This document shows positions 1 through 64,000 of a stretch of 64,000 nucleotides of DNA, piece after piece. The stretch comes from Corynespora cassiicola (taxonomy: Eukaryota; Ascomycota; Dothideomycetes; Pleosporales; Corynesporascaceae): assembly GCA_022059125.1 (NCBI GenBank), contig JAEUWY010000023.1, positions 1,674,001 to 1,738,000 on the forward strand, read 5' to 3'. The position numbers were made by a program, and so were the translations under genes. Under the pieces are notes generated by a model. That model did not search any database. It was not told where the DNA came from and saw only the letters and a list, made by a program, of their open reading frames with translations. Position 1 is the first letter of the stretch. Every line of letters begins with the position of its first letter.

Positions 1-391
1 CTCGATTGAATCCCTTTCCTAGAATTACGAAATATTAATTGACTTTCAGTCACTCGGGGAAAAATAATCTAATCAATGTCGATCGTAGATTACCTCCCCA
101 GTCGGAAATCATTGCTCGATATTATATGACGGCCCCACATTCGTGGAGTTTGGCACATATTGAATGTTACCCCACGTTCTGCAATGCCGAAGCGAAATTT
201 ATACCATATATCTTAGTCCTTGAAAATTTATTCGCTCATGTCTTCTATATGTAAATTCTCTTGCAATAGTGGCAAGGACATATGCTTTCTGTCCAACACG
301 TTGGTATCGCGTAGAAGTATTGAAGTATATAGAGACCAACGATTCCTCATCATGTCACCAAGTATAGGATTGGCGTAAATCAACTCTCAGG

Positions 392-1183
392 ATGAAATTT
401 TCAAAACTTGCACCTATCTTTCTTATTGCAACCCAAGCTGCAGCAGAATGTACTCGCGATATTCTGAAAGCAGTCACCTCTGATTTACTCGCAGCCCAAA
501 CCGCAGGCAAAACATCCTTTTCATCGCTGGCCGAGACCGTCAAATACACCGAAAACAGGAAGACTGTGGATATCAAAAGTGGAATTTTATCCCAGGCTCT
601 CAAGATCGACCACAATCGCAGCCAGCATGATGTTCTTCAATGCGCCGCCTTTAGCGAGTTCATTGTCACAAACAGCGCGAAGCCCTACGTAATCGCGACT
701 CAGATCAGACTCGACAACACAACAAACAAGGTCAACCAGATCGACAGTATTGTAACCACAAAGGGGGATTGGCTGTTCAACGTTACTGGTACATATTACT
801 GGGCGTCGAGAGAGGACTGGGGCCCTATCCCAGCCGAGAAAAGGAACACTCGCGACGTGATCAAAGCCGCTGGCGATGCTTACTGCGACTTGTTCAACAA
901 CAAAAACGTAAAAGTTCCATGGGGGGAGCCTTGCGCTAGGCTCGAGGGTGGAGCATACACAGGAAAAGGGCAAGCGAGCGACAGGTGTGACGTTGGGGTC
1001 CCAAGTGGCGTTCAGCTTGTCAATCGTCAGTATGTGGTTGATGAAGAATACGGCACGGTCGACATTATAATGGACTTTGGTGGTACAGGTGGTCTTCCAG
1101 ACAGTCATGAGTTCCGCGTAGAAGGGGGCAAGTTGAGGTTTGTTCACACCTTGTCGTCATGCGGTGGCAAATCGTGTATGTGA
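392..1183 (+). CDS. Secreted DUF8021-family protein
   Basis: A single-exon 263-residue protein. Residues 1-18 form a hydrophobic signal peptide ending in Ala-Ala-Ala before Glu-Cys, so secretion is expected. The body matches in length and motifs the fungal secreted family labelled DUF8021: Cys-Arg-Asp after the signal peptide, a central GDWLFN segment, a YYWASREDWGPIP block, and a DAYCDLF-PWGEPCARLEGG stretch with conserved cysteines. The C-terminal part (RCDVGVPSG, VDEEYGTVDII) completes the fold. No enzymatic role is known for the family. The ATG is the first in frame and is followed at once by the signal peptide. No intron is needed. Family placement is from recalled motifs, not a search. 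Confidence 0.85.
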   Translation: MKFSKLAPIFLIATQAAAECTRDILKAVTSDLLAAQTAGKTSFSSLAETVKYTENRKTVDIKSGILSQALKIDHNRSQHDVLQCAAFSEFIVTNSAKPYVIATQIRLDNTTNKVNQIDSIVTTKGDWLFNVTGTYYWASREDWGPIPAEKRNTRDVIKAAGDAYCDLFNNKNVKVPWGEPCARLEGGAYTGKGQASDRCDVGVPSGVQLVNRQYVVDEEYGTVDIIMDFGGTGGLPDSHEFRVEGGKLRFVHTLSSCGGKSCM

Positions 1184-1311
1184 TGCCATGCTTAGGCGCG
1201 ATCGCAACAATCAGGAATGTATATGTTTGGAACATTTTCTGTGAAGAAAATCCATATTTTGAAAGCTCCAACAGTGGATACGATGACTTCATAGGTTGAC
1301 ATGCAAGTGTT

Positions 1312-2190
1312 TCACGAGCTGATCTCTGCCTCTACGCTCTCCATGGATATTAAGATTTCAGAGAGCAGCCAATACGGTGCACCGAATTGCTTTACCAGTT
1401 GACTCAACAAACACAGTTGCGCATGTGCTACTTTTTTATTTGTGTCATCATTCAAATTATCGAGGTTGACTTTGACTTGAGCTGTGGCAATGCCCTTCGT
1501 GGTGAAGTTTGGTAGCTGAACAAGCGCATGGTGAGAGCTGACGTTTTTATTCTTGAGCAGCCAATCAAAAAAAGGAAGCTGTACAATGAGAGCTCGCGAC
1601 GAGAAATCCATCTGGATTCGACAAGTCGTTACAAGATATTTTCCCTTGTAGGGTAAAGCTACAATGTACCCAGGCTTATCGTCTAGTAGCGAGCGAAGGC
1701 TCACATATTTTCGAGGTGGGACATTTTTTCCGAGGCTATTTTTTTCTAACTGTGAGGCCGCTGAAATAGCAATATTGCTGTTTGCTTCAGGATTTCTCAT
1801 CTCAGCAAATGACATTGGAGGAAAAGGCTTACCCATACCCTCAAAACAGCCCATGGTTAACACATAACTGCCATCCACTTCTAGATCATATCTGTAGTAA
1901 TTTTGCCCTTCTTCAGAAAAAAGTCAAATATAAAGTTATAGTTCCACTATGCCCCTCAAACGTATTCGGAAGGCTGTTAGATAAAAAGCGTGGTCGATAC
2001 CGATGCAATACGATTCGAAACACATCGCTACCATAGTGTGATATTCATTCTCAGATGTTGCAGTTTTTGCTGTAGTCATAAGTTGTACACATTCCGCAAA
2101 TTTCTCAAAATATAGCCTCAATGTTAGACAGAAACGAAAAATCATCTTTAGTAAGATAGAGACGCCGAGACAAGATCCAAAAAGTCTCAT
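1312..2190 (-). CDS. Hypothetical protein, two open segments, exon join unresolved
   Basis: The downstream segment (1312-1923) is open for about 200 codons and reads like real protein, with an aromatic start (NYYRYDLE) and segments such as GYIVALPYKGKYLVTTCRIQ. It has no ATG near its 5' end and is preceded by an in-frame stop at 1924-1926, so it needs an upstream exon. A segment at 1936-2190 opens with ATG and a hydrophobic stretch (MRLFGSCLGVSILL) and could supply it. I could not find a GT-AG pair joining the two with certainty. A frameshifted pseudogene is equally possible. I do not recognise a family. Confidence 0.3.
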
Positions 2191-2857
2191 ACAATACCAG
2201 AAATAAGCTGGAAAATTATCAGGAGTATATTTGAGTTAACGAACACGCCACCACGAGACTTATAGGCTCCAATAGAACTTTAGCGCAAATGCTAATGCCA
2301 CTATATTAGCAATTCTAAACATTTCGTCTTGTTCGTCTTTTGAAAAATTAAGATAGGCTTTGACATTGCTACTATGTTATGCGAACATTCCACATAAGGG
2401 TGATTTGCACTTTATAGCTTTCCAACAATTGCTGTACACACGCTACACAATGCGCTTTCGATTCTGCGATTGTGCAGAGGCCAGGATATGTTTGTCTCTG
2501 CAACCCCCGCTAAGGCAATATCGATTAACCTCGAGTTTAAAAAAACCTCGGATAGAATCATAATTGATATTTAGTCTGCCATCTGCGTGCACATGGTTTC
2601 GTTACGCTCTATACAACATTCGGGCGGATACCAAGTCCGTGAATGATGGTGCGCACTCGTTCTGGTAGATGCGCTGCGTCGCAAGAATAGTCACGAACTT
2701 GCATGATGACCGGTCCGCTCTGTGTGCAACGACAAGCCCCTTGTTTGCGCACAGTACTGGAATTCTATTGTCAGATACAGTAAATCTTGCATGATTCCTT
2801 GATTACTTCTCATGTATTCCCTTAGATAGACGGAAAATCTGCTACAGCTCTAGCAGC

Positions 2858-3751
2858 ATGATGCATAGTAACGTTCATCGCTGCGCTTTTAAAGTGCCCA
2901 AAAACCCAAAGTTCCAGTGTCCCCGAGAGGCTAAGTACTATGATGCAGTATTTAGAGTATGGCACTGCAAGCATCACGATACACTGACTAAAAAACGATG
3001 TCAAGAGTTTTCTGCAGTCTATAATATGCAGTGTCCCGAGTTGGGAACTATCGTCGATCCAAAGTCCAGCAAGAAATACTGCACGAGCCATTCAGCTGAT
3101 ATTGCAGCTAAAGCTCTTGAAATCGAGCCAGAGTCCATTGAGGACGAAATATCGATGTCTGATGAAGATGCGATCGCACCCAAAGATACACCACCATCTC
3201 CAGATGGTGGGCCCAACGCGATTCCAGTGGCAGAATATGCGATCGTAGCCAAATTAGAAGAAACTATGCCATCTCCAAAAGATGAAAACAATGCGATCCC
3301 AATGGTAAAACCCGATGCACAAGCCGAGAAAGCCGAGAAAGCAAAGCCGTCGGAACTTCCAACGGTAGAACCCTATGTACAAGCTGCACAAGGAGAGAAA
3401 GTTAAGCTTTCTGAACTGCCGAAACCACACGTGATCTCGCTTTCAAAGCCCCTAATTGGCAAGGAGGATATCACCCTACGCCCTGTGCAGATTAATCCAC
3501 GCTCAGCCACGCCCGAGGCAATTCAACCACCTAAACGCGTTGCAGCATCGTATGTCCAGTGCAACATTTGTCTGGAAAAACATGACGCTTCTGAGATGCG
3601 AGGAATAAGCGGGTGCCAACACCAATTTCGGGAGTCTTGCTTGCGCGCTATACTCGGTAGTAAGAACATGAGGCGCTACCTTTGTTCAAATTGCGCTGCT
3701 TGGATAGCCGAGTTGTGTAACAAAGGCCTTTTAGCCACAGTATCTGCATAA
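2858..3751 (+). CDS. Cys/His-rich protein with degenerate C-terminal RING finger
   Basis: A single-exon 297-residue protein. The N-terminal 85 residues carry several Cys/His pairs (RCAFK, FQCPRE, WHCKHHD, KRCQEF, QCPE, KYCTSH), suggesting a metal-binding module. The middle is acidic, then Pro/Lys-rich and repetitive, and is probably disordered. It contains two related copies of an A-x-A-x-x-E-K-x-K-x-SELP segment. Residues about 232-288 form a RING-like finger: CNICLE, then GCQHQFRESCL, then CSNC. In a normal C3HC4 RING the H-x-F-C-x-x-C core has a Cys where Arg stands here, so one zinc ligand appears lost. A RING-type ubiquitin ligase role is only a family inference. Confidence 0.7.
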   Translation: MMHSNVHRCAFKVPKNPKFQCPREAKYYDAVFRVWHCKHHDTLTKKRCQEFSAVYNMQCPELGTIVDPKSSKKYCTSHSADIAAKALEIEPESIEDEISMSDEDAIAPKDTPPSPDGGPNAIPVAEYAIVAKLEETMPSPKDENNAIPMVKPDAQAEKAEKAKPSELPTVEPYVQAAQGEKVKLSELPKPHVISLSKPLIGKEDITLRPVQINPRSATPEAIQPPKRVAASYVQCNICLEKHDASEMRGISGCQHQFRESCLRAILGSKNMRRYLCSNCAAWIAELCNKGLLATVSA

Positions 3752-3831
3752 ATCTCAATGTGAGATGCAATAATCGCCATAAACTCGTTAGAGTTATCTT
3801 TATCTACGGTTTTTATACATGAAGATGGCTC

Positions 3832-4553
3832 TCAGCATTTTCTCCATGAAAGATTCATCAACTCTCCGAATGCAGCATCAGCCGACGAGCCCTGGATCAA
3901 TCCTGATTGAGATGACGTAGTTGGTGTCAAAGTAGCCGACAGACTGATTTGAAGTTTTGCTGAAGCTTTCTGGCAGACTGATTTTTCACCGTCCGAAGTC
4001 TCTCCATCCTTGTGCAAGAGGAAATCGTCCTCGAACGGCCCCTTTAATATTTTGTGAGCATTTCCCTAAGATGCATTAGCTATATCCTGTCATGACCAGT
4101 AAAATCTGGTCGATGGATACACACCTTTCCTTCCATGTCATTTCCTTTCGAATCGACCCATTTCCATCTAGTGACAAGACTTGCATTTACACCCTTCACA
4201 ATGTTCACATAGCCCCGAAAATCCACAGAATTCACATCGAAAGCCCACCCCGGCGAACTCATTGTAACATTGACGCGACAGAACGCCCTTTTCCGAGCGT
4301 TCCCAGCCTGGGGTCCGACAGCGGCCTCGAAGTCGGAGAACAACACAGTCATGAACGCATTATCCTTTGAGAACGCGACTCCAACCGTCCCCGCTCTGCA
4401 CCCGCTACCCTCTGTGTCCACATCCGGCGAGTCGACAACCACCTTTGAAACTTTGGCGGTGCCCGTGGGAGGTCTTGTCTGCGCGACCACAGGAACCGCC
4501 AAATCCATAAACACAACAAGTGCGATAAGGATGATAGTAACGACCTTGAACAT
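3832..4553 (-). CDS. Secreted DUF4360-family protein
   Basis: Two exons, 4125-4553 and 3832-4065, joined over a 59-nt intron (donor GTGTGT, acceptor TTAG). They encode 220 residues. Residues 1-24 are a signal peptide ending in VVAQ. The body shows DUF4360 landmarks: GSGCRAGTVGVAFSKDN, a VGPQAG-ARKRAFCRVN block, a DFRGYV segment and, from exon 2, KGPFEDDFLLHKD. The terminal SWRKC is typical of the family. Without the intron the protein would end too early and lack the last quarter, so the join is well supported. Function is unknown; family members are small secreted fungal proteins. Confidence 0.85.
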
Positions 4554-5281
4554 ATCGATGATGCAAAACGAGAGAAGTACTTGCCACCGTCAGCTCACGG
4601 TGCAGCACCACACATATACTTCCCCCAAAAACTCATCTACCCGGCCCCACCAAACCCAATCGTCCGTAAAAGGCCCTCTTACAACCTCTCTGTTAAGTCT
4701 GAGCCTCAAAAAGGCTACCTATTCAAGTCGCACCACGCACCCTTCCGTCCACGTCCAATATCCCCCGGGGCCTAAAATAGACACGAGGAGCGTCATCGCC
4801 TCGCCGGCTGTGCATTTAGCCCAATAGATATCTTCAAGCTTAGATGAAGGTTTCTCGTTCGGTTGCTCGCTCGTGTTGGTAGATTGGGGGACTGCAGCAG
4901 GCGAGCCGTTTGGCGAACGGACGAACACATTTAGCCTGTAGCTTCACCGTAACAACGTCGGTGGGCGGAACGGCGCGTTCCTGCAGTGTATTTCGAGGAA
5001 AGGGTTACGTATAGATGTGCAGGGCAGTGGGCAGGTGGGATATGCAGTGGAACGGTATCATGCAGCGGCCACGCGGTTGTGGACAAAAGCGGGCCGCGGG
5101 CTCGCAGGGCACGTCGTTGTGGCATGGACTCGTCCCTTTTACACCTGCATCGGAAATAGTCATGGACATCCGGGAACATTTAGGATTGTATTAACTACCA
5201 CATCAAGGCCGCGAACACTACAGCACACTCCAACAGCCTGGCTATAATCGATGGCATTTCAGCGCATCGACCCTCCAGCAA

Positions 5282-7046
5282 TCAGACAGTCTCCTTGCGT
5301 TGAACCTGCGCATAATCCTTCTCGTGATCGCTCTCCGTATCCACGATCTTAGCCGTGCTGCTGACCACGCCATGAGGCTGCGGCCTGTCGAACCCAAACA
5401 GGTGATCCATCTGATCCATGCGCAAGCCCTTCGTCTCATGGATGAAAAAGTATGCATAGATGCTCGCGCAAACCAAGCACGTAGCGAAGAAGATGTAGAC
5501 GCCGTAACCCATACTGCTATACATGTCCGGCAGCGCCTTGGTCACGACGAACGTCCAGAGCCAGACACTCATGCCGGCGAAGGGGCCGGAGACGGAGCGC
5601 AGGGACGAGGGGAAGATCTCGGCCGAGATGATCCAGGGCAGCCCGTTGGCACCGAAGGACCATGTCGCTCCGAAAATCATAATCATGGCTGTCGCAGCCT
5701 TGCCGCCCGCGACGGTGGAGTCAGACATTGGGACGTCGGCGCTGGGCTTTCCGATCGCGATGTAGGCAGCGAGGTAGTACTGGCAGAAAGCGCAGCAGAG
5801 CGAAGATACAATCCATGGCCACTTGCGGCCGAAGGCATCGATGAACCAGGTGAAGAAGATGATCGAACCGACGGCCTTGATTACGCCGTAAATACCGGTC
5901 CAGAGGGTAACATCAGTAAGGCCGATCGAAGTAAAGATGGTCGGGGAGTAGTCTGAAAACATGTTAGCGAAATTGAACGAGAGGGTCTTTAGGGTCGCTT
6001 ACAGTTGATTGCAGCGGCACCTGACCAGGCCTGCCACATGAACATGAGGAACACCAACAGGAAACGATTGCGCATTCCCTTCATGGAACTCTCCTTGGCT
6101 GCGCCTTTCATGACATCGGACAACTTCGCTTGCTCCGAACCAGTAAGAGCGGCGCGTTCAGCAGCGATTTGCTCCTTGATGAACTGAACATCCTCGGCAA
6201 TGTATTGGTGATCCGCAGGAAGCATACGCAAGTACGAGTAGACTTGGTAAGCCTCCTCATCGCGACCCCGTTTCAAAAGCCAAGTGGGGGACTCCTTGAG
6301 GACAGGGATCATGAGGGCAAGAAGACCGGCAGGGATCAACTGCACGGCCATGGGAATCCTCCAGGCCGTGGAGCTGTTGGTGTCAATGTTGTGCACGATT
6401 CCATAGTTGATCCAAAAGCCGATGACGGCTCCTGTCTGATAGAAGGACTCGAAAAATCCTGTCAGACGTCCACGAATGGCCGGTGGCGAGATCTCAGCAA
6501 TGTAGATTGGAGACACGGCGGCAATACCGCCGACACCGAGACCAGTGAGAAGGCGGCCGGCGTAAATGAGTCCAAGCTGGTGTGTAGGTACCGTGCAAAG
6601 GATTGCACCGACAATGAAGATGGCGTCGGATATGATAACAGTCATGCGACGACCGAGGAGTTCGAGCGAGAAGTACATGAACAGGGCACCGAAGAAACCA
6701 CCAGCAGAGTCTAGTCCAGTTAGCGGAATTCCTCCGTAGGTATATATGGTGCAATCTCACAAATCGATGTCAAGTTACTCGAAACATCGTTGGCCTCTTT
6801 CTTGGACATGTTGGCGAGGCCAAAGTCACGCTGAAAACTTTTCTGCGTGATGGTCGTGCCAATGAATGCCGAATCGTATCCATAGGCAAGCACGCCCATG
6901 GAAATCACAAGGGCAGCGGCATAGACTCTCCAGTTGTACTACAGCATGTCAGCATATCGAACCTCTTAGAGAGAGATAAGAAGGTGAATACGTACCACCT
7001 CTGGAGGTGTCGGACGATCCTCCTTTGCGCGAGCGAAACCACCCAT
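5282..7046 (-). CDS. MFS permease, quinate/sugar-acid type
   Basis: Four exons (6996-7046, 6761-6938, 6003-6710, 5282-5952) give 535 residues, the usual length for the sugar porter family. All three introns have GT-AG ends and keep frame. The protein starts MGGFARAKEDRPTPPEV and continues YNWRVY before the first helix, a beginning typical of fungal quinate permeases. The family signatures are present: an LLGRRM loop, GRLLTGLGVGG with PIYIAEISPPAIRGR, KESPTWLL, INYYSPTIF, and HETKGLRMDQMDHLFG at the end. It should import a sugar acid or polyol by proton symport at the plasma membrane. Its start lies 699 bp from the divergent aldolase gene at 7746, suggesting a shared promoter. The substrate is inferred only. 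Confidence 0.85.
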
Positions 7047-7745
7047 TTTACCGAATTGACCTTGAAAGACGTTGGCGACGGAACGATCGTTCACGATGTC
7101 AACCCTCAAATCCTGGGGATGTCAAAGTCTTTAAAGTAGCAGCGCATGCGATCATGTAAGTCTTCCCCACAAAACCTGGGCGCTGGAACCAGGCTTAACT
7201 TGACTCGGCGCATCCGACCATGTGTTTCTCGGACCCCCGGACACGGGTCAAACCTGCTTTCGTTAGCAAAAGTGTGAGCGCCACGCGACGGGCTTCGGAT
7301 GTTTTTCCAGCAGTGCTATGCGTGGACTGGGGAATTTGGTGGCGTCATTCCCCCATGGAGCGTCCGGCTGCGAGCTGTGGACTGCTGTGGAGAGCAACGG
7401 CGGGGAGCTGGGGCTCCAGAATGTCGGCTGTCGGCTGACTAGGAAGGAATCAGAAGACACGGCAGATTGCACGTCGGCTGCGCTAACCTGGGGTGGACGG
7501 AGAAAGCCCGGTTCATGATCTGATTGCATCGCGTCGCCAAAGCTGCTCGCATACGCTAACCCTACAAGTCTGGGCGAGACGAGCGCCCCAGACCGAGACG
7601 TCGGATGACAGCGCGAGGAACTGGAGCGTTCGGAATATGGTCGGAACGCGTGGCGGAATGAACAGAGTAAAAAGAACGGCACTCCCACTGTGGGGTGGAA
7701 AGAAAACTGGCCGATTTGTATTATTTTCCCACCAACTCGATCACA
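7047..7745. promoter_or_regulatory. Divergent promoter between MFS permease and aldolase
   Basis: This 699-bp stretch separates the two divergent starts and holds no convincing gene; open frames in it are short and lack family features. Because it is the only upstream DNA of both genes, it probably drives their joint expression. I did not find a regulator motif I could name with confidence. Confidence 0.5.
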
Positions 7746-8822
7746 ATGCCTTCCAACGAGACCTTCGCCAGCGGCAGCGGTGCCACCGAATACTCTTTTC
7801 CGCCCGGCATTCACGTTCCCTCATTGACCTGGTTCAAAAATGACAAGGGACAAGAGATTGATTGGGATGTCCAGGAGAAGCACTTTGAGTTCTTGATCTC
7901 CAATGGCCTCCACGGTGTTGTCATTGCGGGAACCAACGGTGAAGCAGCCACTCTCACTGGCGCCGAAAAAGCACAGCTGGTACAAAAGTGCAGAGAGACT
8001 GCTCAACGTCTCGGCCGTGGAGACCTGCCAATCACCATCGGTGGTGTAGCTGGCTGCACTCGTGACGCCATCCAGCAGACCATTGATGCAAAGGAGGCTG
8101 GAGCGAACGCCTACCTGGCCCTCGTTCCCTCATACTTCCACTTCGCCATGGATCAAACCGCCATCGTCTCCTTTTTCCAGGAACTTGCCGACGCGAGCCC
8201 AATCCCTATCGTGATCTACAACTTCCCTGGTGTCGTTTCCGGACTCGACGTCAACTCTGAGGCACTGGACACCTTGGGTAAACACCAGAACATCGTGGCT
8301 GTCAAGCTCACTTGCGGTGGTATTGCCAAGGTCTCGAGGATCTCTGCATCCTTCAAGAAGTCCGAATTCGTTGCTCTTGCTGGCCAGAGTGACTGGTTGA
8401 TTCCGGCATTGAGTGTTGGTGGTGTTGGTACCATTACTGGTGTCGCGAACCTCTATCCCAAGGTATGTACATGGATCTTCTCGTAAGCTATTTCGATGGC
8501 TACTCCGCGATCTCGGCATCAAAAGAAATCGCAATGGACTGAACGCTAATACCTGCTGTAGACTTGCGTTCACATGTACAACCTGTACCAAGCCGGCAGG
8601 ATCAACGAAGCCTCAGCTCTGCAGATCAAGCTCTCGGTAACCGAGTGGGGCTTCGGCAAAGGTGGCATAAACGGAACCAAGTACGTCGTTGCACACAAGA
8701 GAGGATACCCGGAATCCAGCGCAGACTGCAGGAAGCCTTACCCGAGGTACACGGATGAAGAGAAGAGGAAATGGGTGGTCAACCAAGTCTCCGGCTTGGA
8801 TGAGATTGAGGCATCTTTATAA
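7746..8822 (+). CDS. DHDPS/NAL-superfamily aldolase, possibly 2-keto-3-deoxy sugar-acid aldolase
   Basis: Two exons (7746-8462 and 8562-8822) joined over a 99-nt intron encode 325 residues, normal for this TIM-barrel family. The start shown is MPSNETFASG; an in-frame ATG at 7695 would add 17 residues. Family landmarks are HVPSLTWF near the start, the GVVIAGTNGEAATLT glycine/threonine loop, the active-site tyrosine in PIVIYNFPG near residue 158, and the Schiff-base lysine in IVAVKLTCGG near residue 187. Family members cleave or form pyruvate adducts. In fungi one member (GaaC/LGA1) cleaves 2-keto-3-deoxy-L-galactonate in galacturonate breakdown. The neighbouring sugar-acid permease agrees with such a role, but the exact substrate cannot be read from sequence. 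Confidence 0.85.
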
Positions 8823-9062
8823 TGATTGATGAAGCATATACCAAAATTATGACTGCATTTTCCCTCTCCGAAGGACATCAGAATAGAATCGAAACATGTT
8901 AAGAATTACATCCGAATTTGTGCAAGCATTGCCAAAAGCCTGTGTTTTTTTCGAGTCGGCGGCGTAAACGAATCAGGGACAGTATATGCCGACGTATCGC
9001 AAGAGCTACCGAAGCGGGGGATCCGGATTGGGACATAGACGGTCGGGCTATTGATGTAAGAA

Positions 9063-11042
9063 TCATACGATGGCGAAGTGGTGACTAGCAAAATATTCCT
9101 GGCTCACGCTTCGAACATCCACTCTTCGCTTTCCTTCGTCCTGGCGGCGGTGAACCTCCTCTAATAAATCAGCCGTTGATTTAGCATTTGTCGCAATGCT
9201 CTCGAGCCCCCTGATCTTGTCGACTATCCATCTTCGCTCCTCTAGGCTTTCTTCTTCGCAACCCCACATGAGTAAAGGCCAAAGTAAATTGACTGGGAGG
9301 GCCTCGTCTGTATCGGCCATAAGATGAGACAAGCGCTTGATGTTGGCGATGGCCGAATTGACGTCTTTGGTTTTGGGGTACTGAACATAGGCGACACGGT
9401 GTAAATGAAGAAATGAGGCATAATAGTTTGCAAGATATGTCCTGAATGAACGCGTGAGAGCGGCGGCGAGGTTCTTGGCCAAATGTTTTTCGGTGAGGTT
9501 TCCAGCCACAGCGTGATCCATCAAAGCTGGACGTTGACCATAGAGGTCGTGCAAATCTTTCGAAATCTGGGCAGCTAATGCCATTACTTCAGTCTCGTCC
9601 TGAACAGTTCCACGACTGCGGTGCCAAGGATCAATTCGAGTAATGCGACCCACGAATGACTGGACTTTCTGGTAGAAGACTATCCCTGGATGATATAAGA
9701 CATCGAAAAGAATTTCCTCGATCTCGGTATCCAGCGTCTCTGGCTCGGAAGCCGGATTGGCTGCTGGCGACGCGTCGAAGAGAGTTTCGTCAGTATCGGC
9801 AAGGAAAAGACCTTCGCCGCCTGCGGTGGAAACGGCGCGTGCATCAAGCAGACGAAGCCACGAGATCAACCGTCGCTCTGGCACGCTGAATGTGCTCTTG
9901 TTTGCGTTTTGTATCAGATTGTATGCCTCCCTCAAATTTGCATGGGCTCTGGGGAGTGTCTCTGTAAGCAGCTGGAGCTTGTCAGTATGCATTGCTAAGG
10001 ACCTCTTGGGCTGGGAGTGATAGAACTCACGTCTGTATATGTGAGGAGAAAGATGGAGGCGAGAATGTGCTTGAGACCCTCATTCCCTTTGGTATCACCA
10101 TCTTTGCCTCTTTTGTTCAGGACGCCGGACAAGTGCCTGGAGGCGTTCTCATATAACGGTCTCCAATCAGCCTTGACATCGGAGGAACTCCCCATCCCGC
10201 TTCTCTGTATCTGCATGGCTGCAAACGCCATGATGGCACTGCGCACCATCGAAGACTCCGAGGCCATGGAACCGAAGAAAGCACGTGTGGAAGCCCACTT
10301 TGGACCAATCTCGACAGGCGTGAGGATCGGAGGCATTAGCATCTGGAGGAACGTGTTCACGAGGAAGTCTTCGTCTATTGCGACATTAGGCGCTCCTTCA
10401 GTGGAGAAGGGTGAGGTGGAGTTTGGATCGTGCGGGTGTGGCGCGGTCCGCTCTGGTATGGAGCTGATACTGCCGCTATGCCTCAGAGATTGTATCTCTT
10501 GCGCAGTGGGTGGTGGCTGGCCATACGCCAACTGGTGAATTGGCTGTGGAACTATTTCCAGTGGTGGATGAGTGCCAGCCATGGATGGGTCTGCTGGCCA
10601 CGAGTTGGGGCTGAGAAGCATGGCTTCATCCCATGTTCCCATCCCAAGCGGACCAGAGAAATCGAAGAACGCATTCTGATGGATAGGAGTCCCGTTGAAG
10701 GCGACAAACTCTTGATTGAAGCTCGGGTTGCTGCTTGGGAGTTGAGGGCTGGCTGTTGCTTGCGATTGGGTGGATGTGCTGGTGTTGCGCGGGATGGGAG
10801 TGCGATGCCACGTGCAATCCAGGTTCAATCGCTCACAGTGCGCGCACCGCGGTCGCTGCTCATTACACCGCACTTTTCTCCTCCTGAAGGCTCTTTAGCA
10901 TCACTTAGGCGCGATGTGACTGGGTTGTGAGCATGTACCTGCAGGCATTGCAGCCATTCTTGGAGCGCGCAGGGCGAGGCTGTTGGGGCTCGGTGTTGGC
11001 TGGAGTGGAGGGCTGCTGCTCGTGAGGAGTCGTTTGTGACAT
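9063..11042 (-). CDS. Zn2Cys6 transcription factor
   Basis: Three exons (10939-11042, 10031-10883, 9063-9977) encode 623 residues. The first intron splits the zinc cluster just after the second cysteine. After joining, residues 31-58 read C-x2-C-x6-C-x6-C-x2-C-x6-C (start CNACRRRKVRC, end CERLNLDC), a complete binuclear cluster. The second join uses acceptor ACAAG and gives LLTYTD-LQLLTETLPRAHANLREAY, typical of the fungal regulator middle domain. Residues about 70-180 are Ser/Pro/Gln-rich and probably disordered. It should be nuclear and bind CGG-type sites. Its place between the permease/aldolase pair and the dehydrogenase makes it the natural candidate for a pathway-specific regulator. Confidence 0.88.
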
Positions 11043-11383
11043 GCGCAAGATCTTTCCCAGCCCATCTGATGATTGTGAGATGGACTTTGGTAATGAATGT
11101 GTCGTGAAGGTGCTGCGGAGGAACGCGTCGGAGAAAATGTGGGGAGCGGGGACTGAAAGGAGGAGACTGAAGACGGTTAGGCCGACAAGGTAGCGCACGT
11201 GACAGCATTCTCTTTCCGTCCCAAGGTTGCCGTTGTCTATCATCACTTCGCTGGGATCGCAGCAAGATAAATTTGGACTCTTTCAAATCATACTCGATTG
11301 AATGAAGACTCGTGTCAAAAGCTTTTAACATCATGGAAGAAAAAGAGAAAAAAATCCGAATCAACACTAAGCTAAAACCACAT

Positions 11384-12561
11384 TTACAAGCTCGCCTTCT
11401 CAATGCGCTTCCCGGTCTCGTCGAAATGAATCTGCTTGCCAGTGACCAAAGCCTCTTGGAGCCACGCTCCGATCTCGACTGCTTTGACGGCGTTCCTCAA
11501 TTTCATCGGAAGCGGGGTGTTGTCGAGGCAAGCATCGGTGAACTCATTGGCCTCCCTGACGAAAGCCATCTCAAATCTACCGTAATAGTGCGCAGGAACC
11601 TCCCTGGTGATACCGCCCGAGTGGTAGTAGTTCACCAAGCTATTCTGGGGGTTGAGGTTGACGCTCAACTTGCCCTCGGTGCCAATAATTTCGGTAACGT
11701 CTTCCTGGCCGTGCGCCATCATGCGAGAGCAGTAGTAGTGCGCGATCTTGCCATTCCAAAATTCAACAATGCCGACTGCATTGTCGTAGTCCTTGTGCTG
11801 CTTCAGTCCAGGCTGAACTGCGACAACGCCATGGGCGGAGATGGACTTGGGAACCACGTCGTCTCCGAAAAACCAGAGGGTAAGATCAATGTCGTGGACC
11901 GACATGTCGACAAAAACACCTCCAGACCATGCTGCATAGGCAACGAAGAACCCTGTTGTTTTTCTTTAGTCGCGGTTTGGAAAAAAAAAATTAGTTCTTG
12001 AAGGACGTACCGGAAGGATCATGCTTGTCGCAAGTCTGTGACCTCACAATAGTTGGCCTTCCGATGAGACCTTGCTCCACTTTGTTGTATGCGTCGCGGT
12101 AGCTGTCGTCGAATCGCCGCGAAAAGCCGCACATGACCTTGAGGTGGGGTCGCTTCTTCGCCGCTTCAACTACCTCCTTGCACTATCCTGACATCAGTTT
12201 CGTCGTCAGGGGTCCGAGTCATGAAGCGACTTACAACTTCGATGCTGGTAGACAATGGCTTCTCGCACAGCACGTGCAGATTCTTCTCCATGGCTTTGAT
12301 GGCCTCCTCGGCATGGACCGATGTTGCCGTTCCGATGACAACTGCATCCAGCCCCTGGTGCTCAAGCATCTTGTCATAGTTGTCATACAGGGTGACGCCA
12401 AATGGCTCTAGGTGCTGCTTGCCCCATTGAAGCTCGGCTGGGTCAGGGGAGAAGGCAGCGACCAGCTCAGCGCGAGGTGTCCGGTTCAAGAAGTTCAAGG
12501 CATGACGATGGCCCATGCGGCCGAGGCCAGCTGCTGCGACCTGAAGCTTCTTTGGTGCCAT
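11384..12561 (-). CDS. Gfo/Idh/MocA-family NAD(P)-dependent dehydrogenase
   Basis: Three exons (12235-12561, 12011-12182, 11384-11952) encode 355 residues. The N-terminal Rossmann fold shows GLGRMGHRHA, and the family's CEKPLS motif with its catalytic-site lysine is present. The join after exon 1 gives STSIEV-CKEVVEAAKK and the next gives DPSG-FFVAYAAWSGG, both with frame kept. The segment GGVFVDMSVHDIDLTLWFFG is the substrate-binding region of the family and carries the expected Asp and His. The closest general resemblance is to inositol 2-dehydrogenase-like enzymes, which fits the inositol-type transporter at 21.8 kb, but other sugars are possible. The start MAPKKLQ is preferred over an upstream in-frame ATG at 12618 because the Rossmann strand follows directly. 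Confidence 0.85.
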
Positions 12562-13815
12562 TGCCGGAGTGGATTTGGAAATGTGTAACAAGGGATTTGT
12601 CAAATCGAGATAAAACAAAAGAGAAGCCTAGAAATTGAGGCAGCAAATGGACCGATATTGGTTGTTTCTTCACCCAAATGCGCAAGTGGGCAGGGCGAGC
12701 GATGGTGAACAAGTCTACACCCGTAAGGAGAAGCCATTTTTATAAAATTTTCGCGATAAACTATGGAGGTTTTCCCATCTCTCGGAGGAGGTTTTCGCAT
12801 CTGTCAACAGCGTCGCTGATTGGCGATTGTTGCAACCTCGGGGGAGGTTTTTGCTGGCGTGTGGGCGGCGTGGGGTACCCCAAGAGTTCTCAGCGCATGG
12901 TGCCGTAGGCGGTCAGTTCCGGAGGAGGTTTTTGAGAGTACGACCGCGGTGGGCTGTGTACAGTGCGGTTGGCGACTTTATCTCGGAGGAGGTTTTTGCA
13001 GCTCGGAGGAGGTTTTTGCTGGTGCAGTAAGCAAAACGTCACGCGCCGAATCGCTGCATCCGTGTCCACAATCGTGCATCTAAAAGGCAACGCTAATCCA
13101 TCCCATAGAGCAACAGATGGAATTGAGATAGCTGAGAGCATATATCGAGATATATGAGAGGCAGCATCTCCCTTCAAAAGTCTTCGAGGCAGTGTCTTTT
13201 TTGCTAAACGAACTCCTCGGATCTCGAAACTAGGGCCAGAAATGACGGCATAGTCTGAGCTCTCCACCGCTCCTAGATGCACGGGTGGCTCTTCCTCGGC
13301 GCCACCGAACTAAGGGTGGCGCGCACGGCTATTTAATTTGCACCAACATGGCAGGACGGAGCGTCTTGCTAGATGCGGACAAGATCTCGACTTTCGGGCC
13401 CGCCATCGCTGCATACCTTCTCCATTGGCCTGCAGTCGACACTGCGACGTCTCATCGGAACCGTACGAGCCAGCGTCTGCTCCCAAGCATCTATATGCGC
13501 GCTGCGGGGTCATGCCGCCCCATCAGCCCTAGTGGGTGGCATCTCGTCAAAAGCAGTTCGGTTTCCCGCAGTCCAATGTAGCAATCATTCTATCCTCATT
13601 CCACAGACACGTCTCATCGCGAAAGAAAGAAGGGATGCGGCAACGAAGCGGCTGGTACGACTCCCCGGATCTCCACACGGCGGCGCTAATTGGATGACAG
13701 CAAAGCCTGTCGTGAACGTCACATCAAATGTATGCCTTACCAGAGCTCCTATCCAACTGTTGCTCCTCCCAGAGTAACGGTTGATCTCAGCATTGACCAT
13801 TGCTGAGCCCTCCAG
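12562..13815. other. Intergenic region between dehydrogenase and second regulator
   Basis: About 1.25 kb between divergent genes. Besides the repeat array it contains only short open frames without family features. The missing 5' exon of the downstream regulator should lie here, but no segment offers a plausible C-x2-C zinc half-site. Confidence 0.5.
12762..13020. repeat. Array of CTCGGAGGAGGTTTTTGC-like elements
   Basis: Five clear copies and one partial copy of an 18-bp direct repeat lie in the upstream region of the dehydrogenase: partial at 12762-12780, then 12781-12800, 12837-12857, 12918-12937, 12982-13000 and 13001-13020. The last two are adjacent. The constant core is GGAGGTTTT, usually as CGGAGGAGGTTTTTG. 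Spacers between copies are unrelated, so this is not a simple microsatellite. A cis-regulatory array or decayed minisatellite is possible. Confidence 0.7.
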
Positions 13816-15688
13816 GCGTCAAACTCCGTGATTCCGAAAAATGCAAGTACTGTACCGAGCGTAAGCGTCCCTGCATCAGGGGTAACGCTTTTCGCTTCCG
13901 TCCCGTCACTGCTGTCAAGTTCAATGCGGGGGAGGATGTCGGCTCCGCTGAGCAGTCCCTAGAGTTCCGCGGGAACCAGACATGGGTTGCTATTCCGAAT
14001 TCATGTGGGTCTGCTGCCAACATCTCAATCGGATGAGTGATCATTGGCTGACTATGTGAGAATTAGTACGCTTCGTGCCTCCGAATACGGACGGTGACGA
14101 GGCAGCAGCCCTTGAGGCAGAGGCAGAGCCCGAGTCGGCTTCAGATGATTCGACCCAAGCTTTACAACCGACAGTGGATGGTACCTTTGACGAGGTGGAG
14201 ATATTCTCCTATCCCGATCGCTCGGCTTTTCAACCGCTCCAGAGAACAGATTCCCATGGCTCACAAGACATCTCCACAGTCGGTGGGCTGGAGTCCGGCA
14301 CCGACTTACCGCTTATTCCCCATATTGACATTGGCACATCATCACAACATGTGATGGATGGCGCTGACCTCGCAATATACGACCGTGTTGTAAGGTCTAG
14401 GATCGATTCGTCTGACATACTATCAGAATCGTTAGGGTGGTCCAAGGCCTCTCACAACCTGTCCCCCGCCAACCTACACAACAATTCGCCATCTCTTCAT
14501 AGGAGTCCACACGAGACCAACTTTTCGCCCTTCTCCGGTTCGGCGTTCTCTCCAAGCGCCAGCCTACACCCGAAATGGCCTGTGAGCAATGAATATGAGG
14601 CTCGTCTTTTTCACCATTTCATCGTGCATTGCACGAACTGGATAGATGTATGCGATGCTCGCCGACATTTTGAGAAGGAGGTCCCCAAACGTGCTGCCCA
14701 TTTCTCTGTCATTCGCGATGGCATTTTTGGCCTTTCAGCGCGCCACTTGTGGCTCATGGGCAAGGTCAAGGAAGACCACTCCCAGCCATATGTCGACCAA
14801 TGCCTCCAGGCTCTGATAGTCGCCCTCGAGGACCCCCTGGCCCACTGGGACGAGAATTTCCTAGTAGCCGTGATTTTACTACGCTTACACGAAGAGATGG
14901 GCGAAGCCGACGAGCAGTGCCATCACTTCGGCACAGCCCGAATCCTAAACACAATCTCTTCCTTTGCCGCCGACGGCGGACTGCGAGAGTCTGCGAGCTG
15001 GGTCTCGCTGCGGCAGCACATTTACGTTTCACTCACCACACAGCAACCCATCAACCTCAGCCTCGAAAATTACCGCCATTCTTCCGTCTTTCGCGAGTTC
15101 GACGACGAGTCCTGGGCCAACAGGATCATCTTCCACTTCGCCACCATCCTGCAGCACGTCTTCGAAGACCACCCCGAGTCCAATACCTCCAGCTCCCTGA
15201 CCCGCGAAAAGTGGGCCGAGCTGGATGCAGACGTCGAAGAGTGGCACCAGACGAAGCCGTGGCACTTTGCGCCCTTCCACGTGGACCCCAGCGCGGGCAA
15301 GGAGTTCAAAACTTCGTGGCCGGAGATGTTCACGGCGAATGGCGTCATCGCTGTCGGGATGCAGTACTACCACCTGTGCAAGATTCTGCTCACCATCTAC
15401 TCGCCGAACTCGTCGCTGGTGGGGTTGGCGGGCGTGCGGGCCCGCAGGACGACGGATGCCACGATTCGCCAGCACATTCGAATCACCATCGGGTATGGAG
15501 TCACAAACTCGCACTGTGGGAATGCCATGTTTCAAGGGAGTCATATTCTCAGCGCGTGCGGTGCGTATATAGTGGACAAGCGGGAGCAGTCCTCGTGCAT
15601 TGCGTATTTGAAGGGCCTGCAGAAGGTGATTGGGTGGCGGACGGATAAAGTGGTGACCGACCTGCTGGAGCAGTGGCGGATTGAATAG
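13816..15688 (+). CDS. ARCA-like fungal regulator with incomplete Zn2Cys6 motif; 5' end unresolved
   Basis: Two exons are supported: 13816-14004 and 14067-15688, joined over a 62-nt intron to give NQTWVAIPNS-LRFVPPNTDG. The first exon encodes CKYCTERKRPC, which matches the second half (C-x2-C-x6-C) of a fungal binuclear cluster, followed by the RFRPV and NQTWV-IP features of ARCA-like regulators. The first half is missing: upstream residues read VKLRD where VKCDE is expected, and no CxxC exon was found in the preceding 500 bp. The long second exon contains the conserved regulator domain (EARLFHHFIVHCTNWIDVCD, FGLSARHLW, HHFGTARILN). No ATG opens the first exon, so the true start is unknown. 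It may be a real gene with a distant exon or one that has lost DNA binding. Confidence 0.7.
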
Positions 15689-16085
15689 TTCGTGGAGCGT
15701 ATCAACCATGTCGCTTGATCCTGAAGCTAATGTGTCGTCAAGCACCTGGCCCAAGACGGTGGTATTCTGGCCTACGTTGATATTGCCAAGAAAGACGTAT
15801 ACTTTCTATTCGCCAATATAAATGTGCCGAGCATCATTTCTTTTCCTGAACGGGAGAGGGAGGGGCGGCGACGAGACTTAGTAAGTTCTTTAACGGGGAA
15901 TAGTATTGGTCTAACTTGCGCCGCAGGCACGGGTAAAATTTCCACCTCTGCCAAAAAAAGACGGCCGCCCTAATCATCAAAACTATCAAGCAATGCTAAA
16001 ACCCCATATGCTGCCGATTCTCGTAAGTCGGAGTCATCATGTACATCACACCCGTACGCTAAATTTCTACGCTAACCACTAAAAG
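15689..16085. other. Short convergent intergenic spacer
   Basis: About 400 bp between the ends of the regulator and the P450. No open frame or repeat of note; it should hold both 3' untranslated regions. Confidence 0.5.
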
Positions 16086-17733
16086 CTACCCACTGTTCGC
16101 AGACTTGAGGTCCCTTCTCCACACTTTAACAGGCATGGGCCCCAGGATCCAGTTCATCGTCTCTAGCCGCTCCATCTGCCAGTCCGGGCTGCTTAGCGCG
16201 AAGCCATACCTCCTCAACACGCTAGCTAGCACCACCGTCTGCTCGAGATACGAGATGTTGCGTCCGATGCAGCCCCTAGCACCCGCAGAAAACGCCAAAA
16301 AGTACGGCTGGAGGGACTTGCCCTCCTCGCCCAGCCACCGCTCTGGGATGTACTTGTCTGCCTGGGGGAAGATGGCCTCGTCGCGGTGAGCCACGAACGC
16401 GGACATGGCCACCGAGACGCCGCCTGGGATGTAGTCGCCGAGGATGTTGGTCCCCTCTGCGGGCGTCTCACGGGGGAGGCCGTGGGGCGTGGGAGGGAAG
16501 AGGCGGAGCGACTCGTCGAGACAGGCGCGCAGGTACGGCAGGTGCTTTACCTTGTCGTATGCAATGACACCGTTTTCATCATCCTCATCTTCATCACCAA
16601 GTGCACTGTCAATCTCCTCGACCGCCCTCTCCATGATCTTCGGGTTCTTGATGAGCTGGTACAGCACGTTGGCCATGGCGATGGCCGTCGTGGCCGACCC
16701 TGCGTTCATCATGATGCTGACTTCGGCAACGATCTCGCCCCACTCGAGATTGTTGGCGTGTCCGTTCTTGTCCTCCATCAGCGCCTGGAAGAAGTCGTCG
16801 AGCTTCTCGCCCGCGCGGTACCGCTGCAGGCGGCGGTGGGAGAGCTCGACGGGGATGCCCTCCCAGTCCCGCGCGTAGTTGCCCATGCGGCCGTAGAACG
16901 GGATGATGTTGGAGATCTTGTTGATGAAGGAATACCACTCGTACGGCCACATGAGCAGAGACTGCTTCCGAGCGTTCTGGTACAGGCACGGCCTGAAGTC
17001 GCACTCGTACGTCGACCCGTCGAGCCGCCGGCCGGTAACGCGGTCGTGGCCCCGGTCGAGGAAGCCGAGCTTCTCAGAAAGCCCAATATCGGCGATGGCG
17101 TCGAGCGTGAAGAAGTTGGACCATTTTCGGTAATCGAGGTTGACTTCTTCGGACTTGGGGAGCTGGCCCGGGGCGAGGGGCGTCGTGCAACACTGGTCCA
17201 TGTGCTTGATGAGCTTCTCCGTCTTGTCGGCCACCTTATGCTCCCATCCTTCGAGGTTCTTGATGGCGTAGGCAGAGCTCAGAAGCTTCCTCTTGCGAGC
17301 ATGGTCATGTTTGTCGATGACATCGGCGAGGTGGTAATGTGAGCCTGCCGTGATGATATAGGAAGTGTCCTTGGTGCAAGGAGTGTTGTGGCCGTAAATA
17401 TCCTTGATCGCCCGCAGGTCGCCATACGACAGAGAGTTGGGCCCCGTGCGGATCACAGGATATTTTTTATGGAGCTTGGCGAGGTATGTAGACCTAGCGC
17501 CTCCGTGTGCCAAGATCATGAAGGGAATGGATGATATTCCCGACAGAGGATGCATATTGGGGTAGCGTCGGAGGCCTGGGCACGTTAGTCTCAATCCAGA
17601 ATTGCGACGAGGGGAGTATCGACATACCATTTACATCTCGAAAGTAAACAACAACTGGGTAGACGACAAAGTACAGGAGTGCACAGGCGCCCAGTGCAGC
17701 TGCATAGGGCGTTGTGATCATGGCAACGGCCAT
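16086..17733 (-). CDS. Cytochrome P450 monooxygenase
   Basis: Two exons (17628-17733, 16086-17575) encode 531 residues. The first exon holds the N-terminal membrane anchor (ALGACALLYFVVYPVVVYF), placing the enzyme in the endoplasmic reticulum. The join gives FRDVN-GLRRYPNMHPLSG, the usual proline/glycine hinge. Core motifs follow in order: an I-helix segment NAGSATTAIA, ESLRLFPP (ExxR), PERW, and the haem loop FSAGARGCIGRN with the cysteine near residue 468. The tail EtMNWILGPMPVKVWRR resembles fungal enzymes commonly annotated benzoate 4-monooxygenase-like, though that label is often only homology. The reading frame is open further upstream, but the anchor right after this ATG supports the chosen start. 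It is divergent from a P450 reductase. Confidence 0.9.
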
Positions 17734-18401
17734 TTTGGCGAAGACGTGAAAAAGGTAGAGAGACGTGTGAATGAGCTTCCGACGAGGCCGTGGTCTGGAT
17801 TGATATATCTGTTTACGCCACACCCTTCTCTTAAAACCATCCTTTCCTCCAACAACGCGGCCCAATGAATGCAATAATGGCCCATTTTGTGTGTGTGAAA
17901 CGAACGCGAGAGCGACTGGAAATAGAAGGCATCGGAGAACTTTACTCGATCGGCACTCTGAGGTCACTGGATGCACCAAGCGAGGCGCTGACGTGGGGGA
18001 ATTGTGGGGTATTCGCGGGGTTGGGTCGCGGCGAAATATCCATCTAGTTCGTCCTGGTATCCCCAGATAGCGTTTTGTTCCATATATGGTCCGCACGCAC
18101 ACCTGTGGTTCCAGGTTGGGAAATTCGGGTGATGTTCTGCATGAGTGTGGGTCTGGCCGTCGTCCCGTGGTGCATATCCTGATGGCCGGGCTTTCTTCCA
18201 AGCCCCCCTGCACGTAGTCGAAGGCTTCGCTACGGCAGTTCCACATTTCTAGCCAGTCGAGGGGATTACGCTTTATGGCAGTGAGCTCCGACGACTTCCA
18301 GAGTTCGAAGCACGACGCCCCAATGGATCTTGATGTCGTATATCAGAAGAGCAAACCACTCGATGGCTTGTCCCCAGCCATCCTGCGCTTCCTAGGCAAT
18401 C
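17734..18401. promoter_or_regulatory. Divergent promoter between P450 and P450 reductase
   Basis: The 668 bp between the two starts contain no convincing gene. The two products are redox partners, so a shared promoter gives a simple route to co-expression. No named factor site was recognised. Confidence 0.55.
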
Positions 18402-20537
18402 ATGGACTCGTTCAATATTCCTATTGATATCTCTGAGTTGCAATCAACCCTAAATCCACTCCTCAAGAGCCTTGAGAAGGCCCCCATTCTTCAAAATCTC
18501 AAACCAGCGACAACTGCAGATGGCGTCGCGCTCTTCCTCTTCTTTCTTTCTGCCATAGGATACCTTTCGCGTGGGCGCGTTTGGGACAAGCCGGATCCGA
18601 ATTATAAGGTCTATTTTGAGAGGCCGCAAGTCCTAGATGGAGCTTCAAGCAGCAAGACAGCGGCCACCCGCAACATTGCGCAGCGCCTGGACGAAGGCAA
18701 CTATCAGTGCGTGATATTCTGGGGCTCGCAGTCAGGCACCTCGGAGCGCTTCGCCGAGACTCTAGCAAGCGAATGCGTTTCATACTTTGGCATCAACGCT
18801 TTGTCGGCCGATCTGTCCGACTACGACGCCGAGTCTATCACGGCCATCCCGAGTGGGAAATTCGCCATCTTCATCCTGAGCACGTATGGCGAGGGAGACC
18901 CCAGCGACAACACTGCTGGTCTTTGGGACTGGATCAAAAAGATCAAAGACAACCAGGTCCAAGTTAATGGGCTGCGATACCTTGCTCTTGGCCTCGGAAA
19001 CAGCAATTACAAGTACTACAACCGCGTCCTTGATGTTGTAGCCGATGCATTCGATGCTGCAGGGGCAACCGCCCTTATCCCGAGGCAAAAGGCCGACGAT
19101 GCCAATGGGGGAACCGAAGAAGATTTCCAATCCTGGAAAGACGATGTTTTTTCTCTGTTCCGAAGTATGGGGTATGAAGAAAAGGACGTCGAATACCAGC
19201 CCACCATCGACATCCAGTTCTCGCCAGATGCCAAGGAGGTCGAAAGCAGTGTCTCCGTCCACCACCAACAGACCAACACGTCTTCTTCTATCGTTCCGCT
19301 ATCGGTCCGAAACTCTCGTGAATTATTCACTGCTGGCGATCGCAATTGCCTCCACCTGGAGCTCGATCTTGCTCACCACGAAGTGGGCTACAAGACCGGA
19401 GATCATCTCGGTGTATGGCCATGCAATCCCGAGGAAGAGATTGAGGATTTGCTCAGCGCTTTGGGTTTGCAATCGCGTAGAAAGGACGTGTTCACAGTCA
19501 CGGCATTGAACGAGGCTACTGGGAAGCCCAAGGTCCCATCGCCCACCAGCCTAGAAGCAGCTTTCCGCCATCATCTCGAGATTTGCGCCCCAGTCTCGCG
19601 CAAGACCTTCCTGCATCTTGCACAGTTTGCCCCAACTGCAGAGGCGAAGACAACTCTTCTCCACTACGGCAAGAGCCGCGAACAGTACGAAAGGCTGACT
19701 TCCTCAACCCACATCACCTTCGCGCGACTCTTGCACCTCGCAAGCCCCTCCGCACCATGGACCTCCCTCCCCCTCTCCTTCGTCATCGAAAACCTCCTCG
19801 CCCTCCAGCCAAGATACTACTCCATCTCCTCCAGCTCCGTCATCTCCCCCCGCCGCATCGCCATCACCGCCCTCGTCGTCAACAAGCCGCTCGCCGGAGA
19901 GCAGCAACCCGCCATCCCGGGCCTGGCATCCAACTACCTCCTCTCCGCCACCAAGCTCCCCTCCCGCTCCGCCCTCCCCACGCCCTCGTTCCAGCACTCC
20001 GGCCAGAGCACCCCGGACGGCGGAAGGATATACGCCCACGTGCGCAAGTCCAAGTTCAAGCTCCCAATCACGTCTTCGACGCCCCTCATCCTCATCAGCG
20101 CGGGCACGGGCTTCGCCCCCTTCCGCGCCTTCCTCGCCGAGCGCGCGAAGCTGCACGCCATCGGGAAGCCCGTCGGGAAGATGCTGGTGTTCTTCGGGTG
20201 TCGGAGCGCGGAGTCGGATTTCATTTATCGCGATGAGCTGGAGAGGTTGAAGGAGACGCTTGGGGACAAGCTGGAGATTGTTACTGCGTTCTCGCGGGAT
20301 GGGGCGAGAAGGGTCTACGTCCAGGACCGGGTGGCCGAATGTGCAGGCAGGGTTATGGAGATGCTGGATGCTGGGGCGAACATGTATATTTGTGGCAAGG
20401 CGAGTATGGCCAGGGAGGTCGATATGAAGATTGAAGAGGCTGCTGTGAGGCAAAAAGGCATGGGTGAGTCGGAGGTCAAGGCTTGGACTGATGCTTTGAA
20501 GAAGCGTGGAAAGTGGAGGGCAGATGTATGGGGTTGA
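18402..20537 (+). CDS. NADPH-cytochrome P450 reductase
   Basis: A single-exon 711-residue flavoprotein of normal length. A membrane segment lies at residues about 40-60 (GVALFLFFLSAIGYL). The FMN domain follows with FWGSQSGTSERFAETLA, STYGEGDPSDN and LGLGNSNYKYYN. The FAD domain carries PRYYSISSSS, and the NADPH domain carries SAGTGFAPFRAF, FFGCRSAESDFIY and YICGKASMAREV. The C terminus DVWG retains the tryptophan near the end that stacks on FAD. It passes electrons from NADPH to P450s at the endoplasmic reticulum. Ascomycetes usually keep a housekeeping reductase elsewhere; placement beside a P450 suggests this may be a second, partner-specific copy, which is inference. Confidence 0.93.
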   Translation: MDSFNIPIDISELQSTLNPLLKSLEKAPILQNLKPATTADGVALFLFFLSAIGYLSRGRVWDKPDPNYKVYFERPQVLDGASSSKTAATRNIAQRLDEGNYQCVIFWGSQSGTSERFAETLASECVSYFGINALSADLSDYDAESITAIPSGKFAIFILSTYGEGDPSDNTAGLWDWIKKIKDNQVQVNGLRYLALGLGNSNYKYYNRVLDVVADAFDAAGATALIPRQKADDANGGTEEDFQSWKDDVFSLFRSMGYEEKDVEYQPTIDIQFSPDAKEVESSVSVHHQQTNTSSSIVPLSVRNSRELFTAGDRNCLHLELDLAHHEVGYKTGDHLGVWPCNPEEEIEDLLSALGLQSRRKDVFTVTALNEATGKPKVPSPTSLEAAFRHHLEICAPVSRKTFLHLAQFAPTAEAKTTLLHYGKSREQYERLTSSTHITFARLLHLASPSAPWTSLPLSFVIENLLALQPRYYSISSSSVISPRRIAITALVVNKPLAGEQQPAIPGLASNYLLSATKLPSRSALPTPSFQHSGQSTPDGGRIYAHVRKSKFKLPITSSTPLILISAGTGFAPFRAFLAERAKLHAIGKPVGKMLVFFGCRSAESDFIYRDELERLKETLGDKLEIVTAFSRDGARRVYVQDRVAECAGRVMEMLDAGANMYICGKASMAREVDMKIEEAAVRQKGMGESEVKAWTDALKKRGKWRADVWG

Positions 20538-21824
20538 GATATCATTGAAACCTCTATAGAGAATCATTTATATTGCTTTTCTACAATTCCAGTAGCCTCG
20601 GGTGTCTCAATATCTGATGATGGTGGTGTGATACCAAATATGTTGCGTCTGATTTAACAGTGGATTACTCCTTGTCATGACAAGGAAGGATTTAGTTCCA
20701 TCATTGAAGAGCTTAATTCGGTTGGCATGTAAGCGTACGAAAGATCATAAAGAGGGCTCCACTACATGCCTGGTTATACTGTGATCTCATCCCTTCATTC
20801 CCTCTTGATCATCGAGCCTTGTCCTGCCGCGTCACTCTTCGGTGCCTTCGCTTTCCTCGTGCCGGATTTTTTGCTCCTATCATGAAGAGTTGTGCCGTTG
20901 CCCTCCACTTCCCGCAATTGCCCGAGCTCCACCTAACGCGTTATAAGATGGGCCTTGTCTCTACGCCTCAAAGATTGACGGTCACTGCCAACTTGAAATT
21001 ATCGTAAAACCGGGACATGACGTAAACTGAGGGTCGTTTCTAGAAGATATCGGCTTTTGAACACCCCTGGCCGGAGTATTGGCATACACGAACGCGGAGC
21101 CATGGTGTTGAGCGCAGCACAAGGAAAGAAAGCGAGGCCAAAATGCGAGGAAACCTTCTCTTTCGAGCGAGCCCCATCCGTGTTCTGGCCAGCCTCTGCA
21201 CCCAGCTCCGCGTTTCTCAACGTGGCACTGAATCCCGCGGGCTGCTTTCCGACCAGAACGCTACCCATGCCAAGCCCCTCCTCTCCAATCAGACGTCATC
21301 CATTTCGCTTCTCGACCATGCCCACCCGCTCCAGCCAATCTCAGCTGGCTGATTGCCTCAGATCTAGCCCCAGAGGACCTCCTCGACTAGGAGCGGGCAC
21401 GTCGTCGGGAACGACCACACACGTCACTTGGTACGGCATCCGCGCCGAGCCAGGCTTCCCCAGACGGCTCGCATTTCCCCCAGGTTTCGCCTCTTGATGT
21501 TTGCGGAGAAGGCGTCGGCGCGGGACAGGCTAACGGGAAGCATGGCAGTCCCAACATGGCAACTCGTGAAATGCCTCAGGGCCCGGGGTAGAAGGCGTTC
21601 TCATCATCTGCGCATATGGCCGACAGGAATTTGCATAAGTAGGCCTTGATCTCCCGGTGGGATTCGAATCATCAACCCAGTCTTCACTGGCGAGACGAAT
21701 AAACTCACTTCTTCTTCTCTTGAGGTCCTTGTCTGACGTCTCAGAGTCGTCGAGCCCACTAACCCTTTTGGTACGGACGATTCGGCCGGCTTCGAAAAAA
21801 AAAAAACTTAGAAAATTCGACATC
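20538..21824. other. Intergenic region upstream of inositol-type transporter
   Basis: About 1.3 kb with only short open frames of biased composition. A run of twelve A residues lies about 20 bp before the downstream start codon. I see no gene. Confidence 0.5.
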
Positions 21825-23508
21825 ATGGCGTACGACAGCGCTTCTGAGAAGAACATCAAGTTCGAAGAGGTCCCGGACAAGATTGAGAAAATCGACACTG
21901 CCCCCGACAATGCCGGTCAGATCACCGACCTGTCCGGCATTGAAGCGACCGCGGCCTCCAAGGCAGCATGGCTCATCTCCATCACCGTCTCGCTTGGAGG
22001 TCTTCTCTTTGGTACGTTTGCGAGTGAACTCTGATTGGATATGTTTTCGGGGTACTGATTGGGAATCCTCAGGTTACGATACTGGCTACATTTCCTCTGT
22101 TCTCGTCACCATCAACGACTCCCTCGGTCACCACCTCACCTCTTCAGAACAGGAACTTGTAACTTCAATCACGTCTGGCGGCGCCCTCGTCGGCGCCGTC
22201 ATCGCCGGCCTGACTGCCGACCGATTCGGCCGCCGGATGCCCATCTGGAGCGCCTGCATCGTCTTCGTCCTCGGCACCGTCCTGCAGACGGCCGCGTACT
22301 CGATGGTCCAATTCACCGTGGGCAGGTTCGTCGTGGGCCTGGGCGTCGGAAGCGCCGCCATGATCGTGCCCTTGTACATTTCCGAACTCGCCCCGGCAAA
22401 GTACCGCGGCCGCATGGTGGCCTTCAACAACATGTCGGTCACGCTGGGCCAGTTCATTGCGTCGGCGCTGGGTGCTGGATTCGCGCAGGTAGGCAACCCG
22501 GAGTCGTCGCAGGCCTGGCGCGCTACTGTGGGCATCGGCGCCGCGCCCGCCATTCTGCTTGGGGGCCTCTTGTTCTTGTGCCCCGAGTCTCCACGCCAGC
22601 TCGTCGCTCATGGTAAAGTGGACGAGGCCAGCGTCGTGCTCACCCGCATCTACCCGGGCTCTACCGAAGCGCAGCGCCGCGCGAAGATTGCCAGCATCGA
22701 GATTAGCATCCACGAGGCGACGCAAACCATGGTTGACGACTCCATCTGGAAGACTATCGCTCGCGTCTTCACCAATGGCGCCACGTTCCGCGCCGTCTTC
22801 ACCGCCTGCACCATCATGGCCATTTCGCAGCTCAGCGGCTTCAACACGCTCATGTACTACTCCGCCACTCTGTTCAAGATTGTAGGCTTCAATAATGCAA
22901 CGGCCGTGGCCATTACTGTCTCTGCGACCAACTTCGTCTTCAGTATCGTCAACTTGGTGCTCGTCGACAAGTTTGGTCGCCGCAGGATCTTGCTCACTAC
23001 CGTCTTCGGCATGACGTCCTGCCTGGTGATTGCCGCTGTAGCCTTCTCTTACATCCCCATTGACCTCCATACTCTGGAAGTGCAATCCGATAGCATCGGC
23101 TGGCCCGGCTATCTCCTCATTGCCATCATCATCCTCTTCGTCGCCTTCTACTCCTCCGGTGTGGCCACCATTGCCTGGATCGGCACCGAACTGATCCCCA
23201 TGGAAGTCCGTGCTGTGGGTACTATGCTGAACACCGTGACTTGCTGGTCCACCAACATCATCATCTCGTCTACGTTCCTTTCCATGATGAAGGGCATCAC
23301 GCCCTCTGGTGCTTTTGGCTTCTATGCTGGTATCTGCGCTTTCGGCTGGGTGTTCATCATCTTCTGCTTCCCTGAGGTTAAGGGAATGCCACTTGAGACT
23401 ATTCGTGAGGTTTTTGCTCAGGGGTTTGGTGTTAGGCATGCGAGGTCGTGGCAGAAGGAGAACAAGCAATTCGCCAAGATGAATACCCAGGTCAGCTTTG
23501 CTCACTAG
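21825..23508 (+). CDS. MFS transporter, myo-inositol (ITR) type
   Basis: Two exons (21825-22011, 22073-23508) encode 540 residues. The 61-nt intron falls within the first helix and the join gives LLFG-YDTGYISSVLVTI, a start characteristic of inositol transporters. Other landmarks are SSEQELVTSITSGGALVGA, DRFGRRMPIW, GRFVVGLGVGSAAMIVPLYI, ELAPAKYRGRMVAFNNM, PESPRQLVAHG, SGFNTLMYYSATLF and FPEVKGMPLE. These patterns agree with the proton/myo-inositol branch of the sugar porter family rather than with hexose transporters. It should act at the plasma membrane. Together with the inositol dehydrogenase-like enzyme at 11.4 kb it makes a cyclitol substrate plausible for the cluster, but polyol specificity cannot be proved from sequence. 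Confidence 0.87.
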
Positions 23509-23646
23509 AGAGCTTGGGAAGGCGGTGGCGGAGGAAAAATATCAAATCTGTACATTGTCTAGATATTCGCCTCTGTATAGTAGTTAAATATTTCATAAAC
23601 TCAACAATCATCTCAAGGCCTTGCTCTTTCATATCTTGTGTGCCCA

Positions 23647-24709
23647 TCAAGTATCATATATCAAGAGTCCTCGGACTTCGATGCTTTGCCGATCAGCAAA
23701 ATCTGGCCCGTCTCGTTCCGAATCTTTGAATGCGCAATGTGGGACTCTTCGTGCTAAGCCTGTTTCTGTACTGCTATCAAAGCATTTTATGAATAGTGCT
23801 TCGTCAGACCTTTGCTTATTCTTATAGTACCATTCATGTCCCTCGCCAGGTAGAATAGTCCACGTTTCATTCCTGTTGAGTGGACCCGGCTGATCTACAT
23901 ATATGACTTTGGCTTCCACCAAGTCGCTATCCGGGATCGAGTGTGCTGCTGCCACGGCAAGCGGATCTTTGTATATTGTTGCTATGGGACGCCATATGTT
24001 GATGATTTGGTAGCGCTGGCGGTCTCGAATGATCTCGTCGGCCCTGGAAGGTAGATGCTTTCGGAGAATAAGTTCGGCCCCGGTGTAGGATTGGTCGACA
24101 TGTGCGCGGTTTAAAGGTCCCTTCCGAGAGGCATTGCCCACGCCGAGAGCATGCCAGTGTGTTGGGCCGCGGCGGACTGTGTGTTGAAAGATGTGTGCTT
24201 CCGAGGCTCCGGTTCTTTGAATGCAACATCAATATCCGTATCTAGAAAAGAACGGCATGGATTTGAGTTATGTAACCTACATGCGCTTAAATAGTTCTGC
24301 GCATTCACGATAGTACTCTTGCTGGATTTTTTCTTCGTCGTCAAAATGCTTTTCCTTACTCTCATGGAGTACTAATTGAAAGCCATGCGAATTCAAAGTA
24401 TACTTCTGTTCCTCGCCTGACATGTCGTGTATGGCTCTTTCGGAGGGGAATGTTGGGCGCTCGTTGGTCACGGTATGCCTGGCCATTTGATTAGCTGCGC
24501 AACCCAGGTATTGGCTGCAAATCCTGGGACCGCTCCATTTCTGCCCTTTTGGGTGCCACGTACTTTCCGACGTATACCGGTGTGGGAGGGGATCCATCGC
24601 CAGGGTCCCGATAGTAATTCAGGGTAGCAACGACGTCACGCCGAGCTGGACCCTGGCTCTTTGTGATCGGAACGTTTTCCATTTGCTCGGCCCGCGCAAC
24701 CGTCGCCAT
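23647..24709 (-). CDS. AsaB-like hydroxylase/desaturase (non-haem iron family)
   Basis: Three exons (24564-24709, 24281-24478, 23647-24214) encode 303 residues. The joins give YVGK-HTVTNERPTFPSERA and AELFKRI-TGASEAHIFQHTVRR, both familiar in this family. The second uses an acceptor after TTCAAAG; the closer TCTAG acceptor would create an early stop. Conserved elements are PLNRAHVDQSYTGAE (H-x-D iron ligands), NIWRPI, and RVPHCAFKD near the end, which probably gives the second histidine ligand. Family members (AsaB, NvfI, CmcJ-like) oxidise or desaturate small metabolites in biosynthetic and catabolic clusters. It is convergent with the inositol-type transporter and may be the outermost member of the cluster. 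Confidence 0.85.
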
Positions 24710-25713
24710 GGCTGTGATGAGTCGCCTCCGCGCTCAACCTTCGGTTTTGTGATGGGCGATCTAGCGATGCGAAAGAACAGTATCTATTGGTGTCGACATC
24801 GGTGTGCGACTTTAGATTGGAAGCGAGCAGGCTCGAGAAAGTAGACGTGGAATTCATGGGGATCCGTGGCTCTGGTTTTGTTGGACGCTGGGAGGGATAT
24901 TAGGCTGAAGCTGAATCTGTAGTACGGCACAGTATATTGAAGCAGCCGAAGCGACCCTTTGTATACCGTCGAGGAGCCCACAAAAAGCAATATACCTCAG
25001 GCGGGGTAGGAAAAGCCGAGAGGAAAATTGCTAGGAGATCAACCCCACGGGATGACTACGTGGTTACGTGTGGTGCGTGTCTCTGCCCATCAGGTGTGGC
25101 ATCCAAGTGGTTCGACTTACCGAGTCGGGCATAAGGCGCTGTAACCCGTACGCGTGCCCCAATGGACGGCACGTGATTGGTAATTCACAGCCTCACCTTG
25201 GGAGAAATGGCGCGCGTCGGGCGGATGAGGTGTCGTGAGGGGTCTTGAGGTGGTCAAATTCCTGGCAGTGTTCCCGGGCGTGATGCTCGTCGTGATTCCC
25301 CACGCGGGTTCATCCGATGCCAGGCAAGGAAGGTGCGCGCATGTCCCTTTGTCCATCCGCTGCTGCCCAACCTGATGCTTGGCGCGCGCCGACCCATCTC
25401 CCACGCGACCTGTCCAAACAACTCTAAATCGACTTCCAAGACGGGCGTCGATGGCCTTGCTTTTCCTCGCCGTGTTTCATCTTGTCTTTTGGCAAACACT
25501 CAATCTTGATCGGGGCCGGGACAGCCTGCGTGCACTGAGAATCCAGGGAGGTGGGTAGGAGACGATCTTTACATTACTACTACGACCCATCATAACGACA
25601 TAAAGGTAACTCGTGGGGAATCATTCTGCTGCCCAAAACATAAAACCATGATATCATTTCGCAAACACATTCCAGCTCCAACAGTGGCCCCCCGCGAACT
25701 GCATGCATCGTGC
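24710..25713. other. Intergenic region between hydroxylase and copper-protein genes
   Basis: About 1 kb. It must hold the promoter of the AsaB-like gene and the 3' end of the copper-protein gene. Open frames here are short and lack family features. Confidence 0.5.
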
Positions 25714-26681
25714 TCAGACGTTGCGCTCCGAGGCGGTTCGCTCAGACTCAGCAGGCGTCGTCGTCAGATCCTTGGCCCGAAGCTCGTAGGCGTCTTTGCC
25801 TTTCAAGCCGGCAGTCTTGCCTCGCCTCCAGAAGAAGAAGCCAAGAGCACCGATAAGGGCCAATCCGCCGACAACAGCACCGACGGCAATGCCTGCCTTT
25901 GCGCCAGTCGAAAGGCCGCCGGAGCCACCGGAAGAAGACTCGGGAGCTGATGATGCACCAAGCTCAGTGCCAGCTGTGGCAGAAGCTGTAGACGAGCTTC
26001 CCGAGCCAGTTGGCGTGGGCGCATCGAACTCTTCGCTGGTGACGTTGAAGCATGGCATCTGCGAGCTGAAGTTTATCGTCTCGACAAATGTCTAGCATTT
26101 CCATTAGTATGAAAGTGCAAAGGGAGACCGTCCTCATAGAAGAACCGTGGGTAGACGTACAATGTCAGCACATGCGAAGAACGACTGGTTTCTTCCGTTG
26201 TTTTCTCCTTCATACTCGGCCCAGTACTCCAGCTGGATTGTAGCGTTTCTTCCGGCTTCGATGCCCTCTAGCCGATCAATCTTGTAGCATTGATGGCCAG
26301 GATCGATATCCGTCACGTTGCTGACAATCTGGTCGTCGAACTCAGCCTGCGTCTGAGGGTCTTACGTCTTGTTAGTACATATCGTACAACCGGTACTATA
26401 TCTGACTCACCGTCGCTTAGCGAGAGGCGGAAAGCAACATGATAAGCATCGTCTGCAATGCTCAAAGCGACCGAGCCTTGGGAAAGTGGGAACTCTGTAC
26501 GGTTTCCAGGTCCGTTGGGGCTTCCACAAGGCGCAACGTTGTCGTCTTGCGCTGTCCAGGGACGGTCGGAAGGCCAGAGGAAGGCAACCGGACCCATGCT
26601 GGAGCCTTCTGCTCCTTCACCGTGCTGGGCTGCTCCAAGGGAGCTGAGAGCCGCAAGGAGTGCGACTTTGGAGAAATGCAT
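25714..26681 (-). CDS. BIM1/X325-like copper-binding membrane protein
   Basis: Three exons (26411-26681, 26161-26360, 25714-26091) encode 282 residues. A signal peptide covers residues 1-19 (start MHFSKVALLAALSSLGAAQ) and is followed directly by His20, so cleavage there would expose the N-terminal histidine that binds copper in LPMO-like X325 proteins. The domain then shows GPVAFLWPSDRPWT, PCGSPNGPGNRTEFPL, a CYKID segment, SFFACADI and MPCFNVT, with the cysteines expected to pair. A Ser/Gly-rich stalk leads to one transmembrane helix (AGIAVGAVVGGLALIGALG) and a short basic cytosolic tail. X325 proteins act in copper handling at the cell surface rather than in polysaccharide cleavage; many have a GPI anchor, while this one has a true membrane helix. 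Confidence 0.85.
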
Positions 26682-27602
26682 CGTGGCAGTGTTCGGTGCA
26701 GAATGGGAAAAGGGTCCTGTGGCCGTTAACTGCGAGTGGGATTCACCTGTGGCTCGGTATCTGCCATATGGGCATCCTTTATGGATGCAAGGCGGGGTGG
26801 GTACATCCTTCACATCCTTCACGCCTGACCTGATGGATCAGATAACGGATCCGACCGCTCGTGTCCAGCCGTGCCAACGCCTGGCCGAGTGGCTGGCAAC
26901 ATTGCCAAGGGAGCGAATTATTGAGCACTCTACCCTCTTTCGAACCAACGTCCGACTTGTGGTACCAAGAAACAGGCAGTGGCATGTGGCGGTGGGACGA
27001 TCCAAGGAATTCAGTGCGGAGCAAGAGCAAAGAGTGGATCCAATTGGAGAATGTCGTGCGTCCTCTTGACTGGGCCAATGTGGGCCCATACAACAGACAA
27101 GGAATTAAGTTATCTGATGGCGCTAATCACGCACCTAAGCGCACGCCCAGCAAATCGGCTATGGGCCAGGCTGTCGGCTAACTCCCCTCTGGGCTAGGCA
27201 TCTTGCATCCATCTAATCTTATCAAGCAATCAGATAAATTTTTACATCTCCGATGCTCGGCCGCACCCCTCACGCCCTGAAATCATGCGAGTGGTAGGCC
27301 GAAAGTGCCGTGTTTCCATTGACATGTGGTTAGCAGGGGCGACATGTCAATTTCCTGCATGCCGGACGCGGAAAGCCGCCGAAGCCTGCGTTCCAAGCAT
27401 GCATCGCCAGCTCGTATCACCTGGCACCCATGCAGGCGGACCCTCGAGCCCGCGAGAGCTACAAAACCCCGCCCAACCCGTTCCTGCATGCTTTTTCGTT
27501 CATCCCTCGACACTCTAGTCCTCAAGGAAGATAAAGCTGCTCAAATAGCTTTCCGTCGTTCATTGCCGTTTCTACGCTCGTTCTCAAAGCATTACAATCA
27601 AG
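26682..27602. promoter_or_regulatory. Divergent promoter between two cell-surface protein genes
   Basis: About 920 bp between divergent starts. Overlapping open frames at 26.8-27.1 kb on both strands show no family features. Both flanking genes encode cell-surface proteins, so co-expression is possible. Confidence 0.45.
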
Positions 27603-28545
27603 ATGGTTGCTTCGCGTATCGCCCTTGCCGGCTTCGTTGCCGTTGCTAGCGCTTCCACCATCATGTCCGAAGGCGACATGTTTGCTACCTTGTTGAAGCG
27701 CCAGCAGCCTGGAACTCCCGCCTACAACTGTCACGACAACTGCGGTTTGTTGTCCCCAGTAGCATGGAAGTTGAATGGTTCACTGATATTTGCCAAGGAA
27801 CTGCTATCACCTATTCTAGGGAAAGCTCGGATCACTGTGCCGAGGAAGGCTTCCTCTTCAACTACCAAAACTGCCTGCAATGCTCCGGTCCCGACAACTA
27901 CAACATCTGGCGCTACTATGGTGGCAGCCTGAGCAGTGCGGGTTCGGCTTGCGGTCTAGAGACCACTCCTCTCTCTGGCGAGCAGGAAGATGTCCCCGAG
28001 GCTATGCACCCCGGCGACAGCAGCTCTGCCGCCTCCTCGTCTGCTGAGCCGTCGGCCACCCCGGAGCCCACTACCGAAGCTCCCGCGCCTACCTCCGAGC
28101 CCCCTGCCCCCACGACCACTCCTGATGCCCCAGCTTCGTCCGCGGAGCCTGAGACGACAGGTGAGGAAGTCCCAGCAAGCACGACCGCGCCTAGTGAGCC
28201 CTCTTCATCTCCTGCTCCTACCGTCGGTACGAGCTCTGTTGTTACCGGGGAACACGAATCTCTCTCTTCCAGCGTCTTTTCCTCTGCTGTTCCGCCCTAC
28301 CCTACTCCTATCCCTTCAAACGGAACACTGAGCCACTATCCTTCAGGTGTCCCTACCGGCACTACCAATGGAACTGCCAATTCCACTGTCGTAAGTAACT
28401 ATCTATGTTAATCAGTTGGCATTTCTAACTAATCTTGCAGACGCCTCCTGCTGAGGCAACCACCAATGCTGCTTCCAACCTCGAGTACTCGGCCGGCATG
28501 TTTGGTGCCGTCGTCCTGGGTATGATGTACGGACTCGGCAACTAG
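27603..28545 (+). CDS. Secreted Cys-rich surface protein with Ser/Thr/Pro-rich stalk, probable GPI anchor
   Basis: Three exons (27603-27744, 27798-28390, 28441-28545) encode 279 residues. Residues 1-18 are a signal peptide; a Lys-Arg pair near residue 32 may be a processing site. The first intron is 53 nt; splicing gives YNCHDNCG-TAITYSRESSDHC and removes an otherwise frame-breaking stretch. The Cys-rich head continues with FNYQNCLQCSG and IWRYYGGSLSSAGSACGL, a pattern seen in small fungal surface proteins of unknown function. About 120 residues rich in Ser, Thr, Pro and Glu follow, then NAASNLEYSAGMFG and a hydrophobic end typical of GPI attachment. It is probably bound to the wall or membrane. 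Confidence 0.8.
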
Positions 28546-29020
28546 ATTGTTATTTGTGATGAGATTATGGCGTGAATGCTTTATTGGGTGGAAGTCGACG
28601 CAGATAAATAGCTCGTTGTATACCCTTCTTGATGTAATTTTTTAATCCAACCTTGGTCTGCATAAAAGAGGCGACGCAGTCTCTCCAGACCATTTTCTCA
28701 CCCCAAAACTCTTTACCCATCCTTGCAATGTCTCATTCATGCCCATAGGCCCATGAATCGTCCAAGTCAATCCTCTTCTTCAGATCAGCGCACATGTCCC
28801 GCCACAATCCGCTGCGACACCGGCGCCCTCAACCACGCGCCCTCGCCAGCTCTGACCGCACCTCCCCGACCCCGACCCCGACCCCGACCTCCGGACCGGC
28901 CGAAACACGCCCGCCTTTGGAATCCCTCTCGTATATAGATCCTCCACGCTGAATCCCCATCTCCTAATAAGCATCCTTTTGCACCCTCCCCTCCCCTCGC
29001 CCTCCCTACCACGCACCAGC
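28546..29020. other. Intergenic spacer with CCCCGA repeat
   Basis: About 475 bp. It holds a short tandem run of CCCCGA units near 28862-28892 and a pyrimidine-rich stretch before the next start. No gene. Confidence 0.5.
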
Positions 29021-30403
29021 ATGAGCACCCTCTCGGACAAATTCGCTCTCTACGCCCAACTGATCCCCTTCTTCATCCCCTTCCTCTTCCAGCACCTGCG
29101 CCAACGCATCAGCGCCTTCCTCCACAAGCGAGCCTACAAGCCACTCCCCCCCGCCCAACTCAAGAACGTTGTCGTGCTCGGGGGCTCCTTCGCGGGCGTG
29201 CAGATCACAAAGCGCCTCGCCGACACGCTGCCGACGGGGTACCGCGTCGTGCTCGTGGAACGCAACTCACACCTCAACTACCTGTTCGCGTTCCCGCGAT
29301 TCGGCGTCGTGCCCGGGTACGAAAAGTATGCCTTCATTCCGTACGACGGGATCGTGAAGGGCGCGCCTGAGGGGATATATTCGCGCGTCCAGGGCACGGT
29401 TGTGGAGGTTTCGGCGAAAGAGGTGGTGTTGGAGGGCGGGGAGAGGGTTGCGTTTGAGTATTTGGTTGTTGCGACGGGGACGGAGGCGGGGGTGCCGAAT
29501 AAGGTTTTGGCGACGGAGAGGGGCGAGGCCGAGGGGGAGTTGAGGGGTTTGCAGGAGAAGGTTGCGGGGGCGAAGAGGATTGCGGTTGTGGGGGGTGGTG
29601 CGGTGGGGGTTGAGGTTGCGAGCGATATCAAGAGCTTCTTCCCTGAGAAAGATGTGGCCATCATCCACTCCAGGGCCCAGTTGCTGAACAGCTTTGGGTC
29701 GAGGCTGCATGAGCACGTGGTGAGCGTGTTTGAAGAAATGGGCATTGCGGTGTTGTTGAACGAGCGGCCGGCGATACCGGCGGAGGGTAATGTTTTGAAA
29801 CTCTTCAACGGAAAAGAAACTTGTTTCGATCTAATCGTAAGCAAAAATTCCCCATCACGAATCGTGAAGCTCACTGCGCTCGATAGATCCCATGCACCGG
29901 TCAAAAGCCTAATTCCTCGATTGTCGCCAGTCTCTCACCGGAACTGATTTCAAAACAATCCTCCCACCTCATTGTGAAGCCTACACTACAAGTTGAGGAT
30001 GACGCTTTACCCCACATATTTGCCTTCGGCGATGTGGCGAACACATCGGGGCCCAAAATGGCGCGCGCGGCGTTCTACCAAAGCGAGGTGGTATTGCAGA
30101 ATATATTGTCGCTAATCCATGGCAAGAAGGATCTAAAACCGTACAAACCTCAAATCTTGATAGAGGGTGCTATAAAACTCACGTTAGGCAAAGTACGTGA
30201 GAATCAGTCTTTTGTGCACTCAAAATTTCATGTAGATCTAATATGAGCAGTCCAAGTTGGTCACGTACACGCGGAAAGAGAGCGGAAGGGAATACTTGGT
30301 TCCAGCAAATAACGGAGCAGTTGACATGGGCGTTCAAAGAAGCTGGAGGTTTTATGGAGCCGATCCAAAGGCAGTAGAGCGAAAGGAGGAGTTGGATGCA
30401 TGA
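29021..30403 (+). CDS. AMID/FSP1-like FAD-dependent oxidoreductase
   Basis: Three exons (29021-29836, 29887-30192, 30251-30403) encode 424 residues. An N-terminal hydrophobic segment (AQLIPFFIPFLFQHL) suggests membrane association. The FAD site follows as VVVLGGSFAGVQITKRL, then NYLFAFPRF and the YLVVATGTE strand. The second nucleotide fold shows IAVVGGGAVGVEVASDI for NAD(P)H. The first join gives FDLI-IPCTGQKPNSSIV and restores the family's CTG motif; FAFGDVANT marks the late FAD contact. The last exon begins either SKLVTYTRK or QSKLV, depending on which of two adjacent AG acceptors is used. Relatives reduce quinones with NAD(P)H; in animals such an enzyme (AIFM2/FSP1) protects lipids from peroxidation. 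Confidence 0.87.
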
Positions 30404-31629
30404 CGATGCAGCATAGCGCATCCAACCAGTCGGCCGTCTAGTAACATGTGGACACTGATACTTGTTGTACTTGATTGATTAATTCAAATTTCTTCTGCTG
30501 AGTTCTTGAGCGACCCGGAAGTCCAGGGGAGGGGGCGTAAACCTGTCCCGCTGCGACTTCACCTACCCAAGCATATGGGTACTGACGATGATCTGTCGCC
30601 TCTACAGGGATGTTAGATGGCCAAAGTGATATCATTGAAGTTTGATGAGGTTCGTGATATCGTTTTGGTGTTTTCTTTGGTTGTTGGGACCAAACTTTCG
30701 GGGTGATATCATCGTACAATATAGTATAGTTTTTATGGAATCCTCATGAAAGTTCTCTTCTTCAACACCATGGCAAGCCATAGATATCAATGAAAAGAAA
30801 ATGGCGGAAGCAGGTCAAAAATTCCCCGTCGATCCGAAGACCAAAAGGAGCAGCCATAGTTGTAGTTTTCAACTAGCAAAAAACCAGACTCAGACGTATC
30901 TTCACTGTCGTGGTTAAAGCCCGTGCACTAGGATGGGGAGGAAATGTCAGGGTAAGGGAGGAGGGTCCGGTACTTATACACCTAGGCGGTGCTTAGCCAC
31001 CGTGCCAAGTACACGGCCTATGGGCGGTAGAGTCAGAGATCCCACGGCAGGTATTCGGTTGTCATTTAAGCGAGATTAAGCGAGATCTTGTAGTGAAAGC
31101 AGAGCAATGTAGGTTCAAACAACAAGCCAGAGCAAGTGGGTGACGAACTCTGGTGTAACTTGGTGGCGACTTTGGCCTTTCCTAACGGTATCCATTCAAT
31201 TGATGCACTTTTCCTCTGTTTAATTGCTGAAAGATCAGAATTACGCCCGTAAGCCCAGGTCTGCCCACTTTTTAACCCTAGGTCACACCAAGATGCTCGA
31301 AGGTTTCATTCAATTTCATTCAGCCTTGTTGATATCGAATCAATTATATGGCCATTCTTTGGGTTTTGAAATTATGAGCTTGATAGGTAAATGGAAGATT
31401 CCAATTCAATTGTCATCTATTTAGAGATGCCCTGGGGCCACGGATGCTTCCTATCGCATACGCCGCACAAGAACGACCTCAAGTCATTCTCCGCGTATCT
31501 CTCGCATGCTAGCATGTGATACAGAAAGAGTATTTCCCAGCCACTTTGGTGCATGATTGCCTCGGAACTATTAAATTCGTGTCCTTAATTTCTCTTTCAC
31601 AGTCCACTTCTCCAATTCTGCTCACTCAT
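30404..31629. other. Intergenic region before the first paralogue cluster
   Basis: About 1.2 kb with no convincing gene. Open frames (for example at 30438-30719 on the minus strand) lack family features. A short direct repeat AAGCGAGAT occurs twice near 31068-31088. Base composition becomes AT-richer towards the paralogue cluster. Confidence 0.5.
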
Positions 31630-33390
31630 ATGGTCTTGGCATGGGGCTGCCACGAACAAAAGCCACAAACACCTTTCCACCGACAACCTCGCACTTTAAC
31701 CACAATATCACTCCAACCACAAACCTCACTGATCTTTGGTGTTATTCCCCACGGCACCCGATACGACATGCCCCAACCACTGGCCGTAGACATGCGTTCC
31801 ACCTCACACGAGTTTGGATCGGCCCACGCGATAGACAACAGTATTAGACTTTCTTCAAATCCAATAAACAACCGTCCGGAAAAGACCGACCCAGGAACAA
31901 ACCCAAATTCTGTTCAAGGCGCGATGGTGGATCCATCGTATGGAACGCCCTTGTCGTGTCACACTTGTTACGCTAGTGATCTTGGGAGCTACATTCCCTC
32001 CCTTGACTGCAACTCAGTGATTCCAGAGGAGATTGGCAACCAGTATCTATTCACTCAGTACAACATCTTTGGGGACTTCAACTCTGGTCAAGTCGGCCCA
32101 CGCAGCTATCTTCCCGGACAGACGGGCCGTTGCAATGCTGGAGGTTATCAACCTTGTTCGGACCAACTGTTTAACTCAACACCCTCAACAGACTATGGTT
32201 ATTCCGACTTCTACTCCCCAGATGAGCGCATCCAGTGAGTTTTTACTAGATCTCCCCCTTACCCCGCTTTAGTCTGATAATTCGCAGATTCTACGGATTA
32301 AATCAAGCTTATTCAATTCCTCTCAAGTCTATCGAAAAACCTCCAGAGGACACAGACGTATCCCCATTTATGCTCCCATCGTCCGAAGAAAACCAGCAGC
32401 AGATCTGGGAAATTGAGGACAACGAGTCCACCCCCACTAGTTCCGAGTCTCCCTGCGAGGAACACACAAAGGCCACAAAACAAAAGCGAGTGCTACCGGC
32501 CAAATCCGCGCGAGTCAGTGCAGCTCAGAAGAAGCTTCATTTACTGGCCAACTATGACCTACCGACCTATGACGGAGTCAAGCTGAGCTTCAACTCTCAG
32601 CATGAAGCCAGTGCCGCGTCCCAGGATCGTATCGCTGACTCGGAGCTTGACTGGTCTTCTCCGCAGGATGACGATACTTTGCCTACAACGGATGAAGAGA
32701 GGTCAGAAGTCGTGCGCCGACTGTTGGGAGCTATGCTGGAAACCAACCACTGCAAAGACCCAGGCTCTCGATCTTTTGCTCATCGCTGGAAGGAGGGAAG
32801 CACATTCTACCATGTGGAGGACATGGAGAGGGTATGCTGGGAAATACAGGTAAGACACAGCCCCAGACTAGAATGATATAGCACTGACAATTAACTTTAG
32901 GAGTTCGCAGAGAAACTCCATAGAGAGGGTCCCAGGATCCTTTCCATCCACGACAAGAACTACCTGGGCATTGTGGCGAAGACAAAAGACCTGAAATTTT
33001 CTGACCGCATCCAGCTCATCATGACGTTGATGGTCGAATTCAAGAGCCGATGTGACAAACTCATGAGGGGCGGTGCCGTCCAAGAGTATGTCGCGGCACC
33101 GCAGGAGGTGCTCCGCACTGGCAGAGTGAACATAAAGTCCAACAAGGACCGCCAGGCTTACCTCATCGTAGGACGCAAGGCAAAGATGGCTGGTAAGTGC
33201 ATCCTCTCAACTGATTGGAGCTCTTTCTAATATTTTTCTAGAAAAGGCTAAGTCTGCTGAGGCAAAGGCCAGCTCGGGTAGGCGGACCCGTAAGCGTGCT
33301 CACAGCGAAGTCCCCGAAGACGAGGACGAAGGAATATCACATGGAATCGCTGAACGTGCCAAGACCAGGAAGCCACGAAAGATTGCTTAG
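31630..33390 (+). CDS. Uncharacterised five-member family, paralogue A
   Basis: Four exons (31630-32234, 32288-32849, 32901-33192, 33242-33390) encode 535 residues; a start at 31768 would remove 46. The first half is rich in Ser, Pro, Asn and Gln and probably disordered. The shared domain lies at about 32.64-33.17 kb: LDWSSPQDDDTLPTT, VRRLLGAML, FAHRW, CWEIQ-EFAEKLHREGPRIL, LKFSDRIQLI, FKSRCDKLM, VAAPQEVL, NKDRQAYLIVGRK. The second intron splits the domain exactly between CWEIQ and EFAEK, the same place as in paralogues C and D. The tail is strongly basic (GRRTRKRAH, KTRKPRKIA), suggesting a nuclear protein. No known function. Confidence 0.75.
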
Positions 33391-34488
33391 ATGTCGATAC
33401 AGCGAGATTTGTGTGGGAAAGACGATGAAGTGTTGCATTTGGTCTCCCAGATTTGCTTTACTACTTGGACGAGTAGCTTTTGAGGGCAGGTACCCCTGTT
33501 GAGAACAGGTCTGGAATGGATATAACTCCTCCATGGTTGCTAAATACTTTATCAAATTGAATTACATGATGATTCTATCTCCATTATTGTATCTGAGTAT
33601 TTACCTGGTAAAATAATAAAATATCGGTTCTTTGCTAACCTGATTTGACGATGTTGCGGTATAAAAGAAAGCTTTTAAGCTGAGAAGGTTTTAAGGATTA
33701 AGAAAGCATAAGTTACTGGATAATTTTCAGGCTTGCTGTATAGGTAACCTCCAGGGCGACGTATTAAGTATTACAGCTCATGAATACAATGAAGCGAGTG
33801 CTTATAAAACTTAGCCCCCCAATTACAACCGACTATTGCTGGCCAAAGCCCCTCTCTATGATCCTTTTTTCTTGAGCATAGCATCTCGCTTCATATTTGT
33901 GTTCCTTTCATGCGTTGTTTTTTCATAACAAACACAGAATTGTAGTCGCAATTGAAATCCGGCACCCAAAAAGGCGTGATTAATAACAAAGAAGCTTACC
34001 AGCTTCACAATGTGAAACTTTCTAACAGTTTATTGTGTTGGTGCTAGACATAGACAATTAGACTACACATATTAATGATTTTTAGTTTATTACAGCCCAG
34101 GTACTACATAACGAGAACTTTTGCTTTAAGCCTAATTTCACGCCTATGTCCGGTCTAAATTTGTCTAAGTTCACATTAGAAAATCAGTTTGAAACGAAGG
34201 TAAACGATTCACTGATATGAAATTTCCAAGATATCGCTTCCCAGATACTTCCAATAGATCAGGTGCCCATCAGTGAATTGACGTACGTGACACAATTCAC
34301 TCCCACAGCCACTCTAGGCCATCCCCACTCCCTATATAGTTCCACTCTGGACATGGAAGTACCGTCTTCAACCCAGTAAGCCTACTGCAAACACTACTTT
34401 GCAACTGCACATCGCAAACAGCATTCAAAAACGATTCATTCTCAACCACTGGGAACGCCAACGCAGACACAGCAAAGGAATCAACATT
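33391..34488. other. AT-rich spacer between paralogues A and B
   Basis: About 1.1 kb, visibly AT-rich and without open frames of note. It could be an old repeat-derived spacer, but I recognise no transposon protein or terminal repeat. Confidence 0.5.
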
Positions 34489-36351
34489 ATGTCTCACCAA
34501 CCCCAGTCACGCAAAGCATACATAATAGATTCAAACTCCTCTCAGACAATAGGAATTCATCACGCATCAGCGGATTCCTTTCTCCAGCACAACTCGTCAA
34601 TACCACCAACTGGGACAATGGAAGGTGGTAAACGAGAAAGCAATCAGCCGCAGAGAGTGCATCTCCTGTCCCAGAATGAGTACATCCAGTCTCAGGCAGG
34701 TTATGATCAGTCTCAAGGGGATTATGATCAATCTCATGGAGAGTACGGTCAGTTCCAGGGAGAGTACGGCCAGCCCCACAAGGAACATCGCCAACATCCT
34801 CAGAATTTGACTGGGTACCCACCCCAATTTGCACCACAGCAGATCTTTCTTTACCAGTCTAATTCTATGCCTCAAATGCAACATATTCCAACTAAAATTC
34901 AGTATCCATACCATATGTGGCAAGAACAGGCTGCATCTATGCAGCCTGGGATGCCTCAGTGGGCTGATAGCATTGAGACACCCCTGCAAGATCCAGCCAG
35001 CTCAAACAGTGGGTCGGGCCAGGGTACTCCTGATACAATTCCGTTCTTTGATCGAAATCAAAAGCGAAATCTAGTCCATACCCCTGACCCTACCCCAAAG
35101 GGATATCAGAAGGTACCGGAGGTTGCTCTTGAGGAAGACAAAGGTGTACAGAGTGACGACGACGAGCCAGAGTTGCTCGATGAGACACGAGTCAAGCCTT
35201 CGGTTATTCGACGAAAGAATCCCTCCACGGGTCTTTACTTTAACAGCCTGGAATCTGCAGAGCACGATTGTCATGGGCCTGAATGGCGCTGCCCGAAACA
35301 GGACCGTACAATCCCTAGAACAAACGAGACCAAGGCTGTGTACGTTCGTGATCTTGTCAACGCCATGATGAACCAAGACAACATTGAAGACAAAGCAACA
35401 GGTCGTGTTCTAAAGAAGCGTTGGACAAAGTACAAGGGCACTGGCAAGTCCTACTACAATCCGAAGGAAGTTGAACTTGTGGCTTGGCGAATCATCGACA
35501 AGATGGTTCGTCTTCATGTGGAAGGACCAAAAGTCCTCGATTGCCATGACGTTGAAGCCCACAATAACTTCGAAAAGAGCAAAGAATTGAACTTTCGGGA
35601 GCGTTATGCCATCTTCAAGACGATTGCGTATCACTTCAAATCCCGAGTGGACAAGATGATGCGCAACGAAGGCCTCGTGACTATGATTGCGAATCCTCAA
35701 GAGACGCTTCGAGCGAGCAGGGGCAACCGAAACCAGAACGATCTTCGTCAAGAGTGCCTCTTTGTTGGACGCAATCATATGAACGAGGAGCGTGAGCGTC
35801 AGGAAGAAGCGGAGGGATATCCGAACTTTGCAAACGACCCTGTCAGCCCCGATCAATTGTCTCCTATTGACAATCATCAAAAACGCCCTCAGCTCCCTCC
35901 AAATCTCAGAAAGATTGTGCATCAAGATCGCGTCAAGAAGGGCCCAGTAGTCGGTAAGGGCTCCACCGCGCTAATGCAGCACTTTTATCGTGCAAATGGG
36001 GGAACGAATAACCCGACAGTGAATACAGCAAGACCTGTAGACCAACACAATACTGCAGTCCAGGAGCATACAGAGTTAGATCATGATGTCCACTGGGGTC
36101 AATGGGCAAATGAATTCCTAGAGCAGGATTCCGCCCAGTCAGGACTTCCAGCGAACGTGCCACACTCCATTCGAGATGGTAAAGAGGGAGGAAGTGCTAA
36201 TGAGGGTCTTCATACACCAGAATGGCTATTGGCTCAGCCTCTTTGGCCCCTGCCTGGCCTCAAGCGAGGATATGATGAGGTTAGTAGCGAAGAGCCGTCG
36301 CCGATTGAGAGTCCATCAGATGGCCGCTCTAATAAACGAGCAAAGCGATAG
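34489..36351 (+). CDS. Uncharacterised five-member family, paralogue B
   Basis: A single-exon 620-residue protein. The start at 34489 (MSHQPQSRKAY) is the first ATG in frame. Residues about 67-103 are an imperfect tandem of seven-residue units such as GYDQSQG, DYDQSHG and EYGQFQG. The rest of the N-terminal half is rich in Gln, Pro and Tyr and probably disordered. The shared domain spans about 35.22-35.78 kb: TGLYFNSLESA, WRCPKQDRTIPRT, VRDLVNAMM, LKKRW, VELVAWRIIDKMVRLHVEGPK, LNFRERYAIF, FKSRVDKMM, IANPQETL, NQNDLRQ. It has no intron in the domain, unlike paralogues A, C and D. The tail SNKRAKR is a likely nuclear signal. Confidence 0.75.
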   Translation: MSHQPQSRKAYIIDSNSSQTIGIHHASADSFLQHNSSIPPTGTMEGGKRESNQPQRVHLLSQNEYIQSQAGYDQSQGDYDQSHGEYGQFQGEYGQPHKEHRQHPQNLTGYPPQFAPQQIFLYQSNSMPQMQHIPTKIQYPYHMWQEQAASMQPGMPQWADSIETPLQDPASSNSGSGQGTPDTIPFFDRNQKRNLVHTPDPTPKGYQKVPEVALEEDKGVQSDDDEPELLDETRVKPSVIRRKNPSTGLYFNSLESAEHDCHGPEWRCPKQDRTIPRTNETKAVYVRDLVNAMMNQDNIEDKATGRVLKKRWTKYKGTGKSYYNPKEVELVAWRIIDKMVRLHVEGPKVLDCHDVEAHNNFEKSKELNFRERYAIFKTIAYHFKSRVDKMMRNEGLVTMIANPQETLRASRGNRNQNDLRQECLFVGRNHMNEERERQEEAEGYPNFANDPVSPDQLSPIDNHQKRPQLPPNLRKIVHQDRVKKGPVVGKGSTALMQHFYRANGGTNNPTVNTARPVDQHNTAVQEHTELDHDVHWGQWANEFLEQDSAQSGLPANVPHSIRDGKEGGSANEGLHTPEWLLAQPLWPLPGLKRGYDEVSSEEPSPIESPSDGRSNKRAKR

Positions 36352-36904
36352 TGATAGACTTGCCTCGTAACGCACATCATATGTCTAATACAAAGCAATG
36401 AAGATTTAAACTCATTGCTAACCATGTAACGAAATCAACGAAGTGATGACTATATTACAAACAATATGAACTACATTGGAGGCCTGCCAAGCATGTTCGA
36501 GACATTATGCCAAGCTCGCATTTTTTCTGCCACAAAGATGAAATGGCACATTTATTATTCGGTAGGAGTACTGTCATGACGAGTGGAAGGACGATATTTA
36601 CCGTCTTGGGTGGAAGGTTGCTTGATGTGTCTCTTAATAGTTCATACAAAAATACAGTTTCTGCAGCAATATTTAGAAGAAGAAAAAATGAAAATTCGGT
36701 GTGAGCTTACAGAATACTGTTAATAGGGGTGGCTGTGTATGTGAAATTGAAAGGTGGTTTGCATGGCGAGGAGTGAAAGGCAAGAGGTTGAACCGACTTT
36801 CCGCAGACGGTGTCCTCGATCTTCTGCTTGCGAATTTCTCCTTTACACCCAACACCCAGCTCACATCTTGATACCTCACATTTTATTTTGAAAGTTTTTC
36901 CGCG
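36352..36904. other. Intergenic spacer
   Basis: About 550 bp between paralogue B and the next gene; promoter and 3' sequences are expected. No open frame of note. Confidence 0.5.
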
Positions 36905-38632
36905 ATGTCGCAAAACAATCGATATCAACATATTCGTGAAGGTCAGGTGCCCGCTGAGCAACCTACTGCTTCCTTTAATCGATCGTGGCTAGCCGCTCCG
37001 CAGTCACAGCCTCACGCTTCCGGCAATCCACAACACCTTCAACCACCCAGCCCCCCACAGAACACTACAATGCTCTCACCATCCTTTTGCAAATTCGATG
37101 AGAGTCCCTACACCGTCGGTCAGAACCAAGTTCCACAGCCTCGACCTTTTGCTTGCCGCCACTCACAACCCAACCCCGCACAGTACACTATAGGTTTCTC
37201 ACGAGACGTTTTGAATTTCCTTAACAGTCGGAGGAGGGAGGCGCGTCTGCGTAATCGGCGGCCAGATCCCCTCACTGTTCGTCATCACCAAGCTCCATCA
37301 GCCCGTCGACGAGGTCTACTGGTTGGTCGAAGTTCTCGATCAGGCGGTCGACAAGCGAGTTCAGGTATGTCAACTTTTCCACTTTATGATCCGACTACTT
37401 TAAATTCAAGCAATTGAAGTAACTTTGCTTGAAAATTCATTGAATTTTATCAAGATGCAGAGGTCAACCCAAGCCAACCAGCCTCTTCGGTTCCTCGCTC
37501 CCCTGAGCTACCGGGTTGTCCGAGTACCCCCGAACAGCGGCCTATGACAAACATAATCGGGAGGCAGCGCGAAGTAATAGCTTCACAATCTCGGATTATA
37601 CAATCACAGCATTCCGGATCTCATCCCAATGAGCCATCACCGCCGTCACTGCCCTCACAGACGGAGCAAGACCCACAAGCACAGCGTGCCTTACAAAACG
37701 CTCAAAACTCTGTCTCTATCATGCGTCAACATACCAACCCAGTACCCCGGTTCCCCGCTATGTCTGCCATAGCTAGGCCTCAAGCCCTACAAACGCCCCG
37801 ACCAGTCTTGGAAGAGTCGGACGATTCGCCCACTCTCTCCAACGACGACACACCAGACCAAACCACCAAACGCCGAGAATCCAGCGACGGCGGCCGCAAA
37901 ACCGTGCTCGGCTCCGGTATGCTACCTGAAAGACTCTCAATGAGAAGCAAATCCCCTGAAAATGCCAAAGCCGCCCCCGAGGAGATTAGAGCTGCGGCTA
38001 GGTCCGACTATCCTAAGAGGGTTCTGCGGCGATCGGAGCGCCAGTCTACACGCCTCGCCAGCCATGCTCCATCGCACCACGACGAAGCTCTCCCGAGCGT
38101 CGAGAATGCGGTTGCGGATACCAGTTCGAAGGGAAAGCCCTCTGAGCCAGCTAACGATGAGGAAGGAACCGAGGATCTCGATGAGTGGCTTGACGAGGTG
38201 CTAGAATGCGACAACGATTCGGAGCTCAGCGAATGCAGCCTGGCTACCGACACCGAGGTGGAAGACGGCCGCGAATCTGACGCAATCTCTTCCACTGCAG
38301 ATGCTGAGCGCAGCGCCACTGAGCAGTTAGCCGCCCCGAATCCTGTCCCGGCTGCCCTACCTCACAGGTATGGACCATCTGGCCAGCCGCTTCCGCGCTT
38401 TGAATATAACATTTCGGACAAGCTCAAGGGTGTTGCCTGGGCGCTTCCCGAGAGCGACTGGTTCGAGTATGTATGGCTCATGGAGCAGTTTGTGCAGGAG
38501 AGGATTTCGGAAGAGAGGCTTGTCAGACGCACTGATCGGCTTTTTCGCACGTACGATCTGGAGATGAGGGGGAGGATTAGGCGAATGGTGAATAAGATGG
38601 TTTTGGAGGATGTGGTGGGGGATTTTGAGTAG
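36905..38632 (+). CDS. Disordered acidic protein with helical C-terminal segment
   Basis: Two exons (36905-37364 and 37461-38632) encode 543 residues; an alternative acceptor at 37454 adds two residues. The protein is rich in Gln, Pro and Ser, with Arg-rich patches (RRREARLRNRR near residue 110) and a later acidic stretch (DEEGTEDLDEWLDEVLE). Only the last 90 residues look folded: ISDKLKGVAWALPESDWFEYVW followed by charged helices (ISEERLVRRTDRLFRTYDLEMRGRIRRM). I do not recognise this segment, and it does not carry the W-P-TIP, AW or RLH-EGP motifs of the adjacent paralogues. A nuclear scaffold or regulator is possible, but nothing shows it directly. Confidence 0.65.
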
Positions 38633-39222
38633 AGGATGAGGGGGGAAGGGGCTAAGGAGAGAAGTGGAGATGGGGGAGGAAGCAAAGATGAGGATGGTGA
38701 AGAAGGCTTGCCTGGCAGAAAGGTATTTGGTAATAATCATCCGCTTTGTCCACCTCTAACTTCACTCTTCACCAAGGACCTCTGAATCTCCGCGGAACTC
38801 CCTCCCTCTTTTTTTTTCCCACTAGATACCGCCTCCCCGACCATGAGAACCACATATGCAGGTTGCTGTGGCATCCACTTTTCCCTCTACTTGCACGAAT
38901 ACGAATAGTCAAGAGCGATCCGTCATGAAGACATGTGCCAGCCCACTATGAAACTAGAGGGTAAAATGGTGGATTAGATACCAACAAAAGAGCATGCGGA
39001 CGAAAGAGAAACAAACTTGTCCCAGGATGGCCTAAAAGACAAAAGCGTTCATGGACCCAGTGAAAACCGTGATGAAATTAACCAGCTAGAAGCATACCAA
39101 ACAGGCAATCCATTCAATTCGTCCACACTCGCAAAAGACACCAAACGTATCATTACACCCCCTCTAAACGACCATCATACCCTCATATCCCTCTTTTTCC
39201 ACGCCAAAATACCATCCTCAGC
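38633..39222. other. Convergent intergenic spacer
   Basis: About 590 bp between the ends of two convergent genes, with a T-run near 38810. No gene seen. Confidence 0.5.
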
Positions 39223-40649
39223 CTACACCGAACCGGCACCATTCTCATGCTTGACGCCATTCCCATTCTCCGCATGATGCCCATTCAGATCATGATGATG
39301 ATGGTGATGATGAAAGTCCATCCCCGGCTTCGCCCCCAACGCCTCCCTAATCTCCTGCACACTCTTACTCATCCACGCGCCGGCGCCAAGATGGCTGAGC
39401 GGATACAACAACTCGTTCTCCTCCCTCTGGACAAAGTCGTCGATGCTCGGAGCCGGCCTGCTCACAATGACATCCACGTCTTTGCGGATCTGGGCGCAGA
39501 AGGAGTCGAGCGGGAGGTCGTTGACGTCGATGCCGAAGGGGTTCTCGATCTCGCGGCCGATGAGAGCGATGCCGAGGATGATGTAGGCGGCGAAGATGGA
39601 GGCGGGGATGGTGACCCAGCCGAGGGACTTGTACAGCTGGAAGGGGAGGAGCAGGATGTAGACCCAGGTGATCTGGGCGATGGCGATGCTGTAGGCGAGG
39701 GGCAGGGGCGTGTTGAGGATGCGGTCAGTGCCGGTGAGGACGTCGTTGAAGGTGGTGATGGCGTTGAGGGACTGCGTCTGGTAGATTGATACTTTGAAGG
39801 TGCCGTTGTCGTAGATGGTCTTCATGTAGGCGGAAAGGTGGGTGAGGATCTCGAGGGGCAGGTTTCCGAGGGGACCTTTTGCCTTTTTGACGAGCTTACG
39901 GGGGTTGGATTCGGCCATTGGGAGGCCGAGGAATTGGCCGGCGGTCTTGAATACGGACTGCTTGCCCTTTTCGTCGGGCTGGTCGGCGGCTTTGGCAAAG
40001 GTGTCTAGGTGCCCGACCAAGTGCTTCAGGTCGTCGTAGTGCATATAAGGCTCGAAGCGCAACTTGTGCTTCAAGGCCACAGAGAATGCGACGATGAGGT
40101 TCATGCAGGTGACCTTGGCCAGAAGATCCTTCTTACCAAGCTCAGGATCCGCAGCATTGTGTCGCTCCTCGGCATGGACCCAAATCAAGCGGGCAAGGTT
40201 CTGCGAGGCCAGTGTGAGCTGGGCCCAGTACTTGCGGCCCTCATTGTAACGTTCGTAGGCAGTGGAGCTGCGGAAGCTGAGAGCGAGACCGACGACGAAA
40301 CCGAGGACGGTGAGGAGCAGCTGGTTGATACCCAGGTTGTGCACAAACTTGGAGATGCAGGTGATGGCCGTCGACCAAGCGCCGACGAAGAGGAGCGGGA
40401 GGACCATCTCCGGGGTGATGCTGCCGTGTAAACGCAGGAAAGTAGGCCATTTGGAGTGGTGATCCAGATCACGCGGTCCGACCTGCCACATGTTAGATGT
40501 GCTGTTCAAACAAGTCATCGCACGTGGCTGTGTACAAAGTAGTCGTCGATGTCGGTGTCGTCGCTTTTCTGCCTCTTCAACGGGGTGGGCGCACCCCCGT
40601 TGGACACATTGGCCAAACCTGGCACCTTTTCATTCTGATCCGAAGCCAT
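39223..40649 (-). CDS. Bestrophin/UPF0187-family anion channel
   Basis: Two exons (40536-40649 and 39223-40482) encode 457 residues. The 53-nt intron joins DDIDDYF to VGPRDLDHHSKWPTFLR, the conserved opening of fungal bestrophin-like proteins. A donor 12 nt further in would insert VHSH and is less likely. Membrane segments follow (MVLPLLFVGAWSTAITCI, LLLTVLGFVVGLALSF), then the conserved SSTAYERYNEGRKYWAQL. Later helices include AYSIAIAQITWVYILLLPF and ASIFAAYIILGIALIG, followed by EIENPFGIDVNDLPLD. The end has a run of seven His (FHHHHHHHDLNG) coded by a CAT/CAC microsatellite. The family forms chloride or other anion channels in plasma or organelle membranes. Confidence 0.88.
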
Positions 40650-42463
40650 GATCAATCACTGTCCCGTCGAGGTGAGATATCGACACAAAACTGCTCAGAA
40701 GCAGGGAGAAGAGAAAAACACAGCAATAGGCCTCGTTGTGGAGGGCACGCGACACCAAAGTATATGAACCGCCGAAGAGCATGCCCCTGACCCGAATGAC
40801 GTTCTGGCCCAACGATATGCCCTCTCCCAACGAGTCGTGGCTTGCCCAGCTCATCACCACCAAAGGACCGCATTCACATACAGTGTATGGCAGCGCGCGC
40901 GGCCCAGCCGAAAGCCAATGGCACGGGTCCCTGTAGCGAAGCAGGCCGAATCGAGGTTACGGGCCGTCTTGGCGGGGTGCGGCCGGCGGAGTTTCATGGC
41001 AGGAAGAGGCAAAGGCAGGATGCGCTGGCGGGAAATGATTGATGTTCAGGGCATCAGCTTGCGATGCGATCGTCGAATCGCCGCGACCTTGGGGTGCTTG
41101 TTTGCTACAAGCGCGCTCCTTGGGGCGGTTGTACAGTGGGCCAATTGCTTGTTGCGCGCTGCCGGGGACTCGAAAAACGGGGCAACGCAGGAAGAAGAAA
41201 AGGATTGGAATCTGGGGAAATGCTCCGAATGCTGTACGTCGCGGCTGGCGCTACGATGCCCCTATCCTCGAGGTGATGGCTGGCGGGTGGTTGATGGGCC
41301 TGGCAGCTTGACTACGCGAATCGGGCCGAAGGGGGAACTCTGCGCTCTGGACGTGATTCGCGCAGGGGTCAAGGGGCAGTGCTCCGGCCAGCTGCAAAAT
41401 GATTCGCGGAGCCATTTAAGATTCAGCTGTCGTCTTATGTTTGAAATCTTGTTCTGGCGGCGTGGCAAGGTGCAGGCAGTGTCATGTTCTTGGGAGAGGG
41501 CTGGGCATGCATTTGCTCGAGGCGGACGCGGTCGGTGGTATGAATGCAACCGCAAGTAGCTTTATCGGGAAACACAATATTGATAACGACTCTTTTCGAG
41601 TGCAATACCGCCGAGAAGAGTTTTCCCATCCACGAGATAGGTCGCAGAGTCATGGTCTTGCCGGGACTGTATCGTTTTCCGTCAGCCACTCATGTGACAC
41701 CGCGCGCGATGCCCATCAAGAGAGCCCGAAGCTATCAGCCGCGCTGCTAGGGTATGGATCGAGGTGGAGATTTCACGACTGGTGTAGCTCTCAACTCTTA
41801 TGAGAACGACTGTAAGTATTGTTATTTTGAAAGTTCTGGTAGCTCTGATGCGCTTGAATATTTTGTGGAAATACCTCGCCTTATAGGTATGGGTATCTTC
41901 TTCCTTGGCTCTAACACGGGCTACACTCTCTTTAAGCACTGGCAGGATACTACCAAACAGTATTGCCAACTCGCTAATTACTGAAACACGTCAAATATCA
42001 CTTGCACATACCGACATCTTACCTAGTACGCTTGTATGCTAGGCGTGGGCTCGAGCATTCTTGTATTCACAAGACGGCGAATATCTCCGACATGCAACTA
42101 TCCGAACCTACAGATCTCGGCGGGCCATCAAGCACAATTAACAACGCTAATCACAAGAACCATTACCACAGTTCTCGATGGATTCATAGTTTCGCATCGA
42201 GATGCCCAGCACCACACGAGGCTGGCGATTAATATCCGGGTAATGTATCAGGACCCGGCACTCACCCGTCCACGCGAGCCCTCCACCCCAAAAGCCAGAC
42301 AGCACCACGTATCCCCAAGCTCACTAAAAGCAACCCTCGAACAAAAACTTCTTGAAGGAAAAGAAAAATACGCGTCTCACCCCTCCCCCCAGCAATGTAA
42401 AACAACCACATACTCCCACCCTCATCCCTCGCCCCACCCTCTCCCCTGAGCCAACCCACAACA
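40650..42463. other. Long intergenic region without a convincing gene
   Basis: About 1.8 kb between divergent genes. The longest open frame (40837-41559, plus strand) lacks an ATG at its track start, has biased composition and no family feature, so I do not call it. The last 200 bp before the SET gene are strongly pyrimidine-rich. Confidence 0.5.
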
Positions 42464-43931
42464 ATGCCCTTCCCCAACCACCCTTCACTCCCACCCGCAC
42501 TCCTCCCCCTCCTCTGCTCCCTCCTCACCCTCCCCTCCCAAACCTCCGCAACACCATTCCTCCTCCCCCTCCCAAACCTCCTAACCGCACACCAACACTC
42601 CCTCTCCACCTCTCCCAACCCGTCCTCCCCACACACCCCCTGGTCGCACCCCCCCATCTGCCACCACACCTCCGGCCTCTCACCAGCAAAGTACTGCGCC
42701 TACACCTCCAACACGACCGGCGCCCTCGGCTTCACCGCCATCACGACGCCCGCCCGCGCCCGCAGCGCGGCATCCGCCATGCTCGCCGAGAATCCGGCCG
42801 GGGTGTTTCTTTCCCACCTCCATGGCCAGGGCGACGGGGATGCCGCGTGGCCGTTCGCCGTCGTCTCCGTGCCGGGGAAGGGCATGGGCGTCGTGTCCAC
42901 GCGCAGGATCGCGCGGCTGGAGGTCCTGATGGTGGATCGAGCAGTCCTGGTGGTGGATCTGGATATCGAAGAGGAGATGCGGGACCGGGGGAAGGTGAGG
43001 GCGTTGGTTGGGTGGGGGGTTGAGAGGTTGGGGCGCGGGGCGGGGGTGGTGAGGGGGTTGAGTGGGGAGGGGGGGCGGCGGGAGGAGATGGAGGCGGAGG
43101 GGGAGTGGGAGGAGGGGGTTTTGGGGAGGAATGGGTTTGCGACGGAGGTTTTGGGGGTGGGGAGGAGGGTTTTGTTTCCGGGGGTTGCGGTGCGTGGGTT
43201 TTCTTCTTCCCTCCTTTTCCCTCTCTCTCTGAGTGTGGATGGGGCTGATTGACTGCAGAGGATCAACCATGCGTGTACGCCCAAGTACGTTCTTCTCCCA
43301 TGCCTCTATCCGTCCGTCAATTGGGATCCAACCCACTGACCCGCACCCAGCGCCTTCGTCCTCTTCTCCCCCACTGGCCTCTCCGTTGCCGTAAAAGCAT
43401 ACCGTGACATCGAGCCCGGCGAGGAAATCACAATATCATGTACGTCCCTTTCTTCCCATTGCCCTTCCTCAGTCCCCCCCCTAACTCCCACCAGACCTCC
43501 TTCTCGGCCAACCCCACGCCTCCCGCTCCTCTGCGCTCGCCCGCTGGGGATTCTCCTGCACCTGCGCCCTCTGCGCCCTCGACCCCAACGCGCGCCTCGC
43601 CTCGGACGCGCGCCGCGAGCTGATTCAGCAGTCGGCGCCTAGGATCCTGGACCTGTGGAGAGAGGGCAAGGCCCACGATGCCATCTCCCTGGCCAAGAAG
43701 AGCGCGGAGCTCATCATCGAGGAAGATGTATGGCCGCTGCTCACGGATGAGTATGCGTTGCTTGCGAGGCTGAGTTTGGCGGTGGGAGAGAGGAAAGAGG
43801 CGGAGGAGTATGGAAGGATGTGTTGGGAACTGTTGAGGGATTTGGGATTCTTAGGTGAAGAGGAAGAGGAAGAGGAGTGGAGTTTGGAGGGGTTGTTGGA
43901 GATGTTGGGCGGGAGAGGGATGTACGGTTAG
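42464..43931 (+). CDS. SET-domain protein with N-terminal signal peptide
   Basis: Four exons (42464-43189, 43259-43284, 43351-43439, 43495-43931) encode 425 residues. The second exon is only 26 nt and codes for RINHACTPN, the pseudoknot motif of SET methyltransferases; this makes the short exon secure. Exon 3 gives FSPTGLSVAVKAYRDIEPGEEITISY, the second SET motif with its tyrosine. Exon 4 begins LLLGQPHASR and carries a post-SET CTCALC cysteine cluster. The N terminus has a hydrophobic secretion-type segment (ALLPLLCSLLTLPSQTSA), then CHHTSG and KYCAYTS. Secreted SET proteins of this architecture are recurrent in ascomycetes, but their targets are unknown. The region is G-rich, with many Gly/Glu codons. 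Confidence 0.8.
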
Positions 43932-44164
43932 GGGGGTTTATGGCCTGAGGCGTGTGAATAGATGGTTGCGGTCAGGCTGTGTTACAATGCAAGAATTAGC
44001 ACTTCGAGTACTTTTTTTTTCTTTCGTTTGTAGAGCAACCCAATCAGGAGTCTCCAATCGTAAATTTGTATAAATTCTTTTTTCATATCCACATTCATCC
44101 ACCCCCTCTTTTACGACCGATTCGATCTAACCTGCACGTCATCAACAAACCGTACACAAGCGCA

Positions 44165-44792
44165 CTACAGCTTAGCATCCCTACCGGTATAAGCAATGCA
44201 CTCAATCTCCACCGGCACACCCTTGGGCAGCTGCTTGACCGCCACACAGCTCCTAGCCGGCTTGTGCGCAAAAAACTTCTCATACACGCCATTCATCTCG
44301 GCAAAGTTGGCCATGTCATCGAGGAACACATTGACCTTGACGACCCTCTCGACGGGCACGTTGGCCGCCTTGAGAATGGCCGAGATGTTGTCGAGGCAGG
44401 CCTGCGTTTTGTCGGCGATGGAGCCCTCGATCAGGGCGCCCGACTTGTCGGCGGGGATCTGGCCCGAGACGTAGAGCTGGGGGCCGGCGTGGATGGCTTG
44501 CGTCTGTTTTTGAACTGTGCATCAGCGGCGGGGCCTGCGGGGTACGGGGTGGGCGTTGTTGGAGGCGCAACGGCTGACTGTCGAGGCGCTCAACGGCCGC
44601 CACGGCCATGGCCAATTGAGCCATGCGAGCGAGGCGAGGATACGGGGAAGTCTAGCTAGGGGGGAGGACGCACATAGGGGCCGGCAGCTGATGAAAGGAG
44701 GGGATTAGTCAAGCTCAGGCAGCTCGGGTGAGGGAGGGGAGGCACATACGCGGGCAAGCCTCGGCGGAGAAGACCTTCTTGATGTCGGACAT
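44165..44792 (-). CDS. RidA/YjgF/YER057c family enamine deaminase
   Basis: Three exons (44750-44792, 44674-44687, 44504 downwards: 44165-44503) encode 131 residues, the normal size. The middle exon is only 14 nt and codes for most of PAGPY; joining gives EACPPAGPY-TQAIHAG, the invariant opening of the family. Later motifs are LYVSGQIPADKSG, TQACLDNISAILKAA, VVKVNVFLDDM, FAEMNGVYEKFF, PARSCVAVKQLPKGVPVEIECIAY. The conserved arginine in PARSCV binds the substrate carboxylate. RidA proteins hydrolyse reactive enamine/imine intermediates from PLP enzymes such as threonine dehydratase, usually in the mitochondrion or cytosol. Interestingly, a homoserine kinase gene (threonine branch) lies 3 kb away. 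Confidence 0.88.
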
Positions 44793-45523
44793 GGTGCGGC
44801 GGGGTAGTGGATTTGGTCGGAGGAAGAGTGTCGCAGGGCGAGGCAATTGATGTCGGAGAAGGAGGGAAGAAGAAGAAGAAGAAGCAGCGAGGACGTGTCG
44901 CAGAGGAGAGACGCGCAGCATGAATGATGTAGTGTGTGTCGTCGGAGGGGGGCCAGGTGGATGGGCGAGGCTACCGTCGGGAATGACAGCTGCGCCGAAT
45001 CGCGGAGCGCGTCGCGTCGGCCATCCCAAAGCGGTAGGTGGGGGTGGGTGGCTCGCTTAGCGCGACAGGACGGGGCAATCAGCCCGGGGGGAGGAAGGAG
45101 GGGAGAGCGGCGGGCGGCCCTGGTTGGAGGGGCAGAGCCCGTCTGAAAGTTTTTTTTTTACCCAGTTTGGTCAGCCTTTTCGGCCATGCTGCTGCTAGAC
45201 ATGATTGCATTTCCACTCCCGCACGCCGCCGGTCTACATATTAGGGAGGGGAGGGGAGGAGGGCAAGGAAAGCAATAGGATAAAACGGAGACCCGCCAGT
45301 CAACAAGTCGTCTGCGTCCGACGACGTCGCCGTGAAAAAAGTAAATCATCCTCCGCCGGTGCAGCCTGTCGCGCACCAATTCGTGAGACCAACGCCATCC
45401 CATGCAAGAGCCTCTATGTAGAAATGAAAACGGAATCGAATGTTTTTTTTTCTTCTGTTCTTTCGCGTGCCATGGAGCGAGGTGGGGTGGGGTGAGGTGA
45501 GGTGAGGTGAGGTGATGAGACGC
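44793..45523. other. Intergenic spacer with GAGGT microsatellite
   Basis: About 730 bp. It holds a (GGTGA)n run at 45481-45516, just beyond the APRT stop codon, and an upstream purine-rich GAAGAAGAAG run near 44867-44885. No gene seen. Confidence 0.55.
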
Positions 45524-46243
45524 CTACTTCTCCTGGCTGGACAGCAGCGTGTAGACGGGCGCATCGAGCTTGTCGCGCCCGTGCAAAAAGTCGAGTTCGA
45601 GCATGAAGACGTAGCCCAGCAGGGTGCCGCCGAGCTTCTTCACGAGGGAGCCGGCCGCCGCAGCAGAGCCGCCTGGGGATAGTCAGCACCAGATACACAG
45701 CCGTCCTTCTAGGTTGCACACACCTGTGGCGATGATGTCGTCCACCACCAGCACCTTCTGTCCCGGCTTGACGCCATCGGCCTGCATCTGGAAAAAGTCC
45801 TCGCCGTACTCCTTCTTGAAGCTGGCCGTCTCGCAGGGGCCCGGCAGCTTGCCCCTCTTGCGGACGGGCACAAAGCCGGCGCCCAGACGCAGAGCCAGGC
45901 TGGGGCCGAACAAGAAGCCGCGAGCGTCGAGGCCGACGATGACGTCGGGCTTCTCAAAGGCCTGCGAGACGTGCAGCACGAGGGCGCGCACCAGGTCCTC
46001 GTGCAGGGCTGGGTTGGCGAAGATGGGCAAGATGTCCTCGAACAAGATGCCCGGCGACGGGAAGTCGGGGAACTGGCGCAGGGCGCCCTTCAGCCTTAGC
46101 GTAAGACTGGAGAGTTCGGCGGCGGTGGAGGCACCGGAGGCGGCGAGCCCTCCTTGGGAGGCATTGTCGGTGGTGTTGGAGTCGAGGGGGTCGGCCGTGG
46201 CGGGAGGGTCGACGACGGGCTGCGAGGAGGCCAGGCCGGACAT
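45524..46243 (-). CDS. Adenine phosphoribosyltransferase (APRT)
   Basis: Two exons (45724-46243 and 45524-45672) encode 222 residues, longer than the usual 180 to 190 because of a Ser/Ala/Thr-rich N-terminal extension of about 45 residues. Core motifs are LRQFPDFPSPGILFEDILPI, VIVGLDARGFLFGP, GAGFVPVRKRGKLPGP with the flexible loop, and the PRPP site VLVVDDIIATGGSAAAAG, which is split by the intron and restored by joining. The enzyme makes AMP from adenine and PRPP in purine salvage. The next gene upstream on the same strand includes AIR synthase from purine biosynthesis. The upstream 1.7 kb have many short simple repeats. Confidence 0.92.
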
Positions 46244-47956
46244 GATGGAGGAGGGGGGGAGGGGAGGGGGGGAAGAAAAGGGAGACGTCAGGACAGGACC
46301 GACGGCAGGGCAAGGCAGCAGCAGTGAGCAGCGAACAGCGCGCAAGCAGCGAACAGCAGCAGCAGCAAGGGCGTGGGCGTGGGCGGATGCGGGATGCGGA
46401 TGCGGCGTGTGAGAAAATGGACGCGGACTGGCGCAGGCTGGCGCACACTCGACGCACTCGACGCACTGGACGCGCCCCGGCCAGACAGGACAGAAAAAAA
46501 ACCACAGCCAGACGGGCGCCAGGCTCGCGGCAGACTCGCGGCCGGCGTGGATTTGTGGGACAGCCCACCGGCGCCCGTCGTCCTGTCGTCGAGCTGCCCT
46601 GTACAGTCGCATCGGCCAGGTTCAGCGCTTCAGCCAGGCTTGCCCGGCCAGGCCAGCCATGTCCACCATGTCCGCCATGCCCGCCATGCCCGCCCATCGC
46701 AAGCCATGCTCCCTAGCATGGCCAGCCCCTCCAGTGTGCCATCCCTACTGTAGTCACCCCAGCAGCCGTGGCGGCCGTTGGCTTATCGCCTCACCTCCTT
46801 CCACTTCGCATGTGTCCCACGCTCCCAACAAAACACATGAATCCCCAGCTGGGCATTGCACACTCGCCGCGCGCCCAATCTATTCTTGATGACTGCCCCC
46901 GACCCCCGCGTCGAAGCAGCGCTCAAAGAGGGCCTTGGAATCTCGATACGGGGGCGATGCGGTGCGGTGAGCGGTAGACTCGGTACTGGCTGGCTGGCGC
47001 ATTTCACACCACCACCACCACCACCACCACCAACCTTCCCTACCCAACCCAACCCAGGTACTCGCGCGCCGTATTACACCTTGATATGAGATAAAGGCCG
47101 GCCAGCTGTGAAACGCCTCTTGCAGCCCTCTTGCAGCCCCTCCCCACAAAAAAACGCGCGCCACCCTGCAAAATACCTGCAATACCTGCCATACCTGCCC
47201 AAGCTGCTGCAGCCACACTCTGACTCTCCCTCCGGGCTCCCAGGGCTCCCAGCCAGCCCCGCCGCCTCCGCCGGTGCGCACGCAGACGCACACTTATTCA
47301 GACACTGGCACACACACACATGCTCTCTCGGCCATCCGACTACCTGCCTACCTATTCATTGCCTAGCCCCCGAGGCGCTTCGACCTGCCTCGACGTGCGC
47401 CGGCCACCGAGCCGCTTCGCCTGTGCCGCCTGCAGCACCGCTCCTCGCCTTGTCTGCTCCTCGGATAGCGTCGTACCCCCCCCAAGCACCGCACCGGATC
47501 GTCAGTCAGTCTGCTTTGGGCGCACGCCATGCCGCAACGGCTCTTCCCATTGTCGGTCTAAGCTGTATCGAGTAACTGGAATATATCAACGCTGGCCAAA
47601 CCCAACACCGCTACCACCGCAACACGCAACACGCAGTTACTAGTAGGTAATGAGTCCCTCTGCACGCCGTATGGGCCTGTATGTGCGTCTATGCCTCCCT
47701 TCTCCGCAGTGGGCGGCATCTGAAAACAAAAAAGACCATGCCCATCACGGTGCGTGCCACCCCCGACGACGCCGTTGCTTGCCAGGTACCTTACCCCGCG
47801 ACCGCACCGCACGTTGCAGCCGCCACGGCTGCCACGGCTGCCACAGCTGTCACAATGCCCGCCGACGTGCCGTATCCTTGTGTCATTGAATTCAAAAACC
47901 CCTTGGCTCCAGTGACGACCTTGGTTCGTGTCTCCATTTCACGTGATGCTACCCGC
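46244..47956. other. Intergenic region rich in short repeats
   Basis: About 1.7 kb between APRT and the fusion gene. It holds a minisatellite of CCATGYCCRC-like units near 46657-46696, a (CCA)n run at 47005-47033, and long C-rich tracts. Open frames here are repeat-driven and I call none of them as genes. Confidence 0.55.
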
Positions 47957-50110
47957 TCAACTCCACACCGACATGTTGCGCACAATGCACTCGTCGTCAC
48001 CCGTGCGCTTGACGAGCTTGCCCACGGTGAAGACGTGCTCGCCGTGCTCCTGCAATATCTCCGTGGCCGCCTGCGCTTTCTCGGGGCTCACGGCAATCAC
48101 CATGCCCAGCCCAGTGTTGAAGGTGCGGCAAAACTCCGAGTCCTCAAGCCGGCCCGCCTGCTTGAGCCACCTGAACACGGCCGGTACGGGCCACGACGTT
48201 GCGTCCAGGTCGGCTGCAAGGGTGTCGGGCAGCATGCGGGGGATGTTCTCCAGCAGCCCGCCGCCGGTAATGTGCGCCATGCCCTTGAGCAGGCCCTTTT
48301 GGGTGGCCGCCAGCAGCGGCTTCACGTAGATCCTGGTCGGCGTGAGCAGACTGACGCCCACCGTCTCGTTGGCACTCCAGGGCGCCGCGTCGTGGAAGGA
48401 CAGGCCGTTGCGCTCGACAATCTTCCGCACAAGCGAAAAGCCGTTGGAGTGGACGCCGCTCGACGCCAGTCCCAGCAGCACGTCTCCCTCGGCCATGGAT
48501 GACGTATCAGGCAATATCATGGCCCCCTTCTTTATCGCCCCGATGGCTGCACCTCCTGCATCGTATTCGCCCTCCTTGTAGAGGCCGGGCATCTCTGCAG
48601 TCTCGCCACCCACCAGCGCTGCTCCCGCCTGCCGGCAGCCATTGGCAACCCCCTCGACAAACTTGACCGTGCTCTCCACGTCCAGCTTGCTGCACGCATA
48701 GTAGTCGAGGAACATGAGAGGCTCGGCTCCCTGCACCACCAGGTCGTTGACGTTCATGGCCACCAGGTCGATGCCCACCGTGTCGTGCTTGCCCATCTCA
48801 AAGGCAATCTTCACCTTGGTGCCGATGCCGTCGATGGCACCCACCAGGATGGGCGACTCGGCGTATCCCGCAGCCTCCAGGTCGAGCAGGCCGCCGAAGC
48901 CTCCAATCTTGCCGTCGGCGCCGGGGCGCTTGGTCGTGGCAGTCAGCGACTTGATGCGCTTGACGAGCTCGTTGCCGGCGTCGATGCTGACTCCAGACGA
49001 GGCATACGTCAGGGCCTCCTGGGCCTGGGCCTGGGCCTGGGCCTGGGTCTGCTGCTGCGTGGGGCGGACGACAGTGGTGCCTTCCTCGGCAGGCTGCAGC
49101 AGCTTCCAGTCGCACTCGATGCCCTCCTTTTTGAACTCGCTCAGCAAGTGGTTGGCAATGGAGTCGAAGTTGTCCGTGGCCAGGGCCAGAATGGTGGGGC
49201 CGGCGCCCGAGAGGCATATGCCTAGCAGGCCGGGGTGGGATTGAGGGGTGACGGACTGGAGGATTTCTGTCAGGCCTGGGATAAGCCCGCGACGGTACGG
49301 CTGGTGGAGCTTGTCTTGCATGGCAGTGTAGATCATGTCGGGGTCTGGGGGGGACTGCCCGAGCGCAGTGGTCAAGACGGCCAACCGCTGCATGTTGAAG
49401 ATGGCGTCCTTGCGCGAGTACGACTCTGGCAGCACGGCGCGGGCCTTGGCTGTCGAGACCTCGAACTGGGGGATGATGCAGATGCACTTGATCGCAGGCG
49501 ACCACTGAAACTTGGTGAAGTGGCCGATGTTGAGGGGCGGCTCCGGCGGGCGCAGGCCCGTATCGACACCACCAGCAGGCTCGGGGAGGACCTCAGAGAG
49601 GGGAATCTCCAGACGCTCAGTGTCCTCTGGGGACAGCTCATTCAGGTATGTGCCCACGAAACCACCGTACAGTGCGGCAGCGACATTGTCTGGGTGGCGC
49701 TCCTCCATGAGGCAGTAGTCCAGCATGCGCGCCTTGGAGAGCTTCAGGTCGCCCACCTCGTTGGCTAGGTGGACGCCAGCGACAATGGCAGCGGCCGACG
49801 AGCCCAGACCGCGCCCCAGAGGGATGGGGTTCTTGACATGGACGTGTGTTTCGGCGGGAAAGGCGCGGACGCCATGGCAGCGCAGGACGTAGACGGCGGT
49901 GCGGGTGATCAGGTTGTCTTCGGCGACGAGGGGTACCGACTCTGCGTTGACGCCCTCGTAGGAGATGCGGCAGTTGAGCGAGTGCTCGGAGGTTTCCTTT
50001 TTGGTGACGGTGACCAGGACCTCGAGGTAGACGTTGAGGGCGAGGCCAATGACGTCGAAGCCGGGGCCAATGTTGGCCGACGAGCACGGCACCTTGATGA
50101 GGGTCGCCAT
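47957..50110 (-). CDS. Fusion protein: homoserine kinase (N) + AIR synthase (C)
   Basis: One uninterrupted frame of 717 residues from MATLIKVPCSSANIGPGFD. Residues 1-350 are a complete homoserine kinase: GHMP ATP loop PIPLGRGLGSSAAA, then RHPDNVAAALYGGF and SGAGPTILAL; it phosphorylates homoserine for threonine synthesis. A Gln/Ala-rich linker (residues about 350-365, coded by a CCTGGG repeat at 49018-49050) leads to residues 366-717, a complete AIR synthase (PurM type): GVSIDAGN, GAIDGIGTKV, AMNVNDLVVQGAEP, GGETAEMPG, SSGVHSNGFSLVRKI, HITGGGL, FNTGLGM. That enzyme closes FGAM to AIR in purine synthesis. There is no stop, intron signal or likely start codon at the junction. Fungal AIR synthase normally sits in the ADE5,7 protein with GAR synthetase, so this pairing is unusual. 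Confidence 0.9.
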   Translation of the reverse strand: MATLIKVPCSSANIGPGFDVIGLALNVYLEVLVTVTKKETSEHSLNCRISYEGVNAESVPLVAEDNLITRTAVYVLRCHGVRAFPAETHVHVKNPIPLGRGLGSSAAAIVAGVHLANEVGDLKLSKARMLDYCLMEERHPDNVAAALYGGFVGTYLNELSPEDTERLEIPLSEVLPEPAGGVDTGLRPPEPPLNIGHFTKFQWSPAIKCICIIPQFEVSTAKARAVLPESYSRKDAIFNMQRLAVLTTALGQSPPDPDMIYTAMQDKLHQPYRRGLIPGLTEILQSVTPQSHPGLLGICLSGAGPTILALATDNFDSIANHLLSEFKKEGIECDWKLLQPAEEGTTVVRPTQQQTQAQAQAQAQEALTYASSGVSIDAGNELVKRIKSLTATTKRPGADGKIGGFGGLLDLEAAGYAESPILVGAIDGIGTKVKIAFEMGKHDTVGIDLVAMNVNDLVVQGAEPLMFLDYYACSKLDVESTVKFVEGVANGCRQAGAALVGGETAEMPGLYKEGEYDAGGAAIGAIKKGAMILPDTSSMAEGDVLLGLASSGVHSNGFSLVRKIVERNGLSFHDAAPWSANETVGVSLLTPTRIYVKPLLAATQKGLLKGMAHITGGGLLENIPRMLPDTLAADLDATSWPVPAVFRWLKQAGRLEDSEFCRTFNTGLGMVIAVSPEKAQAATEILQEHGEHVFTVGKLVKRTGDDECIVRNMSVWS
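49018..49050. repeat. CCTGGG hexanucleotide repeat coding for the fusion linker
   Basis: Five near-perfect CCTGGG units read on the minus strand as alternating Ala-Gln codons. The repeat forms the linker between the two enzyme domains and would vary in length by whole dipeptides, keeping frame. Confidence 0.8.
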
Positions 50111-51088
50111 GGCGGGGGGGATTGCACAGAGGAGCTGCACAAAGGATCTGGGGATCGGTCGTGGGCGGGTGCAGAGTCAGAATGCGCACACAGAAGGCGC
50201 ACTCGAGGAAAAGTTTTGGTGGGCCGAAAATCATCCCACTTCCACTTCGGGCCGCGGGGCTGCACCGCCGACATCGCTACTAGCACGCCGCCTACCAGCG
50301 CCCTACCAGCACCCTACCAGCACTCCCGACTAGTCGCGGGGGAGACGCGAGCTACACTCGTGCCCAGGTATGTATACACCACCCGCACCTCAAAGCACCG
50401 TGGCTGACGAGACCTCCATCCCTCCCAGCGTCAATGGCGACGGCCTCCACCTCGGCAGCCCCCCCCAACACGGTGCCGCCCTTTTTCCACTCTGAATCCC
50501 CTGGCCAAGCCATGCCGATCTGCCTTGGTACTGACACCGTCCTCGCTGATGCCTACTCATCCTCCCGGAGCTTACGAGCACATGGTTGGACAGCTAAGCT
50601 CCCACTGATGATGAAGGTGCCGGTTTGCACCGCCACAGCGCCACCAGTCCGGCTGCACTCATCCTTTCAATGTGCAATTCTGCAATGCTGTGCGACCTCA
50701 ACCACTCACACGTGCAGCAGCAGCGGTTGCTGACCCGGTGAACACGTGCTCCTTCGTGAATCGCAGGTTCCGGTACCTCGCCCCGATGATTCATCGCCAG
50801 GCAGCTGTCTCGTCTCTCACTCTCGTCAACAACAACTAGCCTCAAAAGTACAACCAGGCAGCAAACAGGCAGCCACACGAGCCGTCTGTTACCCCTTGTG
50901 ACGAAGCCTATAAGTGAGGGCATCCCCGTGCATCTTCCAGCCTTGCCCGAGTGTCTGCTTTTCCTCCAGCCCTCCTCCCACTGGCGTGCTACCACCCTCT
51001 TTCGTACCCCCAGCGACGGTCTTTTCTCTCAGTTTGCACCACCAGAGGCCTTGTCCACTATTTCCAAGGCGCATAAGAGCTGTCCAAG
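50111..51088. promoter_or_regulatory. Divergent promoter between fusion gene and AAA ATPase
   Basis: About 980 bp between the two divergent starts. A short tandem CCCTACCAGCA-like repeat lies near 50290-50325. Open frames on both strands lack family features. Confidence 0.45.
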
Positions 51089-53497
51089 ATGCCCGCCTGC
51101 ACCAACTCACGCTCATCGTCAGTCTCCTCCACTTCTCAGGAGGACGACGTGCAGGCTGTCACCAATGGCGTCAAGAAGATCGTCATGAATGGCGAAGCGA
51201 AGCCCAATGGAGAAGACGGGCCACCATGTGAGCCCGGAATGATGAGTGGCCTCAAGCACCTGTACTCCGGCAAGGAAGACAAAAAGGGTCGGTACCAGTG
51301 GCAGGACACCATCCCCGAAGATATCGGCAACCCAGCCGAGAATGATGAGACGGCAAAATGGGCACTCCTTGTCCGCAACGTAAAGGTCTACAACGATCCT
51401 CGCAGGGTCATGGCAATTCACTCCATCGTCGTACAGAGCCCGCTTTTGAAGAACCTCCTGTCGGGCGTGCTGAAGAACTATCCAGGAATCACTGTCGGCT
51501 TGAACCGCTTGGAATTCTCAGGCAAATTCGAGCCTCTGATTCACCGTTGGACCGAGCTGCAAGATGCTATTGCCGAGCTTGACGACAAGACGGACGAGGA
51601 CCGTACGACAAGGGAGCACGCAAAACTTTTGCAGGACATCCTCGTCGAGGAATTCAAGAACCTGATTGACACCTCACTCGACATGAAGGCCAAACGCGTA
51701 ATGACCTACGACTACCTGTGGACTTTGTTTCAGCCTGGTGCGACTGTGTTCTCTCGGCAGGACGGTCAAGAGACCGCTATGACGCTGCAAGACACCAAAT
51801 ACGGCACTGACGCCAAAGGCTGCCCGTGCTTTTGGCTCACGTGCAAGTACGTGGAATGGGATGGTGCGAGGTTTGGCATTAACAAGCTTAATCTCTCGAT
51901 TGGCCTATATACTGGCACAAAGAACATCACTCAGCTACGTGTGTTCCCGCTCGAATATCATCATGACACCCAGATTCGAAATCGCCTGATCGAGCGTGGC
52001 GCAAAGGCAGAGGAGCTTGCCGGGCCAAATTACAAGGCCTACCAGGGCGTTGCATGGAGGCACGGCGCTTTCGGCGCCAAGGACAAATATAACGTCAAAG
52101 GACGGGTAAGTGATAAGTCTCCTTGGTTGTGGCCGATATCCATGAATTCGCCTCCCCCCAAGAAAAAGTCCCTAGCTAGTCGTGCCCACTTAAATCATAC
52201 CAATTAGTCGCTTGCGATTTCTGGCGAGGTGGGCTAGCGGGCCATAGAGAGCTGTGGTTTCTTGGTTGACCCTGCCGGTGTGAGGCTTTTTTGGTTGTAC
52301 TACTGCATTGGCCTATCATGACGCTGCCTCAGAGAACCCAGAGCTGATTTTTTTTCTTACAGATAGTCATTGACACGTACGGTTGGAACCGTTTCAATCC
52401 GAGCCATGCTGTCTATGTTACTCCTCTGACGCAAAAGGATCCTGAGCAGCGCAATTGGGATGACGACGGTGAAGACAGCGAATGCGAAAACTACGATGAG
52501 CCCGACGACAGCGGCATGCCAATCGATGGCCATTTTGCCGACGAGGAAGACAGCGCGCGTCAAGTCCCCTTGACCACTGAACAGAAGCTGATCTGCACCC
52601 CGCTGCTTCGCGGTTACAGCCTGAAGAACAAGCAGTGGCTCAATTTCTTCGTTGGTTGCGTCAAGGAGATTGAGTGGCAAAAAGATGCTTTCGATAGGCT
52701 CGTGCTGCCCAAGAACCAAAAGGAGCTAATCCTAGGCTTCACAGAGTCACAACGCCAGTATCGCGAGACTTTCGATGATGTGATTGAGGGCAAGGGCCGA
52801 GGCATGATAATCCTCTTGTGTGGGCCTCCTGGCGTGGGTAAGACTTTGACTGCTGAATCGGTCGCCGAGGAGATGAAGGTGCCGCTCTACATGATGAGTG
52901 CTGGCGATTTGGGTCTCGATCCCAGGCGGGTCGAATCAAAACTCCAAGATATTCTTGAGATGTGCACCAGGTGGAACTCGGTCCTTCTCCTCGACGAAGC
53001 CGATGTTTTCCTCGAGCAGCGATCTCTCCACGAGCTAGAGAGGAACAAGCTCGTCTCCATCTTCCTGCGAGTCCTGGAGTACTTTGAAGGTGAGTCATCC
53101 CAAGTCTGTTGCGGACTAGCGCTTACATCACTTTACAGGCACCATGTTCTTGACAACTAATAGGGTGCAGACGTTTGACCCTGCATTCCAGTCTCGAATC
53201 CACATCTCTCTGGACTACCAAGAGCTGTCACTCGAGTCTCGGCGCATGGTCTGGAAGAACTTCTTGGACTCTTCTGTCCAGGAGCACAGCATCAGCAAGC
53301 AACAGCTCAATGAGCTCGCGCGGATGAACATGAATGGTCGGCAGATCAAGAATATTCTCAAGATTGCGAGGCTTCTTGCTACCCGCAAAGGCGCTCCGCT
53401 GTCGCGCGAGCATATCATCACCACTCTCGAGGTTACACAGCACTTGCATAATGAGACTCAGTTTACTGAGCGGACGCGCGGGAGCCTGTACCACTGA
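51089..53497 (+). CDS. AAA+ ATPase with DUF7025-type N-terminal region
   Basis: Three exons (51089-52105, 52363-53089, 53139-53497) encode 700 residues. The first intron is 257 nt, long for this window; its acceptor follows a T-run. The N-terminal 340 residues (KWALLVRNVKVY, VMTYDYLWTLFQPG) resemble the region called DUF7025 that precedes a single AAA module in many ascomycete proteins. The AAA core has Walker A GPPGVGKT near residue 493, Walker B SVLLLDEADVF near residue 545, and FLTTNRVQTFDPAFQSRIH with the sensor and arginine-finger positions. The final part (NGRQIKNILKIARLLA) is the lid. It should use ATP to remodel proteins; the partner is unknown. These proteins are numerous in ascomycete genomes. 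Confidence 0.87.
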
Positions 53498-54606
53498 TTG
53501 CGCGCAGTAGCACGCGAAAAGGGTCCGGAAAGTCGCCTAGCGGACTTGGATGGGTACCCGCCTCCCAACAATCATGGCAGAGGATAGTATAGTATACTAG
53601 GGATTTCCGGTTCTTGGCGGGTAGGGCGTTATGGAACGGGAGCTTCGGATCGCAAGGCGTGGACCAAAGCCTCAACGCTAGTACTACCGCCAGGCTGGTC
53701 GGACACGCCGCTAGGGAAGGCATCGGTTAACTAGGCATTTTCTCTTCACAGGTAGCCACAGACATGCTTGGTACACGGCAGAGTTCTAAATGTGGAGTTT
53801 GCTTTTTCGGTCAGGCCATGGAGGGTTGAGTCGTGGTGGAGTAGGACGCTGGGTTGTGGTGGGCCCGGTCTACCTTTTGAGTTTACAGGCTTGCAACTAA
53901 AGCACATCTTACTTCAGCTTCGCCTTCAGCTTCGTCTCCAGCTTCGTCTCTAGCCGCGCGATTCTAGGCCCCCAGCCTGTATGTCAAAAATACTCGGCCC
54001 TTCCCGTTCCTGCATGCCATGTAGTTGGGCCGTCTAGGCCAGTGTGTGTGAACTTTGGTTGTTGAACCTGTAACGGCACTTAGTGCTCCAGAACAAGAGG
54101 ACCCAGAACCGCAATCCAGGCTGCCATACACCAACACGGCCGCCGCGAGTCCAAACAACCCTCCCCTTTGTTATGTGTTGGGAGCTTCGTTTGTGACGTG
54201 AATACAGCGCGCCGCATCGCCCCCCGATTTAGCGATCGACGCTCCCCACATCTTGCCTGTTTCGGCAGGTGTAAAGCCGCCACCGGCACGTGACTTGCAG
54301 TGTTTCTGGCGAAGACACCACCATTGCGCATCGAGGCGAGGAAATCGAACGTGCTGGCCGCCAGCAGGCTATCTCGTTACACGCAAGTCGATAGTCGCCG
54401 CCTCTAGCTCTGTGCTCTCATTCGGCCACGGCCATGTCGTTGAGTACCCCGCTTGCGAGGTTGCAATTGACTTCGCAGGCTCCGGACCCTTGCATCCCGT
54501 ATCTCGACCCTTCGTCATCGCAGCATGGCCATCGAGCCCATCTGCTAGGCACGACTCTTGGGCTACACCGCGCCGGATAAATAGCCCCTGTGTCGCTCTC
54601 CTGGCC
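53498..54606. other. Intergenic region with TTCAGCTTCG repeat
   Basis: About 1.1 kb. A repeat of CAGCTTCGYCT-like units lies at 53917-53953. The rest contains promoter sequence of the next gene; no gene seen. Confidence 0.5.
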
Positions 54607-56499
54607 ATGCATCCGCTCGCTTTCTACCTTTTCCCTGTATCCTTTGTCGCAATGATCGCCGCGCTTCTTCTCCAATTGCTTTTGGGCGCCAGTGCCCAGG
54701 GCTCCCCTTTCAACAACCCACCTGGCGTTGATATCTGGTGTGGGAAGGCGTACAAGGAGGGCGTATGTTCCCTGGACCTCCTTTCATGTCTAAGCGACTT
54801 TGATTAGAAGCTCACACTCTGCCAGGCTCCCAATTTCCACCCTGGAGGTTGGCTCAACCCCCCGGCTGCTGCCGGTCCTACCGACCAGCTCAAACTGGAC
54901 ATGCGCATATACCCGCGCTACAACTACTACCTGGCTGGCGAGAAGAATGCCAGCTTCATCATCGACACGCCAGTGTCCTACGCCCGCGGCGTCAACTACA
55001 AGAACGAGACCTTCACCGAGGAGAGCCCAACAGAAAAGGTTCCGCTTACCGAGTTGAAGATCGAACTCCGGACGAGGCAGACCAACATCATCCTAGTTAA
55101 ATGGGCAAAGATTCCCGTCAATGCCAACGGATTCGAAGTCACGTTTGATCTTTCCAGCCTCGAAGCAGCCAGCCACCCATGGACCATCAGCGCAATCGCA
55201 AATTCCCCAGATGCCATTCAGACCTTTTATGGTGGATCTGAAATCACCATTCTGCCCGAGCGCAAGGACGGTGGTAGCGTTGCACGCATCGACCGACTCC
55301 ATGGTGGAATCGAAGTCAAGAGCAGCATCACCAAAGACGTCTGGAAGCCCGTTTTCCCCTACTCCTTTTACACGTCTTGGGATTGGATCAGCAGCACCAT
55401 CAATAACGCCTCGGCTACCAAGAACCTCGCCACTTTCCGTTCCCAGGGCTACAACCTGATCCATCCCGTCCCCCCAGGCGGCAACGACCCCTTTGACCCC
55501 GAAGTCTTCGAGGAATTTCTCAAGGTCTGCGACGACTTGGAACTGTACGTTATGTACGATATGCGCCACACGTATAAGAACAACACATCCATCACCACCC
55601 AACTCTCCCGCCTGCAGCACCACCCCTCCCTCCTCCTCTACTACACCGCCGACGAGCCCGACGGTTGGTGCGACCCCCTCGACGCTACCTCAACCTCCTA
55701 CAACCACATCCGCACCATCGACCCCTACCACCCCGTCTCTCTCGTCCTCAACTGCGCAAACTTCCACTTCCAAGAGTACACCTCGGGCGCCGACATCATC
55801 CTCGAGGACGCCTACCCCATCGCCGTCGACACGGCCTTCTCTTCCGTCTACAATACAAACTGCAACGAAACGTACGGCGACTGCGGCTGCGACAACTGCC
55901 ACGCCAACGACCCCGCCTTCCCCGCCTACGTCTCCAATCCCTTCCTCGACATCGCAGAGCGCACCCAGTCCATGTACAAGTTCCAGGAGTGGATCGCGGG
56001 CAGCCTCGCCCCCGGCCAGGAGCGCAAGCCCGTCTGGGGCGTGCCCCAGGCCTTCTTTGACGAGGGCAGCTTCTGGAAGCGCTTTCCCACCGCCCAGGAA
56101 GAGGCCGTCATGGGCGTCCTGAGGATCAATCATGGCGCCAAAGGCGTCGTCGCGTGGATCTATCCGACCAGCCCCGAGATCGAGGAGGTTACGAGTTCGT
56201 TGGCCAAGGTCGTGACTAGCGACGAGGTTACGCGCGTTTTGCTGGGCGCTAGCCCCGTGCAGCTTGAGAGCTCGGAGCCGCTGGTCGATGCGGCGGTCTG
56301 GGAGCGCGATGGTGAGGTTTTGGTTAGCCTTGTGCATGTTGGGTACAAGGGGGGCGCGAGTGCGGAGGTGGCGGTTGAGGGGGTGGAGGGGTTGGAGAGT
56401 ATTTGGGGGGCGGGCGGGTGGAGTGCTGAGGAGGGGAAGTTGAAGAAGAGTGGGATTGAGGGGTTGGAGATTTCCATCTTGAAGGGGAAGAAGGCTTAG
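54607..56499 (+). CDS. Secreted TIM-barrel glycoside-hydrolase-like protein
   Basis: Two exons (54607-54762 and 54826-56499) encode 609 residues. A signal peptide covers about the first 30 residues (MIAALLLQLLLGASAQ is inside it; a start at 54652 is also possible). The join gives GKAYKEG-APNFHPGGWLNP. An N-terminal beta domain (to about residue 200) precedes a TIM-barrel-like part with TSWDWIS, RSQGYNLIHPVPPG, YVMYDMRHTY, YYTADEPDGW, ILEDAYPIAVD and VWGVPQAFFDEG. The glutamates in TADEPDGW and EDAYP are candidates for catalytic acids, which is inference. A Cys-rich loop (CNETYGDCGCDNCH) is probably disulfide-bonded. It is likely an extracellular carbohydrate-active enzyme; I cannot assign a numbered family. 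The C-terminal domain is beta-rich and Gly/Glu-rich. Confidence 0.75.
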
Positions 56500-56876
56500 G
56501 GGGACGATAAGAGGGGGACTTAATGGTAAGATTGGTATTGGCGGGAAGGGTTGAGTAGGAGGAGGGAAGGGAAAAGTGGCCATTTTTAGTAAAAGTTTTA
56601 GATGATGGTAATGAGGCTATGATAGTAATGGTTAATACGGAGATGCTTATAGACTAAATCGATTTTTCGGATTGCTATTTCTTGGTTCTTGTGGCAATTT
56701 CCCAATTTGACATTTGCTACTTCACAAATGTTTCTCGAGACATGTTGGTAATCTTGGCTTGAATTACCGTATCATCTCTAATGTCCTACCGGACTAAAGG
56801 ATGCTTCTAAGAAACGTTCATATATAAAACGGTCATTAAAAACAAAGCCCTCTCCCATAGCAAATTCTCCCTCAAA
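56500..56876. other. Convergent spacer before the second paralogue cluster
   Basis: About 380 bp, AT-rich in its second half. It marks the change from the GC-rich conserved block to the AT-richer paralogue cluster. No gene. Confidence 0.5.
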
Positions 56877-59204
56877 CTATGTCAGCTTCGCCTTCTTCGC
56901 ACTACCCTTCTCCCCACCCTCCTCACCCTCATCATCCTCACTCCGCGCCCGCTTCACCGATCCCAAATCCGCAACCAAACTTTGCTCCACGCCCTCGATG
57001 CCCTCCCCACCCGGCGACATGGAATCCCGCTGGCCCAGACTAGCAGCCAGGCCCTGCTGCGCGCCGTCGAAACTCGCCGGCGGCGTGGGACTCTGCTCCG
57101 TTAAACCGAGCAAATCGATAGCTGAGAGGGGTCCCGTGCCGTCTAGAAGTTCGAAGAGATCGGCGGATAGAGCCGAGGGCGAGGGTGGGAGTTGGTATGG
57201 GGGCCATTCGAGAGAGGGGTCCTGGGGGATGGACTGGCTTGGGTCTTGGATCGATGGTTCGGGGAGATGGGGGGTGTCTTGGTAGTTGGGATTAGCCATC
57301 TTCGCCTGGAGATGGTGGTGCGAGGGGGCCTGGAAATGCTGGTTCGTGGGGTGCGCGTCCGCTGGCTGGACTACTGGGGCTGGTGCTTGTGTATGATGCG
57401 CATGCCCCAACAAGTCTTCGTATACGTAATCAGGAATATCTTGCTGGAAGGCGCGATGAAAATCGAGCTGGTTAGAGTTCTCGAGCTCGTACTTGAGAGA
57501 TGCGCTGACGACTTGAGGGTTGGACTGGGATTGCTGGGGTGCAAAGCCGCCCTCCGAAAATGGATATGAACCCTCACTCGCGTGCTCTCGCGCAGGCTCC
57601 GCGAAAGAACTTGCCTCGACATGGTCGCTGGGCAGGGTGTCCGTGGGAATAAATGCCTCGCCCTGAGCTTCCAAAGCATGGCCCTCATGCGCCAATGGAG
57701 AAGGTCCTTTGCTTGCCGTCTGAGTCTCGTCTTCCTTGGCCGGAACATCTGGTCCGTCAACAAAGCCTGGAATCTCAGATATGGGCTTGGGTTTCGGTTT
57801 CCTGCCTCGTCCCCGGCGACGAGGGGCAGGGTTGTCGCCCGGCTCTTTGGCTTCATGCTCGCGTGCCTCCGAGAGACGGTTCTGGCGGACGTCGTTGTTG
57901 GTGCGGTTCGCGAGGCTGCAGCTCTTGATTTGGCTGGGGTTCGTGATGAGATTCTCGTAATCCCCAGACACTGCGGAATCGCATCGCGCTTTGAAGTGGT
58001 GCAGTATGTGGACGACGGTGTCCAATCGCTCCTCAAAAGTTAGGTTGCGGCCCCTTGAAGCCGTCTCTACTTTCAGTGGGTCGTTGGTGCGCATAATGTT
58101 CGGGCCTTCTGTGTGAAGGCGGATCATGAACTCCTGAGATGATGTCAGTACTGCCGTGACGCTGTTCTGAGATATGGGACCTACTATCATCTGCCAAGCC
58201 GTAACTTCTAAGACTTGGTTACCATAGAAGTTCTTTTTGCCAAACCACCGCTTGTTCAAACTGGGGCCTGTGTTCTTGTCCCAGAGGCCATTGAGGTTTT
58301 TGATGGCCCTGAGGATTCGCAGCACAACTCTCTGCTTATGTACATTAGTCATTGGAATTGTACTGTCATTTCTCGGATACGACCAGCTTCCCGCTGGCCG
58401 TCCTGCGATAGCGGATTCGTAATCGCTGAAATATAGACCATTTGTTTTATCTTCATCTTCCGTGCCAGATTCTTGAGCAATATGGGGAACAGTAACAGGA
58501 GGGGCGATGGATTTCTGAGGAACACTGTCGGACACATTGTTGGATATGACACGCACTCCCCTGGTAGCGTTATTTCCATAACTTGTGGAATTGGAACCTC
58601 CTTGCAATTCATAATATGCAGGGGGAGCTTCATTATGATTTTCGAATATCCCTCCATCGTTGGGGGGATTCGGATTGATTTGATAACCGTTCATCGCTGC
58701 ACTATGTCGAATATTAAACCTTGGATGCTGTACCTGGCCCATAAGTCTAGGCCGCATTACTTCAGCTGGGTGTTGATTTCCTTCATGTGTAGAATTTGGG
58801 TAAGATATTTGGTTGGAATTCCGATTGGAGTTTCCGCTATAGTGTTCCTGGGTTACTGAGATCTGGTTCGGGTTCGAGTGGTATGGATAGTAGTAGTTGT
58901 TACATCCAAACTGAGGATTCACATTTAGACTATGGTCCCATGGTCCTCCACTGGCACTCAGATTGGCACCCTGAAATCCGATTTGGGGAGTCAAAGGCAT
59001 TCCCTGTGTATTGGAAGCTTGATTCATAACTTGGTGTGTCGAATTAAGATCTCCTGTAAGAAATTTGTTGCCGTTGGAAGGGCTCTGTACTATGAAATAT
59101 TGATTCACATTGCCGTGTTGCTGATTGTTGCGAGAGCTAGCAGGTTTATTCATCATATCCGAGGTTTTGAGTGTGCTGGTGAGGCCAATGGGTTGAGGTG
59201 GCAT
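56877..59204 (-). CDS. Uncharacterised five-member family, paralogue C
   Basis: Two exons (58185-59204 and 56877-58133) encode 758 residues. The 51-nt intron (donor GTAGGT, acceptor CTCAG) is a multiple of three with no stop, so an automatic frame call would keep it as 17 extra residues. Comparison with paralogues A and D shows it should be removed: AWQMI-EFMIRLHTEGPNIM. The N-terminal 240 residues are Asn/Gln/Pro-rich. The shared domain covers about 58.45-57.88 kb: NGLYFSDYESA, WSYPRNDSTIPMT, LNKRW, the split motif, LTFEERLDTVVHIL, FKARCDSAV, NRTNNDVRQ. An AT-hook-like RRRGRGRKPKPKP follows, then a long Pro/Gln region and the basic tail SAKKAKLT. Likely nuclear; function unknown. Confidence 0.78.
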   Translation of the reverse strand: MPPQPIGLTSTLKTSDMMNKPASSRNNQQHGNVNQYFIVQSPSNGNKFLTGDLNSTHQVMNQASNTQGMPLTPQIGFQGANLSASGGPWDHSLNVNPQFGCNNYYYPYHSNPNQISVTQEHYSGNSNRNSNQISYPNSTHEGNQHPAEVMRPRLMGQVQHPRFNIRHSAAMNGYQINPNPPNDGGIFENHNEAPPAYYELQGGSNSTSYGNNATRGVRVISNNVSDSVPQKSIAPPVTVPHIAQESGTEDEDKTNGLYFSDYESAIAGRPAGSWSYPRNDSTIPMTNVHKQRVVLRILRAIKNLNGLWDKNTGPSLNKRWFGKKNFYGNQVLEVTAWQMIVGPISQNSVTAVLTSSQEFMIRLHTEGPNIMRTNDPLKVETASRGRNLTFEERLDTVVHILHHFKARCDSAVSGDYENLITNPSQIKSCSLANRTNNDVRQNRLSEAREHEAKEPGDNPAPRRRGRGRKPKPKPISEIPGFVDGPDVPAKEDETQTASKGPSPLAHEGHALEAQGEAFIPTDTLPSDHVEASSFAEPAREHASEGSYPFSEGGFAPQQSQSNPQVVSASLKYELENSNQLDFHRAFQQDIPDYVYEDLLGHAHHTQAPAPVVQPADAHPTNQHFQAPSHHHLQAKMANPNYQDTPHLPEPSIQDPSQSIPQDPSLEWPPYQLPPSPSALSADLFELLDGTGPLSAIDLLGLTEQSPTPPASFDGAQQGLAASLGQRDSMSPGGEGIEGVEQSLVADLGSVKRARSEDDEGEEGGEKGSAKKAKLT

Positions 59205-60093
59205 TTTGAGAACTCGGACTTCTCTATGGTAGTTGAAGTCGTTGAGTGGTTTTAACCGTGTGAGAAGTTGCTAGAATTCCGAATTCGAGGTTGAGTAGTC
59301 ACTGGTAGTGGTTTGGTTGGTAGAAGAAGTACGGTCAGGCGAACATGGGCTTAAATGAATATGAGTTGACGGCCCACGATCTAGGTCGCCTGACGGGCGT
59401 CATCGTCTTTTGTCACTAATAGCTGAGATTGGAAAGATTCAGAAGTGGTGTAGTAGTTTTGGTTCTTTGGAAAGCCCCAATTCACTTCGGATCCACATAG
59501 GATTCAAACGAATGGTTCATGACGTTGCCGTTTCCCTTCCCAGTAAAAGTACAGCGTAAGGAGGTACTATAATTAGAAAACAGTGGTGAAAATACACAAA
59601 CAAAAGAGTTGAAGAAGTCTCTATTTTTAGTTTGGTGATGGACAAAACCTTATCAAGAATGTCTTTATAGGCTTACTTTTCGGGTATGGCCACAGTTTTC
59701 TAGTGCATGACATCCCTGGAATAGGCCATATAGCCAAGCAGAAGCTTACAACGTAGATATTCCAGTTCATCACTCCAAGTATACAGTTTGATGTAGCTTT
59801 TGATATCTGCTTTGTGGATTACTATATTTATGTACATTATTTGCGGCAGGATTTTTCTTTTGAGAGTGGAGTACTAAAGAATCGCGATTGTGTTTTGTCC
59901 GACTTTTGGGACTATGCTTTCGAAATGATGGCTTCCTTAAGGATGCGGAGAAGATTTTTAAAAATTGATAATGAAAAAATTGAGTTTCACGGCAATTTCC
60001 AATTCTTGTGTATACTGTGGTTGACGAGTTCCCATATGTTGGATTGTCTAATTGGCGATACTATCAACTCTCCCCAATAAGCGCGGCTAGCCT
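59205..60093. other. AT-rich spacer between paralogues C and D
   Basis: About 890 bp, AT-rich, without open frames of note. It must contain the promoter of paralogue C. No transposon feature recognised. Confidence 0.5.
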
Positions 60094-62237
60094 TTATTTC
60101 GATTTCCTCGGTCTACCCCTACCCCGTTTCATTACCGGCGCTTCATTCTGTTCATCCTTCGTCTCCTCGCGTCTACGTTTATTTGTCGGATCTGTAGAAT
60201 TCAATTGCCCGGCACTGTTGCGCATGGAACCACGCGTCTGGTAACGAGTCGAGCTGCCCAAGTTTGTAGCTGGTGATAAATTACTGGACTTTCCATTGTC
60301 TGGGCGGATTTTTGATTCTCTCAGAAACCCATCATGAATGGAACTCATGCCTCCAGTGAGCTCATCATCACCCCGAGGCGGCGGCTGATCGTCCGGCTCA
60401 TTCTCGGGACTATTGATATACTCTGAAAGATTTCCAGAGCCGCGCAAGGTGCCACTCTCTTTATTTGGTATCTCGCATCGGTCGTGAACACTTAAAGACG
60501 CACTTTTGTCACTACGATTGGGATTTGAACCAAGTATTGGACTAAAGGGGAATCCCGAAGTATTCGAAGGGGAGGCTGTAAGTTTGTCAGCTTGGATATT
60601 TGGCCAGTCAAAGAACATGTAACTAACCTGTATAAGTTTGCTTGGTTCTTCTTGTATACTTCCGCTTTCCATTTTTCGTTGATCCACCCTTTTCCTCTAG
60701 TTCGCGAGACTTCTTCAATCTGCCCTGACGATGATCGTTATTGATCCGGTTTGCGCTACAATTAGCCCCAATTTGTGTCGGAGCCATTATCAATGCTTTG
60801 CGGGGACCTTCACCTCCCATGACATGATCACAACGAGCCTTGTAGTGGTGCAAAACGTGCACCACCTTCTCCAATCGGGCCTGGAAAGTCAAGTTTTTCT
60901 CTTTCTGCGCTTTTTGGATAGCGGCAGGATCATCTATGTTGAGTATCTTCGGGCCTTCTATGTGGAGACGAATCATCAAATCCTATCAAGTGATTAGAAG
61001 TTTGATATCGTGAAACATGACTAGGATGGAAACTTACCGTCATCTCCCATGCGACCTTCTCGACCCGTGCTTCACCGTAGAAATTACTGTTACTCATCCA
61101 ACGGTTTTGCAAGACCGAGCTGGTTCCTTTGTCATATATCCCATCAATATTCAACATTGCGTCTCGAATCTGAATGACAATTGCCATAGTTTGCTCTAGA
61201 GTGGTCGGTATTGAATAATCAGGCTGGGGATAGTGCCAGTCTGGAGCCGGAAAAGCTGCTGTGGCAGAAGACAGACTATCAAAATACAGGCCCGTCACTG
61301 AATTTTTCTTTGGAGTTCCAGAGGAAGTCTCTTTCATCTCAATCGGTATTTTCATGTTCGTTCCTACCATTGAGTCGAAAGCATCGTCGTAGGTATCGTA
61401 TGACATTGCGGCGTTCGGCAGCATATTACTAGGCCGAACACCAACACCGGATATCATATTATTACCAATCGTTGCCATACCCCCGTCATTGGAGAGATAT
61501 GACTGAAGTTTGGGGAAATTGCCCACACCTCTCCCCTGAAAAGGTACTTTGGCTCCACGGGCAAACTCGGGTAACTGTGGTGGCCAAAAGGTCCCATTCG
61601 GGAATGACACAGGATTTGGACGGAACGAATGAGCATTAGGCGTTGGCGGGAAGTACATTCTTGACACATCAACTTGATCAACGGTGCCTCTATTCGGCAC
61701 TCGTGAATTGAGTGTCTGTTGCTCATCTTGTTCCTGATTGAAATCGAGTTGCGATTCAGTGATGCTTCTCAAATCGCCTGTCTGGACATTGTCTACCGAA
61801 TTCTTTTTCCGGTCTGACATGCGCCTATCCTGGATCTCTGGATCGATTACCTCATTTGTGCAGTTTCCAGCAGGGTATGGATGTATGTTCAATTCGAAAT
61901 AATTGGTATTGCCGTTATTTATATATGGCATACTTCTATGAGGATATGGCGGCAAAGGAGGCTTGTATTGTCGTCCGTTCAAGAATACGCCTCCAGAAAA
62001 GGTGTGCATGGGCAGTTTTGGAACGAAGCCATGGCCCTCAGAAGCTGAAACTCCTGTAAGAAGACCAATATCTTCAAGACTTCTGGAAGCCTGAGGCGTA
62101 ATTGTGTATTGGCCTGACATTATGAATGCATCAATCTCGTCTTGGCTCCTGTCTTGTAGTGCGCCATAATCTTGCGCAACTGGGCACTGGCCGGTACCTG
62201 CAGATGATGACGCATTGGCTTTCAATGGGTTGTTCAT
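60094..62237 (-). CDS. Uncharacterised five-member family, paralogue D
   Basis: Three exons (61038-62237, 60628-60982, 60094-60575) encode 678 residues from MNNPLKANASSS; an upstream in-frame ATG at 62348 would add 37 residues including a hydrophobic stretch, but paralogue C also opens with an M-N-K/N-P context, so I prefer the inner start. The shared domain runs about 61.31-60.68 kb: TGLYFDSLSSA, WHYPQPDYSIPTT, IQIRDAMLN, LQNRW, VAWEMT-DLMIRLHIEGPKIL with the intron at the conserved place, LTFQARLEKVVHVLHHYKARCD, NRINNDHRQ. A second intron after the domain corresponds in position to the last intron of paralogue A. The C terminus KRGRGRPRKSK is a canonical AT-hook, so DNA binding is plausible. 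Confidence 0.8.
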
Positions 62238-63245
62238 GTTTGAGTCAGCAGAATGAATTGGTTTGGTTGAAGTTTCTTGCTGGTTGAATTCGTTTGGAGG
62301 TTGATTGAGTAAGCTAAGGAGTGTCAGAGTCAGAACAAAAAGAGGCATTTTATAACTGCTTAACCTTATACTGTACTATCACATGATATATATGAGTACA
62401 CTTTCACTCCATTCGAGTATTCTCATTTCGCAAATATTTCAAAGTGAATGACAAATTTCTTGCCATTTCCAATAGTAGCTAGGCCCATGTGACTTTAGCT
62501 TATGTAAGAGGTTGATTTTCAGTATATGTCCATGAAACAGCTACGTTATGTGAAAATAACACATATTAAATTGCTACGAGATGAGGAAATCTACGTGTTG
62601 TGTACATAATTTATATATTAGAATATGGGCTTTGCCATCTAATGATTGTTAGAACAAGGTTCGACTGAATAGTTATTTGTTATAGAAAACAAAAACTCTC
62701 ATTTAGTTGTCATCACACAAGAAGTACAAAACTTTAGCTTTCTAATACTTCTGAAATAAAGATATTTTGAAATTTTTTTCAGAAAATATAATTTAATAGC
62801 AGCTAGAACTACAAAAAGAGTGCTAATATAAGATTACAGCTATATAGCTCTTCAGCCATTTGGATTTGAAGATGTTTGGAACTGTAAGGGTACCATAATC
62901 AATCAATGGCTGCTATTTAAGCAATCGATATTATATGAAGACGATGTTGGTATTTAACTACCTCTCATTGAATATGCAAAGAGCACTGAGGGTTACATAA
63001 CTTAATTTAGGTTACGATCACAAAGACATGGTCATTCAGTCACAAGGCAACATTGACACTTAATTTCAGAAAGCACACACTTATATAAGACCTAATACGT
63101 CAAAAAGAACTGAAACAAGCTCAAATGGTAGCCAAGTACACCTGATATAGAGTACATGGTTATATAGCGCCTCCTGATGCAATACCCTTCCATGTGAAGA
63201 GAAAATACGACAAAAATACAAGAACAAAAAAAGAAGACAAAATTT
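62238..63245. other. AT-rich spacer between paralogues D and E
   Basis: About 1 kb, the most AT-rich part of the window, with no open frame of note. This could reflect old repeat-induced point mutation or simple drift; no repeat unit is visible. Confidence 0.5.
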
Positions 63246-64000
63246 TCAGAAGCATGTGCGCTTTGGAGAACTATAAACGCCGGAAGCAAGATCCTGCTCG
63301 CTCTCCTGGTTGTTGTCGCGGCCGCGCTTCAAGTTGGATGCGCCGCTTGCTCGCTTCTCTAACTCGACTCCGTTTCGAATCCGGACGGCTTTATTCGAGT
63401 TCGCAACTTGGTTGGTGCGGGTACGGGTGATAAGACGCTTTGGAGCGCCGACGACTTGGTGTAAGCGATCGTTTTTGAGTAGATCTTCGCAGGTGCGCTT
63501 GGATGATGAGAGAAGTTCGAGGATGGATTCGATGCGCCCCTGGAAAGTGAGACCTTCGCTGGCCTTGATATCAGCGCGAAGGGTCTTGTCGGCGAGATAA
63601 CTGTCCCAGCCTTGTTTGTGAATGCGAATAGTCAAGAGTAAGATGCGCCAGGCGATAATGGCAAAATCCTTTTCCTCGTAGAAGGAAGCATTGCGGCCCC
63701 AGCGATTCAGGAAAGGTTTGCTCGTGGTCCGCTCACGGACGTCAGTTGTGTCTTTAATGGCGGCGATGAGCCTCTTTATCAAGTCCTTCTTTTGCTGCTT
63801 TGTCTCAGGGATGGTAATGTCAGGGGAGGGTGGGTTCCAGGCGAGGGCCTCGTCCCTAGCGAACGTATCTTCGAAGGTGTCAAAGAAGAGATCATCGTCA
63901 TCATCCCCATCGTCATCGTCGTCATCGTCGGAATCTTCCTCTTGAAGAGCTTCCGGAGACTGTTGATTTGTCGGTTGAAAATCGGATAATTCGATGCTGG
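63246..64000 (-). CDS. Uncharacterised five-member family, paralogue E (partial, 5' end outside window)
   Basis: The frame is open from the stop at 63246 to the window edge, about 250 codons, so the N terminus is missing. An Asp-rich run (near 63893-63940) precedes the shared domain: DLFFDTFEDTFARDEALAW, NPPSPDITIPETK, LIKRLIAAIKD, FLNRW, FAIIAWRILLLTIRIHKQG, LTFQGRIESILELL, VVGAPKRL, TRTNQVANSNK. It is the most divergent copy: the usual RLHxEGP reads RIHKQGW, and there is no intron at the conserved site. The tail carries NLKRGRDNNQ and SSPKRTCF, short basic patches. Confidence 0.72.
   Translation of the reverse strand, partial: SIELSDFQPTNQQSPEALQEEDSDDDDDDDGDDDDDLFFDTFEDTFARDEALAWNPPSPDITIPETKQQKKDLIKRLIAAIKDTTDVRERTTSKPFLNRWGRNASFYEEKDFAIIAWRILLLTIRIHKQGWDSYLADKTLRADIKASEGLTFQGRIESILELLSSSKRTCEDLLKNDRLHQVVGAPKRLITRTRTNQVANSNKAVRIRNGVELEKRASGASNLKRGRDNNQESEQDLASGVYSSPKRTCF

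Follow-up and report, generated by a model that had tools for sequence, protein, structure and literature searches.

A locally duplicated gene family of Corynespora cassiicola with an unnamed domain whose predicted shape most resembles TFIIS domain II

The window analysed in this study is a stretch of 64,000 nucleotides (C23:1674001-1738000) from the Corynespora cassiicola genome, which comprises 44.35 Mb in 23 contigs. The five paralogous genes, A to E, that the first-pass annotation had reported here were confirmed, and they were modelled with introns picked at frame-keeping GT-AG sites. The genes and their features, in window positions, are as follows.

31630-33390, plus strand: paralogue A, four exons (31630-32234, 32288-32849, 32901-33192, 33242-33390), 535 aa
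32235-32287, 32850-32900 and 33193-33241, plus strand: introns of A in the gene model
32577-33246, plus strand: shared domain of A, residues 299-488, split by introns 32850-32900 and 33193-33241
34489-36351, plus strand: paralogue B, single exon without intron, 620 aa
35224-35790, plus strand: shared domain of B, residues 246-434
59204-56877, minus strand: paralogue C, one intron (58184-58134), 758 aa when spliced
57843-58445, minus strand: shared domain of C, residues 254-437
57789-57821, minus strand: AT-hook-like run RRRGRGRKPKP of C
62237-60094, minus strand: paralogue D, three exons, introns 61037-60983 and 60627-60576, 678 aa
60689-61298, minus strand: shared domain of D, residues 314-498, split by intron 60983-61037
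60097-60129, minus strand: C-terminal AT-hook KRGRGRPRKSK of D
64172-63246 (window part 63246-64000), minus strand: paralogue E, no intron, 308 aa
63354-63896, minus strand: shared domain of E, residues 93-273

The start codon side of E lies 172 nt beyond the window edge, at C23:1738172. The AT-rich patches noted earlier around these genes are real, as the GC content of 2-kb bins fell to 0.41-0.49 in two stretches, 30-38 kb and 58-64 kb, and was 0.53-0.64 between them. The usual thresholds for RIP are a TpA/ApT ratio above 0.89 and a CpA+TpG index below 1.03. No 2-kb bin passed them, the highest TpA/ApT being 0.88 and the lowest CpA+TpG index 1.12, and the one intergenic stretch tried (62300-63240) matched only itself, so an origin of the patches from transposable elements or RIP was set aside.

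It had been claimed that the family consists of five members in two clusters within 33 kb. The local expansion stood, but the genome holds at least nine members and the family reaches beyond these 33 kb. With E as the query, two weaker matches were found on contig C13 and one past the window. The further members are listed below.

C23:1740657-1741934, minus strand: paralogue F, three exons, 391 aa, upstream of E
C13:1044341-1045642: paralogue I
C13, start at about 1049436 and running down past 1048001: paralogue G, three introns modelled
C13:1052795-1054591: paralogue H, open frame

The array on C23 contains six members in 36 kb, of which A and B lie on the plus strand and C to F on the minus strand, and the array on C13 contains three (I, G and H) in 10 kb on one strand. 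Leave-one-out profile searches scored each of the nine members at 91-178 bits, while the maximum among 4500 shuffled decoys was 11.2, and a profile made from A to F only recovered G, H and I at 26.6, 61.0 and 43.3 bits, respectively (decoy maximum 12.1). The two arrays were separated in the tree with 100/100 support, and C and D were sisters; F formed a long branch of unsure position. No tenth member was found by the nine-member profile over the window and the nine 10-kb loci holding F to I and their flanks. The number nine is a lower bound, because beyond the profiled loci the genome was searched with single-protein queries (B, D, E, H, I, an exon of F and an exon of G), which score few candidates. 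A match on C12 (E 0.66, with the F exon as the query) was dropped, as its frames lacked the family motif. Directly upstream of F, a gene with a HET domain (heterokaryon incompatibility) was observed at C23:1742201-1743871 (L007 4201-5871, minus strand).

All ten pairs among A to E gave significant BLASTP matches over the same region, the best being C-D (1e-53) and the worst B-E (2e-14; E-values for a five-protein database), and 22 of the 195 columns were invariant in the five-row domain alignment. This agreed with the earlier suggestion that the shared domain is collinear in the five proteins. The shared motifs are also real but do not occur in every member; in place of NRW, A has HRW and both B and C have KRW, and F lacks this motif. 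Over the nine members, only eight columns remained invariant (P, D, A, G, R, K, P, N). According to the gene models, a phase-0 intron is found at one position in A, C, D, F and G and is absent from B, E, H and I, and a second intron position is common to F and G. The C intron (58134-58184, minus strand) is 51 nt long and open in frame with no stop, and from the alignment we infer its placement at the position common to A, D, F and G. If left unspliced, C transcripts would encode a domain with 17 additional residues at its middle. The second intron of G (L014 401-450, minus strand) is apparently GC-AG where F has GT-AG in the gene model.

The AT-hook of D and the AT-hook-like run of C are present as first described, and H carries KRGRPK, with a GRPK core, directly after its domain. 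Among the eight proteins scanned for GRP/GRK (A to F, H and I), D and H have a GRP core between basic residues, C has a variant of it, and A, B, E, F and I have neither. These motifs are like those of HMGA-type AT-hook proteins, since D ends in RGRGRPRK, H has KRGRPK and C has RGRGRKPK; unlike in such proteins, they are accessories in two or three of the eight members scanned, and what is conserved is the helical domain. In A to E, the C-terminal tail is basic and has two parts, although the pattern was defined once the tails had been seen and is near chance in A. The basic and AT-hook tails make the nuclear role proposed earlier plausible. Long flanks had been claimed for all five proteins, which does not hold for E, with flanks of 92 and 35 aa. 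P, G, S and T made up a larger share of the flanks than of the domain in all members measured, and in most of them hydrophobic residues were scarcer in the flanks.

Two proteins of C. cassiicola from the Philippines allowed a comparison between isolates. The B domain was identical at 173 of 176 residues to P0001, a partial orthologue, and D was identical at 638 of 678 residues to its orthologue P0002, which has the same length of 678 aa. Both D introns are supported, as the length of the model equals that of the annotated NCBI protein P0002, and the 40 differences among 678 residues indicate that the two are not the same isolate. P0001 and P0002 probably lie on one scaffold, the contig size being 2,273,774 for each. 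The differences between D and P0002 fell on 5 of the 181 residues in the domain and 35 of the 497 in the flanks (Fisher p = 0.04), and the last 124 residues of the D domain showed no change. The fast evolution proposed for the family was therefore not borne out for the whole protein; only the flanks look fast, with D alone comparable in full. This contrast between domain and flanks, together with the flank composition, fits a constrained domain in flexible nuclear proteins.

Beyond these orthologues, the B domain had no relative at E ≤ 0.01 among 5.8 billion protein sequences. In the same collection, P0001 was the sole match of the A-E alignment at E ≤ 1, and P0002 that of the D domain at E ≤ 10. 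This search needs common 5-residue words, which only 4 of the 36 pairs of the nine domains have (at most two), so distant fungal relatives would be missed and a restriction to Corynespora does not follow. Presumably, similar motifs occur in hypothetical proteins of other Pleosporales. No relative was found in viral contigs with the alignment query and one peptide pattern, nor was any relative of the B domain found in bacterial and archaeal genomes.

The first-pass annotation had recognised no named domain, and this was upheld in the libraries searched. A Pfam placement was looked for, and all nine domains gave chance-level matches only; the same was true of the five window domains in NCBIfam (bacterial and archaeal library) and PHROGs. 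Among PDB sequences, the nine-row profile had no match and the five-member profile had one, at E 0.21. As judged from sequence, the domain is without an entry in the copies of Pfam, NCBIfam and PHROGs that were searched. The TFIIS_M family PF07500 (TFIIS/Dst1, Bye1, PHF3), to which it has no detectable sequence similarity, was listed for none of the nine domain sequences up to E = 10, whereas the two genuine PF07500 matches of the genome, read as TFIIS (on C8) and Bye1 (on C4), scored 106.7 and 86 bits against a curated cut-off of 29.2. Comparison by hhalign with seven TFIIS domain II rows gave a probability of 0.3% for the nine members and 0.1% for the five, with the power limited by the shallow alignments. 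The helix-3 signature Y-K-N-x-x-R-S...N-L-K, which most TFIIS alignment rows carry, was seen by eye in none of the nine family rows. PHD and SPOC domains, which accompany the TFIIS-like domain in Bye1/PHF3 proteins, and zinc ribbons had no Pfam match up to E = 1 in B, C read through its intron, the first-exon frame of D or the window part of E. Literature searches found neither the motif string RLHxEGPK nor two locus tags. A search combining the TFIIS central domain, AT-hook and fungi had no TFIIS phrase among the matches listed; one for TFIIS, Dothideomycetes and an uncharacterized domain gave no such family by title, and one for family expansion in C. cassiicola gave none on this species among the matches listed.

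AlphaFold models were obtained for B (35194-35823; mean pLDDT 82, pTM 0.73) and E (63303-63896; mean pLDDT 73.5, pTM 0.65). In the structure comparison of both models, the TFIIS entries stood out, and the predicted domain shape most resembles TFIIS domain II, the likeness being in shape only. Compared with TFIIS domain II, the family has a PxxDxTIPxT segment added on the N-terminal side, and insertions separate its core helices. The matches in a Foldseek check of the predicted structures were not significant by themselves. A viral fold library gave no significant match to the B model; its ninth entry, a Medusavirus TFIIS (probability 0.30), was not counted as support. TFIIS domain II and the TFIIS-like domain of Bye1 are reported to bind RNA polymerase II at its Rpb1 jaw, and for Bye1 a two-hybrid experiment with the jaw has been done (PMC4100922). 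By analogy of the modelled shape, a docking role of the Rpb1-jaw type may be suggested for the family.

We favour, with a probability of roughly one in three (0.35), the reading that A to I are one unnamed and probably nuclear family with a central TFIIS-domain-II-like helical domain, which was locally duplicated and modulates transcription. The domain at the centre, all-helical and about 185 residues long, with a core like TFIIS domain II, would be surrounded by flexible polar flanks. The tails would lead the protein to the nucleus, and AT-hooks, where present, to AT-rich DNA, while the helical domain may dock a component of the transcription apparatus, for which the Rpb1 jaw is a candidate. 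The members would thereby modulate transcription, and duplication would have diversified them. Here the family and its two arrays are shown directly and the gene structures as models; the fold is predicted, and around it we infer the nuclear location, the docking partner and the effect on transcription. A large and perhaps widespread unnamed family of filamentous ascomycetes with a role outside transcription, such as self/non-self recognition or stress, is almost as likely. The helical bundle would then be a common arrangement. The Foldseek matches, which are not significant alone, and the HET-domain gene adjoining F point this way, but the nuclear-type tails in A to E and the prominence of TFIIS entries for both models argue against it.

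It is unlikely that the proteins are DNA-binding regulators in which the helical domain itself contacts DNA along with the basic or AT-hook tail. In its favour are the GRP cores of D and H with their basic surroundings, the C variant, the basic tails in A to E, and the invariant R and invariant K in the later helices. On the other hand, DNA binding by the domain itself, as suggested in the first-pass annotation, was not borne out, since the predicted fold is closest to the protein-docking TFIIS domain II. Still less probable is a KIX-like, not TFIIS-like, domain that docks activators or Mediator in disordered transcription co-regulators. The KIX domain of Mediator Gal11/Med15 gave a lower score and no sequence match; its alignments covered only 79 and 75 residues of the B and E models, and the TFIIS entries exceeded it by 1 to 3 Z units, with alignments over more residues.

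If the predicted fold of our favoured reading holds, a TFIIS-domain-II-like family invisible to sequence methods has multiplied locally in a genome that also has genuine TFIIS-type genes, and one could then test whether polymerase-docking factors are expanded as regulators in fungi. The host is probably a plant-pathogenic fungus. More speculatively, and in our view improbably, a fungal lineage may have evolved private Pol II or chromatin docking factors by tandem duplication of a TFIIS-domain-II-like module that lost its sequence likeness to TFIIS, some of them tethered by AT-hooks to AT-rich DNA. At the least, the family provides a domain that the searched copy of Pfam does not list, and its nine members, the eight residues invariant among them and a common intron can serve as anchors.

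Other genes of the window were also observed. Two long low-complexity frames, possibly one spliced gene, lie between B and a bestrophin gene (36872-38632, plus strand); they had no Pfam match and are not family members by the nine-member profile. One 718-aa open frame at 47957-50113 (minus strand) contains GHMP kinase domains, which we take to be a homoserine kinase, and a complete AIR synthetase. Elsewhere in the genome, AIRS_C matches were found in a single frame only, one of 1419 aa on C4, which is presumably an FGAM synthase given its two copies, and the GARS domain occupies its own 400-aa frame on C1. In fungi, the usual arrangement is a GARS-AIRS fusion (ADE5,7). With AIRS in the 718-aa frame and GARS apart on C1, this fusion seems to be split, and AIRS here seems to be fused to a threonine-pathway enzyme instead of GARS. 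A literature search did not find a homoserine kinase-AIR synthetase fusion, the one match listed being on kinase classification. This gene is adjoined by a phosphoribosyltransferase gene (Pribosyltran) at 45683-46621 (minus strand), which we presume to encode an adenine phosphoribosyltransferase.
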